Source: Siphonodentalium dalli (Eukaryota; Mollusca; Scaphopoda; Gadilida; Siphonodentaliidae). Taken from it: a stretch of DNA of 64,000 nt. A program made the position numbers and the translations under genes. Positions 1 to 64,000 of the stretch are shown here, piece by piece (the first letter of the stretch is position 1; each line of letters starts with the position of its first letter). The stretch lies in assembly GCA_032622095.1 (NCBI GenBank), contig CP136062.1, forward strand, positions 144,912,351 to 144,976,350, given 5' to 3'. The notes beneath the pieces were generated by a model. That model did no database searches, was not told the DNA's origin, and worked only from the letters and a program-made list of their open reading frames with translations.

Positions 1-244
1 TGTGGTACAAATTGATCACACACACCTCTATACCGTGTATCTAGTTCTCAAATACACCTGCCAAATTCAGTTTCGATGATAGTCCAGGGACATCCCGGTG
101 TGTGGTACCGATCAATACACGACCTTATGATAAGAAATGAGAATCTGTCCACGGATAATGAGCACTAATACTAAGTCAGCGCCTCCATAAATTTGTCATG
201 GATATTATGTGATATATAATACCGGACATGTTGCATGTACCTAC
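1..244. other. No recognisable feature
   Basis: AT-rich sequence with short open frames only. I see no repeat, coding or RNA signal. Confidence 0.5.
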
Positions 245-449
245 CCGAGTTCGTATCCGTTTGGCGTAGCGATATCAGCATGTGGAAGTAGGTGTTCCTT
301 TAATATGTCAATTGCCTCGGGCACTTCATACTGGAATACATACAGCAAACACTCCACATGATTGCATGAAACATTCATGACCAGGTAATACCAAGATGCA
401 ATATTCCTTTCTGTATTACAGAATTGAGGAGTAGATCGATTAGGAAATG
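245..449 (-). CDS. Candidate internal exon of an unrecognised gene
   Basis: I do not recognise the product. The minus strand is open for about 68 codons, roughly from AFPNRSTPQFC through VPEAIDILKEHLLPH to NGYELG. An acceptor-like TTTGATTTAG precedes it at 450-459 and a donor-like GG|GTAGGT follows at 244-239. With these sites the exon is 205 nt, entering in phase 1 and leaving in phase 2. Composition is mixed, with several Cys and charged residues, unlike the AT-rich flanks. No partner exon with matching phase was found nearby, and about 0.5 kb either side is non-coding. It could also be a decayed transposon fragment. Confidence 0.28.
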
Positions 450-1038
450 CTAAATCAAACGACAACTAATGGTTATATAGGAATTCCTATTCACGTGTAT
501 TAATTAAGTAAGTAATAGTTAAACTATATTTTCAATATACCAGATAAAAGCGGCACATAATCGCCGTGTCTCAATTTTATCATATCCGTTTCTCGCTTAT
601 CGTGTGGCTTACATGTATACCCTGAGGCAACATATGGCAACTTCCCTTCAGAGCATAACATTCCACATCTTTCGAAGATTGTTTTCCATATGAGAAGTGT
701 CGCTTTTGAATTCTACGGCACTTTTTTTTATGTGTTTGGCCCTTTTGTCTAAATTATACATTTGCTGGGGGTATGGTGAGTAATTCTCTTAATACTGGGC
801 ATAATTTTACGTATAACGCGTTGAATTTGGTTTCAGCTTGAAGGGGTGTTTTCATGTCATAGTAGTTTATAACAAAATTAAACATGGATATATTATGTAA
901 CTTTTTACGAATTTAAATCTAAATTGTTTTCTTCAAATGTTTCGAGTAGCGTGAAAAAGTCACACTGACAGTATTCTGAGGGTCGACAGGACCATAATAG
1001 CAATGACTGTAGTTATTCTCCTATTTTTTGCATAGAGT
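450..1038. other. No recognisable feature
   Basis: Non-coding AT-rich sequence that ends where the 145-bp tandem repeat starts. Confidence 0.5.
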
Positions 1039-2058
1039 CTTAATATTGTTAGGGAATGATTTGTTTCCTCTGTTTCCATGTTTCAGAAAAAATAGAAAAA
1101 ATAAAAACATATAGTGTAAGCACTGTCCCAGTTTGTTTCGTGATGTTTCCACTGAATCAACTTGAAATAAAATTGCTTCGGAATCTTAATATTGTTAGGG
1201 AATGGTTTGTTTCCTCTGTTTCCTCTGTTTCCATCGTTTCAGAAAAAATAAAACAAATATAAATATATAGTGCAACCACTGTCCCAGTTTGTTTCGTGGT
1301 GGTTCCACTGAATCAACTTAAAATAAAATTGCTTCGGAATCTTAATATTGTTATGGAATGATTTGTTTCCTGTTTCCTCTGTTTCTATCGTTTCAGAAAA
1401 AAATAAATAAAAATAAAAATAATATAGTGCAACCACTGTCCCAGTTTGTTTCGTGATGTTTCCATTGAATCAACTTGAAATAAAATTGCTTCAAAATCTT
1501 GATATTTTTAGGGAATGGTTTGTTTCCTCTGTTTCCTCTGTTTCCATCGCTTCAGAAAAAATACAAAAAAATAAAAATATATAGTGTAACCACTGTCCCA
1601 GTTTGTATCGTGATGTTTCCATTGAATCAACTTTAAATAAAATTGCTTCGAAATCTTAATATTGTTAGGGAATGGTTTGTTTCCTCTGTTTCCATCGTTT
1701 CCGAAAAAAAATAATATATATATAGTGTAACCAATGTACCAGTTGGTTTCGTGATGTTTCCACTGAATCCTTGAAATAAAATTGCTCCTGAGTCTTAATA
1801 TTGTTAGGGAATGGTTTGTTTCCTCTGTTTCCATCGTTTCAGAAAAAGAAATATATATATATAGTGTAACCACTGTCCCAGTTTGTTTCGTGATGTTTCC
1901 ACTGAATCAACTTGAAATAAAATTGCTCCTGAGTCTTAATATTGTTAGGGAATGGTTTGTTTCCTCTGTTTCCATCGTTTCAGAAGAAAACAAAAATATA
2001 TAAATATATAGTGTAACCACTGTCCCAGTTTGTTTCGTGATGTTTCCACTGAATCAAC
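1039..2058. repeat. Satellite-like tandem repeat, unit ~139-157 bp, 7 copies
   Basis: The landmark CTTAATATTGTTAGGGAATG recurs with starts at about 1039, 1185, 1341, 1498 (diverged), 1655, 1794 and 1935, so units are 139-157 bp long. Length differences come from an A/T-rich stretch and from the copy number of a TGTTTCCTC motif. Each unit also contains CCACTGTCCCAGTTTG and AAATAAAATTGCT. Overlapping open frames on both strands here are by-products of the repetition. The array continues after an inserted MITE. Confidence 0.9.
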
Positions 2059-2062
2059 TTAA

Positions 2063-2557
2063 AGACACGGTTGGCCTTGGCGGTGGGTATCCTGTGAAAT
2101 TATCTCCACCCGTCAAAAACCGCCACAAACAGAAAGAACATCAAAATGTAGATATACTTTGTCCGTATACAAATAAGAAAAAATCGCATAAACAGTATGT
2201 TATGGTCATATGTTTGACCATTGTTATGTAAACAAAAGCATGAAAAGTTACTTTTCTGGTGTTTGTTTATATTATGATGGTAAACATAAAGAGCGTTCTT
2301 TGTTGATGAATACCTGATATGGAACTAATAAAGAGCGTTTATGCCATTTGTGTGTGATTAGCCAGTAGCATTGTGCTGTCTTCTGTAACACAATCAGGCT
2401 CTTGCTTAGGTAAAATATAGTAGGTCTTTGTGATAACATGCTGTTTACGCGATTATCATGGTATATATGAACGGAACTGTATGCGTTTTAATGTTTTTCT
2501 GCTTATGGTGTTTGGAACAAATATGAATATTTTCGACAATTAAGGCCGAACGTGCCT
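2063..2557. mobile_element. TTAA-target MITE, copy 1 (495 bp), inside the satellite
   Basis: This 495-bp segment interrupts the tandem array exactly where intact units read CAACTTAAAATAAAATTG. It is flanked by TTAA (2059-2062) and TCAA (2558-2561, one mutation away). Its ends are short imperfect inverted repeats, AGACACGGTTGG on the left and the complement of AGGCACGTTCGG on the right. A subterminal hairpin pairs TGGCGGT with ACCGCCA. It has no coding capacity. A second copy, alike over its whole length, lies at 24198-24693. TTAA duplication is typical of piggyBac-type transposition; the ends do not show the usual piggyBac CCC start, so family assignment is tentative. Confidence 0.85.
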
Positions 2558-2561
2558 TCAA

Positions 2562-2780
2562 AATAAAATTGCTCCTGAGTCTTAATATTGTTAGGGAATG
2601 GTTTGTTTCCTGTGTTTCCTCTGTTTCCATCGTTTCAGAAAAAATAAAACAAAAAATATATATATAGTGTAACCACTGTCCCAGTTTGTTTCGTGATGTT
2701 TCCACTGAATCAAATTGAAATAAAACTGCTCCTGAGACTTAATATTGTTAGGGAATGGTTTGTTTCCTCTGTTCCCGTCT
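2562..2780. repeat. Continuation of the ~145-bp tandem repeat
   Basis: Two more units start at 2581 and 2738 with the same landmark words. The last is cut off at about 2780 by the foldback element that follows. Confidence 0.85.
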
Positions 2781-2787
2781 TAAGTAG

Positions 2788-3471
2788 GCGCCCCATTCGC
2801 GAATTTTCAAAAAAATCTCAATTGCAATCTATAAATTTGAATGTGAGAATCATTATTTATGTAATCAATGTATCCAACAGTATTATAACAACACATGTTC
2901 ACACTGATACAATGAGAGATATGTTATTATTAAAAAAGTGGTTTAAAGAAAAAGAAAAAGAACTTTTTTGAGGCAAATTGACAGGAAGAGTTAATTGACA
3001 GGAAATATGTGCCAAAAAAAACACACACACACTGCATCTAGCTTAACGATCCAACTATAGTATGCGCTCAGTCTACCATCTTAACTCATCACTGTCTGCG
3101 AGAAAATAGATAAAAACATTTTTCATTGCATATTTAGATTTTTTGCAGCCATTTGCAGAACTATTTTCTGGAGGAAAAATCACCATAAAACAACATAATG
3201 TCTGAAAAGATGAATCAGCATTGTGTGTTTATGCCTACCAGATTATTGCAACCTCGGTTGAATAATATTTACGTTGTTTTATGTTGTTGTAGTCCTTCAT
3301 ATGATAAAATTGTTCTGCAAATGTCTGCAAAAAATACATTTCTTTCACAATGTGAGGGTGAACAGATGTTTTTATAGTACTATAGCATACATTGATAATA
3401 GATGATAATGGTTTCCCCTTCAAATTTAGAGTTTGATATTGAGATGTTTTGAAAACTCGCGAATGGGGCGC
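2788..3471. mobile_element. Foldback element with ~170-bp diverged arms
   Basis: The left arm starts GCGCCCCATTCGCGA at 2788 and the right arm ends with its complement at 3471. The arms stay alignable for about 170 bp at very roughly 65-70% identity with very few length differences. They enclose ~340 bp of unrelated sequence containing a short CA run. No transposase is present. The element abuts and truncates the satellite array. No target duplication could be defined. Confidence 0.6.
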
Positions 3472-4875
3472 TTTGTTGAAGTGTCTTCCACATGTACTTG
3501 TAATCATATTCACTGAAACCACGACATATGTTAATTACACCACGAAGGTACTCAAAGTCCTAAACATTAAAAGCTTGCAAAGATCGTTTTGTACCATTTG
3601 GAAGGAGTAGTCGTTTTATACTACAAAACTACCAAGCATGTAATCGCCAGAGTATGTATTTGGCCATTACGTTTATGAGATCAAGCAAACTAATTAGTAT
3701 TCGCGCTAAAATAGTTCGTTGGTTTTTTATATTTATTCTAAAATTGCCTGTTTCGAAAAAGTTATGTTTTCCTCTGTTAGCGCGAACACAGATATATTCC
3801 TACGTATTTTTGTCAATTACTGTGAATTATGGATGAAAAAACGTACCAAAATCACATTCACGTTTTAGGCCTATTGGCGTCACCAGTTATCTGCGTAATT
3901 TGCATGTATAATAATGTCGCCTATAATATCGAATAGAACTACGTTTACATAATAAAGCTACGGACCATTTAATGGGCTGACCTTATATATGAATAGTGAG
4001 GTAGTGGGGCGTTGATACACAAAGTTATTATGCTAGATATGATGACTTGTATTATTATAACTCACACACGTGATTAGATCAGCATGCTCAAAGGTGTTAT
4101 GGTATCTATATAAAGTAATTTATGAATAGTTGATTTCACCATCGATTATTAACCCAAAATGCTATAACATAAATTGTGTTTGGTCAAGATAGTAATTATT
4201 CACGGCGTTATATTGCTACACAAAGAGCTCGGAGTGGATAATATGTCTTCAATGTTTTTATGTCGATTTTACCAATGCCAGGTATTGATGCATATAATCA
4301 CGTAATGCATAAATCCAGGAAGAACTGAAAGAAATATTCATGTATAATATCTACTGTTATTAAGAAAAGAAAACAATGATTGTTAAGACATACTATAGGT
4401 CACACTTTGTTTCGCATTTGTCTATTCAGATATTTTTTTCTCTTGGCTCTACATATATGCGATGTTGTTTCCTGTCACATATTTTACTGCCCAAACTCAT
4501 CAAAATGACAGTCTTGAAATAATATAAGCTGACAATTCATATAACTGATGTGGAACTTTGCTACTTGTAAATTCATTGTATAATTATGTAACGTCATACT
4601 TGCCATAGCATTCTCGTCTCCCAGTATCGGATCGCACACTGAAGAAAGCAAAACATCATAGATAGAAAACTCATTGTATGTGTCATGTATATTTATTACT
4701 CAAGAGACTACATATTGTTCTATACTTTAACAAAGTTTGAGTATTGCAACAGAATTGAATATAATTGCAAATTCATAAACTCATATCGGACAACTTATTA
4801 AAAACAAAATGGACGCAAAACTAGCAAGCTCATCGCAAATGAAACTGATTATCATTTTACAGAATTTCGCCATAG
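3472..4875. other. No recognisable feature
   Basis: AT-rich sequence without long open frames, repeats or RNA signals that I can support. Confidence 0.5.
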
Positions 4876-5264
4876 CCACAAATTTTCAATTTTAAAATGA
4901 ATCCGGTATACATGTACTTAAATAACACAGAGCTAAACGAAATAGGAAACATTGGGCATTAATCCTCCACACAATTCTTAGGAATCCATAGAGATGAAAA
5001 CCTGACATTCAAAATACATGTATCTGCTATTTGTTACAAAAATGACGAATGCCATATACATGTACCACGTCAATACATTTGAACATTTCTTTCCTGCTAG
5101 TGCATTTAAAACAGTATGCTCTAATACAAAACCATCTGGTATACGGGGTTCAGATATGGGTCACGTCTCTACGATCAAAAACAATGTCCATGCTTAAAAA
5201 AGCGCGATACGAACTGTATAGATATGTAATCAGAAATATAGCAGCCACACCTAACCTCTTTTAA
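4876..5264 (+). pseudogene. LINE reverse transcriptase fragment (thumb region)
   Basis: Conceptual translation across one stop gives NNTELNEIGNIGH, then STQFLGIHRDENLTFK, then LIQNHLVYGVQIWVTS. This is the post-active-site part of a jockey-like non-LTR reverse transcriptase, where 'FLGI.ID..L.F..HI' is followed by 'HL.YG...WG'. At least one stop interrupts it and both ends are truncated. The palm fragment that should precede it instead lies downstream at 5424, so the two pieces are rearranged or come from two insertions. Confidence 0.65.
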
Positions 5265-5423
5265 AAAAGAAAACACTCAACATCATTCATATCCATAAAG
5301 TTAATCAAGCTGTTTCCATGCGTGATGGTATAATAATTATGCTCTTGAAAGAATCATTCATCGATATGTTCACCAAATGCACAACATGGCAAAATTACAC
5401 ATTAGTTTCTAAAACACCATCAT

Positions 5424-5640
5424 TTTGCAGATGATACGACTCTTCATATATCCGGCCACAACTATCGGAATATTGAAAAGCAAGTTAATTCGGAATTGAT
5501 CAAAGTCCATCATTGGTGTTGTGGCAACAAATTAGCAATTAATGCATCAAAAAGTAAATACATGTTATTACATCCCACCAGGGGTCAATACTATGAACAA
5601 TTTTATACCTGTGAATACAAATAGTATTTATTAATTTGTA
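5424..5640 (+). pseudogene. LINE reverse transcriptase fragment (FADD palm motif)
   Basis: The plus strand from 5424 reads FADDTTLHISGHNYRNIEKQ, continuing to LAINASKSKYMLLHP. FADD is the catalytic aspartate pair of the polymerase palm, and 'K..L.IN.SK.KYM' is the segment that normally follows. Only about 60-70 codons survive. The fragment lies downstream of, not upstream from, the thumb fragment at 4876-5264. Confidence 0.65.
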
Positions 5641-6600
5641 ATTACAAATTTGTGTTAACTATCACAGTGGTTTCACAGTACAGGGAAAATTTAGCCGTAT
5701 TATTGTAATACCTTAGACTGGGCGAGGGGTGAAACCCCTAAAACGTAAAAGAAAAAAAATCACCACTCTGCTCCCATTCACCCGTTATCAGTGTTATCTG
5801 TATACCAGTTCAAATTAGACGGACATGTATATAGAGCTAAAATAACTGACAACAATTTCTATGGGAAAGTTACAATGCGTGATATTATTGTGTGATTAGT
5901 GATATCGCCGGTACTATGAAACGATGAGCTAACAAAATCTCGCAAATTTCACAAAGATCTACTGCTGATTATTGTAGATCGCTTACGGGCTAACCGTTAC
6001 CTGTGAGTGATTCACAATATATTGAATCACGGCAAGCCAAAGTTACAAAAGAATTAACCAAACATAAGTTGAGAGGTGGTCGCTTATCAGAGCTATTCAA
6101 TCGGTACACGGATTGCTAAGTTGATGACCACTTGTCTGCGCAAAGTTAACTAATAAACTTTTCGTTTGTAGAGTGTGTATGTAAGTACAAGTCAGTGTAA
6201 TATCGAGTACTACAACAAATTTGGTATCATTGTTTTCACAAATTACAACCATTCAGTTTGTGAAAACAAAATATTATTTTGATGGTATAACATTATATTG
6301 TGCCCATTCTATGATTTCATCGAGGCAGGAACGTGGCTCCATTTTATCAGGGGGCGCCCATCACAGTATCTAAGCAGGGACGTGCTAAGGCTCTCGGTTA
6401 TGGGAGGGGTGGTCATTTTATAATTTCAAACTGCTCCGATATCTCATAATATATCGAGATAGTGAAGTGGCTATATGGGATCAGTTTGGTGATGGGGTGT
6501 TCATCCTATAATTTCAATATGCACCCTTTGAATAAAAATAATGCCTATAGTTCCACATAGCGATGGAATCGTATATCAAGAGGCGAGTATTTTAATTGTT
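5641..6600. other. No recognisable feature
   Basis: Non-coding. There are short local palindromes but nothing that I can assign. Confidence 0.45.
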
Positions 6601-6618
6601 CTACGCTGATAACAAAAG

Positions 6619-6917
6619 TTAGTCAATGTGACTAACATATGTTAGTCAAACATTTTTCCCCAGGATGACTTAGTTCAGCCAACATGACTGAGGCATAACA
6701 TTAGTCAAAATTACTAGGGTGATGTTAGTCATAACGACTAAGAAATGGGGATTCAAAACGACCAATTAGTCAAAATGGCCAGGATTTAGTCATAACTTTT
6801 CTTAGTCACTAGGAAGGCGAAAATGTAAGTTGCGGAATTATGTGCAAATAATTCCAATATTTGACCAAAGTTACTCAATATGTTTGTGACTAAGACTAAG
6901 TTAGTCATATTTAGTCA
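6619..6917. promoter_or_regulatory. Cluster of 11 TTAGTCA/TGACTAA heptamers
   Basis: Perfect heptamers lie at 6619, 6642, 6701, 6725, 6766, 6786, 6802, 6901 and 6911 (TTAGTCA) and at 6629 and 6887 (TGACTAA), with several one-mismatch copies between them. Chance would give far fewer than one in 300 bp. TGACTAA is close to the AP-1/bZIP site TGA(C/G)TCA, so a bZIP-bound cluster is possible. A decayed short-unit repeat would look similar. No gene start nearby can be tied to it. Confidence 0.5.
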
Positions 6918-6933
6918 AAATGTCAAACCCTCT

Positions 6934-6948
6934 GGGGGGGGGGGGGGG
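6934..6948 (+). repeat. Poly-G run (15 G)
   Basis: An uninterrupted run of 15 G directly precedes GTTGG-type sequence. Similar runs lie at 13570-13582, 35516-35527 and 61371-61384, with C runs at 41804-41812 and 44460-44469. Several of these sit in copies of one dispersed repeat. Confidence 0.9.
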
Positions 6949-7544
6949 TTGGACAACTTAATGTTACAGCTGGAAAATCAGAAGCCAACCGGGGTAAACA
7001 ATTACATTTCACAGAAATATAAGTTTCTGATTGAGGGGTGGGGTACAGTTGGATATCGACGTTGGCGCACCGAAGATACCATCTTGCCACGTCACTGTAT
7101 TTATGCTGTAGTCATTTGTGAAAACTGTGCTTGCATCTTCGTATTCGTGTCCTTTACCGTGACCAAATGCGTTCGCGTTGACGATCGAAACTCAAAGATA
7201 TCACTCACTATTTATATCGACCACCAACGTGTTAGAGACGTTGTGACTCATAAGATTTGGCGGCGACTCGCCCCTTCCTATTCTGAACAGCTGTAATGTG
7301 CCAGGCATCATGTTCCGAAGACCGCTATCGTCATGTCCCTGTTTATGAGATTTCCTTTGATAAAACATTTTCGCTACATCCCTGCGAATCAGATGGTTAT
7401 ATGGTCCGGTTTAAGGGTGTGAAAATCGACAATTTATGTTTGACACCCTATATAGAACTTCTAGACAAGTTCCTTAACGATGTAACTTTCAATAAATTGG
7501 GTAATTTTAGTAGTTACAAGGAACACATACTGCTACCTCACATC
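6949..7544. other. No supported gene
   Basis: Two overlapping plus-strand open frames (6880-7296 and 7296-7562) cross the G run and show no recognisable protein motif. I treat them as chance. The sequence near 7330-7400 is weakly alike that at 7830-7900. Confidence 0.4.
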
Positions 7545-7790
7545 CAAGCTGACACCCCCTAAGGTTTGACAATTTCTAAATATAGGCCATTTCAATCCAA
7601 ACTTTTGACCAAAGGAGGTAAATATGCAAATGTTGGTCTAAAACAAACACATACCCTCTAATAAATTGTTGGAAAAACAAAATAAGAGAACAAGTTCAAC
7701 CTATTGTTGTTGTAAAATTTCCAATTCAAGTTGTTTCAGGTATCAAATTTCCAACTGTTGAAATTGTTGATAAAATGTTTGGGGCGAGAA
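7545..7790 (+). repeat. Diverged copy of a dispersed AAATTTCCAACT-type repeat
   Basis: It contains ACACCCCCTAAG, TTTGACCAAAGGAGG, AAATATGCAAATGTTG and two AAATTTCCAA words, in the same order as in the four tandem units at 38.6-39.0, 41.7-42.1, 44.3-44.7 and 47.0-47.4 kb. An opposite-strand copy lies at 61240-61560. Confidence 0.5.
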
Positions 7791-7879
7791 ACATAACCCA
7801 ACCCCCTTGTCGCGACGTCACTGCGGGTTGTACTTGAGATTTCCAGCTGACAAAACATTTCACAAGGGGGTGAATCGAC

Positions 7880-8478
7880 CCCTTGTCGCCACGTCCCTGC
7901 GTATCATAGATGGTATCATATCTATGCTAAGTGAAAAAATATCCAGTGAATTATATTCCATAAATAAGGTAAAGCGAATGCTACCCAAGAACTGCCTGAA
8001 AACACTATACTTCTCTTTGATCCACAGTCATCTCATCTATGGTTTGTCAATTTGGGGCCATGCATATACAGGAGGCACTATCTTTAAACAACAGAAAAGG
8101 GCAATCAGAATTATATCCAATCAATCATATAGAAGTCATACAGAACCCATTTTTCTGTATGAAAATATTTTGAAATTCCACGACTTATATCAACTACAAG
8201 CTGCGACGTTTATTTTTGACTGGAAAAGAGGAAATCTTCCCAAATCTTTCAATGAATCATTTGATTATACAACGGCTAAAACCCGACAGGCAGGCAGTCT
8301 AAAAGCATCAACTCCTAGAACTGCTTTTAGTTCTGTGTTACCTAAGCACACATTCCCTGACATATGGAACTCATTGGATAAAAATAACAAAAACATAACC
8401 TTTCGAAATAGATTAAAAAAATTACTGACAAAAAGTTATATATCGCGATACTCGTCACAAATTAAATGCAACAATTAA
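7880..8478 (+). pseudogene. 5'-truncated jockey-like LINE, reverse transcriptase C-terminus
   Basis: The open frame encodes the C-terminal part of a jockey-like non-LTR retrotransposon protein. Recognisable segments are LPKNCLKTLYFSLIHSHLIY-GLSIWG, then KQQKRAIRII and an 'IL...DLYQLQAATFIFDW' region typical of this domain. Polymerase and endonuclease domains are missing, as expected for 5' truncation during insertion. The frame is still open for about 195 codons, so this copy is fairly young. The upstream boundary near 7900 is marked by unrelated GACGTC.CTGCG repeats. It cannot encode an active enzyme. Confidence 0.75.
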
Positions 8479-8984
8479 TTTTGTCGAGATTGTACAGATA
8501 CGTAAACTGCACAGCATGAGCCCCACCATTAATATATAAACTTGCTATTGAAAAAGCCTGGTATGTTCACCTTACATTTTGGCTGGAAGATACGCAAAAT
8601 TAGTCTTTACAATCAGATGAGTACGAACAAAATGAAAAGCAACGATAAAAGGCTGTCGATCTGGTCCTTTCTAAAGACATCATACTTCAGCCAGACTCTG
8701 TACCTATGATAAAGTAATATTAAGCCCAGTCCATAGTAAACCGTCATGTGTGCACATAATGCAATAAGATTGGATACACCATTCCGTTATTTCAAAATAT
8801 CATTCCATTTCACGTTGTAGTTTTATGAATTAAATTACAGTTATATATAGGGGCGGCAGGAAGACGGCCCATTTGGCCATGCCGCTCGTGTACAATATAC
8901 CTATGTTCACTTTTGAATATTGTGTTTAATTGTTACCAACTGTCTATATTTTGTACAAATAAATACTACTACTACTACTACTAC
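8479..8984 (+). mobile_element. 3' UTR and (ACT)n tail of the LINE
   Basis: About 500 non-coding bases follow the stop and end with TACAAATAAATACTACTACT, continuing as ACT repeats to about 8984. Jockey-like LINEs often end in short simple repeats rather than poly(A), so this is read as the 3' end of the element. Confidence 0.6.
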
Positions 8985-9540
8985 ACCAAGAACATCTTTC
9001 TCCCAAAACTTCCATTTCATGCATATATCAATAAAGATGGAACACCTTAGATACCGGATTCACACCACATCATAATATAGGTAGGTGTTTAAATGACTAT
9101 CAATAAGGCATTCAATAAAATTAATAATTTGAAATGTAACGATATATAAGGATATCCCGACTCCGTGATTTGCTCGGTTTAATAAGAGCTGTTTTCATCA
9201 ATTCCAATTCGTTTAATATTATCGACCCATAATACATAGGTATTAAGATAACATATAATACATTTATGTACATGACTTACATCATAGATATTCAAATGAT
9301 ATACATTATAATATATGAACAGTATTTACTTTTACTACATAAATAATATACCTGTTTGCCATAAGTTTTGTCCGCTGACGCTATCAACTATGGTGCCATA
9401 TGATTGATCCATACAAAGTGCATAGACACCCTCACTTATATTACCAGCGAGGTAATATAATTAAGAGTATGTATCCACTCTGGTTTAGTCGCTTGCGCAT
9501 GTTATTTCTTGTTAGCTTCGTATGAATACAGTGTCATTTA
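8985..9540. other. No recognisable feature
   Basis: AT-rich and non-coding. Confidence 0.5.
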
Positions 9541-9556
9541 CTGTCATCTTCGGTAT

Positions 9557-10690
9557 CTACCCAAGCTTGTCCGTATTTATAAGTTCACGATTGATTATTT
9601 TAATAAAGTCGCACAATTTTCGTATGTCTGTTGAATTCTTCTGGTTAAGTATTTCGCTCATTGTGATAGTATTTTGTTTTCTGTTAATAAATTTTGATAG
9701 TAATCGCGGTTGCTCGGGTGATAGTCTCTCGCATTCGAAAAGATAATGAAATTCATCTCCAATCTTTCTGGAGTTACAGAGTGGACATAGTCGGTCAGTT
9801 TGTTCAGGTTTTCGCCAGCGTCCTGTTTCAATCGGTAAATGGTGGTTACTTGTTCTAAATTTACATAATGTAATCCGGTTTACTACGTTCAACATTAGAT
9901 ACCTTTCGAAAGATAAGTCATGTTTAAAAATTTGGTATATCTTACCACGACTGGAGTTGTTCATATCAGTTTCCCAATTATCCGTGAATTGTGAAATTAA
10001 ACTACACTTTATATACGAAACGAACTGGGCAGTATCCGGTATGCGTTCCATGTGCCATGCATGCAATTGGTTACAATGTTCTAATAAATCATAGATTCGG
10101 TGTAATAAAGACAAATTATTAGCGTTGATATCGAACATAGTATGTGCTAATTTCAGAAATATTCTGGGATATCTCACCTTACTATTCATAAATTTACACC
10201 AATATTTTATAATTCTCGTGTTTATATACACGTCAATTGGTAGCATCCCACATTCCCCATACAGCATAAAGTCTGAGGTTAAGAATAGGCTTCATAAATT
10301 TTCGATGAACTTTTTCCAGAATATCATTGTTACCAAAACCCCAAATCTCGCAACCATATAATCAAATTGGCATAACGAGCAGGTCGAACAAATCAAGTTG
10401 GTGTTTGATCTCGAGACAGTGCGTTCGTGATTTTCCAATAACTGAGTACTTGGCTTTGGTAGCTTTTTCTGCCAGGGCCTTTTTTGCCGTCGTGAATGAT
10501 CCAGATTTGCAAAATATTATTCTAAGGTAATTAAATTTGTTTACTGCTTCGATTCTTCTACCTTTGAACAGAAATTTTGTCTTTTTTTGGGAGATTGGTC
10601 TTCGATAGGTTGACAATTTTCGTTTTCTCTATATTCACTGTTAAATCCCCTATATCGCAATCCCCAACTTCATTCAGTGCAATCCTACTC
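9557..10690 (-). pseudogene. LINE ORF2 C-terminal half, frameshifted
   Basis: Reading from 10690 downwards, the translation gives LTVNIEKTKIVNLSK (post-palm), FNYLRIIFCKSGSFTTAKKA and 'LYGCEIWGFGNND..LEKVHRKF' (thumb). After a frameshift near 10270 it continues with a 236-codon open segment ending in FRTSNHHLPIETGRW..., 'CPLC...GDEFHYLFEC' and KLCDFIKIIN. The CxxC...HxxxxxC knuckle is the usual C-terminal zinc-binding motif of this LINE group. The same architecture ends the decayed LINE at 26345-26749, so the two belong to related families. Endonuclease and polymerase cores are absent (5' truncation). Confidence 0.8.
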
Positions 10691-10699
10691 GGTTTATGT

Positions 10700-11505
10700 G
10701 TATCCTTTAAATAGAGCGGGTACTACTTACTATATATAACATCATTTTGGTTGCTCTTAATTTCCTTTATAATCTCGCCCCATCTTATTTTGGTTTTTCC
10801 GTCACCAACGTACCCTGCAATGAATTAAAGGGAAGGAACATGTTAGCTGTGGACAATATTTAATATTACGGTGTATCTCTTCGATCTATTTAAGAAATTA
10901 CTGGCAGATCGATTGGAGCCATGCAAGTCATTTCTTATAATCATATATAATCATATACCAGTACATTTTAATAATAGACCATTAACAATTTGAACACCTT
11001 TTCAAAACTACAACAACAATTGTCAGTAACATTGTTCAAATTCCAACACATTTTCCCAACAACACGCAGCGATCGGCTTGAAGTGACGTAGGTGGTTCGT
11101 CGCTTTTTTGAAGAGAACACCACGTAGCAAGCACGTGAACACAGTCGGCTTGAAGTGACGTATATGATCATCGCTTTTTATTAAGTTGTCACTTCAGCTA
11201 TTGTCTGATGAAAGTCTGAAACGTTCGTGTAACCGGTATGGCGATTTGTACCGATTCTCACGGAAGCTAATTGTGTGAATGCAGGGGGTGTGTACTTATA
11301 CTGCAATAGCCCTAACATATAAGACCCGTATAGTGCATATGTGAGATTTATATGGAGGCAAGGACGCAGTATGAGTGTTCATTGCTTCAGATATGCTTGC
11401 TTTAATTAGTGAGCGTGAACAAATTCTCACTTCTTATCGAAATGGTCATGCATCGATCGGAATGGCACATTGATATATCCCTAAACTCAGATCAAGCTTG
11501 AAAAT
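10700..11505. other. Non-coding; short duplicated CRE-like segment
   Basis: No gene. The words CGGCTTGAAGTGACGTA occur twice about 71 bp apart (near 11074 and 11145), each followed by a TCATCGCTTTTT-like tail. TGACGTA resembles a CRE/bZIP half-site, but nothing ties it to a gene. Confidence 0.4.
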
Positions 11506-11590
11506 TGCCCATGTCGGGATTCGAAGCCGCGCCTACCTGGTATCGCCCAGACTGCGATATTATCCACGACCAAACTACGGTGGGCTACGG
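11506..11590 (-). mobile_element. tRNA-derived SINE head
   Basis: On the minus strand, TAGTTTGGTCGTGG resembles an RNA polymerase III A box. About 30 nt later GGCTTCGAATCCC matches the B box GGTTCGAATCC closely. Spacing fits a tRNA. The stem complementarity expected of a functional tRNA is not evident, so this is a SINE head or tRNA pseudogene rather than a tRNA gene. Confidence 0.55.
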
Positions 11591-11635
11591 TGACATCATT
11601 AAAAAGGAAGTACGGTGACATCATTAAAAAGGAAG
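11586..11635. repeat. 25-bp tandem duplication
   Basis: Two exact adjacent copies of a 25-bp unit starting TACGGTGACATCATT. Confidence 0.9.
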
Positions 11636-11639
11636 TACT

Positions 11640-14022
11640 TTCGTCGAAAGTTGGGAAGCGTATACGTCTCATGATGTGTATACGATAGGAATTACTCGTT
11701 GGTTTCAGGTTTTGCAGAAATGTTCCTAACTGAGCATTCCTGGCAAGCATGATATATACCATTTTCCGAAAATAAAATAAAAATAATAACAATACTGTAT
11801 ATGTATTGCAATTCCAAAGGTTAACTTATTATACATACTTCTAGCACGGGTTTATTGAGCACTATCGTGACAGTATTTCGTAACTTACACATAATTCTTT
11901 ATATACGTGTACAACCCACTATATGAGTATCTCACTGACAGATGAAACATATCAATATACGTGAATCATCCTCAGTTGTCATAAGATTTATTCAAATGTA
12001 AGCGCGTAGTGTTGCAACAAGTTTTCCATACGTGACAATTGAATGGATTGTATAGCCTAACATTTAGCTTGTCTCTAAAAGACTTGGCTGCACTAACACA
12101 ATATTTTGTTAAATTAACTAAATAATAGTTAACTTTGAAACCAACTATTTGGTTACCCACAATCGACTTAACAAATTTAACCCTATTATTTGATAACCCG
12201 ACTTCCGATAACGGGTTCTGAATAAGTTTAGGTGCAATTAACTCATTTAAAAATGTTGGGGTATTATGGTAACCTAACTGCCTCATTTTTGTATCGACTG
12301 AACTTTAGCTAAAATTAACTTAATGAATTGAGTCTGCCAATATTGGTTACATCAATGAAATAGTTAGAGTAGTTTCGAATCCCAATATTTGGGTCACCAA
12401 CTGAGGCTTAGTAACAAGATATAAATACATATTTGATCATTAAGCTGAGAAATGTTTGGTATGGTGTTTAGTTACAACATCTAGCTAAATATTTAGTCAA
12501 CTTCAACTGAATTGATGTGTAATTAAATATTTAGTCATTAAGCTGGAAAAATCAGCACGGTTTGGTGAGCAGTGACCCTCTTGTATGAGGAGGGTTTTAA
12601 ATTTAACTATTAACAAAATAATAAAAAGTGAAATACTTTATTCCTCATTGCAGAATCATACAGAAAATTTACAAAAATACTCTTGCAATAAATATATTTG
12701 AATATTAACAAAATACTACTGAAGAAAAAGTGATATTTGTTTACAAAGCGTGTCTCAAAATCGATATATTTATTCAAATAATACACTTATAACCAATACA
12801 ACTCAATAATTGAAGACTGATTCTTGATAAATAAGGATGTCACTCCCTACCAATGAATACCAGTTGACAGTTGAGCACCAATTAAGACAATATTGAATGA
12901 CAAGACATAGCAAGTTCACATTAATACCCAATAACATAGTTTTCACACATTTGCAGAAGTAATGGCCATAACTTCAACTTACTGAGAGGTCTGAAACTTA
13001 GTTGTATCAAAATATACCATTTGGATCGGGAAATAGTTAACAAATGACTATAATATTGTGCTATAAAACCTGTGTATGAGCCTTTTTGTTTAATTCAGAA
13101 TGCGGTGTACATTGCCATACCCCGTGGATGTCTTCGCCCACCCTGGCTAGATCCTACCAATTATGACAAAAAAATATTTTGACAATAAATTTTTTAACTC
13201 AAATTTTGTTAAACCACCAAATTACCCAGCAGGTACTTTCTAACCGCGATTATTTTCAGATAAAACAGCGACATGACACAATGACGATGTTTTGCTTACT
13301 TTCCTTATAATGGTATGACACATCGAGAAATTGTCATATGTAGATGATGGGTTGCGGGTTATCCGTACTGGACACCTCTACCCGCCCGATCCAAAATCCT
13401 GACTCAAACAACTCAACAAGTTAATAATTCGGACCGTTTCGTGACTATACGCATATAAAGGAAATTAAGCAATGAAAGGTATCCCACCCCACTACCATAG
13501 CAACGTTTCTTGGAAAATGTTAATTTCGCGCTGGTTCATGCCAAATCTTGTCAAATTTAGCTGCTGAATGGGGGGGGGGGGGTCACATGCCTGGACATAT
13601 TCCCCACCCCAAACCCTGACTCAAAATTGGTTTTCAAGGGAAAACTTAATTTCGTGCTGTTGCTATTCTATATGACTACATCAAGGAAAATTAGCAGTAA
13701 TATCATACAAGAAAACTAAGATGCATGCATCAGGTCACCCATAAACTATTTAGCATAGAATAATTCAGCTCTGTGAATTATCCTGCAAATTATTGATTTC
13801 AATAATCTATTGTAGATATGCAAATATTGCATAGAGTAATTGGCACAAAGGACAAACGAATGGGAGATATTGGTAACGAAGGGCAACGTTTCTTTTTGTT
13901 GCATCTAATGTCCAAACAGGATATCCAGATGTGGTAAGAAAACAGATTGGCACTGTTTTCACTAACTCGGGGAAGTTTCCCTTAAGGAAAGTAGAGGCAT
14001 GGATGGTAATCATGACATGTTA
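11640..14022. other. No gene; AT-rich with weak internal duplications
   Basis: No coding segment that I can support. Around 13365-13660 an imperfect duplication repeats CACC/CCAC..CCCTGACTCAAA and TTAATTTCG.GCTG, with a 13-G run between. The 12000-12560 stretch is rich in TTAACT/GGTTA words. It looks like old repeat sequence. Confidence 0.4.
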
Positions 14023-14466
14023 AGTAATGCCCAAAGTAATTGAGTACTTAACCACAGCAGAATTATGGGCAATTTTTCAGGATTTAGTGGGAAATATCGC
14101 TTGTTGTCATTCATCTTAAAGCTCTCGATAAGAGCTTTCCGATGAATGGCAACAAGCGATATTTGTGACTAAATCCTGAACAATTACCGATAATTCTGCT
14201 ATTTGTTTTGGCTGGTCTCGATATAGCAAAGTTACAAAGTTGACAGTAAGACTCAAATGTGAAGAGTACAACAGAAAGATATGATATTCTGTTTGCTAAT
14301 GAGTCATTTAAAGGATATAAAAAATCTGAATAGTAATGCTTTCGATGAAGGCGATCAGTGTATTTAAGAAAGATATAAGATATTTCCAAGTAAGTCCTGA
14401 AAAATTACCGATAATTCAGATGTGGTTAAGTGGTCAATTACTTGGTCAATTCCTTTGGGCATTACT
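14023..14466. mobile_element. Nested foldback element, TIR AGTAATGCCCAAA
   Basis: The outer arms start AGTAATGCCCAAA at 14023 and end with its complement at 14466, continuing with AATTGA..AAGT..TTAACCAC. Inside, a near-perfect palindrome at 14063-14202 pairs about 65 bp on each side around CGATA. The segment AATTAT.GG.AATTTTTCAGGA occurs three times, once direct and twice inverted. There is no coding capacity, so this is a non-autonomous foldback element. Confidence 0.7.
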
Positions 14467-16000
14467 GTAGACAATGAACTGTTGATGCGGGGAAAAATAC
14501 AAATATGTTTGAAAGGTTTTATTATGTAAATATAGAAACTTGAACAATATATTTGTACATATGCACATGTAAACAAGTGGAAAGTTAAAAAAGTTAACAT
14601 AAAATATATATAATCAGATTTGTAGCCTCATTTGTATCACGGTAAATGTAGAACAATATCACAGCAGCACATCGGTGATATTGAATACAGTAATATGAAA
14701 AGGAAGTAAATAGTTATATATGTGCCAGGTTGGCAAGAGTAAGCAACTAGCCCTTAATATGTATTTGAGACAGGATGAATGTGGAATGATGGTACAGAAG
14801 TTGGAGGTACATATACTGTACGTCACGACATGGAACGACATGGTTTCGTGGTTGGTGAGTACCATGTATGCAAAATGTGGAAAGCTACAAACACATAATA
14901 TATTATTAGGTATATACAAGGTACATTTGGTGTTGAAGGGTATATTTATAAGCAAAAGTCACTTAGTGACAAAAAAAAGCTGTTGTTTTCTTTTTTTGCA
15001 GATCTCAAAGGTGCACTTAATTTCAGAACCGCCAAATAATAAAGGAAAGTGTTTGTCTGAATGACATAATGTGTCACTGTGCTTACACTGCTAGGAGACA
15101 GCTGCTCTGTATCCTAGCGATATATACATGTAAATAGATCTGGTTTTTATTTCATGTCAAACAGTCAATATAACACGGAATATCTAGAAATAACTTGCAG
15201 CTTAAAAAGTGAGCGTCTGAGACTATAATCAAATGTAAACAGGTCACACGGCACAAATAAAAAAAATGGATGGAACTGAGATAATAATGCTTGCTAAAAT
15301 AGGACTAGATTGATGAAATTGAGAAAAGCAGAATGAGTGGTAATGGTAAATACAAATGATTAAAAAATGGGGGTGTCAGTTTTGAAGCGTGCATATGTTC
15401 TAACAGTCCATCCAAATCATATGCATCAATGTTCACAAGTTGATCGTTTTGGTTTTGATCGTTGATCCGGCCAGATGAAAAAAAATACAATGCTACCAAA
15501 GCAATTACTGTACACTGAACACCATTAAATGGTGAAAAATGTTGGCAGCCCTGGTGTAAATTTGCCGTCACAGCTCTGACCATGGTGATTGACTGATTCC
15601 GAATCAGATATACAGTAAAATGTAAGGCAAAACAATAAAATATTATTATCAGTATAACAAATAGTGAATGGAGAAAAATTCGTTAAAAGAAAAAGATTTA
15701 TTTGGAATTTGCATTATTTTGATTTGTAAATCTAAATCGCGAAATAAAAATCAGAGGGTCCAGTAATTTGAGTAAATTTAGCAATCGCAGAAAATGGCAA
15801 CACGCCAACTACTTGAACTAGTAATAGTAACAGAACAAAGGGTCATTGAAATCTGCGATTATACAAATCAACTTCGCAGGTGCGGTGGATATTTGCAGAA
15901 CTTATATTACCATCGTGTTATCAACACAAAATTGACTATTATTGATCAAATAACATCGCAATCATAAATTAAATAAATGAAACAAGTCAATAGAAATCTA
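14467..16000. other. No supported gene
   Basis: A plus-strand open frame at 14720-15064 has no recognisable domain. It crosses a strong splice-acceptor-like tract (TTTTCTTTTTTTGCAG, near 14988-15003), so a real exon to the right of that point cannot be excluded. The rest is non-coding. Confidence 0.35.
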
Positions 16001-16054
16001 TCTGCCTGGACTGAATACAAAAATGGCGACGTCTTCATGGAATTCTATCAATTC

Positions 16055-16373
16055 TGCGCATGCGCAAGAAACTTTCAAATAAGGAGTTGCTATATAAGGA
16101 AACTGCAATCTCAATAATTACCAAGCAATTAAAGTCTTAACATACAAGTCAGAAATATTGTTTCATGATCGAACTGCGGATCTGATAATAATCGAAATAT
16201 GTAGGCGAAATAATTTTTAATTAGTTAATCACATGATTTAGACATCAACACACTCTTAAATACGCAATACACCGCCATCCAATGTCGTTATTTAACTGGG
16301 TCGGTGTTTCTTGTTATCAATCGTTTATTGCTTCGTTTTAGTAAGACCCTTGTATCTGTTCTGCGCATGCGCA
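16055..16373. promoter_or_regulatory. Two perfect TGCGCATGCGCA palindromes
   Basis: TGCGCATGCGCA lies at 16055-16066 and 16362-16373. It is identical to the consensus of the metazoan factor NRF-1 (YGCGCATGCGCR). The first is preceded at about 16019 by AAAATGGCGACGTC, which resembles YY1 (AANATGGCG) plus a CRE core. Such combinations occur in TATA-less promoters. No transcript start can be assigned here. Confidence 0.4.
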
Positions 16374-16700
16374 AGTCAATTTCCATAATTGGAATTTCCA
16401 TATATGGGATTTGTGTTAACCGCAATACCGATCAAGCCATAACAAATAACCACGCAATTATCTTAGCATAAAAATAAGATATATTGTAATTTATGCAACT
16501 ACGACCCTGATAACCCTGATAAGAAATAAAATATACCGGCCAATTCATTTTAAGATCGTTATTTCACCTTGCTTTAGGCATCAATACACTCTTAAACGCA
16601 CATAAACGACCCATTGGCGTTAAATTAAATATACTCGGTATTTATTATATGACTTTTTTATTGCTCAGTATAGAGTTAGACCCTCGACACCTGTCAATAT
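16055..16700. repeat. ~307-bp unit in two copies plus a third partial edge
   Basis: TTCTGCGCATGCGCAAG (near 16053 and 16360) and GACATCAACACACTCTTAAA / GGCATCAATACACTCTTAAA (near 16241 and 16577) keep the same order and similar spacing, giving a period of about 307-335 bp. A third edge near 16678-16705 repeats TAGA..TTAGACCCT but lacks the palindrome. Confidence 0.7.
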
Positions 16701-16719
16701 ATTTGGGCTGAATGCATCT

Positions 16720-17169
16720 GATGCGGTATTATTCCTCGAAATAAACAACAAAGACGTCATTACTTCCAAATGTAGTTTGGGCTAACATTTACACAAATCC
16801 TGCATCTGTTTTCTGTCGACACACACATCATTTCAGAAACCACTGTGAAATAAACACCCAAGGTTGAGTGAAATGATTATTTTTTTCTCGAATGCAGCTG
16901 TGTCAGAGGGTTAACATACTTGTCTTGAACACAACATTTATTCTAAAATATAAGTTTTCTCGGTATTTCATGGCATACTAATGCCTAATACATGATATAA
17001 TGTTTTGTCATGTGGGGGATATCCATGGTGGGTGAGATATCCTACAATATTTCCTCCTGTGGGGATATACAGGGGAAGATATCCTGTTGTACCAGTTAAA
17101 TTGGGCATATGACCCCGAGTACCTGTTAGAGTTATGTGAAACACTCAGGTAGGGAAAAACATCGCCGCT
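16720..17169. other. No gene; possible 3' UTR of the minus-strand exon
   Basis: Downstream (minus strand) of the stop at 17172-17170 there is a possible AATAAA polyadenylation signal at 16942-16937. Nothing else can be assigned. Confidence 0.25.
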
Positions 17170-17432
17170 TTAATTGGCACATGAGCAACGAAATGTTCGC
17201 AGAGGGGCAACATAACCGCGGGTGGGCGAATCGTCCATGGAGAATCCACAAGAGTTAGTACCAGGTGCGGACAAGAAGCAACAACTGATGTTTATCATGT
17301 CGAATTGCCTACCAGACATACCAGTATAGATGAAGTCATATTTTCTCCCGGCACGCTTCATCGACCTGTATAAACTGTCAGTGGCATTTACGTCCATGCG
17401 ATTTGCAATAAACACTGGGCTCGCATCCGGAT
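17170..17432 (-). CDS. Candidate 3'-terminal exon of an unrecognised gene
   Basis: I do not recognise the protein. A good acceptor (GTTCATTGTTTTTTGCAG, minus strand) ends at 17433. The open frame then runs in phase 1 for 86 codons to TAA at 17172-17170. It starts PDASPVFIANRMDVNATD, passes RAGRKYDFIYTG and 'ISCCFLSAPGTNSCGF', and ends 'RGYVAPLRTFRCSCAN'. Five cysteines and an NAT sequon suggest a secreted or extracellular domain, which is inference. Base composition is clearly more GC-rich than the flanks. The phase-1 entry matches the phase-1 exit of the exon at 29145-29098, giving an acidic junction ...SESDP-D-PDASP. The intron would be 11.7 kb and contain two LINEs. Confidence 0.5.
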
Positions 17433-17619
17433 CTGCAAAAAACAATGAACACATTTTAACTGCTTATTTATTTCTGAAAGAATAATGCATTTGGAAAGTG
17501 ACGAAAGTCTTTGTCCGGCAATTTTTTTCTTGAAGAAAATGTATTTATATATATACTTATAGATTATATTCTTTCTGAAAAGTAACATAGATATAATAAA
17601 ATCAAGTAAACAATTTAAA

Positions 17620-18499
17620 ATGGGCATTTCCACGCAGATCTCCGGAGCAAAAGATACAGGGTATGTAGCAAATTGTTATGAGTGTGACTTAATGCGGTAC
17701 AACAATACATATCTATCTGGCGTTCGGCTTGGAACTTATTCATGGCTTGAAGTTGACAACACGGGTATACATCGTTCGGAGAACACAATGCTGCACAATC
17801 GTCGGATAAGGCCAAAGTCGACATTGTGTCATGCACCTACTCAAGCAACCGAGCCGAACAACGGTAAAAAGATCGAAGTTCACTCGTGCAATGACGGAAA
17901 TACACCAATTGACACGCTGATTGTGGGCGCTAGCAATATGCGTCAGTTACCCTTCAGGGACCCTAATATGAAGCTTGTGTTCCAGTCTGGAGCAAAAATC
18001 GAAGACTTCCCGAACCTTCTAAAAGCCGAAAAGGAAGAGAAAGGTAACACGATAGCTGCAAGTGCGCTGAAATATGTGACAATTCACTTAGGTACAAACA
18101 ATGTGACGAGTTCCAAAAACAATATCGACAGCGCTAAAGTTAAATTTGCGTCAATGCTGCCAAAACTACCCGCGGCTGTGCCGAATGCCACAATTAACGT
18201 GTGCAGTATACCTCCACGGAAGGGCACTGGGATGAATATACAGGAGCGGAATGAAGCGACTGCTAGTCTGAACAGATTTGTTAGCGAGTTCATTTCTAAC
18301 GAACGGGTGGGATCGGACGTGAAATTCGTTGACAATACTGAGATATTGCACACAAGAGGGACGCGTAGTGAAATCTTTGGATCAAAAACAGGACTCAAGC
18401 GGTGTTCACCTCAGCCCGGACGAGAAAGGTCGTCTTGCTGAGAAATTGGAGGACATCAGTGAGGGTGACAGAAAACGCAGGCGCAAGGACGACGCCTGA
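17620..18499 (+). pseudogene. SGNH-hydrolase-like ORF, frameshifted (LINE ORF1 type or host-derived)
   Basis: The ATG at 17620 opens a 273-codon frame. From residue ~98 it shows SGNH/GDSL-esterase blocks: 'DTLIVGASNMRQLPF' (block I, GDS replaced by GAS), then KLVFQSGAKIEDFP, and 'VTIHLGTNNVTS' (block III, GTNN). Near 18390 the frame shifts. The next frame continues 'SSGVHLSPDEKGRLAEKL' (block V; the Asp three residues before His is Ser here) and ends in a basic tail 'DRKRRRKDDA' at 18499. CR1-like LINEs are known to carry an esterase domain in ORF1, so this may be an isolated ORF1; no matching ORF2 follows. Loss of the block I and V aspartates and the frameshift argue against activity. Confidence 0.6.
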
Positions 18500-18956
18500 T
18501 TAGAGACTAATGGACCTTTCCACAGCTGTCAATCAAATATGTATTAGCGGATATTTTCGACCAATCAGCTACTGAACCGGCCAATGGCTGCAGTGAAAAT
18601 TCTGCTGCCATCTTTCTTCACCCTAATTTTGATATCCATGCATACATTCAGTGTTAAATTGGCTATATTCAAACAACTTTTTTGTTGTCAAATAATAATA
18701 TACTGAGATTTATATTTACACCATGATGTTATAAATTTATCCGTGATTATAACAATGTTTTCATTTAGCATGACACTTGTCATAATTTTCACATTTAATG
18801 GCAAAACGAATGGGTGCTCTCTTGTTTAGATATATTAAAGAGTTCAGGGATCTGTCTGTCTGTTCTGGTCTGTTCACGATTTTTCTTCCAGAGCCTTTGA
18901 CCGATTTCAACAAAATTTGGTGTGGTGCCTCGGGGTAATACGAAAGATGTTATAAC
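18500..18956. repeat. Non-coding; dispersed GATTTCAACAAAATTTGG-type motif
   Basis: After CTGTCTGTCTGTTCTGGTCTG (near 18855) comes TTGACCGATTTCAACAAAATTTGG. The same pattern of GAC/GTC simple repeat next to 'cgatttcA..AAATTTGG' occurs near 47990 and 62850-63360 and looks like an old dispersed repeat. Confidence 0.4.
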
Positions 18957-19330
18957 GGCCGTATTTTTTTAATTAAAATTTTTGAACAAATTAAAGTTTT
19001 ATTTAATTTGTTTTTCATATTTTTTTTATTTTTTAATAAGAAGTTTCAATCTAAAAATCTAAAAAGCAAATTTAAAATTTAAGTTAAAAATTTAATTTAA
19101 ATTAAAAAAAATAATTTAAGTTTCAAACTAAAAATCGAAATAGAAAATTAAAAACTTAAGAATTTTGTTTTTAATTTATTTAGAAAAATTTTTTATTAAA
19201 AAAAGAGATTTACTTTTTTGTTCAACAGCAGATCAGAGTTCAATCTAAAAAAAAAATTATAAAATGAATTTAAATAAATTTTGTTTTAAATGTTTAAAAG
19301 ATCAAAATTTGCACGAATCATATACACGAG
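18957..19330. repeat. A/T low-complexity tract
   Basis: About 370 bp made almost only of A and T with AAATTTAA-like words. It lies immediately 3' of the minus-strand LINE and may include the LINE tail. Confidence 0.7.
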
Positions 19331-19379
19331 TCTGTTTCAGCATGTGCACGTGCTGGTGTGTTCACATCAGAAGTCCATC

Positions 19380-19738
19380 TTTTTTCGTTGTTGTGTAGTT
19401 TCCGGCCGCAGGCCGGGCAGGATGGTCGGAACGCATTGTGCAATTCCCTTCACCCTTTCTTGATATATTCGATGAAGATCGATTTTTGAGGCTGTTGTAT
19501 TTGGAGGCAAAGCAGTGCAGTGGAAGCGTGGATGAGGAGTCGAGGCTGTTGGGATGTGAGGCTTGGTTTAGGCTGGATGTCTGGTTGGTGTGGCTGTTGG
19601 TTGGCTGGCTTTAAGGCTGATGCGTCTTGGATGCTTGGTTGGTGGTGTTGTTGGGGGCTGTATTGGCGTTGGCTGGTGAGGTTATTGGCTGGCTGGTGAT
19701 TTGGCTGTTGGTTGGCTTGGTTGACGGTTGTATGGGAT
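19380..19738 (-). mobile_element. 3' region of the minus-strand LINE
   Basis: The A/C-rich strand bias of the LINE continues past the ORF2 stop to about 19390. In another frame the minus strand reads 'CPACGRKLHNNEKRW' near 19430-19390, a CxxC element that could be a remnant of a C-terminal zinc ribbon. The exact 3' end is not clear. Confidence 0.45.
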
Positions 19739-22477
19739 CTAGATGGGTCTGTCGGTGTTGTCGATTTCTAGGATGGACTTGGTCTTTTTGGTGGAGAGCA
19801 GCTGGTTTCGTAGATGGAGTTCTTGGATGAGTGGGCTGTTGTCAATTCTGGCGAGGGTCTGGTTTCTGAGGTCGGTTAGTCGATGTTTCATCCTAGGCAT
19901 GTCTGCTGCGTCGTGGAGGGCTTGGACTGGTGTGAAGATTGGCTGATGTAGAGCGATGCGGAGAGCTTTGTTTTGGACTTTCTGCAGGGTTTCGATTGAG
20001 CTGTTGGAGGCTGCTGCTATGATGGGTGCGCCATACTCCATTACTGGGCGGACGTATAGTTTGAAGAGGTTGATGATGGTCTGGCTGTTGGTTCCCCAGT
20101 CGGTACCTCTGAGACAACTTAGCAGGTTTGTTCTTTTTCTGGCTTTGTCGGCGACTTTTTTGATGTGCGCGGCGAAGGTCATTCGTTGGTCGAGGGTGAT
20201 TCCTAGTAGGATGGCTTGGTTGGATGGTTGAACGGTCTCGTTGTCTATCTTGATGTTGATAGTCTGTGTTGTTTTTCTCTGGTGGAATATGATGAGTTGT
20301 GTTTTCTTGGCGTTGAGTTTTATTCTCCATCTAGAGCACCATGTTGATAAGTCGTCGAGGGTCTTTTGTAATCGTTTTTGTAGGATCCTGGGGTTTTTGT
20401 GTGTTGTCCAGAGTCCTAGGTCGTCGGCGAATTGTGAGATTTCTACGTTGTTTCCTGGGTTGGTGGGTATGTCATTGGCGTATATCAGGAAGAGGAGTGG
20501 GCTGAGTACTGATCCTTGTGGGGTTCCGGCGCGTAGGAATACTGGGCTGGATGTGTCGTTGTTGATGCAGACGCTGAGTTGACGATCTTGTAGGAAAGAG
20601 GATACTAGTCGTGTGCATTTTCGGGCGATGTTGAGCTGGCTGAACTTGTATCTTAGGCCGTCGTGCCATACGGAATCGAAGGCCTTCTCAACGTCAAGGA
20701 ATACTGCAGCTGTTAACCAGTGTTTGCCAAGGGATAGTCGGGCGTCTTCAGCTAGTCGAACGATGTGTTCCATGCCTTCTTTGCCTTGTCGATAGCCGCG
20801 CTGCCACGGGTTGAAGAAGTTGGAGGATTCAAGGTGCTCTCGTAGTCGGCTGCTGATAATTCTTTCGAATAGTTTCCCGGTACATTGGAGGAGGCTGATG
20901 GGTCGATAGTTGTTGGGAATGGTGCGGTCTTTTTCTGGCTTAGGTATCATGATACCGACGGCGGTTTTCCATGCTGTTGGGAAGTATCCAATGGTCAGGC
21001 AGGCGTTGAATAGCAGGAGTAGTCTGGCGAAGAAGGCTGGAGGGGCTTGTCGTAGGATGGAGTATGTGATGCTGTCGTTGCCTGGTGCTGAGTTGCCTTT
21101 TCCCTTCTTTAGGTTAGATGCGATTTCGTCTTGTGTGATTGGAGATGCTACGGGGAAGACATCATCGTGGTCGTTGGTGGTACTTGGAAGTCGTTTGAAG
21201 AGGTCGGGGTTGTCTTTGATGTGGTTTTCTACAGTTGCTTTGAAGGCGTCGTCGTAGGCTGGGCCTTGGTGGGTGTTGTGGATTTTTTGAAGGTTGTCGT
21301 CGAAGGCTTCTGCTTTTTCTTTGTCTCCTGAGGTCAGGCTGCCATCGGTTTTTTTGAGGGGTTTTTCTGTGCTGTTGTTGTTTTTTCCTGTGCCTGTAAG
21401 GGATTTGAAGGTACTCCAGAAGTTTCTGTTCATTCTTTTATCGCTGAGTTCGGTTGTCGACCGCTGCCAGGATGCTTGTTTTTCTTTTTTGACTGCCGTT
21501 TTGACTTGTCTGTTCATGTTGTTGTAAAGATTTCGGTAGTACATGTCGTTTGGGTTTTTCTGCTGGAGTCTTCTTAGCTTGCGTTTAAGTCTGATCATTT
21601 TCAGAGTTTCGGGGGAGACTCGCCATGCTGTGGTGTTGACTTGCTGTTTCGGGCATGCTGTATCTAGGGCTGATTCGAGGGTTTGGGATAGGTGCTGGCA
21701 TGTCGCGTCAATGTCGCTGGTTGATGTGATGGGTGAATTGTCTATGCTGTTGGTGGGTTGCTGTCGGAAACTGTCCCAGTCGGCTTTATTTAGGTTGCGG
21801 CGGAGGGTTTTCGGGTGGCGATCGGTTGAGGCATTGCTGGATCTTATGTGTACGGGTAGGTGGTCGCTGGATACGTCGTCTCCGATATAGCACATGATTC
21901 CTTTAGATGCGATGGATGGAGTGGCAATGGCTAGGTCTAGGATGTCCCATTTGTTGGTCGCCGCGTGGTGATGTGTTGGTTCGTCTATGTTGTTTAGTAT
22001 GAGTAGATCAAGATCTTCGATGATGTTGAACATTCGGTCACCGTTTCTGTTGGTATCTTTACAGCCGTAGTAGGTGTGCTTCGCGTTGTAGTCTCCGATG
22101 AAGATGCAGTGGTGGTGGGTTGATGTGAATTGTTTGAAGGAGGCATTGCTGAGGTCTGTGTTTGGCGGGTTATATGTGGCGACGATGGCAGTCTTGGCAT
22201 TGCGAATGGTGACTTCTACTGCCTGGGTTTCTTCGTCTAGGTCGTCGGTGTTGAGCATGGCGTGTTTCAGGTCTTTGTGGATGAGGAGAGCGACCCCGCC
22301 ACCGTGTGCGTTACGGTCACGGTGGGCGATCTTGTAGTTGGTGAAGCTAACCCTGCTGTTGTCGTTGAGTTTCGTTTCGTTGATGGCGATAACGTCTGGT
22401 TGTTGGTCGGTGATGTACTCTTGAAGAATTTGGCGTTTAGCAGATAGTCCGTTTATGTTAACGTGGAGTAGGTGAAA
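19739..22477 (-). CDS. LINE ORF2: AP-endonuclease plus reverse transcriptase, essentially intact
   Basis: This frame encodes an apurinic-type endonuclease and reverse transcriptase, the enzyme that nicks target DNA and copies LINE RNA. It is open from at least 22477 (FHLLHVNINGLSAK) to the stop at 19739, about 912 residues; the first in-frame ATG seen (22258) lies inside the endonuclease domain, so the true start is further upstream. Endonuclease signatures in order are NINGLSAK, 'VIAINETKL', GGGVALLI, YNPPNTD, GDYNAKH and SSDHLPVH. Polymerase signatures are 'NNYRPISLL', FLDVEKAFDSVWH, 'AGTPQGSVLSPLLF' and 'SQFADDLGLW', followed by LNAKKTQLI and LGITLDQRMTF. All key acidic residues are present. 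It is jockey/I-like. GC content is well above the flanks, and the coding strand is strikingly rich in A and C. It looks like a recent insertion. Confidence 0.9.
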   Translation of the reverse strand, partial: FHLLHVNINGLSAKRQILQEYITDQQPDVIAINETKLNDNSRVSFTNYKIAHRDRNAHGGGVALLIHKDLKHAMLNTDDLDEETQAVEVTIRNAKTAIVATYNPPNTDLSNASFKQFTSTHHHCIFIGDYNAKHTYYGCKDTNRNGDRMFNIIEDLDLLILNNIDEPTHHHAATNKWDILDLAIATPSIASKGIMCYIGDDVSSDHLPVHIRSSNASTDRHPKTLRRNLNKADWDSFRQQPTNSIDNSPITSTSDIDATCQHLSQTLESALDTACPKQQVNTTAWRVSPETLKMIRLKRKLRRLQQKNPNDMYYRNLYNNMNRQVKTAVKKEKQASWQRSTTELSDKRMNRNFWSTFKSLTGTGKNNNSTEKPLKKTDGSLTSGDKEKAEAFDDNLQKIHNTHQGPAYDDAFKATVENHIKDNPDLFKRLPSTTNDHDDVFPVASPITQDEIASNLKKGKGNSAPGNDSITYSILRQAPPAFFARLLLLFNACLTIGYFPTAWKTAVGIMIPKPEKDRTIPNNYRPISLLQCTGKLFERIISSRLREHLESSNFFNPWQRGYRQGKEGMEHIVRLAEDARLSLGKHWLTAAVFLDVEKAFDSVWHDGLRYKFSQLNIARKCTRLVSSFLQDRQLSVCINNDTSSPVFLRAGTPQGSVLSPLLFLIYANDIPTNPGNNVEISQFADDLGLWTTHKNPRILQKRLQKTLDDLSTWCSRWRIKLNAKKTQLIIFHQRKTTQTINIKIDNETVQPSNQAILLGITLDQRMTFAAHIKKVADKARKRTNLLSCLRGTDWGTNSQTIINLFKLYVRPVMEYGAPIIAAASNSSIETLQKVQNKALRIALHQPIFTPVQALHDAADMPRMKHRLTDLRNQTLARIDNSPLIQELHLRNQLLSTKKTKSILEIDNTDRPI

Positions 22478-22861
22478 AGAGTGTTTTTGTGTGTGTTGTG
22501 ATGTTGGATGGTTTCTTTTGTGAGTTGAGTTTTGTATATGGTGTTGACAGCATGTTCGACGTAATAGACAATATTTATATGGGTAAAGTCTTATTACCAG
22601 TGGGCGGTACTAACGCTGTGGGTGTGGTCTCTGTGGAAAGCTCCATTGTTGTGCAACCAATTATTGTTCTAGTACCTGCCATATGTATTGTGTTGGTAAC
22701 GGTGTATGTGACCATACAGTGCATGTGGGCGGGCCCGATAGCTAATGAAACTCCGAGTACATGTGATGTTGACACAAACAATACGTCAATCAACTGCGGT
22801 CGCACTGACCAGGCGGTGACAGGCGTAAATTATATCCCAATTATTAATTCCCATTATAGAA
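22478..22861. other. Junction between the two LINEs; uncertain ORF
   Basis: A plus-strand frame at 22489-22866 has a hydrophobic stretch (VVQPIIVLVPAICIVLVTVY) but starts inside the 5' end of the opposite-strand LINE and has no homologue that I recognise. It may be the 5' part of the LINE that follows. Function unassigned. Confidence 0.2.
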
Positions 22862-24193
22862 GATGATATAAGTATACCGTATTTTGAAATTTGTGTAAGC
22901 AAGGGAAAACAGATTGGAACCGGTGTACGTTGTGGTGGCATTTTAATAGCCGCAAAATCGCAATTTTTCAAATATATCACAGTAGTTGAATCGGAATCTA
23001 AAAATGTGGTCTGGGTACGTGTGGATTCGGATCGCGAATTGAACTCACGAAGCATACTTATTGGTGCGGTGTATATTCCACCGACAAACACGATGTATTG
23101 TAACGATGATTGGCCAATTGAGTTAGAAACTGATATACGCCGTTCTGATGTGCGGAGATATGAACGCTCGCTCAAACAACATGTGCGAACTTAACAATGC
23201 AATCAACTTCACTGATTTACAACACATCACAGACGCCACGAATACTCAATCACTTTTTGACTATATACACCTCGATGGTGACAATGAATCTCAATCAAAT
23301 TGTATTCCCATAAATAAACGCTGCTCCGAGGATAAGGGGAAAAGTAACAGCTATGGGTATAAATTGATTAAGTTCTGTGAATCGACATCTATATTTATTG
23401 TTAACGGACGATTTGGAGAAGATAATGGCCATGGTAAACTTACGTCATCCGAAAAGAGTGTAATTGACTACGCTTTGGGCAATATCAATCTATTGCGAAC
23501 AATAGAGAACTTTCGGGTGAACGAGTTCTCTCCCCTATATTCAGATATACACAATGCACTTCATTTATAATTGAAATTTGACGCTCGTCACGATGTGGGA
23601 GCACATGATCCTCTTATAACTACCAATGTGGATCCCGAAACTATTCGTAAAATAAAAAAATGGGACCCTGACAAGAGAAATGATTTCGCTATGAATCTTG
23701 ATCACAATAAAATTAATCAAGTAATTGAAAAATTAGAGCAATGGCGAGCTGAAACTGGGTCTGCTTGTAATCAATTCATAGTGGATGAAATATGCGAGGA
23801 TGTAACATGTATTTTATTGGATTCCGCAAAAAACACATTTGGAACATACAACCCAAATCACAGGAAAACAATACATAAACCACCAAATCAAACTTGGTTT
23901 GACGACGATTGTAATTCAAAGATACAAGCTTTTCACAAGGCAAAACGACTATACAATAGAGAAAATCACTATCAAATAAACAGCATATGGAAAACGCTGG
24001 AACTCTTTATAGAAAAGCTATGGATTCGAAAATAAAGAATCATCTAGATGCAGATATTTCTGAACTCAAGAGTTACAGCAATAGTTCCAGCAAGGCATTC
24101 TGGGATAAACTAAATAAATTATCCAATGATAATAAATTTCAAAATAACACCACAAACTTAGATCTGGACATATTTTCTGATTATTTTAAAAGC
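22862..24193 (+). pseudogene. Decayed LINE, endonuclease and linker part
   Basis: Frames across several stops and shifts give an AP-endonuclease: 'GGILIAAKSQFF', VVWVRVDSD..ILIGAVYIPP, 'CGDMNARS', SIFIVNGRFGEDNGHGKLT, KSVIDYALG and a final 'HDPL' where SDH is expected. The linker follows with RKTIHKPPNQTWFDDDC and KAKRLYNRENHYQINSIWK. The reading frame breaks near 23200, at the TAA around 23570 and near 24030. It continues beyond the inserted MITE at 24198, so this and 24698-26749 are one element, unlike the minus-strand LINE next to it. Confidence 0.8.
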
Positions 24194-24197
24194 TTAA

Positions 24198-24693
24198 AGG
24201 TACGGTTGAGTTGGCCTTGGCGGTGGATATCCTGTGAAAATATTTCCACCCGTCAAAAACCGCCACAAACAGAAAGAACATCAAAATATAGACAGACTTT
24301 GTCCGTATACAAATAAGAAATATCACATAAACAGTATGTTATTGTCATATGTTTGACTATTGTTATGTAAACAAAGCATCAAAACTTACTTTTCTGGTGT
24401 TTGTTTATATTATGATGGTAAACATAAAGAGCGTTATTTGTGGGTGAATTCCTTATATGGAAGTAATAAAGAGCGTTTATGCCATTTGTGCAATTAGCCA
24501 GTAGCATTGTGCTGTCTTCTGTAACACAATCAGGCTCTTGCTTAGGTTAAATATAGTAGGTCTTTATGATAACATGCTGTTAACGCGATGGTCATGGTAT
24601 ATATGAACGAAACTGTATGCGTTTTAATGTTTTTCTGTTTACGGTGATTGGAACAAATATGAATATTTTCGACAACTAAGGCCTCACATGCCT
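24198..24693. mobile_element. TTAA-target MITE, copy 2 (496 bp), inside a LINE
   Basis: This is alike the 2063-2557 copy from end to end. It is flanked by perfect TTAA on both sides (24194-24197 and 24694-24697). Its ends are AGGTACGGTTGAG and the complement of AGGCATGTGAG. Dropping the insert and one TTAA brings the LINE frame '..DYFKSL' into phase with 'DESDDLGNYIDEL', apart from one TGA, so the insertion site is exact and the event post-dates the LINE. No coding capacity. Confidence 0.88.
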
Positions 24694-24697
24694 TTAA

Positions 24698-26749
24698 ACG
24701 ACTGAGACGAATCTGATGATCTAGGTAATTATATAGATGAATTAAATGAGTCGTCGTTCCATGACAGTTATCTAAATAACACTATAACCGAAGAAGAAAT
24801 TAAATCTGTCATTTCCAATTTGAAAAACAGTAAAGCCGCTGGTCATGACGGGCCTTTAAATGAATATCTGAAGGCTTCTGTTGAGAAAATGATGCCCATT
24901 TATTCGTTACTTTTCAACTTAATCTTGGAATCTGGAAACTACCTCCGGGAATGGGCCGTTGGGATGATAAAACCTATATATAAAAAGTCTGGTGACCGAA
25001 CTATGCCGGACTCATATCTGGGAATTACACGTTTAAGCTGTCTTTCTAAAGTACTTATAGCCATTCTAAACAATAGAATGGTTTCATTTTCAGATGATCA
25101 TGAAATAATTTTAAAAAATCAGACGGGATTTAGAAAATCCCACTCAACCGCAGATAACATATTTGTTTTACACAGTGTAATAAACCTATACCTAAAAAGT
25201 GGTAAAAAATTATATTGCACATTTATTGATTTTAGAAAAGCTTTCGATACTATATGGAGGGATGCAATATGGCTGAAATTAGCCCAATGCAATATCAACG
25301 GAAAAATACTTAATGTCATTAGAAATATGTACGGTAAGATAAAAACATGTGTAAAAGACCGTCACAATATTTAAAACTTTTTTGTTAGTAATGTCGGACT
25401 TTTTCAAGGGGAAATAATGTCACCTTATTTATTTTCCTTGTACATTAACGACATCCAAGATTTTATGAATGATTGTGCAATAAAATATTTGAGTTATTTA
25501 GATGAACTATACATTGAAAATGTGGGATGTTACATAAAATTGTTTTGTATTCTTTATGCAGATGACACAGTATTAATGTCTGATACAGAAGAAAATATGC
25601 ACCTTTCTCTCCAAGCATTTGCAGATTATGCAGATGCTTGGAAGTTACGAGTAAATAAAAAAAAACTAAAGTCATACTATTTAGTAATAAACTACCCAAA
25701 CCAATTCCTACTTTCAGATATCGAGGTCAAGAACTCGAGACAGTCAAAGAATTTGTATATTTGGGAGTAACAATTTTTTTTACAATGGAAGATTTTGCCA
25801 AAATTTGAAAAAAATAGTTACTATTGGCACAAGAGCAATGTATGGATTACTAAACAAAGTGAGATATCGCAAGCTTCCAATCGATATTATGTTAAAACTA
25901 TTTGACTGTATGATAATACCCATCCTATTATATGGGAGTGAAATTTGGTGTCACGAAAGGACTCAAATTATTGAATCGCTTCATCTTAAATACTGCAAAA
26001 TTATAGGATATTTGAAAACAAGTACACCAAACTATATGGTTTACGGTGAATTTGTCCGACACCCTCTGTCCATTGAGATTAAGTGCAGAGCACTATCTAT
26101 CTGTTCCAAACTACTATCACATTAGGGCTCAGAACTTGCCAAACATATATATGTTCTTGTTAAAGAATTGGACCACAATTCTGATGGCTCATTTAATAGC
26201 CCATGGCTATTTTTTATTTCTAAAACCCTGAAAGAACTTAACATGGAAAGAGCATGGACAAATCAGTCAGGTTTAACACAAGCTGAAATTAGAACTATAA
26301 AATCAGAGCTTATTGAGCGACACAAGACAGAATAATTTACTGTAATGCAGAATGCAAACTCATCTAGAGCACGTTTTTATATAAGTATTAAAACGAGACC
26401 GGGCATGGGTCGCTATCTGAATTTCTTACCGGCTCACTTAGCAAACATTTTGCTAAAATTTAGAACCGCAAATCTAAAACTGCCTGTCGAATATACAAGA
26501 TGGAAATCTAAATCTGTGGATAATTGTGACAAAACCTGTGATATTTGCGGTGATGGCACGGGTGATGAATACCACTTTATTATTATTTGCAAAGAACTAC
26601 AGGCAATTCGATCATACTATATCCCGAAATATTACTGGGAGAATCCTACGAAAGAAAAATTCGAAAGACTGCTATCTTTGGAAAATCAACTATTACTGAA
26701 AAAAGTTAGTACTTTTTATCAAATTGGCATCAAGAAAATTAAAATATGA
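24698..26749 (+). pseudogene. Decayed LINE, reverse transcriptase and C-terminal zinc knuckle
   Basis: In order: EEEIKSVISNLKNSKAAGHD, 'WAVGMIKPIYKKSGDRTMPD', NQTGFRKSHSTADNI, 'FIDFRKAFDTIWRDAIW', GLFQGEIMSPYLFSLYINDI, 'LYADDTVLMSD' (catalytic pair intact), then thumb 'MIIPILLYGSEIW'. The end is FRTANLKLPVEYTRW, 'CDICGDGTGDEYHFIIIC' and KKVSTFYQIGIKK. Stops or shifts lie near 25372, 25770 and 26125-26340. Order and motifs are complete, so this was a full ORF2 before decay. The C-terminal knuckle matches that at 9557-10267. Confidence 0.85.
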
Positions 26750-27047
26750 CTGAGCCGATTATTCCAAATTTAAAAACTTGTGATTAGGTACATTATTTAT
26801 AGTAGCGAATAATTATTGCAGTCAAAATATGATGATAATGATATTATAAAGACTTAAATTATAATATAATTATATATATAAGATATTATAATACATATTA
26901 TGATATATCTATACATTTATCATATTCTATATTAATATATGTATGATTGTGTAACAATTGTTTTTTTTGTGACCTATTGTACATATTGTATATATTTTAT
27001 AGCATGTTTCGCCTTAATTGACGACTTTGCAATAAACAAACCTCCTT
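26750..27047. other. AT-rich LINE 3' flank
   Basis: TAT/ATA-rich sequence after the LINE stop, probably its 3' UTR and tail. No other feature. Confidence 0.4.
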
Positions 27048-27117
27048 GTAGTATCCAGTGGGGTGGTATGGTTCACGAAGCGAAGCGGAGTGAACTATAC
27101 CCACCGATGGGTACTAC
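27048..27117. repeat. 70-bp hairpin
   Basis: GTAGTATCC...GGTGGTATGGTTCAC pairs with GTGAACTATACCCACC...GGGTACTAC around a GAAGCGAAGCGGA loop. It is probably a small palindromic dispersed element. Confidence 0.6.
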
Positions 27118-27223
27118 ATGTATACCCGCGTAGTTAACGACAAGACATGCTATAATTATTATACTTCACCGAAAAATTCGCGACAGTAATGTTGCCTATG
27201 TTCACTGCTTTTTGCATGAGTTT

Positions 27224-27299
27224 GGTATAGTAGTGTGCTAATTTGTGTACGATACTATACAAGTATAATAGTGTGTCAAATTTAGCACAACACTACACC
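27224..27299. repeat. 76-bp hairpin
   Basis: GGTATAGTAGTGTGCTAATTTG pairs with CAAATTTAGCACAACACTACACC around GTATACTATAC-like sequence. Confidence 0.6.
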
Positions 27300-27870
27300 A
27301 TAGGACACAGCTCTCGACCAATCAGAAGGCGACATTTATGTGTGAGGTGAAATATTGCATAGGATAATTACTTTAGGGTCGAAGTGAGCGTTTGAGTTGG
27401 AACTTCGCCACGACAACACGCAAGTTCGCACTTTATCATTATTTAGAAAGTCGTTATGATGCACGAGAGCAGCAACGTTGACACAGATCGGTGGGTGCCT
27501 CACCCCAGCCGACTTCGGTAATACATGTAGACAGTTGGATATTTCACAATGTTGTGAATTGCCAAAATGTACTTAGGGTGCTTTCGGGACGCAATTCACT
27601 TGGACCAGCACGACTGATACTGTTCTGATTGAGCTCAATCAACGCCATCTAAACCACCGCTTTCTCACTGGCGTAATCTTTGCAGCAAGAAAATATCAGT
27701 GTATAATTGTACCTAATATTTTCTTGCAGATATTTTCTTGCAGCTACATGTGGACGCCTATTCATGTGGATATTTTTAATGAGATGTAATTATAAGTTAT
27801 AATCTCGGTTCCTTCGCGATTTATAGGTTTGTCATTCGGCTTGACGCCTTTCATCTGTGTAAGGGAAGTC
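27300..27870. other. No recognisable feature
   Basis: Non-coding. A short direct repeat TATTTTCTTGCAG lies near 27716-27742. Confidence 0.45.
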
Positions 27871-28190
27871 GGTTGCCGAGATATAGCGTATTGGTCTCTC
27901 GTGCTAGCGGACCGGGGATCGAAGCCTGGTCAGGGTATTCTGACAAAAATCAGAACACGGTCAGATACAAAGTTTGTCAGGCTGAAAAGTCTCATTCGAG
28001 ATCATTGGATAAAGATCCGAATGCAAAATGCCGATCCCCCGTTACAACATTTGTCCAGGTATGTTGCCGTGGGTGCAGTGCGCTGTCCGATCGGACATTA
28101 ATGCATACCCGTGTACACCCCTCGGTATGTGCACGTTAAAGAACGCTACTGGAGTCACAATATGGTTTTAAAGTTACTCGACCGTGGTAG
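27871..28190 (+). mobile_element. tRNA-derived SINE with conserved 3' domain
   Basis: The 5' head reads GGTTGCCGAGATATAGCG..TTGG (A-box like, resembling Ser/Leu tRNA) and GGGGATCGAAGCC (B-box like, 27914-27925). About 200 bp later it contains CGGTATGTGCACGTTAAAGAAC, a word that I recall from SINE 3' domains of many invertebrates. A tRNA head plus a conserved tail is the SINE layout. No 3' tail repeat or target duplication was resolved. Confidence 0.6.
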
Positions 28191-28303
28191 CTAGCTGGAC
28201 CTCCACATAATCTTCAAAAATTGAAAGCGTCGGAGTAATATGTAGAAGTATAAGTAGAAGAAATTACATTTTGAAACCGAGCTTGTTCCTTAATCCTTTG
28301 AAT

Positions 28304-28370
28304 CCGGAGACCGGATTACCGGTCCAACCCTTATATTCCTATATCCCCGGAGACCGGAATACCGGTCCGG
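28304..28370. promoter_or_regulatory. Two GACCGGNNTACCGGTC near-palindromes
   Basis: CCGGAGACCGGATTACCGGTCC (28304-28325) and CCGGAGACCGGAATACCGGT (from 28347) are 43 bp apart. Both are self-complementary around ACCGGT and are GC-rich in AT-rich surroundings. They could be dimer-binding sites or part of a short repeat; there is no direct evidence for regulation. Confidence 0.3.
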
Positions 28371-28427
28371 AAGTCATATGATATTTGACACGAAATTACA
28401 GCGCAATAAACGCATATATCAACTAGA

Positions 28428-28815
28428 GTTGTACTTCTACTATGCACACATGCGTCACACGTTTACCCATCTGACTTTGACAGTCAAAGTGGTGACAGAA
28501 GGTCTGTTTCTTCACGCATGCGCAGATGCCTATTTTGAGGAAAAAATCACCTTTTATCATCGGAAAAGGGGAAGTATCACATTATAAATTTCGCGATCAA
28601 AGCACAAATTAATTAGAAAAATGCTTCTACTTTGCACGAATGAGTCACACGTATGTTCATGTATCTCTGATTTTAGCAGCCATTCTTGGTGACAGGGAGG
28701 CTGTTTCTTCGTGCATGCACAGAGGTGCATTTTGAGAAACGCCTTTTATCGTAGACAAATGATAAGAATTGTGTTATAAATATATTGCATGACCAAAGGG
28801 AGCCGAAATATAATC
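28428..28815. repeat. ~194-bp imperfect tandem duplication
   Basis: CTTCTACTATGCACACATGCGTCACACG and CTTCTACTTTGCACGAATGAGTCACACG start the two copies. Both continue with GGTGACAG..GTCTGTTTCTTC, then TGCATGC.CAGA and CCTTTTATC. Identity is roughly 65-70%. Confidence 0.7.
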
Positions 28816-29097
28816 TAAATGTATACTGAACGTGGAATAGACTGTTTCGTTGAAATATACCTTGACATATTTCACCATTCACTAGTTCAGTTTAATATCA
28901 GTAGATTGATGTATAGTTGAGCTCATACACATACACATGCATATGCGTCCCAGTTAAGACCATTACGAGTTATGTCGTCGTAAACGCTATGTAACGTCAG
29001 GCGCCTCGTGTGTGGACAATTTAACGTTCAGGACGCTGGGGTACAAAGGGTTAAATAAGAAGACAAAGTGTGACTGATATGTTACGATATAACTCAC
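28816..29097. other. No recognisable feature
   Basis: Non-coding; would be intron in the minus-strand gene model. Confidence 0.45.
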
Positions 29098-29145
29098 CTG
29101 GGTCGGACTCGGACTCAGCAAGTACCTCACTGTGCTCGAATTCAT
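29098..29145 (-). CDS. Candidate 48-nt internal exon of an unrecognised gene
   Basis: Minus strand: the acceptor CTATAATTACAG ends at 29146, the exon runs 48 nt, and a near-consensus donor CAG|GTGAGTT follows at 29097. In phase 1-1 it encodes 16 residues, EFEHSEVLAESESDP plus split Asp codons at both ends. The length is a multiple of three, so it could be included or skipped without shifting frame. The next exon (17432-17170) accepts phase 1, and the exon at 35651-35597 leaves in phase 1. Acidic, probably a flexible linker. No gene family recognised. Confidence 0.5.
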
Positions 29146-30421
29146 CTGTAATTATAGGAAATCAAATACATGTATCGCCCTTCGTTAAGTAGTTTCGATA
29201 TAGCGATATGGTATGGGTCCTGTCTATTTATCTTTGGTATGATAGTATGTGGGTTGTGCATGCGTCAATGTGGCCACCGGTCGTTCGCTTGAATTTTTTT
29301 TAAATAACAGCTTTTATCATCTATCGACATCCGAAATATCTGCAACATTACGTGGATAATAATTTATCACAAGATGCCAATCCACGGAATACTGTAAAAC
29401 AATTAGCTGCCACACGCTTTGCCATTTAGCTTATTTCTCGATAACCTAAATTTATTGATTACTTTCCCGCTACAGAAATGACGGCAGCGCCGAGTGACCA
29501 CGCCTATACCGCGTGCCTAAAATTTACATGGGAACTGTTCGATACTTCCTAACGTTTAACATGAAATTTCGGTGCTGCATCATAATTCCTTCGGGTATGA
29601 CTGTATTGACAATAACCGTACTAGATTCAATCCACATGTAACCAGACAAATCAACAAGATGGAATATTTGCAAAGAAATGAAACACGGACATTGAAACTA
29701 TCAAGGGTAGGGTTTGCGCGAACACGGTCGAATATCAATCACACTTGCAACTGCAGCTGTCCGGTACCACGCGATACGTGATCAGTTGCGACAAGCCAGT
29801 CAAAAACGCTGAATAGCCGATGAGATGATCAATCGATAAGCATAAGTTTTGCGTGATAGGTGTGTCTTTCAACTTGACATGTCTTTTTCGTCGGAAATAG
29901 TCTCAATGTTTTACGCTCGTTATACTTGCCACTTCTACGTTTGCTGGTTCTCTTGTTAAATGACGGATTAAATTATAAGAAATGACTCTTGATTCGATTA
30001 ATGTTATAAGTTATAACCGAAAATTTTGAAGATAATTTTTTTATAACTGGGCTACGCGCGTTATAGAATTTATCATCAAACTTTTCGGTTATAACTGCAT
30101 GACCTTAATCGAAACAAGATTTATTTTTTAAATAGACGAGTTACATGGATAATAGACGAGTTATACTACTATAGGGGATATTTGTTACAAAATATATTTT
30201 GTGAAATTTCAAAGATGGAAGGCGAAAAGGACCAAACCAAAAGGCGAGCAGTGAGCTGACACCACGACCGGCGAAGAAACAAATGTTGTGCAATATACCT
30301 TCAAGTTCAGTGGGTGAGATCGCTTCTATTTACTCTAATGCACATGCAGCATCAAACAAACAATTCATGTACATAAACAGTCAATTGCCAGCTATAACGA
30401 CACCAAGAATGTTTTGTTTAC
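29146..30421. other. No supported gene
   Basis: Non-coding. Short open frames such as 29572-29781 have no exon signals. Around 30000-30080 TTATAACCGAAAA and TTTTCGGTTATAA form a small inverted repeat. Confidence 0.4.
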
Positions 30422-31631
30422 ATGACCCAATCAATAACCACTGTCCCAAGAACGAACAATAACTATATCTACGCCAATAGAACTGCAAGTTCAATGTCAA
30501 TCCCCCCAACAACATTTCCAAATGGAAATCACAGCGACAGTAAATCTGACACTATAACAACCATGTTACAGAAGATAAATTTAAGGTTAGACACCCTTGA
30601 CCAAATGAATGACGAAGTAAAGAGTGTCAGTTCCCGACTTCAAGCAGTAGAACACCTCATAGAACCAATGTATATGGATGTACAACTTCAGTGCGACGTT
30701 TGCAGAAATTGCTCATGATAGTGTGATCAAGCAGAACGACATCGGTAAAATGGTAAACTGCATGTGCAAGCGATTCAATGATGTTGTTGGTGAACTCGGT
30801 GTGCTTCAAAGTAAACAAATTCAAACAACCGAACATTTGATAGACCTTGAGAAATGCGGTATTAAGTGCAAACTAATTTCTGTGAGCATTGACGAAGATG
30901 GAACTGACAATAAAACAACAGACGCCGTTCTTCGTGACTTCATTGTGAACACTCTTTACAGTGATGAACATATTGACTTCGGAACGTTCACCGGGTCGGA
31001 TATAGGCGCCATACACCACACAGCAAGAGGAATCCCATAGCTATGTTCGCCAAGTATAATCAAAAGGAGCTAATCAAGAGAGCCGTTAGGGGACTTGTTC
31101 AACATAATGAATATCGTGTATACGAACAGTTTCCCCAAAGAAGTTCAGGATTATCGTAAGCAGGTGCTCCTACCCATAGACAAGGACGCCAGGCGGCGAT
31201 GTGAAAACGCGCGCGTGACTGGAGATTGATTTTTTAGTGCGAATAACGCTATAGTATATGCGGACAAACAACCAACCTACCGGTGGTGCCCTTACAGACA
31301 GAGCCGTAAGATTCAAAATGTATCAGTTAACATGTTCAGCTTCGACCGTCCTCCTCCGGTGGGAGCTCCCTCGCTGGCCGGGCCAGTTGGCACACCACAT
31401 GTCTTTGCCACAGGATCGACCTTTTATTCCGGGTCGCTACCTATGAACGCAGCATGTGGTGGTCCGATTGGATTGGTCAGTGGTGTGGGCCCCACCGGAA
31501 GCGGAATTGTTTACCAACACCAGGGAAGCTTGCCAAATTTGTCTTCACCGGGTTCGGGACCTGTATTCCAGTTGGAGACTGCGCCGTCCGGTTCTCTGAT
31601 TGGGTGGGCGGATCTATTCTATCAGCGATAA
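30422..31631 (+). pseudogene. LINE ORF1 remnant (coiled coil, Gly/Ser/Pro-rich tail)
   Basis: The frames at 30422-30718, 30678-31040 and 31332-31631 line up as one decayed ORF1. A heptad region (MLQKINLRLDTLDQ to LQAVEHLI) is followed by 'LQSKQIQTTEHLIDLEK', then an RNA-binding-like stretch with VLRDFIVNTLYSDEHIDF and 'QKELIKRAVRG', and a Gly/Ser/Pro-rich tail with VGAPSLAGPVGTPHVFATGS. ORF1 proteins coat LINE RNA. Frameshifts lie near 30700 and 31040. The endonuclease segment that follows at 31862 is in the order expected for ORF1-ORF2. Confidence 0.6.
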
Positions 31632-31861
31632 CGGGCATTTAAATTCGGTCAACAGCTCGGTGCCTGAAAAAATTGTATCGACTTTCGCCGCGATGTCCGG
31701 TGCAGGCTCCGGTGGGGTTGGCGCTGTCAATACTGGTGCATAACATAATGGAGGTTCGTCCAACCACACAACACATGTATCCCATAGCTAGGAATTCGCG
31801 GCTGAGAGGACGGACCTCATGTTCTCTAAATATTGGGTGGTATCATTGGACAGATTCATGA

Positions 31862-32490
31862 TCCAGAATTCGTTTCGTTTTGACACAGTACATGTATGAT
31901 ATAATCTGTTTTCAAGAAAATAAAACTGATAGTTTTGACACAATTGACATCCCAGGGTTTGAGGTTCTGATCATCCACCTTAGACATGAAATATCGAGGT
32001 TTAAATTCGGTGTGCATTTTAATTCGAAAGAAACTTTCGTGTCTAGTCGCGCCATTATGTGGTATGGTTCAAAATTAAAACGGACATGGATCCAATTTTC
32101 GTAGGATATGTGTATATTCCGCCGGAAGGTTCTAAATTTTGCTCGAACGAATCTTTCGATATATTACTGACAACAATTGCCACAATTAAATCATTGGCAC
32201 TAAATGTAATGCTTTTCGATGATTTCAACGCACGAACCGCCAGGCTTTTGGATTTCGGCCCAGGAGAACCGCGAGATGGAAGCGCGTCGTTCAACCTGGA
32301 AGATGTAGAATGCACTGCGTTAGTCACAGGATAAGCACCCCAACATTTTTGGTTACAGGTTAATGCATGTGTGGAGAGCATCCGAAATTCTTATTGCCAA
32401 TGGAAGGGTGGACGCTGACAAAGCTAATGGTCGATTAACATTTTTAAAACAAGCAAGTGTTGTCGATTTTCTCATATCATTGTTGCCATG
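31862..32490 (+). pseudogene. LINE ORF2 endonuclease remnant
   Basis: In order: 'DIICFQENKTDSFDTIDIPG' (the Glu of the catalytic ENKT/ETK motif kept), KFGVHFNSKE, 'VGYVYIPPEGSKF', NVMLFDDFNART (GDFN with Gly replaced by Asp), then ASEILIANGRVDADKANGRL and ASVVDFLIS. This is an AP-type LINE endonuclease with frameshifts near 32050 and 32340. The polymerase part is missing downstream. It belongs with the ORF1 remnant at 30422-31631. Confidence 0.75.
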
Positions 32491-32830
32491 ACACTGATAA
32501 ACACACACGTGACAATACACGCTCTTTTACGTAGGCATAATCTTTCTTGGGAGCCAGCTCTCCATCATCGCCAATTGGCGCGTATATTACACTATTTTGT
32601 TGAGCGATTTCCACCTCATAAACATTCCACACAAACTCCTATCATATCATCGACAGCTGACTTGTGCAAGTGTGTTGGGTAATTAGACAAGTGCTGGATG
32701 TTGGCTAAACCTTGAATGTGGTCATGTAGAAATGTAGAAATGTTGAAAAGATTTGATACCATCGTGGTGTATGCTTTCCAAAGTAAGGGCTTGCGGTGCA
32801 CCATGAAAGAAACTAACCACGTGGGTTCAC

Positions 32831-32893
32831 CGACGAATGAATAAATAGCATCGGGTAATGTTGTTAGTACTATTTCATCATCATCGAGTTCAT
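32831..32893 (-). CDS. Candidate 63-nt acidic exon (alternative: terminal exon to 32616)
   Basis: Minus strand: an acceptor-like TTACCTCTAGACAG ends at 32894. The exon begins AT GAA CTC, like the exon at 29145 (AT GAA TTC). It reads ELDDDEIVLTTLPDAIYSFV in phase 1. A weak donor CG|GTGAAC follows at 32830, giving 63 nt and phase 1-1, compatible with its neighbours at 35651-35597 and 29145-29098. Without that donor the frame stays open for 94 codons to a stop at 32616, so this could instead be an alternative last exon. Acceptor and donor are weaker than in the other candidate exons. Confidence 0.33.
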
Positions 32894-33337
32894 CTGTCTA
32901 GAGGTAAAACAATTATCCAAATTTGTCAATTAACTTGTTCAGTATACCACATGTCATTTCGAAGGGTGCATACAGTTTGCTGACTACAGTAAATGAGGGC
33001 GTGATTAATCACATCATGGTGAGTCATATTACATAAAAACAGACAGTAGGTTCACATATATGTATGTACAACTGTGGCAGCTACTAATTGTGCTACTATG
33101 GAAAATGAACCCTTTCTCTCTGGGTAAATGCGACAACATCGCCACAAAAAGGACATTTGCAGGCAACTATGTATTTGCCCGAAACGACGAAGGGATGGGT
33201 CATTCTCAATGTCGAGTCAACGTTTGTTATTTACTTCAGTTTTGAATATACGGGACCATTCTGATTTTGGTGGAAACATGCCATATGAGGAGAATTGGTA
33301 CATGTACTGAACACGAGTATATGACATGATAATACGC
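32894..33337. other. No recognisable feature
   Basis: Non-coding between the candidate exon and the minus-strand LINE fragment. Confidence 0.45.
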
Positions 33338-33766
33338 TCAATATCGGAGAAGAACATATTCCTCAGAGAGATGCGAGTGTAATCTTAAAATGAAGATGTA
33401 TTTGCACGCTTTGGTAGGTAATATCCGACAAAGACTCCCAAAGAGACTGAGTTTGCGAGCATCTATGGTTGAACAGATAGACCATAAGCCCATAAGACCG
33501 AAAACAATGTCAGTTCTAGCTCTCACAGGCAATGTTTGAATGAGCTTAAAACAAAATCGGTGAATTTTCTCGAGATCTGATATGTTTGCTTGAGACATAC
33601 CGTAAAGGAACTCTGTCCCGTATAAACCGTTTGGCAACACAATTGATTTATATATGATTGCACAACTTGACGGTGTGATACCACCAGCATATATCCCTGC
33701 GTTGCTCAGATTACGGGGTTGAGAATAGGTCGAAACACTGTGGACAACTTGTATACGGCCGGACAT
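33338..33766 (-). pseudogene. LINE reverse transcriptase thumb/C-terminal fragment
   Basis: Minus strand, about 142 codons: 'SCAIIYKSIVLPNGLYGTEF', ISDLEKIHRFCFKLIQTLP, ARTDIVFGLMGL and 'ARKLSLFGSLCRI'. It is alike the C-terminal part of the LINE at 53700-53950 ('RTVVLPKSLYGTEI', 'TDIALGLI', 'RKLCFLGQLIHLPP'), so both are from one family. It is truncated at both ends and opposite in strand to the ORF1/endonuclease remnant upstream. Confidence 0.7.
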
Positions 33767-33792
33767 TTTATGCCATGCACGGATATACTTAT

Positions 33793-34120
33793 TTAACTCA
33801 GATAATAGAATTTATAAAAGTTTGGTCCCGGTTTTTCATCAACATGGAACAATGAAGATTGTAATACGACCTTGCCTAAAGCCACATACAAGGCTCGTCC
33901 TGATTGGTCACTATCCTGTATTCCCATGGAGACACGACCTTCGTTTTGTGGTACAATTCTAGATATTCCGAAATTTCGTAGAATCAGTGAACTGATGCAA
34001 CGCCTCAAACTGTCAGAAGTCAAACCACACGGGCATTGGTTAATGTCATGCTATAGACTGAAGAAAGAGACATATACTGACTATCTACTGTACTATACCG
34101 AATTTTATTTAAGATAGAAC
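33793..34120. other. Unassigned open frame
   Basis: The plus strand is open for ~81 codons (LPKATYKARPDWSLS to YTEFYLR), with an opposite-strand frame of similar length. Neither shows a motif that I recognise. It may be a piece of a transposon. Confidence 0.2.
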
Positions 34121-34328
34121 AAACATAAGTCTGAATTGAAATTGTTTTGCTAAAATGACAATGAAAAGGGGTCGCCGATCAATAGTGACGTCATGCTTGA
34201 CGTTACAGTTTTAAGAGAAGAAGTTTGGTGGAAATTCATACCACGCAGAGCTAGAAACTGGGCTATTATATAGCAGGTTGAACGTATGTCACTACAATTT
34301 CGACCAGAACATACAGTCGAATTACATA

Positions 34329-34475
34329 AAAAAGTAAATACTCTGCTCATCGGCGTGTATAGTAGAATTTGACCACATAAACTGATTGTAGGACTCCACT
34401 TCGCGTCGTCCTACAATCAGTTTACGTGTGATCAAATTCAACTATACACGCCGATGAGCAGTGTATTTATTTCTT
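34329..34475. mobile_element. ~147-bp near-perfect palindrome (hairpin MITE)
   Basis: Two ~65-bp arms (TGCTCATCGGCGTGTATAG... and its complement) surround CTCCACTTCGCGTCG. The inner arms read CTGATTGTAGGA / TCCTACAATCAG. There is no coding capacity. It is probably a miniature foldback element. Confidence 0.7.
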
Positions 34476-34964
34476 AATTGATCATTGTGAGTCTATTTCC
34501 TGCATGGTACAATTATGAATTTAGAGTGTGTGTCACTTATGTGTGAAAAATCGAGAACAGTTTGAAAAGATCATCGCCAAGTCTATAAGGTCTATATATC
34601 ATTAGTATGTGTATATATCGATCTTTAGTTCCTCTATTGTATGTACCATATCATAATATACCAAATTGCGTATACATATTGTTTAGGTTAAAATGAGCCA
34701 TGTATGGTCGATGAAAGTCGACATTTGCTCTTCAAGAACTTCAATGAATGGATTCATTTATTCGATCTAATTATCTTCGGGTACAGCAAGCGAACACAAA
34801 GTTGGTAAGCATGTGACTTGCAATTCCGTTGCAACGCATTTAGCATACAAAATTATGTATTCGTAAATTCGAAGGAGGAATAAGGTTAGTGGGTAAATGA
34901 AAGAAATATCGATTTACATGCTTTATATGCTGTGCAAAAATTGGCCATAACAAGTCCAGCCTGT
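34476..34964. other. No recognisable feature
   Basis: AT-rich and non-coding. Confidence 0.45.
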
Positions 34965-35325
34965 TCTCCCGAAAATGCGCATATTACCTGCTTACAATAT
35001 AACTTGTTTTAGGTAGATTATATGCTTAGAATCGCCTCATTTTGAGTCGATAATGTGCTGAAAATGAGATCTTTTTAGTCGCATTATCGACTCATAACGA
35101 GGCGATCCTAAGCATATTGTGTGCGGACAATGACACAAATAAGCCAACTCGCGACTGTTCGGGTGTACGCTCTTTAACATGCGCTTTTATTGTGGGTCAT
35201 AAAACGAAATAACGGATATGACTCCATTATCTGCGTATTTCAGAATCAAATAATCGCATTATGTACCTATTTCATATTATAGGTCGATTATGTGCGTGTT
35301 TGCGCGAGGATATGTTGACAAGTCA
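34965..35325 (+). repeat. Diverged copy of the array's left flank, with hairpin 35021-35116
   Basis: The order CTGTTCTCC, GTTTTAGGTAGATTATA, CGCCTCATTTTG, ATTATCGACTCAT, GCGGACAA, 'GAGGATATGTTG' is repeated at 37370-37690, directly left of the tandem array. Inside, TATGCTTAGAATCGCC..TCAT..GAGTCGATAATG pairs with its complement, ending CTAAGCATA at 35116. Confidence 0.6.
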
Positions 35326-35596
35326 TATACATGTTTCGGCTGCTGTTATTTTTTCCTTCAGAAGTGTGACAAATTTTGTTAATGATAAGAAAACTATATA
35401 GACTATAACACGAATGCTCTTATTGTTCCTTGCTAACGATTTTATGACTTAAGTAACAATGTATGCAGCTTATAAAGTCCGCGTCAGTGGATTTCACCAA
35501 TGAAATTGTTTAATTGGGGGGGGGGGGATTGTTCGCAAGTTGTAATTTAACACAACAATCCATGGAAAGATATATACATTGGATGTAATGTCTCAC

Positions 35597-35651
35597 CTGT
35601 CGTGTTCGAAACTTGAAATGAGATGATATGGGAAACATCAGCACCGAAAAG
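35597..35651 (-). CDS. Candidate 55-nt internal exon of an unrecognised gene
   Basis: Minus strand: a strong polypyrimidine acceptor (ACGTCGTTCTTTTTTCAG) ends at 35652 and a consensus donor ACAG|GTGAGA starts at 35596. The 55-nt exon reads LFGADVSHIISFQVSNTT in phase 0 and leaves one base (phase 1), completed to Asp by the next exon. Entry in phase 0 suits the phase-0 exit of the 30-codon exon in the tandem units at 38-47 kb. Exit in phase 1 suits 32893-32831 or 29145-29098. NTT is a possible N-glycosylation site. Of all the candidate exons it has the best splice sites. Confidence 0.52.
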
Positions 35652-37369
35652 CTGAAAAAAGAACGACGTTGAAGCATAACGAATACACAGACAGCACCTT
35701 ACTCAAATGTTAACTGTAACTAGTCCAATGTGAAGAATTCCTCAATTTTCGCAATAAAAACGAAGTCATACAGTATAAACGAGATGATTATTAGCAACCA
35801 CAACCGCGCGTTGGTGCTAACACCTTAGTCGCAGGTGAACGATAACGTCATATACATTTTTTCTATATTTTCTATAGCAATGAGCTAAATTCTGGTGGCG
35901 TGTACGTTTTTTTTGTGAAATTAACACGTGCCTTCCGTTTAGCAACTGTCTGGATATTGTCAAATTACGGAATCGGCAGTGGACCAACGAGATGAAAATA
36001 AAACTGTCAACTTCACAACTTCCGAAGTATTCCCTTGTGATTTAGGCATATATTAATTTAGACCAATTTCGTTAGTTAGCTTCATGAAAACCAGAGAAGA
36101 CGTCATGACACGGTTCATGTCGTCATTTTACGTCATGTTGAATTTGCGTGCCAGAATCCAGACAGGATTGCACAATCCATGTCATGTCGTCTCCATCGGG
36201 GCAATTGCATGATGTTACATAAATTATTATTAACGTTATGTCGCCGCTAAAAGTAAATTCGATGCGCAACATGTGTGGTTGGTTGCTCCACTACGTGTCA
36301 CGTACGATTCACATTAGTACATATAATGATTAGACCGGGAAATATGATGACATGTTTTTTGTTTTTATTGTAATTGATCAACGTATTCACCCATCTCACT
36401 GCATGTATGTGAACTTACACATATGCACGTCAGTATACTGTATTTGTGAATATTTATCCATATACATTTTGGCAATGGTCGGCCTCGAAACAGGAAGTTA
36501 GTAGTTTTTTATGAAGTGCGTTGATATTTTGTTTGATCTGTATGATCCGCATTCAGTTTTTCATTTAATTAGTTCTAAACACTAAATGAAATATTACATA
36601 TGTTTGGGCAGAAATGTTCTGGAAAAAAATGTGCATACTATAGTTTTCACCAATGATTTTGTCACCTATTGTCACCACATCTTAATATGATAGTTGCATA
36701 ATAATAATAATGTAAGTTTGATCAAAATAATGCTATTCGGTTTACAGCGCATTTTAGTTGCAAATTAACAATACTATAGTTATGCAAATTAGACACAGTT
36801 TGGGTTGGGGTTTACACACAACGTATTGTCAGGATGCAACTGCATGTTGAGTGGTGATGGCATCGCTGCCGCTCTCTGGACTTCTGAGGTATCTTCTATA
36901 TATTGTTTCGGAGCAACTTTTGTTGAAATGTAATGGGAGCGTGCGACAGTAAGAATTGCTATGTGACGCGTCTCCAATCAGAAGAAAGAAGAAAGGGACG
37001 AGGGATAACAATAGACTTTTAATTTCACTCAGTTTGAAACATGCAGTGATCCAGGTAAGAAATGACACGCTTGTCTAGATACATATTAGATTACCAACTC
37101 GTTGCATCGATCAAAATCACCGAGTTTATCGCAAATCGAACAAACTTTACCACAGACTGAGCGACCGGTGACGGGCTTCAAGAAAAAAAAGCGTCTGTAT
37201 GAAAGTTTCAAGAACATATTTATTCTAAAATCTGCTAATAATGGCTGCGTTGGTTGTTCAAAAAGACAAGAAGAGCAATAATTGAATTTGATCGTATTAC
37301 AACAGGCAATGCAGCCATTATTAAATATTTTAAAACTTGATCTTGAATGTTTTAAACCAGCCTGGTCTC
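35652..37369. other. No supported gene; one strong plus-strand donor
   Basis: Non-coding for the most part. CCAG|GTAAGA at about 37051-37060 (plus) is a consensus 5' splice site and a TTTCACTCAG acceptor lies 22 bp upstream, but no open exon can be built. A 12-G run lies at 35516-35527, just left of the block. Confidence 0.35.
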
Positions 37370-37658
37370 CAGAAAATCAGCATGTTATCGGCATATAATT
37401 GGAATTGTTTTAGGTTTATATTCGGCGTAGACTCGCCTCATTTTGTGTCCATTTAATGAACTGAACATGAGAGTGTTTTAGTGCCATTATCGACTCATGG
37501 GCGGACAACGCGAACAAACGAGCTCACGACTAACCAGAAAACGTGTTTCCGCTGTGGCCCGCGCAATTAAACGTAATAACTGATATAAGTCCACTATCGG
37601 CTTATTTCAGAAGCAAATAATCCAACATGAATAGTTGTGAACATTGTAGGTTGGTTAT
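37370..37658 (+). repeat. Left flank of the tandem array, alike 34965-35325
   Basis: It shares ordered words with 34965-35325 (CTCGCCTCATTTTG, TTATCGACTCATG, GCGGACAA, TTATTTCAGAA, AATAATC) at clearly lower identity than between the array units. Confidence 0.55.
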
Positions 37659-38344
37659 GAACCTATTTTTGTAAGGATATGTTGCTTATACAGATACATC
37701 AGTCTGTGTTTGTGAAAATAAGCAAACTACATGTACGGGCTTATTTTATAATTGTGCGAAATAAGCTCGTATTGGCATTATTTGAAAACTCAAATACACT
37801 TTATATGGGCCTATAACACTGGTTATTAAAACAGCCCTATGCAGGACTATTTCAATATGAAATAAGCACACATTGTATTCATTTAGGTGGTTTCGCCGCG
37901 CCAAAACATGCGATAATATCGTTTTGGCACGCGCCGAAAGCGACACAAGCGCCAACATGTGCCCCATAATGTGGCACATTTTGGCGCTTCTTGTGCTTTC
38001 GGCGCGCAATTAATGGCGCATGTGTTGTCGCTTTCGGCGCGCGCCAGAACCGCCATTAGGAAGTGGCCATATACTAATAGTATTCCATATATTGGCATGA
38101 TTTAACTTCAATATACACGTAAAACAGTCCAATATGTAACTACACAATGTATTTCCATACGAAATAAGCCCATATTGGCATTCATTAAACTACCTTTTTT
38201 CATCGACACGACAGGATTCACGCTATTTATAATTTATAACGCGCCATTTAACGGAAAAACCATATGCGAATATTTAGGTCCAATATGAACCTATTTCCAC
38301 GAGAATATGCTGAATGGATATATGCAATTCGCCAAATTATTTAC

Positions 38345-38427
38345 CTTAAATGCGAATACCGCTAGTTTGTCGGCCGTGTTCCCAATTACCGTATACGTTC
38401 TTCTCCGAAAGCGACATGGTGAATACA
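38345..38427 (-). pseudogene. Broken copy of the 30-codon exon (unit 1)
   Basis: Same acceptor (ACCTGCAG|TGT), ATG (38417) and donor (AAG|GTAAAT) as in units 2-4, but the coding part is 73 nt instead of 90. The 17-nt deletion removes the codons around VLYTHPHT and breaks the frame. It is the copy nearest to the downstream candidate exon at 35651. Confidence 0.6.
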
Positions 38428-39052
38428 CTGCAGGTAAATTTGTGCCTTATTTATAACATGATATCTGCTTCTTAACAATTGTAACTTAATCAGCCGAATG
38501 ACAGACACACACGTACTGTGGAACACTTACGCATAACGTAGAGGTAATTAGTGGGGTGATATGGGTTATAATGTAGATCAACAGCATTTCTGCACAGGGA
38601 TGTGGCCAGAGGGTATTCGTTGTTGGAAGGGGTGGTACCTTGATATTTCCAACAAAAATCCCACCTCATTGAACCTGACTAAACTCACAAGTTCTCGAAA
38701 TTCCATTGGTTCCACCCCCTTTTAAGTTGGAGTTTTCCGTTTTCCAACTAGTACCCAAAGCTGTTTGAATTTCCAAAGTGACACCCGCCTAAATTTGGTA
38801 ATATAACCGCTGATTTCTATTTCAGTAATATTTTGATCTAAAGTAGGAAAATATGCGACTGTTGATCTAAAAAAAAAATTTCCACAATAAGTACTGGTTG
38901 TAAAATCAAACTATGAGAACAATTTTAACCTACGGGTGTATTTCTGGTGCGAAATTTCCAACTGATGTTGTGTCCGTAGTGAAATTTCCAACTTGAAAAG
39001 CTCGACCAAAGTTGGCCCCTGCCCCTGTTTCTGCATCACATTCATAGATATA

Positions 39053-39516
39053 TGTGACCCGCCATATCAAATCCAGTCGTAAGTCGGGATTGTTTTACCC
39101 TGTGCCAATGTATTCTCTTATATAAGCGAGTCGACAATAGGTCACCTCGCATATATAAGAGAATGCATTGGCCTAACAAAAATTTTATAATTTTTTTTTA
39201 AATAAATGTTTCTGACAATTTTTAGGACATAAAATAAAAAACATCCATTACCCTGCAGGGAGCCCCACACATATATAGAAGCATATAGAAGAGTGTCGTC
39301 CGCTCATGTTTTTCTGGCGCTCTGTATGGGTGAAATTATAAAATTGTTAAAGAATACAAGAAAACATTATTAAAATTGTAAAAAATTGTTAGGCCAATCA
39401 ATGCATTCTCTTATATATGCGAGGCGACCTATTGTCGACTCGCATATATAAGAGAATGCATTGGCACAGGGTAAAACAATCCCGACTTACGACTGGATTT
39501 GATATGGCGGGTCACA
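39053..39516. mobile_element. 464-bp MITE with ~125-bp TIRs and TA duplication
   Basis: The ends are TGTGACCCGCCATATCAAATCC and its complement; inverted repeats extend for about 125-130 bp. TA flanks both sides (39051-39052 and 39517-39518). Units 2-4 have the empty site, reading TTCATAGACATATTAGTC, so the borders are exact. The arms contain a further palindrome (ATTCTCTTATATA...TATATAAGAGAAT). No coding capacity. TA duplication fits Tc1/mariner-type transposition. Confidence 0.9.
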
Positions 39517-40732
39517 TATTAGTCATCGCGGCATTCGAGAACACTGGCATCCACACGTGTTTCTCCGCCTTTTTAAGTTCGAAACAACATCTGAAAGCCA
39601 TTTATATAACTTTTTGCAATGTTTTTATTTTCTCCATATCAAAACCCAAGACACTGTTACCGCACATCATATAATGTACCTGTGCATGGTTCTCATAGGA
39701 AAGAGTGCACGAGCACGGAGCGTAAAATTCCGAAGCTTTCATATTCATGTAGATAGCGTACATTTGGTTTTTCTGTAATAAGTTTCTCTCACTTGAAAGG
39801 AAATTGCTCACATGACCACACAGGTTCACACGGTTCTGATAGCATTATCTCCAACCAGTATTTATTTTCAATTTAAATATTTTAGTCTGTACGTCGAACA
39901 CTGTCTTACTTTCGGTCATGTCTATACCCCACTCGAAGAACAGGGAGGAGTATACTATACTAATTACACGAGTCCGTCTGTCCGTCCATGTTTTTTTTAA
40001 TCATTTTTGTGAAATTTGATTTATGATTTTACCGAATTCACTAAAAGCTCTATCCATATTGAACTATTATATTTGAAGATAACTATAAAGTCAAACAAGG
40101 GATGTAACTCTGGTAAATTGAATTGATGCATCGTGTAGTAGGTCGGCATCATTTCCCCCGAGCTGTGGTATCAACATACATGTACCAATGCACAACTGAG
40201 TCAGAAGATTCATGCCCAAGTTTCAAGCTGAAATGTTCTATCGGACACAAAGTTCACAAAATCTCCCAATCTGTGGTATTACAATTCCAATGGACAACGA
40301 AATCCAAAAATAAAGACATTCACATCATAATGCATGTTTGTTATGGACGCGTTGGCGCGTTTTACATTAAGTACAGCAAAGGGTCTTAAAAAGTCTGGAC
40401 AAAACCTGCCTAATGTGGAGATCCTTTCCACAATTCTGGTCTACCGGCGTAGTAAATTATATCCAAATTTGAAATATCGATACTTGAGAATAGTGTTGTG
40501 AACTATTACGGACTCGATGGACGGACGGTACGACGCATGTAAACAGACAGAATGACGGCTTGATGGGAGGACGGACGGACGGACTGAGGTGTCCACTACA
40601 TGTACATACAACCGAACCCTCATTCGGAGGGTCGGTGGCATAATAACTTGCCGTGATCGCTATCATTTGTGTTATTACTTTCCGTCGGCGATTTTATATA
40701 GACGCTCTATATAGTTTTTGTTTTCTCTTAAT

Positions 40733-43372
40733 GAACCTATTTGTGCGAGGATATGTTGCTTATACAGATATACACCAGTCTGTGTTTGTGAAAATAAGCA
40801 AACTACATGTACGGGCTTATTTTATAATTGCGCGAAATAAGCTCGTATTGGCATTATTTGAAAACTCAAATACACTTTATATGGGCCTATAACACTGGTT
40901 ATTAAAACAGCCCTATGCAGGACTATTTCAATATGAAATAAGCACACATTGTATTCATTTTGGCGGTTTCGCCGCGCCAAAACATGCGATAATATCGTTT
41001 TGGCACGCGACACAAGCGCCAACATGTGCCCCATAATGTGGCACATTTTGGCGCTTCTGGTGCTTTCGGCGCGCAATTAATGGCGCATGTGTTGTCGCTT
41101 TCGGCGCGCGCCAGAACCGCCATTAGGAAGTGGCCATATACTAATAGTATCCCATATATTGGCATGATTTAACTTCAATATACACGTAAAACAGTCCAAT
41201 ATGTAACTACACAATGTATTTCCATACGAAATAAGCCCATATTGGCATTAATTAATCTACCTTTTTTTCATCGACACGACAAGATTCACGCTATTTATAA
41301 TGTGTTTTAACTGTATCCCGCGCCATTTAACGGGATAACCATATGTGAATATTTAGGTTCAATATGAACCTATTTCCACGAGAATATGCTGAATGGATAT
41401 ATCCAATTCGCCAAATTATTTACCTTAAATGCGAATACCGCTAGTTTGTCGCACGTGTTCCCAATTACCGTATGGGGATGTGTGTACAGTACGTTCTTCT
41501 CCGAAAGCGACATGGTGAATACACTGCAGGTAAATTTGTGCCTTAATTTATAACATGATATCTGCTTCTTAACAATGGTAACATAATCAGCCGAATGACA
41601 CGTACTGTGAAACACTTACACATAACGTAGAGGTATAAATTAGTGGGGTGATACGGGTTATAATGTAGATCAACAGCATTTCTGCACAGGGATGTGGCCA
41701 GAGGATGTTCGTTGTTTGAAGGAGTGGCACCTTGATATTTCCAACAAAAATCCCACCTCATTGAACCTGACTAAACTCACAAGTTCTCGAAATTCCATTG
41801 GTACCCCCCCCCTTCTAAGTTGGAGTTTTCCGTTTTCCAACTAGTACCCAAAGCTGTTTGAATTTCCAAAGTGACACCCGCCTAAATTTGGTAATATAAC
41901 CGCTGATTTCTATTTCAGTAATATTTTGATCTAAAGTAGGAAAATATGCGACTGTTGATAAAAAAAAATAAAATTCAACACTAAGTACTGGTTGTAAAAT
42001 CAAACTATGAGAACAATTTTAACCTACGGGTGTATTTTTGGTGAGAAATTTCCAACTGATGTTGTGTCAGTAATGAAATTTCCAACTTGAAAAGCTCGAC
42101 CAAAGTTGGCCCCGCCCCTGTTTCTGCATCACATTCATAGACATATTAGTCATCGCGGTATTCGAGAAAACTGTCATCCGCACGTGTTTCTCCGTCTTTT
42201 TAAGTTCGAAACAACATCTGAAAGCCATTTATATAACTTTTTGCAAATTTTTTATTTTCTCCATATCAAAACCCAAGGCACTGTGACCGCACATCATATA
42301 ATGCACCTGTGCATGGTTCTCATAGGAAAGAGTGCACGAGCACGGAGCGTCAAATTCCGAAGCTTTCATATTCATGTAGATAGCGTACATTTGGTTTTTC
42401 TGTAATAAAACGTTTCTCTCCCTTGAAAGGAAATTGCTCACATGACCACACAGGTTTACACAGTTATGATAGCATTATGCTCCAACCAGTATTTATTTTC
42501 AAATTAAATGTTTTTAGTCTGAAAGTCAAACACTGTCTTACTTTCGGTCATGTCTATACCCCACTCGAAGAACAGAGAGGAGTATACTATACTAATTACA
42601 CGAGTCCGTCTGTCCGTCCATGTTTTTTTTAATCATTTTTGTGAAATATGATTTATGATTTTACCGAATTCACTAAAAGCTCTATCCATATTGAACTATT
42701 ATATTTGAAGATAACTATAAAGTCAAACAAGGGATGTAACTCTGGTAAATTGAATTGATGCATCGTGTAGTAGGTCGGCATCATTTCCCCCGAGCTGTGC
42801 TATCAACATACATGTACCAATGCACAACTGAGTCAGAAGATTCATGCCCAAGTTTCAAGCTGAAATGTTCTATCGGACACAAAGTTCACAAAATCTCCCA
42901 ATCTGTGGTATTACAATTTCAATGGACAACGAAATCCAAAAATAAAGACATTCACATCATAATGCATGTTTGTTATGGACGCGTTGGCGCGTTTTACATT
43001 AAGTACAGCAACGGGTCTTAAAAAGTCTGGACAAAACCTGCCTAATGTGGAGATCCTTTCCACAATGCTGGTCTACCGGCATAGTAAATTATATCCAAAT
43101 TTGAAATATCGATACTTGAGAATAGTGTTGTGAACTATTACGGACTCGATGGACGGACGGTACGACGCATGTAAACAGACAGAATGACGGCTTGATGGAA
43201 GGACGGACGGACGGACGAACGGACTGAGGTGTCCACTACATGTACATACGACCGAACCCTCATTCGGAGGGTCGGTGGCATAATAACTTGCCGTGATCGC
43301 TATCATTTGTGTTATTACTTTCCGTCGGCGATTTTATATAGACGCTCTATATAGTTTTTGTTTTCTCTTAAT
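40733..43372 (+). repeat. Tandem unit 2 of 4 (2640 bp)
   Basis: Same block order as unit 1 without the MITE, and nearly identical to unit 3. A lineage-specific 17-bp difference in the GCGC block (GCACGCGACACAAG here) explains most of the length difference. Confidence 0.92.
41424..41523 (-). CDS. Candidate 5' coding exon, unit 2 copy
   Basis: Minus strand: acceptor ACCTGCAG at 41524 onwards, 10 nt of leader, ATG at 41513, 30 codons MSLSEKNVLY...DKLAVFAFK, then donor AAG|GTAAAT at 41423. Exit is in phase 0. A donor ATGT|GTAAGT lies about 96 nt upstream, so a short 5' UTR exon and mini-intron precede the ATG exon. Copies in units 3 and 4 have the same coding sequence. The product is not recognised. 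Confidence 0.45.
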
Positions 43373-43597
43373 GAACCTATCTGTGCGAGGATATGTTGCT
43401 TATACAGATACACCAGTCTGTGTTTGTGAAAATAAGCAAACTACATGTACGGGCTTATTGTATAATTGCGCGAAATAAGCTCGTATTGCCATTATTTGAA
43501 AACTCAAATACACTTTATATGGGCCTATAACACTGGTTATTAAAACAGCCCTATAAAGGACTATTTCAATATGAAATAATCACACATTGCATTCATT

Positions 43598-43770
43598 TAG
43601 GTGGTTTCGCCGCGCCAAAACATGCGATAATATCGTTTTGGCGCGCGCCGAAAGCGACACAAGCGCCAACATGTGCGCCATAATGTAGCACATCTTGGCG
43701 CTTCTGGTGCTTTCGGCGCGCAATTAATGGCGCATGTGTTGTCGCTTTCGGCGCGCGCCAGAACCGCCAT
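43598..43770. repeat. GCGC-rich inverted repeat within the unit
   Basis: GGCGCGCGCCGAAAGCGACA pairs with TGTCGCTTTCGGCGCGCGCC about 90 bp apart, and a third GCTTTCGGCGCGC lies between. The block is present in all four units (37.9, 41.0, 43.6 and 46.3 kb). It is very GC-rich against an AT-rich background and could extrude a cruciform. Confidence 0.75.
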
Positions 43771-44079
43771 TAGGAAGTGGCCATATACTAATAGTATCCC
43801 ATATATTGGCATGATTTAACTTCAATATACACGTAAAACAGTCCAATATGTAACTACACAATGTATTTCCATACGAAATAAGCCCATATATGCCATATTG
43901 GCATTAATTAATCTACCTTTTTTTCATCGACACGACAATATTCACGCTATTTATAATGTGTTTTAACTGTATCCCGCGCCATTTAACGGAATAACCAAAT
44001 GTGAATATTTAGGTCCAATATGAACCTATTTCCACGAGAATATGCTGAATGGATATATCCAATTCGCCAAATTATTTAC

Positions 44080-44179
44080 CTTAAATGCGAATACCGCTAG
44101 TTTGTCGCACGTGTTCCCAATTACCGTATGGGGATGTGTGTACAGTACGTTCTTCTCCGAAAGCGACATGGTGAATACA
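44080..44179 (-). CDS. Candidate 5' coding exon, unit 3 copy
   Basis: Minus strand exon of 100 nt: leader TGTATTCACC, then ATG at 44169 and 30 codons ending VFAFK, exit in phase 0 at AAG|GTAAAT. The intron before it spans 44275-44180 (96 nt), from ATGT|GTAAGT to TTTACCTGCAG. The diverged plus-strand copy at 51583-51683 keeps the same exon length, ATG, donor, acceptor and intron length. No signal peptide or known domain is visible. The nearest phase-0 acceptor downstream is the exon at 35651. Confidence 0.5.
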
Positions 44180-46029
44180 CTGCAGGTAAATTTGTGGCTT
44201 AATTTATAACATGATATCTGCTTCTTAACAATGGTAACATAATCAGCCGAATGACACGTACTGTGAAACACTTACACATAACGTAGAGGTATAAATTAGT
44301 GGGGTGATACGGGTTATAATGTAGATCAACAGCATTTCTGCACAGGGATGTGGCCAGAGGATGTTCGTTGTTTGAAGGAGTGGCACCTTGATATTTCCAA
44401 CAAAAATCCCACCTCATTGAACCTGACTAAACTCACAAGTTCTCGAAATTCCATTGGTACCCCCCCCCCTTCTAAGTTGGAGTTTTCCGTTTTCCAACTA
44501 GTACCCAAAGCTGTTTGAATTTCCAAAGTGACACCCGCCTAAATTTGGTAATATAACCGCTGATTTCTATTTCAGTAATATTTTGATCTAAAGTAGGAAA
44601 ATATGCGACTGTTGATCAAAAAAAATAAAATTCAACACTAAGTACTGGTTGTAAAATCAAACTATGAGAACAATTTTAACCTACGGGTGTATTTTTGGTG
44701 AGAAATTTCCAACTGATGTTGTGTCAGTAATGAAATTTCCAACTTGAAAAGCTCGACCAAAGTTGGCCCCGCCCCTGTTTCTGCATCACATTCATAGACA
44801 TATTAGTCATCGCGGTATTCGAGAAAACTGTCATCCGCACGTGTTTCTCCGTCTTTTTAAGTTCGAAACAACATCTGAAAGCCATTTATATAACTTTTTG
44901 CAATTTTTTTATTTTCTCCATATCAAAACCCAAGGCACTGTGACCGCACATCATATAATGTACCTGTGCATGGTTCTCATAGGAAAGAGTGCACGAGCAC
45001 GGAGCGTCAAATTCCGAAGCTTTCATATTCATGTAGATAGCGTACATTTGGTTTTTCTGTAATAAAACGTTTCCCTCGCTTGAAAGGAAATTGCTCACAT
45101 GACCACACAGGTTTACACAGTTATGATAGCATTATGCTCCAACCAGTATTTATTTTCAAATTAAATGTTTTTAGTCTGAAAGTCAAACACTGTCTTACTT
45201 TCGGTCATGTCTATACCCCACTCGAAGAACAGAGAGGAGTATACTATACTAATTACACGAGTCCGTCTGTCCGTCCATGTTTTTTTTAATCATTTTTGTG
45301 AAATATGATTTATGATTTTACCGAATTCACTAAAAGCTCTATCCATATTGAACTATTATATTTGAAGATAACTATAAAGTCAAACAAGGGATGTAACTCT
45401 GGTAAATTGAATTGATGCATCGTGTAGTAGGTCGGCATCATTTCCCCCGAGCTGTGCTATCAACATACATGTACCAATGCACAACTGAGTCAGAAGATTC
45501 ATGCCCAAGTTTCAAGCTGAAATGTTCTATCGGACACAAAGTTCACAAAATCTCCCAATCTGTGGTATTACAATTTCAATGGACAACGAAATCCAAAAAT
45601 AAAGACATTCACATCATAATGCATGTTTGTTATGGACGCGTTGGCGCGTTTTACATTAAGTACAGCAACGGGTCTTAAAAAGTCTGGACAAAACCTGCCT
45701 AATGTGGAGATCCTTTCCACAATGCTGGTCTACCGGCATAGTAAATTATATCCAAATTTGAAATATCGATACTTGAGAATAGTGTTGTGAACTATTACGG
45801 ACTCGATGGACGGACGGTACGACGCATGTAAACAGACAGAATGACGGCTTGATGGAAGGACGGACGGACGGACGAACGGACTGAGGTGTCCACTACATGT
45901 ACATACGACCGAACCCTCATTCGGAGGGTCGGTGGCATAATAACTTGCCGTGATCGCTATCATTTGTGTTATTACTTTCCGTCGGCGATTTTATATAGAC
46001 GCTCTATATAGTTTTTGTTTTCTCTTAAT

Positions 46030-49000
46030 GAACCTATCTGTGCGAGGATATGTTGCTTATACAGATACACCAGTCTGTGTTTGTGAAAATAAGCAAACTA
46101 CATGTACGGGCTTATTGTATAATTGCGCGAAATAAGCTCGTATTGCCATTATTTGAAAACTCAAATACACTTTATATGGGCCTATAACACTGGTTATTAA
46201 AACAGCCCTATAAAGGACTATTTCAATATGAAATAATCACACATTGCATTCATTTAGGTGGTTTCGCCGCGCCAAAACATGCGATAATATCGTTTTGGCG
46301 CGCGCCGAAAGCGACACAAGCGCCAACATGTGCGCCATAATGTAGCACATCTTGGCGCTTCTGGTGCTTTCGGCGCGCAATTAATGGCGCATGTGTTGTC
46401 GCTTTCGGCGCGCGCCAGAACCGCCATTAGGAAGTGGCCATATACTAATAGTATCCCATATATTGGCATGATTTAACTTCAATATACACGTAAAACAGTC
46501 CAATATGTAACTACACAATGTATTTCCATACGAAATAAGCCCATATTGGCATTAATTAATCTACCTTTTTTTCATCGACACGACAATATTCACGCTATTT
46601 ATAATGTGTTTTAACTGTATCCCGCGCCATTTAACGGAATAACCAAATGTGAATATTTAGGTCCAATATGAACCTATTTCCACGAGAATATGCTGAATGG
46701 ATATATCCAATTCGCCAAATTATTTACCTTAAATGCGAATACCGCTAGTTTGTCGCACGTGTTCCCAATTACCGTATGGGGATGTGTGTACAGTACGTTC
46801 TTCTCCGAAAGCGACATGGTGAATACACTGCAGGTAAATTTGTGGCTTAATTTATAACATGATATCTGCTTCTTAACAATGGTAACATAATCAGCCGAAT
46901 GACACGTACTGTGAAACACTTTACGCATAACGTAGAGGTATAAATTAGCGGGGTGATATGGGTTATAATGTAGATCAACAGCATTTCTGCACAGGGATGT
47001 GGCCAGAGGATGTTCGTTGTTGGAAGGGGTGGCACCTTGATATTTCCAACAAAAATCCCACCTCATTGAACCTGACTAAACTCCCAAGTTCTCGAAATTC
47101 CATTGGTAAGTTGGAGTTTTCCGTTTTCCAACTAGTACCCAAAGCTGTTGGAATTTCCAAATTGACAACCGCCTAAATTTGGTAATTTGCTTGCTGATTT
47201 CTATTTCAGTAATATTTTGATCTAAAGTAGGAAATTATGCGACTGTTGATCTAAAAAAAATATTCCACACTAAGTACTGGTTGTAATATCAAACTATGAC
47301 AACTTTAGCCTACGGGTGTATTTTTGGTGTGAAATTTCCAACTGATGTTGTGTCAGTAATGAAATTTCCAACTTGAAAAGCTCGACCAAAGTTGGCCCCT
47401 GCCCCGGCCCCTGTTTCTGCATCACATTCATAGACATATTAGTCATCGCGGCATTCGAGAACACTCGCATCCGCACGTGTTTCTCCGTCTTTTTTAAGTT
47501 CGAAACAACATCTGAAGGCAATTTATATAACTTTTTGCAAAATATTTATTTTCTCCATATCAAAACCCAAGGCACTGTTACCGCACATCATATAATGCAC
47601 TTGTACATGGTTCTCCTAGGAAAGAGTGCACGATCACGGAGCGTCAAATTCCGAAGCTTTCATATTCATGTAGATAGCGTACATTTGGTTTTTCTGTAAT
47701 AAAACGTTTCTCTCACTTGAAAGGAAATTGCTCACATGACCACACAGGTTTACACAGTTCTGATAGCATTATGCTGCAACCAGTATTTATTTTCAAATTA
47801 AAGGTTTTTAGTCTGAAAGTCGAACACTGTACCCCACTGGAAGAACATGGAGGAGTATACTATACTAATTACACGAGTCCGTCTGTCCGTCCATGTGTGT
47901 GCCAGTTTACCGTTATCGAGTTATCCTTTGTTTATCTTAACTAATTATTGTTTACCTTAAACTGATATCTCAGCCATATACATAGTTAACAGATCTCAAT
48001 GAAATTTGGTATATATATATTCGCCATCATGATGACGGACCGATGCTTGTTAAATCATGGTACTGATTCACGTGCGGAAATGTTTTTTTTTTATAATTTT
48101 TGTGAAATATGATTTATGATTTTACCGAATTCACTAAAAGCTCTATCCATATTGAACTATTATATTTGAAGATAACTATAAAGAGTTGAAATCAGGACGT
48201 GCCAGACCCGCGGCCACCGATATGTGGCATCTACTGTAGATGCATTGCAGCCAGCTTACGATCATATACCAAGACCATGCAGTGACTACTTGTTGAAACT
48301 TGCTAAATTAACTGACCACGGTTGGGGGAATGTGTAAGTGGGGACGCATAACCCCGCCGCATATCTCTGTTGCAGAATATTCGACCATATACGTCGCACA
48401 TTTGGAAGACAATATGTATGATGAAATATGGCTCTCGTTGGCATGGACGTGTTGTATGATTACGTTCACGTAGTAGTGGTGAGCGCTTGCGATAAGTTAG
48501 CAGTATTAGCACTCTAGGTGAATTAGAAAAATAAATGTATCGGTAACTCCAAGTTTCTCAGCATCTATGCTATTCCGATTCAAATTCCAGTTTAGAGAGT
48601 GTGCAATGGGTGTATTTTTTAAATTATTTTCGAAATCCAAGACATTGGTATCATTTCCCCTTCAACTGGGCTGTCAATACACCAAAGCACAACAAAATCC
48701 GATGATCCATGCCCAAGGTACAAGCGGAAATGTTTATACAGAGACAAAATTCAGAAATTCCCAAATAAAACAAGGGATGTAACTCTGATAAAATGAATTG
48801 ATGCATCGTGTAGTAGGTCGGCATCATTTCACCCGAGCTGTGCTATCAACATACATGTACCAACGCACAACTGAGTCAGAAGATTCATGCCCAAGTTTCA
48901 AGCTGAAATGTTCTATCGGACACAAAGTTCACAAAATCTCCCAAAATGTGCTATCACAATTCCATTGGACAACGAAATCCAAAAATAAAGACATTCACAT

Positions 49001-49405
49001 CATAATGTTTGTTATGGACGCGTTGGCGCGTTTTACACTAAGTACAGCAAAGGGCCTTAAAAAGTGTGGACAAAACCTGCCCTACGTGGAGATCCTTTCC
49101 ACAATGCTGGTCTACCGGCATATTAAATTATATCCAAATTTGGACTATCGATACTTGAGCTGTGTTGTGAACTATTACGGACTCGATGGACGGACGGTAC
49201 GACGCATGTATAGACGGACAGAATGACGGCTTGATGGAAGGACGGAAGGACGGACTGAGGTGTCCACTACATGTACATACCACAGAACCCTCATTCGGAG
49301 GGTCGGTGGCATAATAACTTGCCGTGATCGCTATCATTTGTGTTATTACTTTCCGTCGGCGATTTTATATTGACGCTCTATATAGTTTTGGTTTTCTCTT
49401 AATGA
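46030..49405 (+). repeat. Tandem unit 4 of 4 (3375 bp, extra internal segments)
   Basis: Nearly identical to unit 3 as far as about 46900, then more diverged. It has ~190 bp extra at 47895-48085 (ending in the GATCTCAATGAAATTTGG motif and GATGACGGACCGATGC) and ~580 bp extra at 48183-48765. The latter includes a diverged second copy of the TTGGTATCATTTCCCC block. It lacks the C run of units 2 and 3. It may be the oldest unit. Confidence 0.85.
46728..46827 (-). CDS. Candidate 5' coding exon, unit 4 copy
   Basis: Minus strand, ATG at 46817, 30 codons identical to units 2 and 3, donor AAG|GTAAAT, acceptor ACCTGCAG. The upstream donor is ATGC|GTAAAG, weaker than the GTAAGT of the other units. It is the most distal of the four potential first coding exons relative to the candidate exon at 35651. 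Confidence 0.45.
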
Positions 49406-49500
49406 GCTTAGAGGTCCATCAGTCATCCGCTTTTGTATCCTGATCTGTTTAGTATTGGTTTGTGTTGAGCAATATGGGAAAGCTTCAATAAAATACCGGG

Positions 49501-50005
49501 TTATGAATTACATAACGTTTGTATACGATTTTCCGCCCAGTTTTCTGACAGTATTGGGGTGAAATTCGCAGCCAGCATTGCTCGTTTAAAAATACTTATA
49601 TCTCCCATCGATAAACTCCGTTTACATGAGACGTCTGGTTTAGAATGGTTCTCTCCCCTGCAGTTCGCAAAATAGCAGGTTAAAAAGTTGTCTGATACCA
49701 CTGAAATTGCGATTCCAACTGATGAGTTTTCTGGGAAATGATTCGTGTAAACATGGCCAATGATAGGGTTGTGGAGTTGTTCCTCACGCGGGTTGGTTTT
49801 GTTATCAAAGGTCGTCAACAAACTCATTAGTGTTGGCGTGTTCCCTGTGTTTCAAAAGGCCAATATTAAAATCGCCCGAAAGTTAGCTCCTCCATTTTCT
49901 CAACAAATAATCTCAAATCCGCATTTGTTGCTGAATTTGGCCTATAAATTAGCCCACGTATTATGCTTTTCGCCTTTTCACAAATTATTTAAATAATTAA
50001 GGAGT
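49501..50005 (-). pseudogene. LINE endonuclease fragment, frameshifted
   Basis: Minus strand from about 50005: 'IIRGLIYRPNSATNADLRLF' in one frame, GDFNIGLLKHREHANTNEFV in another, then the 108-codon frame 'NPREEQLHNPIIGHVYTNHF', ISVVSDNFLTCYF and RSLSMGDISIFKRAML. This matches the end of a jockey-like LINE endonuclease ('GDFN..LLK', '.DHI.TN', 'SDH') and the start of the linker. The catalytic SDH reads SDN here. Both ends are truncated. Confidence 0.7.
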
Positions 50006-50810
50006 CAAAAACGTCTAGGATTAATATAGTTGAATCATCTATTATTATAGATGTCATACCATCTTCGATATACATTTCCATTCCTCACCTTCCATCTTTT
50101 TCATCAGTACAACATTTCGGGTGTATTCGAATTCGTGTTCAGCTATATGTTCGCGAATTGTGGGGAGTAAGAATCCAGACCCGCGAACATGACTTGTGGT
50201 CACGTGCGAGTGTCCCCGTTCTATATTTAGTGTATGTTCTTGCTAACCTTTCGTTCGAGAACATAGCAGTACACGGATTAGAATACACAACTGAACGCCA
50301 GCGGTTGATACCCGGGTATTGTGTAACGAAAGCCTTTGCGTATCGGAAAATTTTCCGACAAAGCAAATATATCAAAAGAGTGTTTTCCCCTTGTATGTCA
50401 TGGACAAGTTCAGTGAGTCTATCACAAATGGGCATTTGAGCTTTGGCAGTTCATGTTGAAAATGGAAACTGACGACATTTCTGAAATGAGCGATTTCTTT
50501 GACTTCGTATTGGATGGAACACCCCAATGAGTGTCTTCAGAATTAAGAAGGGTCTCGTGCGTTTTGATTTGGGGGGTTAATAACTCTATTCGCGAGCGCA
50601 CAGGGCAGAGTATCCATATATACATTTCAATTAGAGCGAAAACCATGCACAAATGTCAACATATTTTGAACGAAAAAAACCCACAAATATTATGCTCCAA
50701 TTTGGGACCTCATTTCATTTTTCCCCACTTTTATACAATTTGTGATTAGTTTTTGGTTCATTTAAAATCATCTTTCTTTTGTATTTATCAGTAATGATTG
50801 ATTATACCTG
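50006..50810. other. No supported gene
   Basis: Open frames of 70-98 codons overlap on both strands (50139-50435, 50158-50439) without recognisable motifs. Otherwise non-coding. Confidence 0.35.
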
Positions 50811-50899
50811 AGAAAGGTATAAATATATAGAGGGGATATATAACCCAAAAATTGCACTATTGGCTGAAAGTCCCAATCTACACCCCTTGTAAATGAAAA

Positions 50900-50957
<58 letters not shown>

Positions 50958-51120
50958 GGGAAATATTACCCCCAAAATTGCACTATTGGCTGAAAAGTCC
51001 CTATCTAGACCCCTTGTAATTGAAAAAAAATAATATATATATATAGAGAGAGATGGGAAATAATACCCCAAAAATTGCACTATTGGCTGAAAAGTCCCTA
51101 TCTACACCCTGTAATTGAAA
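50811..51120. repeat. Three ~100-120-bp repeats with (TA)n(GA)n
   Basis: ATTGCACTATTGGCTGAAA, followed by GTCCC.ATCTA.ACC, occurs three times, separated by poly-A, (TA)n and (GA)n tracts. Confidence 0.85.
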
Positions 51121-51274
51121 ATCTATCACACAAGTTATAAAAGATACCTAACACATCGGTACTATAAATATATAATTATATGTATTTCACTTTATTATGT
51201 TTTCTCAAATATTGTATTTGTGTATGGTTTAATGAGAATAAACTGCAATCTCACACATCCCCGTCGAGTAACTT

Positions 51275-51336
51275 TTTTGGATTGGGCTTGAGTTGTGCAG
51301 ATTTGTTTTGGATTGGGCTTGAGTTGTGCAGATTTG
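51275..51336. repeat. 31-bp tandem duplication
   Basis: TTTTGGATTGGGCTTGAGTTGTGCAGATTTG occurs twice in direct contact. Confidence 0.9.
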
Positions 51337-51364
51337 TTTTGTTGATTTGTTTATTGACCGCATG

Positions 51365-51410
51365 TAAAGTGGACCTTAGATTACGAAAGCGTAGTGTCTT
51401 AACCATTCGG
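51365..51410 (-). mobile_element. tRNA-like (SINE) head remnant
   Basis: The minus strand reads CCGAATGGTTAAGACACTAC then GCTTTCGTAATCTAAGG, alike the D-arm and anticodon region of Ser/Leu-type tRNAs. No B box follows, so it is a fragment. Confidence 0.4.
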
Positions 51411-51582
51411 ATATATAGAACAAAAGAACGTAGGGTCTGTATCGTATACATCGTCAGTAAGTCGGCCGAGGCTTATCTGCACGGTATGCGTAAGTGAATG
51501 TTACACATTGCATGTGCGTCTGCCATTCGGATGATTATGCCAGAAGAAGCAGACGTTTTTTAAGGCAGACATTTACCTGCAG

Positions 51583-51683
51583 TGTGTTTCACCATGTCGC
51601 TTTTTGGGAAGAACGTATTGTACACGAGTTGTCATACGGTAATTGGGAACTCTTGTGACAAAATATCGGTATTCACATATAAG
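51583..51683 (+). CDS. Diverged paralogue of the 30-codon exon, opposite orientation
   Basis: Acceptor TTTACCTGCAG at 51572-51582, leader TGTGTTTCACC, ATG at 51594, 30 codons MSLFGKNVLY...SVFTYK, donor AAG|GTAAAT at 51684. A donor ATGC|GTAAGT at 51490 gives a 93-nt intron that keeps CATTCGG.TGATTATG with the array copies. Against unit 3 the coding part differs at about 16 of 90 positions (some silent), with no indel, while the intron has indels. The Met, codon count and both splice sites are kept, which suggests past or present selection on a coding exon. No next exon was found on this strand. Confidence 0.45.
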
Positions 51684-51844
51684 GTAAATACTTTAGGATA
51701 TATCCATTATAACCCCTGATTTAGTGTTCCTGCTAACATGCTATGATCCTGCTGATTTATATATGATGTTATTTGTAGGACAAAACTATGTTCTAAGTGC
51801 AAGAACAAAAATAAACTATTTACTATTTACTGCCCGGGCAAGCC

Positions 51845-52554
51845 CATGGGCAGTATAATATGGTGTCTTATGGTAATAGGATATATACAAAGCATATATA
51901 GGTTGTGAAAATTGACTTGCTGTGTCATCCGCCGGCGGGTTTATTTATCCCTTAAATGCCGATGTTGACTAAAAGAACCCGAGAGATCCCGGGCAGACCC
52001 AGAGACCCGATCCCACTATATATCGATGACTAACTGTGTCCAGACACCTATTAAACGTAAACGTCGAAGATTGACTCGCCTTCTTGTTCACGGCCAGGTT
52101 AATTAACCCCTTAAATGACGATATGGACAAGAAGAGCACATGCGAGACAGTGTAAGCCCGGTGGCCCAATGGGCCCACGGACACTATAATATGATGGCTC
52201 GTGGTAGTACGATACATGCAAAGCATAGGTTGTAAACGATTACTTGCTGTGTCATCCACCGCCGGCTTTATTAACCATTTAAATGCCGATATTGGCTAAA
52301 AGAACCCGAGAGAGCCCGGGCAGACCCAGAAACTCGATCACACTATATATATATTGATGAATAATTGTAGCCATACACCTATTAAATGTAAACGGTGAAG
52401 ATTGACTCACCGTCTCGTTCAAGACCTGGTTCATTAACCCCTTAAATGACGATATGGGCCAGAAGAGAGTACCTGATAGCTCGGACAGCTCCATGGACCC
52501 ACAGACCGTATACTATGGTGCCTTATGGTAGTATAGGATACACACTAAGAATAT
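51845..52554 (+). repeat. ~320-bp tandem unit made of two ~160-bp halves
   Basis: Each half contains GATTGACT.GC/CC, then TTAACC..TTAAATG.CGATAT, then G.C.AGAA and GAG...CCCGGGCAGACCC or a relative. Full units start near 51851, 52170 and 52492 (CCCATGG/CCCACGG...TAT.ATGGTG). The second half is more diverged than the first. Confidence 0.8.
52225..52554 (+). repeat. Left 330-bp direct repeat flanking the LINE
   Basis: By eye identical to 55465-55794 over all 330 bp (constant offset 3240), whereas other units of this repeat differ from it considerably. It ends exactly where the LINE begins. Confidence 0.9.
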
Positions 52555-54636
52555 GACTAAGTGACGACAGTAGCAGAACCTCGGCCCCAGAGTGTGAACC
52601 CATTGTTATATCGGAAATTATTAACGCAATTGGTAGCTTGAAATGTAATAAAGCACCAGGGCATGATTCTATATCCAGTGAACATCTTCGAAGCTATTCC
52701 GATGGACTAATCCAGTGTCTTTGTATTCTTTTTAACTCTCTTCTCAAGTTTGACTGGATTCCCCCGGAGATGAAACTAGGCGTGATAATTCCTCTTTATA
52801 AAGGACACCCAAAGCCACCAATATTACCCGACAGTTACAGAGCGATAACGCTTCTACCTGTCATCTACAAGCTCTTTGAGACAATTCTTCTGAAACGCAT
52901 ACTTAGCAGTGATAAGGTCAAAGATTTCCCTCATAATCTTCAGTGTGGCTTCCAGAAAGGTTTAGGATGTAATATGACTTCATTTATTCTGCAAGAAGCC
53001 ATATCGTACGCAAAAGACCACGATTCTCGTATATTTGCTGCGTTCTTAGATTCCAACAAAGCCTTCGACCGCGTGTGGAATATTGGACTCCTTTATAAGT
53101 TCATACAACTAGGCTTCCCGCGGAAATTTGTTAGATTGCTATCAAACATTCACGAGGACATAGAAAGCGTTATTCTATATAATGGTAACGTCTCAGAGAA
53201 GTTCAGCATCGGACAAGGAACAAGGCCAGGAAGTGTGCTCTCACCTTTCTGTTATCTTACCTACATAAACGACCTTCTGATCGACCTGAACAAATCACAG
53301 TTCGGACTGAGTGTTAGTTCTATTCCATGTGCAACACCAACGACCGCCGACGATATAGCAATTCTCGCCCTTACCAAGCAAGGACTTGACTCTCTTGTAA
53401 ATATCTGCTTTGACTACAGCGTTCGTTGGAGATTTGGATTTTCCTGTGTGAAAAGCAAGGTAGTCGTATTCAACGAGCCCAGGTCATTATATGACCGTAA
53501 AAATCGTCGCTGGATACTCGGGCCTGATTCGCTGCAAGAAGACAAGGGGTGCGTTCACCTTGGCTTGTGTCAGGAAAAATTTGCAAGTAGCTCCTCATTT
53601 GCCTCAGACGTCGCCGCAAAACTTAGGAAAACCTTCTTCTCTATGATTGGCAATGACTCTCTTAAATACGCTACTCCTCTGACAATGAACCACATGTTAC
53701 GGACCGTTGTCCTACCCAAATCATTATACGGCACGGAAATCACATCACTTCAAACACAATCATCTGTTAACATAATAGAACGTTCTCTGCGCACGTGTGT
53801 AAAATACTCGCAGCAATTACCAAAACGCACAAGTACTGATATTGCGCTTGGATTAATTAGTAGGACAACTTCCTGTTCAACGAGAAATACATAACCGCAA
53901 ACTGTGCTTTCTGGGGCAGTTGATTCACCTTCCTCCTGGACATCAAACTCCGCTTAAACTATTTATTTTCAAAGCACACCTGTATCGTCTATTTCGTCGC
54001 CCAGCTTCCGGATTTGTTTCTGATGTTTTCCCTTTACTTGAACAGTATGGACTCATGGTGCACGTTGACAACTTTCTACTCCACGGGAACTTCCCTGATC
54101 ACAAGTCATGGAAGACAATCGTTAAAAGTGTTGTAAAGATAACGTACACGACACAGTGGAAAGCAAATATTTCCAACGAAAGAAGGTTTTCTATTGTCAA
54201 ACATGTTCTCCGTGACCCCCTATCCGGATGGAAAATATGGAGACTCTTTCAATGTCACCCAAACGCAGCTGATAAATTCTATAACTTGGCCAAACTTCTC
54301 AACAAAACAACCTACCCAAATAACTCGACCTGCCACCAGTGTTATAAAGCATACGACAACGAACTTGATCACTTAATGTTCTGCTGTACAGCCCACGCAA
54401 TTCTGATGTTAAGGAACCAGTTATGGGGGACAATACTAAATCATAACGGCGTTTCAGTGTTCCTCTACTTGGACGGCTTACCTAAAAATGAATTTCTAGC
54501 AATCCTGCTTGGGACCAAGGATCCGTACTTAACATATCCCATTCAGAAATGCCACAACCTGATTATCGAGGTGTCATCATCTTTTCTTCTGACAATGTCC
54601 AGACTGGTGTCAAATACATATCAACTGATATGACAA
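52555..54636 (+). pseudogene. 5'-truncated LINE, reverse transcriptase and C-terminus
   Basis: It starts inside the polymerase domain ('IVISEIINAIGSLKCNKAPG'). It continues with GVIIPLYKGHPKP, 'LPDSYRAITLLPVIYKLFE', FQKGLGCNMTSFI, 'FLDSNKAFDRVWNIGL', GTRPGSVLSPFCYLTYINDL and 'TTADDIAILA' (YADD with Thr at the first place). The thumb 'RTVVLPKSLYGTEI' is present. A frameshift near 53870 separates the last 238 codons, which hold a zinc knuckle 'CHQCYKAYDNELDHLMFCC'. Open frames of 418 and 237 codons show that it is young. Related to 33338-33766. Confidence 0.82.
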
Positions 54637-55464
54637 TGTCAGGATACAAGCCAAACTTCTGAATTAACATTAGAACCTAATGCATGTAATATTTTCTGTA
54701 GTGTTGCTCCTCATTTGATCACACGGTTGTGATATACATATATATATATATATATATTGTGTGTGTGTGCAGGCTAACACATATATATATAATTTATTTT
54801 CTAAATAGTATATGGTGCCTAACTATTATCATAACAACCTCACGCATGTGAGGTGTTCTTTAGTGACGCCCGTCACTCGACGGCTATATGGGTGATGGAT
54901 ACATATATCTGCTTTGTGCACCAAACATGTGTATCATCTGTTTTCTAAGCATACTATACATAACGAATAATGTCATGACCTCTCGCATGTGAGATATTCC
55001 TTGGTGATTCCCACCAGCGATCACACGGATGCGATATATGTAAATTTATTTTCTGCACCCAACATATATATGTGGTATTCTAATTAGTCTATGCATGCAT
55101 AACATTGGATCACCATAATAATCTCACGCATGTGAGATATTGCTTAGTGACGATCATCGACCACATGGGTGTGATATATGTAACTTCGTTCTGCGTATCC
55201 ATTTTATGTATAATTTGTTTTATAAATAGTCTATATTTCGAGTTATACGTTCAGCACTCGAGAACACGAGTACTATGTTTACTTTGTATTTACAATTATA
55301 CACCATTCGCATGTGATCATTATAACGTCACATGTCTATATTTATACATTGAGTTCATGTGCTTGTGATTTGATCTCTTGATTTATGTACAACATATTTG
55401 TAAATGACCATGTACAAATTATATCTCTCCTCAAAAGGAGGCAATAAAGAATATATATATATAT
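54637..55464 (+). mobile_element. LINE 3' UTR with ~140-bp repeats and (TA)n tail
   Basis: CTCACGCATGTGAG-type palindromes recur near 54841, 54979, 55120 and, weakly, 55306, each followed by 'TT.GTGACG' and 'CAC..G.GTGATATATGTAA'. The period is about 138-141 bp. The element ends GGCAATAAAGAATATATATA, i.e. a TA tail directly joined to the right 330-bp repeat. Confidence 0.75.
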
Positions 55465-56160
55465 ATAGGTTGTAAACGATTACTTGCTGTGTCATCCACC
55501 GCCGGCTTTATTAACCATTTAAATGCCGATATTGGCTAAAAGAACCCGAGAGAGCCCGGGCAGACCCAGAAACTCGATCACACTATATATATATTGATGA
55601 ATAATTGTAGCCATACACCTATTAAATGTAAACGGTGAAGATTGACTCACCGTCTCGTTCAAGACCTGGTTCATTAACCCCTTAAATGACGATATGGGCC
55701 AGAAGAGAGTACCTGATAGCTCGGACAGCTCCATGGACCCACAGACCGTATACTATGGTGCCTTATGGTAGTATAGGATACACACTAAGAATATATTGTG
55801 AAAATTGACTTACTGTGTTATCCACCAGCGGTTTTATTAGCCCTTTTAATGCCAAAATTGGCTAAAGGAATCAGGGAGAGCCCGTCCACAACAGAGACCG
55901 CACCAAACTATATATCGATGGCTAATGGTATAGCGAGACACTTACTAAACGTAAACTGTGAAGATTGATTCGTCATCTCGTCTACCACCGGGTTAATTTG
56001 CCCCTTAAATGACGACATGTGCCCGAAAAGAGAGCCTTGTTAACCCGGGCAGACCCATTCGGAAAGTATAATATATGAAGCCTTGTGGTAGTAAAATGCA
56101 TATGTTGTGAAACATTACTTGCTGTGTCATCCAACGCTGGTGTTATTGACCCAACTCTAT
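55465..56160 (+). repeat. Right 330-bp repeat (to 55794) and further units
   Basis: 55465-55794 duplicates 52225-52554 exactly as far as I can read. Beyond it, 55795-56160 contains a more diverged unit (TTGTGAAAATTGACTTACTG, CCCCTTAAATGACGACATG, CCCGGGCAGACCC). Confidence 0.85.
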
Positions 56161-56257
56161 TTATTATTTGATCTAGAGTTTCAAGTCCACGATCCCCGTG
56201 CTAAAATATGTTTCAGATTGTTGACCCATTTACGATATTGACCCATCGAGGGCTGCA

Positions 56258-56486
56258 TTAAACAGCAATGAGAGTAGTCCTATTTCCCCTCTGAATATAT
56301 ACATACATGTATACCGATTTTGGTATATAGTCAGATATCGCTAATATTACTCCCAGTGTCAGAAACAGCGTGTCGAACATGACAGCTATCATTGTGATAT
56401 AACCGACGATCCAACGTTTTTGTCTCTTTATTTGAATAGAATAGTCCTTTCTAGTTATTTCGATATAAACCTTAGGACCGAGTGTT
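56258..56486 (-). CDS. Candidate exon with one membrane-spanning segment
   Basis: Minus strand: acceptor GCGTTTTCCATGCAG at 56487 onwards, then an open frame 'TLGPKVYIEITRKDYSIQIK', RQKRWIVGYITMIAVMFD, TLFLTLGVILAISDYIPKS, ending at TAA 56260-56258. The stretch between KRW and DYIP is hydrophobic enough for one membrane helix, with basic residues before it. A possible donor TCG|GTATAC lies within. It sits inside the 7.2-kb element, so it may belong to a transposon. Product not recognised. Confidence 0.25.
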
Positions 56487-56984
56487 CTGCATGGAAAACG
56501 CAATTTACATCGGAGAATTTACTCCAACAACTTGCATTGTTCACATTACGAGAGGATGTCAACAAGCATATTAAACAGAGTCTAACTATGCTCATTAAAA
56601 TCAGCGTCATGTCTCGGAACTCGCTTCAACCTTTATGATTTGTGGCATTCAGGACTTTGATAATTCAGCGAATAGTCGCTTGCATGCAGTTGATGCAAGA
56701 GGTATTCCAAAGTACCCTCTGACGTGCTATCAAATTTGGCGAAAATTATTAGCTAGATTCATTAATCACATATATTGGATATATTTGTGTGTGCTCTACT
56801 ATAGTTATAACGCCCCATTACTATACTATTGGTATAACATCTTTCTGCTAGAGATCAAAAGACTTTCCACTATAGGTATACATGTATAAATTCCGACGCA
56901 TTTCCCAACGGAAAGTCATCTACCTACATTATAGTTTGGAATAATATGATACGAGAAAATAAGTCCGTGCTCCCCTGACCCACG

Positions 56985-57200
56985 GCGTCATTTAGGGGGT
57001 TAATGAACCCGGTCGTGATCGAGATGGCGAGTCAGTATTCCCAGCTACGCTTCTTTTAGCCAATATCGGCATTAAAGGGGTTAATAAAACCGGTGATGGG
57101 TGGCATGGCAAGTAAATTTTCACAGCCTACATGTATGCATCCTACTAGCATAATGCATCATGGTATACTGTCCACGGGTCCATGGGACCGCACGCGCTTG
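56985..57200 (-). repeat. Inverted unit of the ~320-bp repeat
   Basis: It carries the complement of the 51.8-52.5 kb unit: GTCATTTAGGGGGTTAATGAACC, GCCAATATCGGCATTAAAGG and CATGGTATACTGTCCACGGG. A further inverted edge lies at 58930-58985 (ACTACCATAAGCCATCACAT, CCGCGGGCCCATGG). Confidence 0.75.
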
Positions 57201-57220
57201 GCTGAGATTTCTCGTGATTC

Positions 57221-58870
57221 ACTAACTTATTGATATTAGATATGGAGCCACTCTGAAATTTCACTTTAATTTTTCGAATTTAAAGAGCGTTTAGTGATTA
57301 TATAATTTATTAAATGTCGCAATTAATCTTACCATGACATATGCGATATAAAATTAGACATATACAGTAAGTATGACTCTGCTAAATATAATGCCACATG
57401 TTTATAATAAAATTGGAACCCCCCGTCCACGATGACCGTCAAAATGGCAACTGAAAGAGGACAATTTGGCGGTTTTTCACCAATATCTTCTAGATCAGTT
57501 TCTATTTTGTATTTTTCATATTAACTGATCATGGAAGCAATGAAATATGCCATTCGATTTTCTAAAATAACTTGGTATGAAATTTCACCAAGAATTACCG
57601 TTAGGATTCTAGTCATGTTTTAAGAAGAAATGGACAGAACTGTGCACAGTAAGTGAGGTATGCCATTGATTATGAATATTTCAACTCAATGGAACAAAAT
57701 TGTCACATGTTATTGGGCCAGAGTAGGCATATAATTATGCCCCATCTCAGTTAATTTTCAGATTGCTGCTCATTTCCGTTCAAAACATGGCCAGAATCCG
57801 ATAAAAAGTTTTCGGCAAAATTGCATTTTGCATCATTTAAAATGGAATTGTCATGCCCCATAATGTACATCCAGAATAGAACATTAGTTGTCAGTTGATT
57901 AACTAGCATGTTTAATAACAAAGTGAATCACAACTTGCTACCTTTACAGAAGAGTAGAGCATAATGTTCGGGTTTTATGTGAAAATATCAACTTTTCTGT
58001 AAAATTTTGTGGACATTTTGGAAGCCATCTTGAGTATTTCTTTCTAAAAACACCTCAATGTGATGCATCTAAGACGGATCAAATCATAAAAAAAACCCAA
58101 ATATATTTCCAAATAGTCCAAGCCTGATAAGTTAGAATTTTGAGAGAAAATTTCAATATGTGGGTAATTTAATCGTAACAATTAACCAAGATGCATCATA
58201 AATGTAAGTATTCAATGTATTTACGACATAATATTCAATTTTAAACCACAACTTTTTTTACAAGCAATCGTATTATATTTTGGCCGCCATTTTGACAGCA
58301 ATTTTTAGCCAAAGTGACAATTTTAATTTCATTGGGTTAATATAGTCACACGTAATGGGATGCATTACTTACATTGTGCAGTTCTGCTCATTTCTTGTTG
58401 AAATTTGACTAGGATAAATTTATGATTTTTGGTGAAATTTTATATTGAATTCTGTAAAAATAGATTTTGTTAAGGATTAGAAGGAGATGGAACCCCATGC
58501 ACGACATATTTCACTGCTACAGTGATCCGTTAACATGAACATAACAAAATAAAGTAAAATTGTCAACCAGTTTCAAACAGCTGAAACTGATATAGAATAT
58601 ATTAGTGAAAAAAATGTCAATTTTTCCACTTACGGCTTCCATTTTGAGGGCCATCTTGGGCGGGGGGATTCCAATTTTGGTTTAAAATTTATCATTATAT
58701 CTCGCAGAGTCATACTTACTGTATATGCCTAATTGTTAATTGCATATCCCATGGTAAGAGTAATTACGACATTTAGTAAATTTAGTAAACGCTCTTTAAA
58801 TTCGGGAAATCCCTAAAATTTGGGGTTAAAGTGAAATTTCAGCGTGGTTCGATACCTAATATCAATTAGT
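57221..58870. mobile_element. 1.65-kb non-autonomous element with ~250-bp TIRs
   Basis: The left arm starts ACTAACTTATTGATATTAGA and the right arm ends with the complement of ACTAATTGATATTAGGTATC. Both continue inward through GAAATTTCACTTTAA, TAAAGAGCGTTTA, ATTAGACATATACAGTAAGTATGACTC-like sequence and TCCAATTTTGG..CCCC for about 250 bp. The interior has no open frame but repeats CCATTTTGA/CCATCTTG words. It is inserted in the inverted repeat region of the larger element. Target duplication not resolved. Confidence 0.75.
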
Positions 58871-59034
58871 ATGTGAATATGTGCAAAATTTCATACTTTA
58901 GTCATAAAGTGAACAATTTTGTTACTAATCTATTCCACCATACTACCATAAGCCATCACATTACACTATCCGCGGGCCCATGGGGCTGCCCGGGCAGTAA
59001 TTAGTCACACTCATATATCAAAGTGCAAATACGA

Positions 59035-59062
59035 AAATGACGTTACTTGTAACGTCATTTTT
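59035..59062. promoter_or_regulatory. Perfect palindrome with two TGACGTTAC arms
   Basis: AAAATGACGTTAC, loop TT, GTAACGTCATTTT. The arms contain CRE-like TGACGT words. It could be a bZIP dimer site or a small hairpin. Confidence 0.35.
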
Positions 59063-59710
59063 GTAAATTGTCAACTTAATAGACACATTTCGACTTTTGA
59101 ATGACGACAGATATAATTATTGCGAATAGCTATTTGTTGTCCCGTAATGTTTTTGGGCGGTCCAAAAACCTTTAATTGACGACAACGAGTCTGTTTGCTT
59201 CCTACTGCGTGTCGTAATTATTTATTATTGATGATCAGAAACATATTAGTATTTTCTTTCACTGATATACCGAGAATACATATTTAAAATGTCCATTCTG
59301 CTCATATAATATAATATTCGGCCGCTAGTCTTATTTTTATAATGATTAAAACAAATTCCGAAGTTAGCCGAAGATTTTGTTTTGTAGACATGGAAAATAA
59401 ATGTAAGTTTCACTTTTCGTCCAGTGATTAATTCAACCGCAATTGCCCTCATCTATACTCTCATCTTAATCTGCAATTTAGGATATGTATAGATAATTTA
59501 AAAGTAATGTCAAATATTTACCACTGAACTTATTTATATTGTTTTCTGACCCTTCTGTTATATGGACCCAAAATATATTTGGCAGTTTGTTTTTGAAATT
59601 TTGTGATTAAAGTAAATGAAATTTCATCTTGTATACACACTCCATTTGATTAATATTCCCGCTATATTTCAGAACTGGCCATCCAAGACTGGTTGGTTTC
59701 ACGATAACGA
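59063..59710. other. No recognisable feature
   Basis: Non-coding. Confidence 0.45.
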
Positions 59711-59794
59711 CAACTGTGCATTATTATAACCTAAATAATGTAGAGTTATTGCCCTCCGAATGTCGAGTTATTGTTCAATAATGCACAGTTATTG
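59711..59794. repeat. 84-bp hairpin
   Basis: CAACTGTGCATTATT pairs with AATAATGCACAGTTATTG. The loop contains two further GAGTTATTG words. Confidence 0.6.
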
Positions 59795-60329
59795 TGTTCC
59801 ATTGACAACGCATACATACGCAAAGATAGCATATATAAAGTTTGCACGCGAAATTCATGAATTCGATCGCGGCTTTTGAAGTTTGTCGCGTTAATATAAT
59901 ATGGAGAGAACACTGCGAATGCAACAACTTCGCCGAAATACGTCGCAGTTCTCTTAATAAAACGTCTTTAGTTATTATGTATCGCGGTGTGTTATTACAA
60001 AGCCCATATAAATGCTCATATTTTACGTGGGACTTAACTGTTTTTTCTGTAAAAGAAATCACAGATGAAGTCTTGGAATATTATTAAGTATATTCTACCA
60101 CGATGTATTAATAAATTATCATATATTATTTCGGTTTTACACGCAGTTATATACATACACATGTTCATGCGCTCGTCTTTCCGTTACCGGAATAGTCCAA
60201 TATGTATATATTGTATTAATATACAGATTGCATATACGCGAAGACTTTAAAAGTTATATATGCAAGTGTTATATAGACATTGGTCATTTCGAAAACATTC
60301 CACATTTCCCAGATGCCCTTAGTCGTGTG

Positions 60330-60535
60330 GCAATAAAGAGCGTTTAGTTTTAATTTATCGTGACGCGGTATAATATAGATAGTGCGGTTTATTGATGTGG
60401 GATTTAATAAGTTTACGTTCATTGTAATGAATCATTTGTATATGGTGTGCACTATCGTTTTGCCGACTTGTGTGACAATGATGAGCGTTTAGATTTAATT
60501 TATCGTAACGCGGTAACAAAGATGAGTTTGTTTAT
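60330..60535. repeat. Two-copy direct repeat, ~150-bp spacing
   Basis: GAGCGTTTAG..TTAATTTATCGT.ACGCGGTA occurs near 60338 and 60484. Confidence 0.7.
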
Positions 60536-60663
60536 TTCTGTGCATATATTGATGTCAGATGATGCATTTCACAATTTATATCACGCATTATAGGTATATA
60601 TGCATAGTATAATTATGACGCATATATATGATAGCAATATATCCATGTACACCTATGCAAATG

Positions 60664-60805
60664 ATCTCTAATGAGTCGCAATTCTATAAGAAAGTTATTA
60701 ACCGAGTGTACTAAATTCGATTCGAGTCGAGCTTTTGCGAGGCTCGAATAAAATTTAGTAGACGAGGTTAATAAATTTCGTATAAAATTGCGACGAATAT
60801 GAGAT
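60664..60805. mobile_element. 142-bp palindrome (hairpin element)
   Basis: ATCTC...GTCGCAATTCTATA..AAGTTATTAACC..GTACTAAATTCGATTCGAG pairs with its diverged complement around TCGAGCTTTTGCGAG. No coding capacity. Confidence 0.65.
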
Positions 60806-60986
60806 CCATTTTATCACATAATCACATTTTAGATGGGAACAACTATATCGAAACGGCTGGAATTAGAACAAATTGGTATTGATTTCCTTATCACAATCAA
60901 AGAGGAAGTAAAGACACCTTCAAGAACAAATACAGATCCATTTTTAATGTGTCTTTCATGTTGACAACATTGTTCAACCACCCTTA

Positions 60987-62130
60987 GGGTGCATTTACAT
61001 TGCTATATAACTGCACACAGATCTACACGCAGACTAGTGTACACGGGTTGATATAGAAATGCACACAGAAAGAAAACGATATTAGTTCGTGTGAGCAAAA
61101 ATCGTGTCCGCTAAACGTCACGGTCAACGCCGAAGCATTGCGACAGGCAAATCTGTTTTGATTAATTGTTACTCGGGCTTGGCGAATGTGTTTTAGTTTT
61201 CGTTGTCATTTCAACCCGTGTATTTCGAATATTGAACACGGACAGGGACGTGGCAACTTTGGTCAAACTTTTCAACTGTTGGAAATATCATACCTGACAC
61301 ATTAGCTGTAATTTCCAAACCAACAATATGTTGAAAATGAACTTGTAGTTTGATTTTCAAACATTTTATTGGGGGGGGGGGGGGTTTATTGTTTTCGGAC
61401 CAATATTTGCATAATCTCCTACTTTTTATCAAAATTTTGGGCTGGAATGGCCATCAGCTGGAAATTTTCCAACCTTATCATGGGGGCGGGTGTCAGGTTG
61501 GAAATTTCAGACACTTGGAAAGATTGTGTTCTGATCCCTCCCCGTGGCCAGTCAAAAACTGCTAGTTAATTTAATAAAACAATATTGTCCTACATTTGGT
61601 CAACATTGTCATTGGAATTGTCATCAGTTGGAAATTTTACTACATTTGGTCAAATAAAGGGTGTTGTAGGGTGGATACCCATTCCACACAGTTCCAAAAC
61701 GGCCACCGCCCAGATGGTGTCAAACAGGAGACCTATATATATATATAGTTGATCACCTGAAATCCTAAATATTGGTGGAATGATTGGAATCTCCATCTAA
61801 AGCTATATGTGTGCTCGCAAGCCTCTATTTGTGTATACTGTTGTTTATTGTGTATTCCTATGCGATTTTCATACTTTCTTCGAACCATTATCAAGTGGTA
61901 TAAGGATACACTTTAAATACATGCGGCACATACCAAATCGCTGTTGTCTGCTGATGGTAGATCCATTTTTATGTCTGGCCTAAACTGAAACGACTCGTAG
62001 TGAATTGTCAATTACCAGAGTACTGATCAGCGCGCGTTCACTATTAGTAATCGTATTGTGATCACAGTAATGCGCGACACGTGACTTCATACAGATCTGT
62101 ATACAGTTCTATATCAGTGTAAATGCACCC
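60987..62130. mobile_element. 1144-bp PIF/Harbinger-like non-autonomous element
   Basis: The ends are GGGTGCATTTACATTG and the complement of GGGTGCATTTACACTG, with similarity continuing through TATA..ACTG..CAGATCT for about 40 bp. TTA flanks both ends (60984-60986 and 62131-62133). A 3-bp TTA/TAA duplication with G-rich ends is typical of PIF/Harbinger. The interior has no transposase; it carries the reverse-strand dispersed repeat, a 14-G run and a short TA microsatellite near 61735-61748. Confidence 0.75.
61240..61560 (-). repeat. Opposite-strand copy of the AAATTTCCAACT dispersed repeat
   Basis: Compared with the complement of 38570-39030, the order CAACTTTGGTC, TTTTCAA.TTGGAAAT, TAGTTTGATTTT, G run, CCTACTTT..ATCAAAAT, GGCGGGTGTCA..TTGGAAAT is kept. 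It lies wholly inside the PIF-like element. Confidence 0.6.
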
Positions 62131-62304
62131 TTATGAAACATGCTTGTCTCACAGTCAATACTAAATAACCCAACAGAAGTCGAATATCATAATTCTATTC
62201 TAATTCACATAATAATAAAGTTCCGGCATTGACATCGACATCATTGCGCTGAAATCTGACGGCACTGTGCGTGGCGATAATACACACGTGTCTTACTAAA
62301 TGAT

Positions 62305-62619
62305 ATGAGGCCGGGTTTAGGGGCTAATTATGTGATAAACATATTTTCGAAATATTGTGCACCCATGACAATCTTGCGACTGACACTGATGACAATTCGC
62401 TTCGTCGTTACAATTAGCACTCTAGCGGCGCGGTCTATTCAATATCCCGGTCATAAAACGTCCACGACTGATGATGATTTATTCTCTAATTCATATGAAT
62501 ATATACAGAGTTACAAAGAGTTCTTTTCAGAAGATAATATAAATAGTATGATAGGGTATATACATATTTTATACACGTCTCCGGTACAATGGGGAAATAT
62601 TTCACCCGTCATGGGTTAA
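62305..62619 (+). CDS. Candidate small secreted-protein ORF
   Basis: The plus strand is open for 104 codons. From the internal Met (MTILRLTLMTIRFVVTISTL) there is a hydrophobic start that could be a signal peptide, followed by an acidic, Tyr/Ser-rich stretch (TSTTDDDLFSNSYEYIQSYK, EFFSEDNINSMIG). Beyond that the frame runs to TAA at 62617. A donor-like GTCAG|GTAGGT lies downstream at about 62649. No family is recognised, and no upstream promoter or second exon can be shown. A chance open frame is quite possible. Confidence 0.25.
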   Translation: MRPGLGANYVINIFSKYCAPMTILRLTLMTIRFVVTISTLAARSIQYPGHKTSTTDDDLFSNSYEYIQSYKEFFSEDNINSMIGYIHILYTSPVQWGNISPVMG

Positions 62620-62834
62620 TCGTTTTATCTTGGGGTTCGAAGATGTCAGGTAGGTTTTTATTTAACCTAATAAAAGCAGAAGCATGCATAAGAGGAATGT
62701 CGCCGATTGTGTGGAAAGTCAAAAGGTTATCTAATTACGAAGATTGTCAATGGTCGTAACGGTAGATAAGTATTACTATCAGTAACACTGACTCGGGCAC
62801 GGGCTCGGCGACCAGATAAAACTCGTATCCGGGG

Positions 62835-63365
62835 CAAGATACATTCACATACCAAATTTCAAGTCGATAGCTCCACCCGTTTCCGAGATATATAGCCCAA
62901 TGTCATTTGCGGATACCTCGATCACGTCACGATCTGTTGGCGGCGTAATATATTTACTGAATGTTTTTCGATGAGCGAAGCATGGTCCTGCGTTCTTCCC
63001 GATAATTAAGGTAGAGACTTTAAACGTACACAGGCGTGTGATACATCATTGGAAAGATGAAGCGCCACAGATTCTAACCGTGCAAATTATATGACTGGCA
63101 ATTTATTATTCGCGCTATATCGAATCGATTTGTGAGCACCGAACTGAAATATATTAGCGCAAAACGGCGTAAAACAGATTTGACCTCGGCACGTGAAAAG
63201 TTGACCTCGGATCTGAAAATTAATATGCCTATGCCACTTCCCGACCGATAGTATCCTCACATACGAAGTTTCATCGAAATCGGGTCGGCCGTTTTCGAGT
63301 TCATCGCGAACACACAGACCACAGATACACAGACCACAGATACACAGACAGATCTTCCAAAAATA
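62835..63365. repeat. Dispersed AAATTTCAAGTCGATAG / GTTTCATCGAAATCGG motifs
   Basis: CCAAATTTCAAGTCGATAGC..CCGTTTCCGAGATATA (from ~62854) and GAAGTTTCATCGAAATCGGG, then CCGTTTTCGAGTTCATCG (from ~63265), are two versions of one pattern. The second is followed by ACAGACCACAGATACACAGA repeats. Similar patterns lie near 18880 and 47995. They are probably ends of an old dispersed element. Confidence 0.5.
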
Positions 63366-64000
63366 TATAATAGATATATACTAATTAACGGTTGCTTATA
63401 AAATCTTGTGGGGTGGGTGCTGGTTTGTTCTGACCAATTTGCGGGTTTGTTCTGCGCAGAGTTGAGTTATTTCCCCTCACGTCGAAATGATACAGCTTGA
63501 ATGTGCACCATCAACAGATTACACATACATGTATATAAGCTTATATAATTGTACAATATAATAAATATAACATTTATATCGCTATACATGTTTAGCCAGC
63601 AGAACATGATAAAATGGTCATGTCTGCGACGTGCAAGAAGTTTTATATTATGCATAGTCAAATTACATTGCAACATCCTACATCACACGGAGTGAATTAG
63701 TATAACTATCATCTATATGATGCAGGATGCCGCAGTTTACATTTGGCCATGCTAAATATCAACACTGCATGCTGTACAAACTAATAATGATAATATTAAT
63801 ATAGTGAAGAACAATTCGAATATATCATTCTTTAGGATATAAGTACATGTACAATTGAGAGTTCAAAGTGGACTTTCCTAAAAGTATACATACTTGGTTA
63901 AGGATTGCGCGGTCATGCAAATTCAAAATTTCGCCCTTGGTCATAATGTTCGCTTTTCCGCGGTATTTTTCTGGGATAAATTTATCCCTAATGTTTTGAA
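63366..64000. other. No recognisable feature
   Basis: AT-rich and non-coding to the window edge. Confidence 0.45.

Follow-up and report, generated by a model that had tools for sequence, protein, structure and literature searches.

Do three short open segments on one strand of a transposon-rich molluscan locus form an unrecognized gene? The window, a 64,000-nt stretch of the Siphonodentalium dalli assembly GCA_032622095.1 (contig CP136062.1, 144,912,351–144,976,350, forward strand), had been proposed to carry on its minus strand a three-exon gene comprising segments 1 (35651–35597), 2 (29145–29098) and 3 (17432–17170), with a product matching nothing known. All three segments, their splice dinucleotides and their phases are present in the sequence as claimed. 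Scored with a simple PWM of the metazoan consensus, segment 1 has an acceptor of 5.9 bits and a donor of 7.2 bits, segment 2 an acceptor of 3.0 bits and a donor of 8.7 bits (the best of 3721 minus-strand GT sites), and segment 3 an acceptor of 5.5 bits. Phase agreement had been judged unlikely by chance, and the minus strand does exceed all controls in phase-compatible three-segment chains (acceptor ≥3 and donor ≥3 bits), with 30 against a maximum of 15 in 40 Markov-1 sequences. By itself, however, the phase argument is weak: at least one trio arises in 16 of the 40 controls and the plus strand holds 14, so that homology, not phase agreement, carries the case. The peptide of the joined trio matched no NCBIfam family, and its Pfam and PDB matches (RhiE_B, E 0.15; retroviral protease entries from E 0.29) were taken as chance. 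A three-exon gene ending at 17170 would account for the good splice scores of segments 1 and 2, the agreeing phases and the minus-strand excess of chains, but is highly improbable given a trio peptide without family or PDB match above chance, a segment 2 that lowers PDXK and PdxY scores, and a donor that closes segment 3 at 17322.

The minus strand very probably carries the 5′ half of a divergent pyridoxal kinase homologue (PDXK/PdxY, ribokinase-like) in six exons, 46817–46728, 35651–35597, 17432–17322, 10814–10731, 4638–4604 and 330–245, with junction phases 0, 1, 1, 1 and 0. Joined, they give 153 amino acids, all 153 codons open, as the counterpart of human PDXK residues 1–153. The basis for this chain in the sequence is homology, collinearity, an open frame, splice-site matches and an amplified exon 1. 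The original prediction is supported as to a spliced gene on the minus strand, introns filled with transposons, and one frame shared by segment 1 and the 5′ portion of segment 3 as exons, but four exons were missed, exon 1 upstream and exons 4–6 downstream. Its statement that the protein matches nothing known holds for the trio as joined and fails for the gene, whose corrected product appears to be a pyridoxal kinase homologue.

Exon 2 (35597–35651, phase 0-1, LFGADVSHIISFQVSNTT) is the former segment 1. Exon 3 (17322–17432, 111 nt, phase 1-1) keeps the good acceptor of segment 3 and ends at a gtatgt donor after base 17322 (3.7 bits), where the family alignment exits; the end at 17170 is lost, and the Cys-containing tail leading to it reads as intron sequence. 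Downstream follow exon 4 (10731–10814, 84 nt, phase 1-1, YVGDGKTKIRWGEIIKEIKSNQNDVIY, donor gtaagt), exon 5 (4604–4638, 35 nt, phase 1-0, CDPILGDENAM, GC donor gcaagt) and exon 6 (245–330, 86 nt, YEVPEAIDILKEHLLPHADIATPNGYEL, donor gtaggt, ending in phase 2). Part-shuffles reached the real score in 0/100 cases for exons 2, 4, 5 and 6 and in 2/100 for exon 3, the weakest among exons 2–6. Eight of the 11 splice sites score ≥3 bits; the remainder are the exon 4 donor (1.9 bits), the exon 6 acceptor (0.07 bits) and the GC donor that exon 5 needs. Allowing this donor gave a spliced DP score of 133.5, including a 7-bit GC penalty, versus 122.8 with GT donors only. A first model, with an exon 5 GT donor at 4600 and an acceptor at 323, was replaced by the GC-AG intron. 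The gene half with catalytic Asp235 (GTGD motif) is expected beyond window base 1.

The 153-residue chain matches NCBIfam TIGR00687 (pyridoxal kinase, E 5.6e-21) over residues 5–153 on profile positions 2–150 of 288, and NF004398 (PdxY, E 1e-21) over 6–153 on positions 3–150, the residue count equalling the profile-position count in each alignment. The scores of 75.2 and 77.6 bits are below the whole-protein cut-offs of 144.5 and 292, respectively, with only half the protein in the window. For the same half protein, PF08543 (Phos_pyr_kin) gave 17.7 bits, under its 27-bit gathering threshold; exons 5 and 6 in the earlier GT-donor join gave 23.0 bits. A PDB search returned 20 distinct sequences at E ≤ 0.01, led by human PDXK (E 4.9e-16); 19 are named pyridoxal, pyridoxine or pyridoxamine kinases and one a putative phosphomethylpyrimidine kinase. 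Searched against plasmids by tblastn, the chain was covered to at least 80% in one place by all 41 matching records. The five matches listed were single pieces of 33.3–33.6% identity, four of them annotated pdxY.

Spliced alignment of human PDXK scored 122.8 on the minus strand and 48.9 on the plus strand; the maximum was 58.5 for 100 shuffled queries and 53.1 for the human query on 30 Markov DNAs. A pure-chance origin, with unrelated open segments lining up among the transposons, would be in keeping with the trios seen in 16 of 40 random controls, but its probability is negligible when none of the 100 shuffled queries or 30 Markov DNAs comes near the spliced score and when both independent profiles and bacterial genes give end-to-end alignments. 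Single exons gave poor tblastn E-values (0.11, 0.40, 1.7 and 21). Exons 2 and 3 alone were not significant, with 53/100 shuffles reaching the score, and no family in Pfam or NCBIfam was matched. In the PDB this pair of exons retrieved designed ankyrin proteins (E 0.018 and above) with single stretches that were not significant, and these were set aside. The exon 6 frame alone had no PDB match at E ≤ 1. Exons of 35–111 nt at ~30% identity across 46 kb of transposon-rich DNA are missed without spliced alignment, and what looked like an orphan mini-exon gene becomes a probable member of a named enzyme family. The window has no Rfam match at the gathering threshold and no tRNA. Among the matches listed in a literature search, there was no relevant paper on the PDXK gene family or its exon structure.

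Segment 2 (29098–29145, minus strand, 48 nt, phase 1-1) could be a cassette or a decoy. Its proposed role as a constitutive exon gets no support from the family profiles, whose scores fall when it is added: TIGR00687 drops from 75.2 to 70.3 bits, its best stretch shrinking to 94–169, and NF004398, at 77.6 bits without the segment, reaches 71.1 bits with it, its alignment still being one stretch. A genuine lineage-specific cassette exon, placing 16 acidic residues just past the Thr47 position, is unlikely. The strand-best donor, symmetric phases, right position and uninterrupted PdxY alignment are consistent with it, whereas both family scores drop and chance candidates are common, with at least one in 15 of 20 Markov controls.

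Intron 2 (17433–35596, 18.2 kb) contains LINE sequence, with RVT_1 and endonuclease matches. Matches to the RVT_1 profile lie at 22609–19742 (minus) and 24706–25371 (plus); the plus strand also has a GDSL-like frame, at 17563–18438. Three LINE families had been proposed for the introns; RVT_1/LINE sequence is indeed found there, but the match to the third family, an endonuclease at 31862–32101, is weak (E 0.05).

Human PDXK (PDB 3fhy/2yxt; TIGR00687) resembles the chain end to end over human residues 1–153, including the Mg-ATP half-site, Thr47 and Tyr84. The two differ in that the chain is ~30% identical (45/149 aligned residues) and lacks four residues of the loop that joins GD to MY; in T. 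brucei the GD-MY loop is four residues shorter than in human, according to an excerpt of PMC3470933. Alphaproteobacterial PdxY (Thioclava L001, Ciceribacter L002) matches in one piece over 8–153 at 33.3–33.6% identity and shares SNTxD and VPEAI...LLP.AD(I/L)ATPN.(F/Y)EL with the chain, but the bacterial genes are uninterrupted and a small tree keeps the window gene outside the PdxY group. That tree has 18 rows, with one other eukaryote and 16 bacterial rows hand-picked from 57 loci, which had been fetched with patterns based on the chain itself and on two alphaproteobacterial genes; it groups the chain with human PDXK (94/93) on an end branch of 7.04 changes per column. The chain may be PDXK-type or PdxY-type, as 7 of the 16 bacterial rows outscore human PDXK by BLAST (up to 87.0 versus 75.9 bits). 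In view of these higher scores and the SNTxD and ATPN.xEL likeness, the chain may also have a close bacterial origin; its grouping with human PDXK comes from an 18-row tree with a single other eukaryote, hand-picked rows and a very long branch.

In the alignment with human PDXK, Thr47, Tyr84, Asp113, Asp118, Thr148, Asn150 and Glu153 are kept, and Gln11, Ser12, Val19, Phe43, His46 and Trp52 are changed. All three ATP-phosphate residues (Asp118, Asn150 and Glu153; T. brucei 117, 149 and 152 in an excerpt of PMC3470933) are conserved. From the pyridoxal pocket, given in an excerpt of PMC3412620 as Gln11, Ser12, Val19, Phe43, His46, Thr47 and Tyr84, the chain retains two of seven residues (Thr47 and Tyr84), with five changed. 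T. brucei PdxK itself carries Leu at the Phe43 position and Ser at the Thr47 position, according to an excerpt of PMC3470933. Were a transcript made and spliced as the six-exon chain, its product would be predicted to bind Mg-ATP via the conserved half-site and might phosphorylate pyridoxal or a related hydroxymethyl substrate. Most probably the gene is a paralogue that evolves fast, and the main B6 kinase of the organism would be another protein.

The family to which we assign this candidate gene, a vitamin B6 enzyme, is already known, although the first exon occurs in several successive copies. Exon 1 (copy a, 46728–46817, minus strand, MSLSEKNVLYTHPHTVIGNTCDKLAVFAFK) starts at an ATG in CACCATG context and ends in phase 0 at donor gtaaat. 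Spliced DP sets 46796–46728 on PDXK residues 7–29, 23 codons to 23 residues. N-terminal shuffles reached the real score in 0/100 cases, and in 6/800 in a larger run. Adding exon 1 raised the TIGR00687 score by 16.4 bits (58.8 to 75.2). A tandem array of a ~2.66-kb unit carrying exon 1 spans 37657–49405 and includes three intact copies: copy a, and copies b (44080–44169) and c (41424–41513), both on the minus strand and encoding a peptide identical to that of copy a (30/30 aa by tblastn). Relative to the reference unit, the two neighbouring full units show 97% similarity and the outer partial pieces 91–98%. A broken minus-strand copy (38345–38417) has 73 nt versus 90 (17 nt shorter), a lost frame and an early stop. 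On the plus strand, a paralogous copy at 51594–51683 is open, followed by gtaaat, with 70% amino acid identity (dN 0.18, dS 0.35), and an older exon-1-like copy at 48428–48517 has a stop at its last codon and 14/29 amino acids identical to the 46817 copy. Two exon-1 pairs yielded both values, each with dN lower than dS (0.18/0.35 and 0.46/2.46); a third pair gave no usable dS. No downstream exons for the plus-strand copies were found in 48001–64000, where the best scores were 42 and 43 against shuffle maxima of 50 and 47 (60 shuffles each).

The locus might alternatively be a pyridoxal kinase paralogue in decay, a pseudogene in which homologous exons persist but are no longer used. We consider this possible, if doubtful: changed pyridoxal-pocket residues, the weak exon 6 acceptor, the two broken copies of exon 1 (38417 and 48428) and the very long tree branch would all fit decay, but six exons with 153 open codons, eight of 11 splice sites at ≥3 bits, retained Mg-ATP residues and dN < dS in both informative exon-1 pairs argue against it.

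Genes with several alternative first exons are a known arrangement. The putative paralogue is similar in that a single set of downstream exons is preceded by three intact copies of exon 1, and differs in that these copies encode one same N-terminus. One can imagine a fast-evolving paralogue in which the vitamin pocket has been remodelled and an array of first exons and promoters amplified, so that first-exon copy number tunes the dosage of a new small-molecule kinase or its use in different tissues, although we regard this as distinctly improbable. As a modest example of how gene families change, the multiplied first exon together with the altered vitamin pocket could be instructive. The first-exon set considered here comprises three intact copies, one broken copy and two inverted relatives.

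The minus-strand gene is pyridoxal kinase-like and belongs to a known family. It was originally predicted as a new, unrecognized gene of three segments (1, 35651–35597; 2, 29145–29098; 3, 17432–17170), a novelty overturned by profile, PDB and tblastn matches. All three segments were found in the sequence with their claimed splice sites and phases. The prediction had correctly sensed part of a spliced minus-strand gene, but its structure was wrong at segment 2 and the end of segment 3, and four exons were missed. The revised chain comprises exons 1–6 (46817–46728, 35651–35597, 17432–17322, 10814–10731, 4638–4604 and 330–245), equivalent to human PDXK residues 1–153. The remainder, including catalytic Asp235, would fall beyond window base 1. 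A minus-strand open frame at 465–244 (VPEAIDILKEHLLPHADIATPNGYELG) weakly matched Pfam Phos_pyr_kin (E 0.021). It was this putative coding frame, not the predicted trio, that gave the lead to the family. Segment 1 and the start of segment 3 appeared to resemble the N-terminal part of pyridoxal kinase. A human PDXK fragment, its identity verified through PDB matches, was searched against the window; among its hits were four pieces in collinear order on the minus strand (E 0.11, 0.40, 1.7 and 21), individually not significant and interspersed among noise.

Spliced protein-to-DNA alignment of human PDXK 6–208, using a program written here that combines splice-site scores with phase tracking, gave a single collinear minus-strand chain. 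At intron penalties of 22, 26 and 30 this scored 143.4, 122.8 and 102.8, respectively; the corresponding plus-strand scores were 56.9, 48.9 and 47.0. Controls at penalty 26 reached at most 58.5 for 100 shuffled queries (minus strand), 51.5 (minus) and 40.8 (plus) for the reversed query, and at most 53.1 when 30 Markov DNAs were searched with the real query. The alignment recovered the previously missed exon 10814–10731, whose 28 codons correspond to 28 residues and whose donor is gtaagt. Exon weights were obtained by shuffling one query part at a time, using a GT donor at the exon 5/6 junction. The real score was reached by none of 100 part-shuffles for exon 2, 2 of 100 for exon 3, and none for exons 4, 5 and 6; two runs for exon 1 gave 0/100 and 6/800. 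Taken alone, the portion of the query covering exons 2 and 3 was no better than shuffled queries (53/100 reached its score), a point against the pyridoxal kinase reading.

Joining the six exons gave 461 nt with 153 complete codons. The product matched the pyridoxal kinase profile TIGR00687, a prokaryote-annotation model independent of the PDXK query (residues 5–153 on profile 2–150, E 5.6e-21), and NF004398 PdxY (6–153 on 3–150, E 1e-21). Both bit scores were below the cut-offs set for the whole protein, which is expected when half of it is present. Exon 1 alone contributed 16.4 bits to TIGR00687. Twenty distinct PDB sequences matched at E≤0.01, 19 named B6-vitamer kinases and one a putative phosphomethylpyrimidine kinase, with human PDXK best (E 4.9e-16). 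Searching plasmids by tblastn gave 41 records, in all of which one place spanned 80% or more of the chain; the five listed were single pieces at 33.3–33.6% identity. With segment 2 included, the TIGR00687 score dropped to 70.3 bits and its best stretch contracted to 94–169; the NF004398 score dropped from 77.6 to 71.1 bits, still in one stretch (6–169). Segment 2 was therefore omitted; a role as a cassette exon is allowed.

Splice sites were scored by PWM from a metazoan consensus. Segments 1 and 2 had donors of 7.2 and 8.7 bits, respectively, and 3 of 3721 minus-strand GT sites reached at least 7 bits. When an acceptor ≥3 bits, a donor ≥4.5 bits and an open frame were required, segments 1 and 2 were the two internal-exon candidates that remained on the minus strand; the plus strand had one, and 15/20 Markov-1 controls also held at least one. 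The combined agreement in strand, order, splice quality and phase had been thought unlikely by chance. With acceptors and donors ≥3 bits, the 30 minus-strand phase-compatible trios exceeded all 40 Markov controls (16 with at least one trio, maximum 15), but the plus strand, with 14, almost equalled the best control, making phase agreement alone weak evidence. A GT donor made for a poor exon 5/6 junction (donor 0.5 bits, acceptor −5 bits). A GC donor, ATG|gcaagt after 4604, joined in phase 0 to 330, regained a GD...MY.VPE-like spacing and raised the spliced score to 133.5 despite a 7-bit GC penalty. The exon 6 acceptor was still weak (0.07 bits).

In human numbering, the aligned chain retains Thr47, Tyr84, Asp113, Asp118, Thr148, Asn150 and Glu153, of which Asp113 and Thr148 also count as functional residues. 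It differs at Gln11, Ser12, Val19, Phe43 and His46, and at Trp52, near which the alignment is gapped. PMC3412620 describes ligand hydrogen bonds from Ser12 and Thr47, Asp235 as base, and a pocket lined by Phe43, Val19, His46 and Tyr84 in human PDXK; PMC3470933 has ATP phosphates contacted by Asp117, Asn149 and Glu152 in T. brucei, taken here as human 118, 150 and 153. The ATP side is thus kept and the vitamin side altered. Either a shift in substrate or decay of the gene could account for this pattern; the open frames and splice sites favour the shift in substrate. In a small tree of 18 rows (chain, human and 16 loci hand-picked from 57 fetched), the chain, whose branch is extremely long (7.04), grouped with human PDXK (94/93). 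Counted against this grouping, 7/16 bacterial rows gave the chain a higher BLAST score than human did, and the chain shares SNTxD and an ATPN.(F/Y)EL run with alphaproteobacterial PdxY. The gene may therefore be of either the PDXK or the PdxY type.

Exon 1 (90 nt) lies in a tandem array (37657–49405; unit ~2.66 kb, full units about 97% alike). Copies at 46817, 44169 and 41513 encode an identical peptide; the copy closest to exon 2, at 38417 and first in the array, is 17 nt shorter, with its frame broken. Extra sequence interrupts the last unit and contains an older plus-strand exon-1-like piece (48428) that ends in a stop. A plus-strand relative at 51594–51683 is open, then reads gtaaat. A search of 48001–64000 for exons that could join the plus-strand copies found none. 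NG86 dN/dS values over 29–30 codons were 0.18/0.35 (46817 versus 51594) and 0.46/2.46 (51594 versus 48428); for 46817 versus 48428, dN was 0.40 and dS not computable. These comparisons, a small sample, hint at coding constraint. DNA likeness between 46817 and 51594 extends ~115 nt upstream of the ATG, so their similarity is not exon-limited.

Intron 2 (18.2 kb) contains LINE sequence. At 17563–26746, a minus-strand LINE (22609–19742; 956-codon open frame with endonuclease and RVT_1 matches) is apparently nested in an older plus-strand LINE, flanked by a GDSL-like frame (17563–18438) and endonuclease/RT frames (~22789 to 26746, RVT_1 at 24706–25371). These plus-strand frames probably form one element. 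At 51894–56030, repeats spaced ~326 bp flank plus-strand frames (52557–54630, RVT_1 in the first) on both sides, with 300 identical nt at 52225 and 55465; these repeats are candidate termini of a single element. A tandem repeat (1008–2779) has a period near 157 bp, with 139 bp variants and a separate copy at 2561–2779. An inverted repeat spans 57293–58793, its 185-nt arms 76% complementary and 1131 nt apart.
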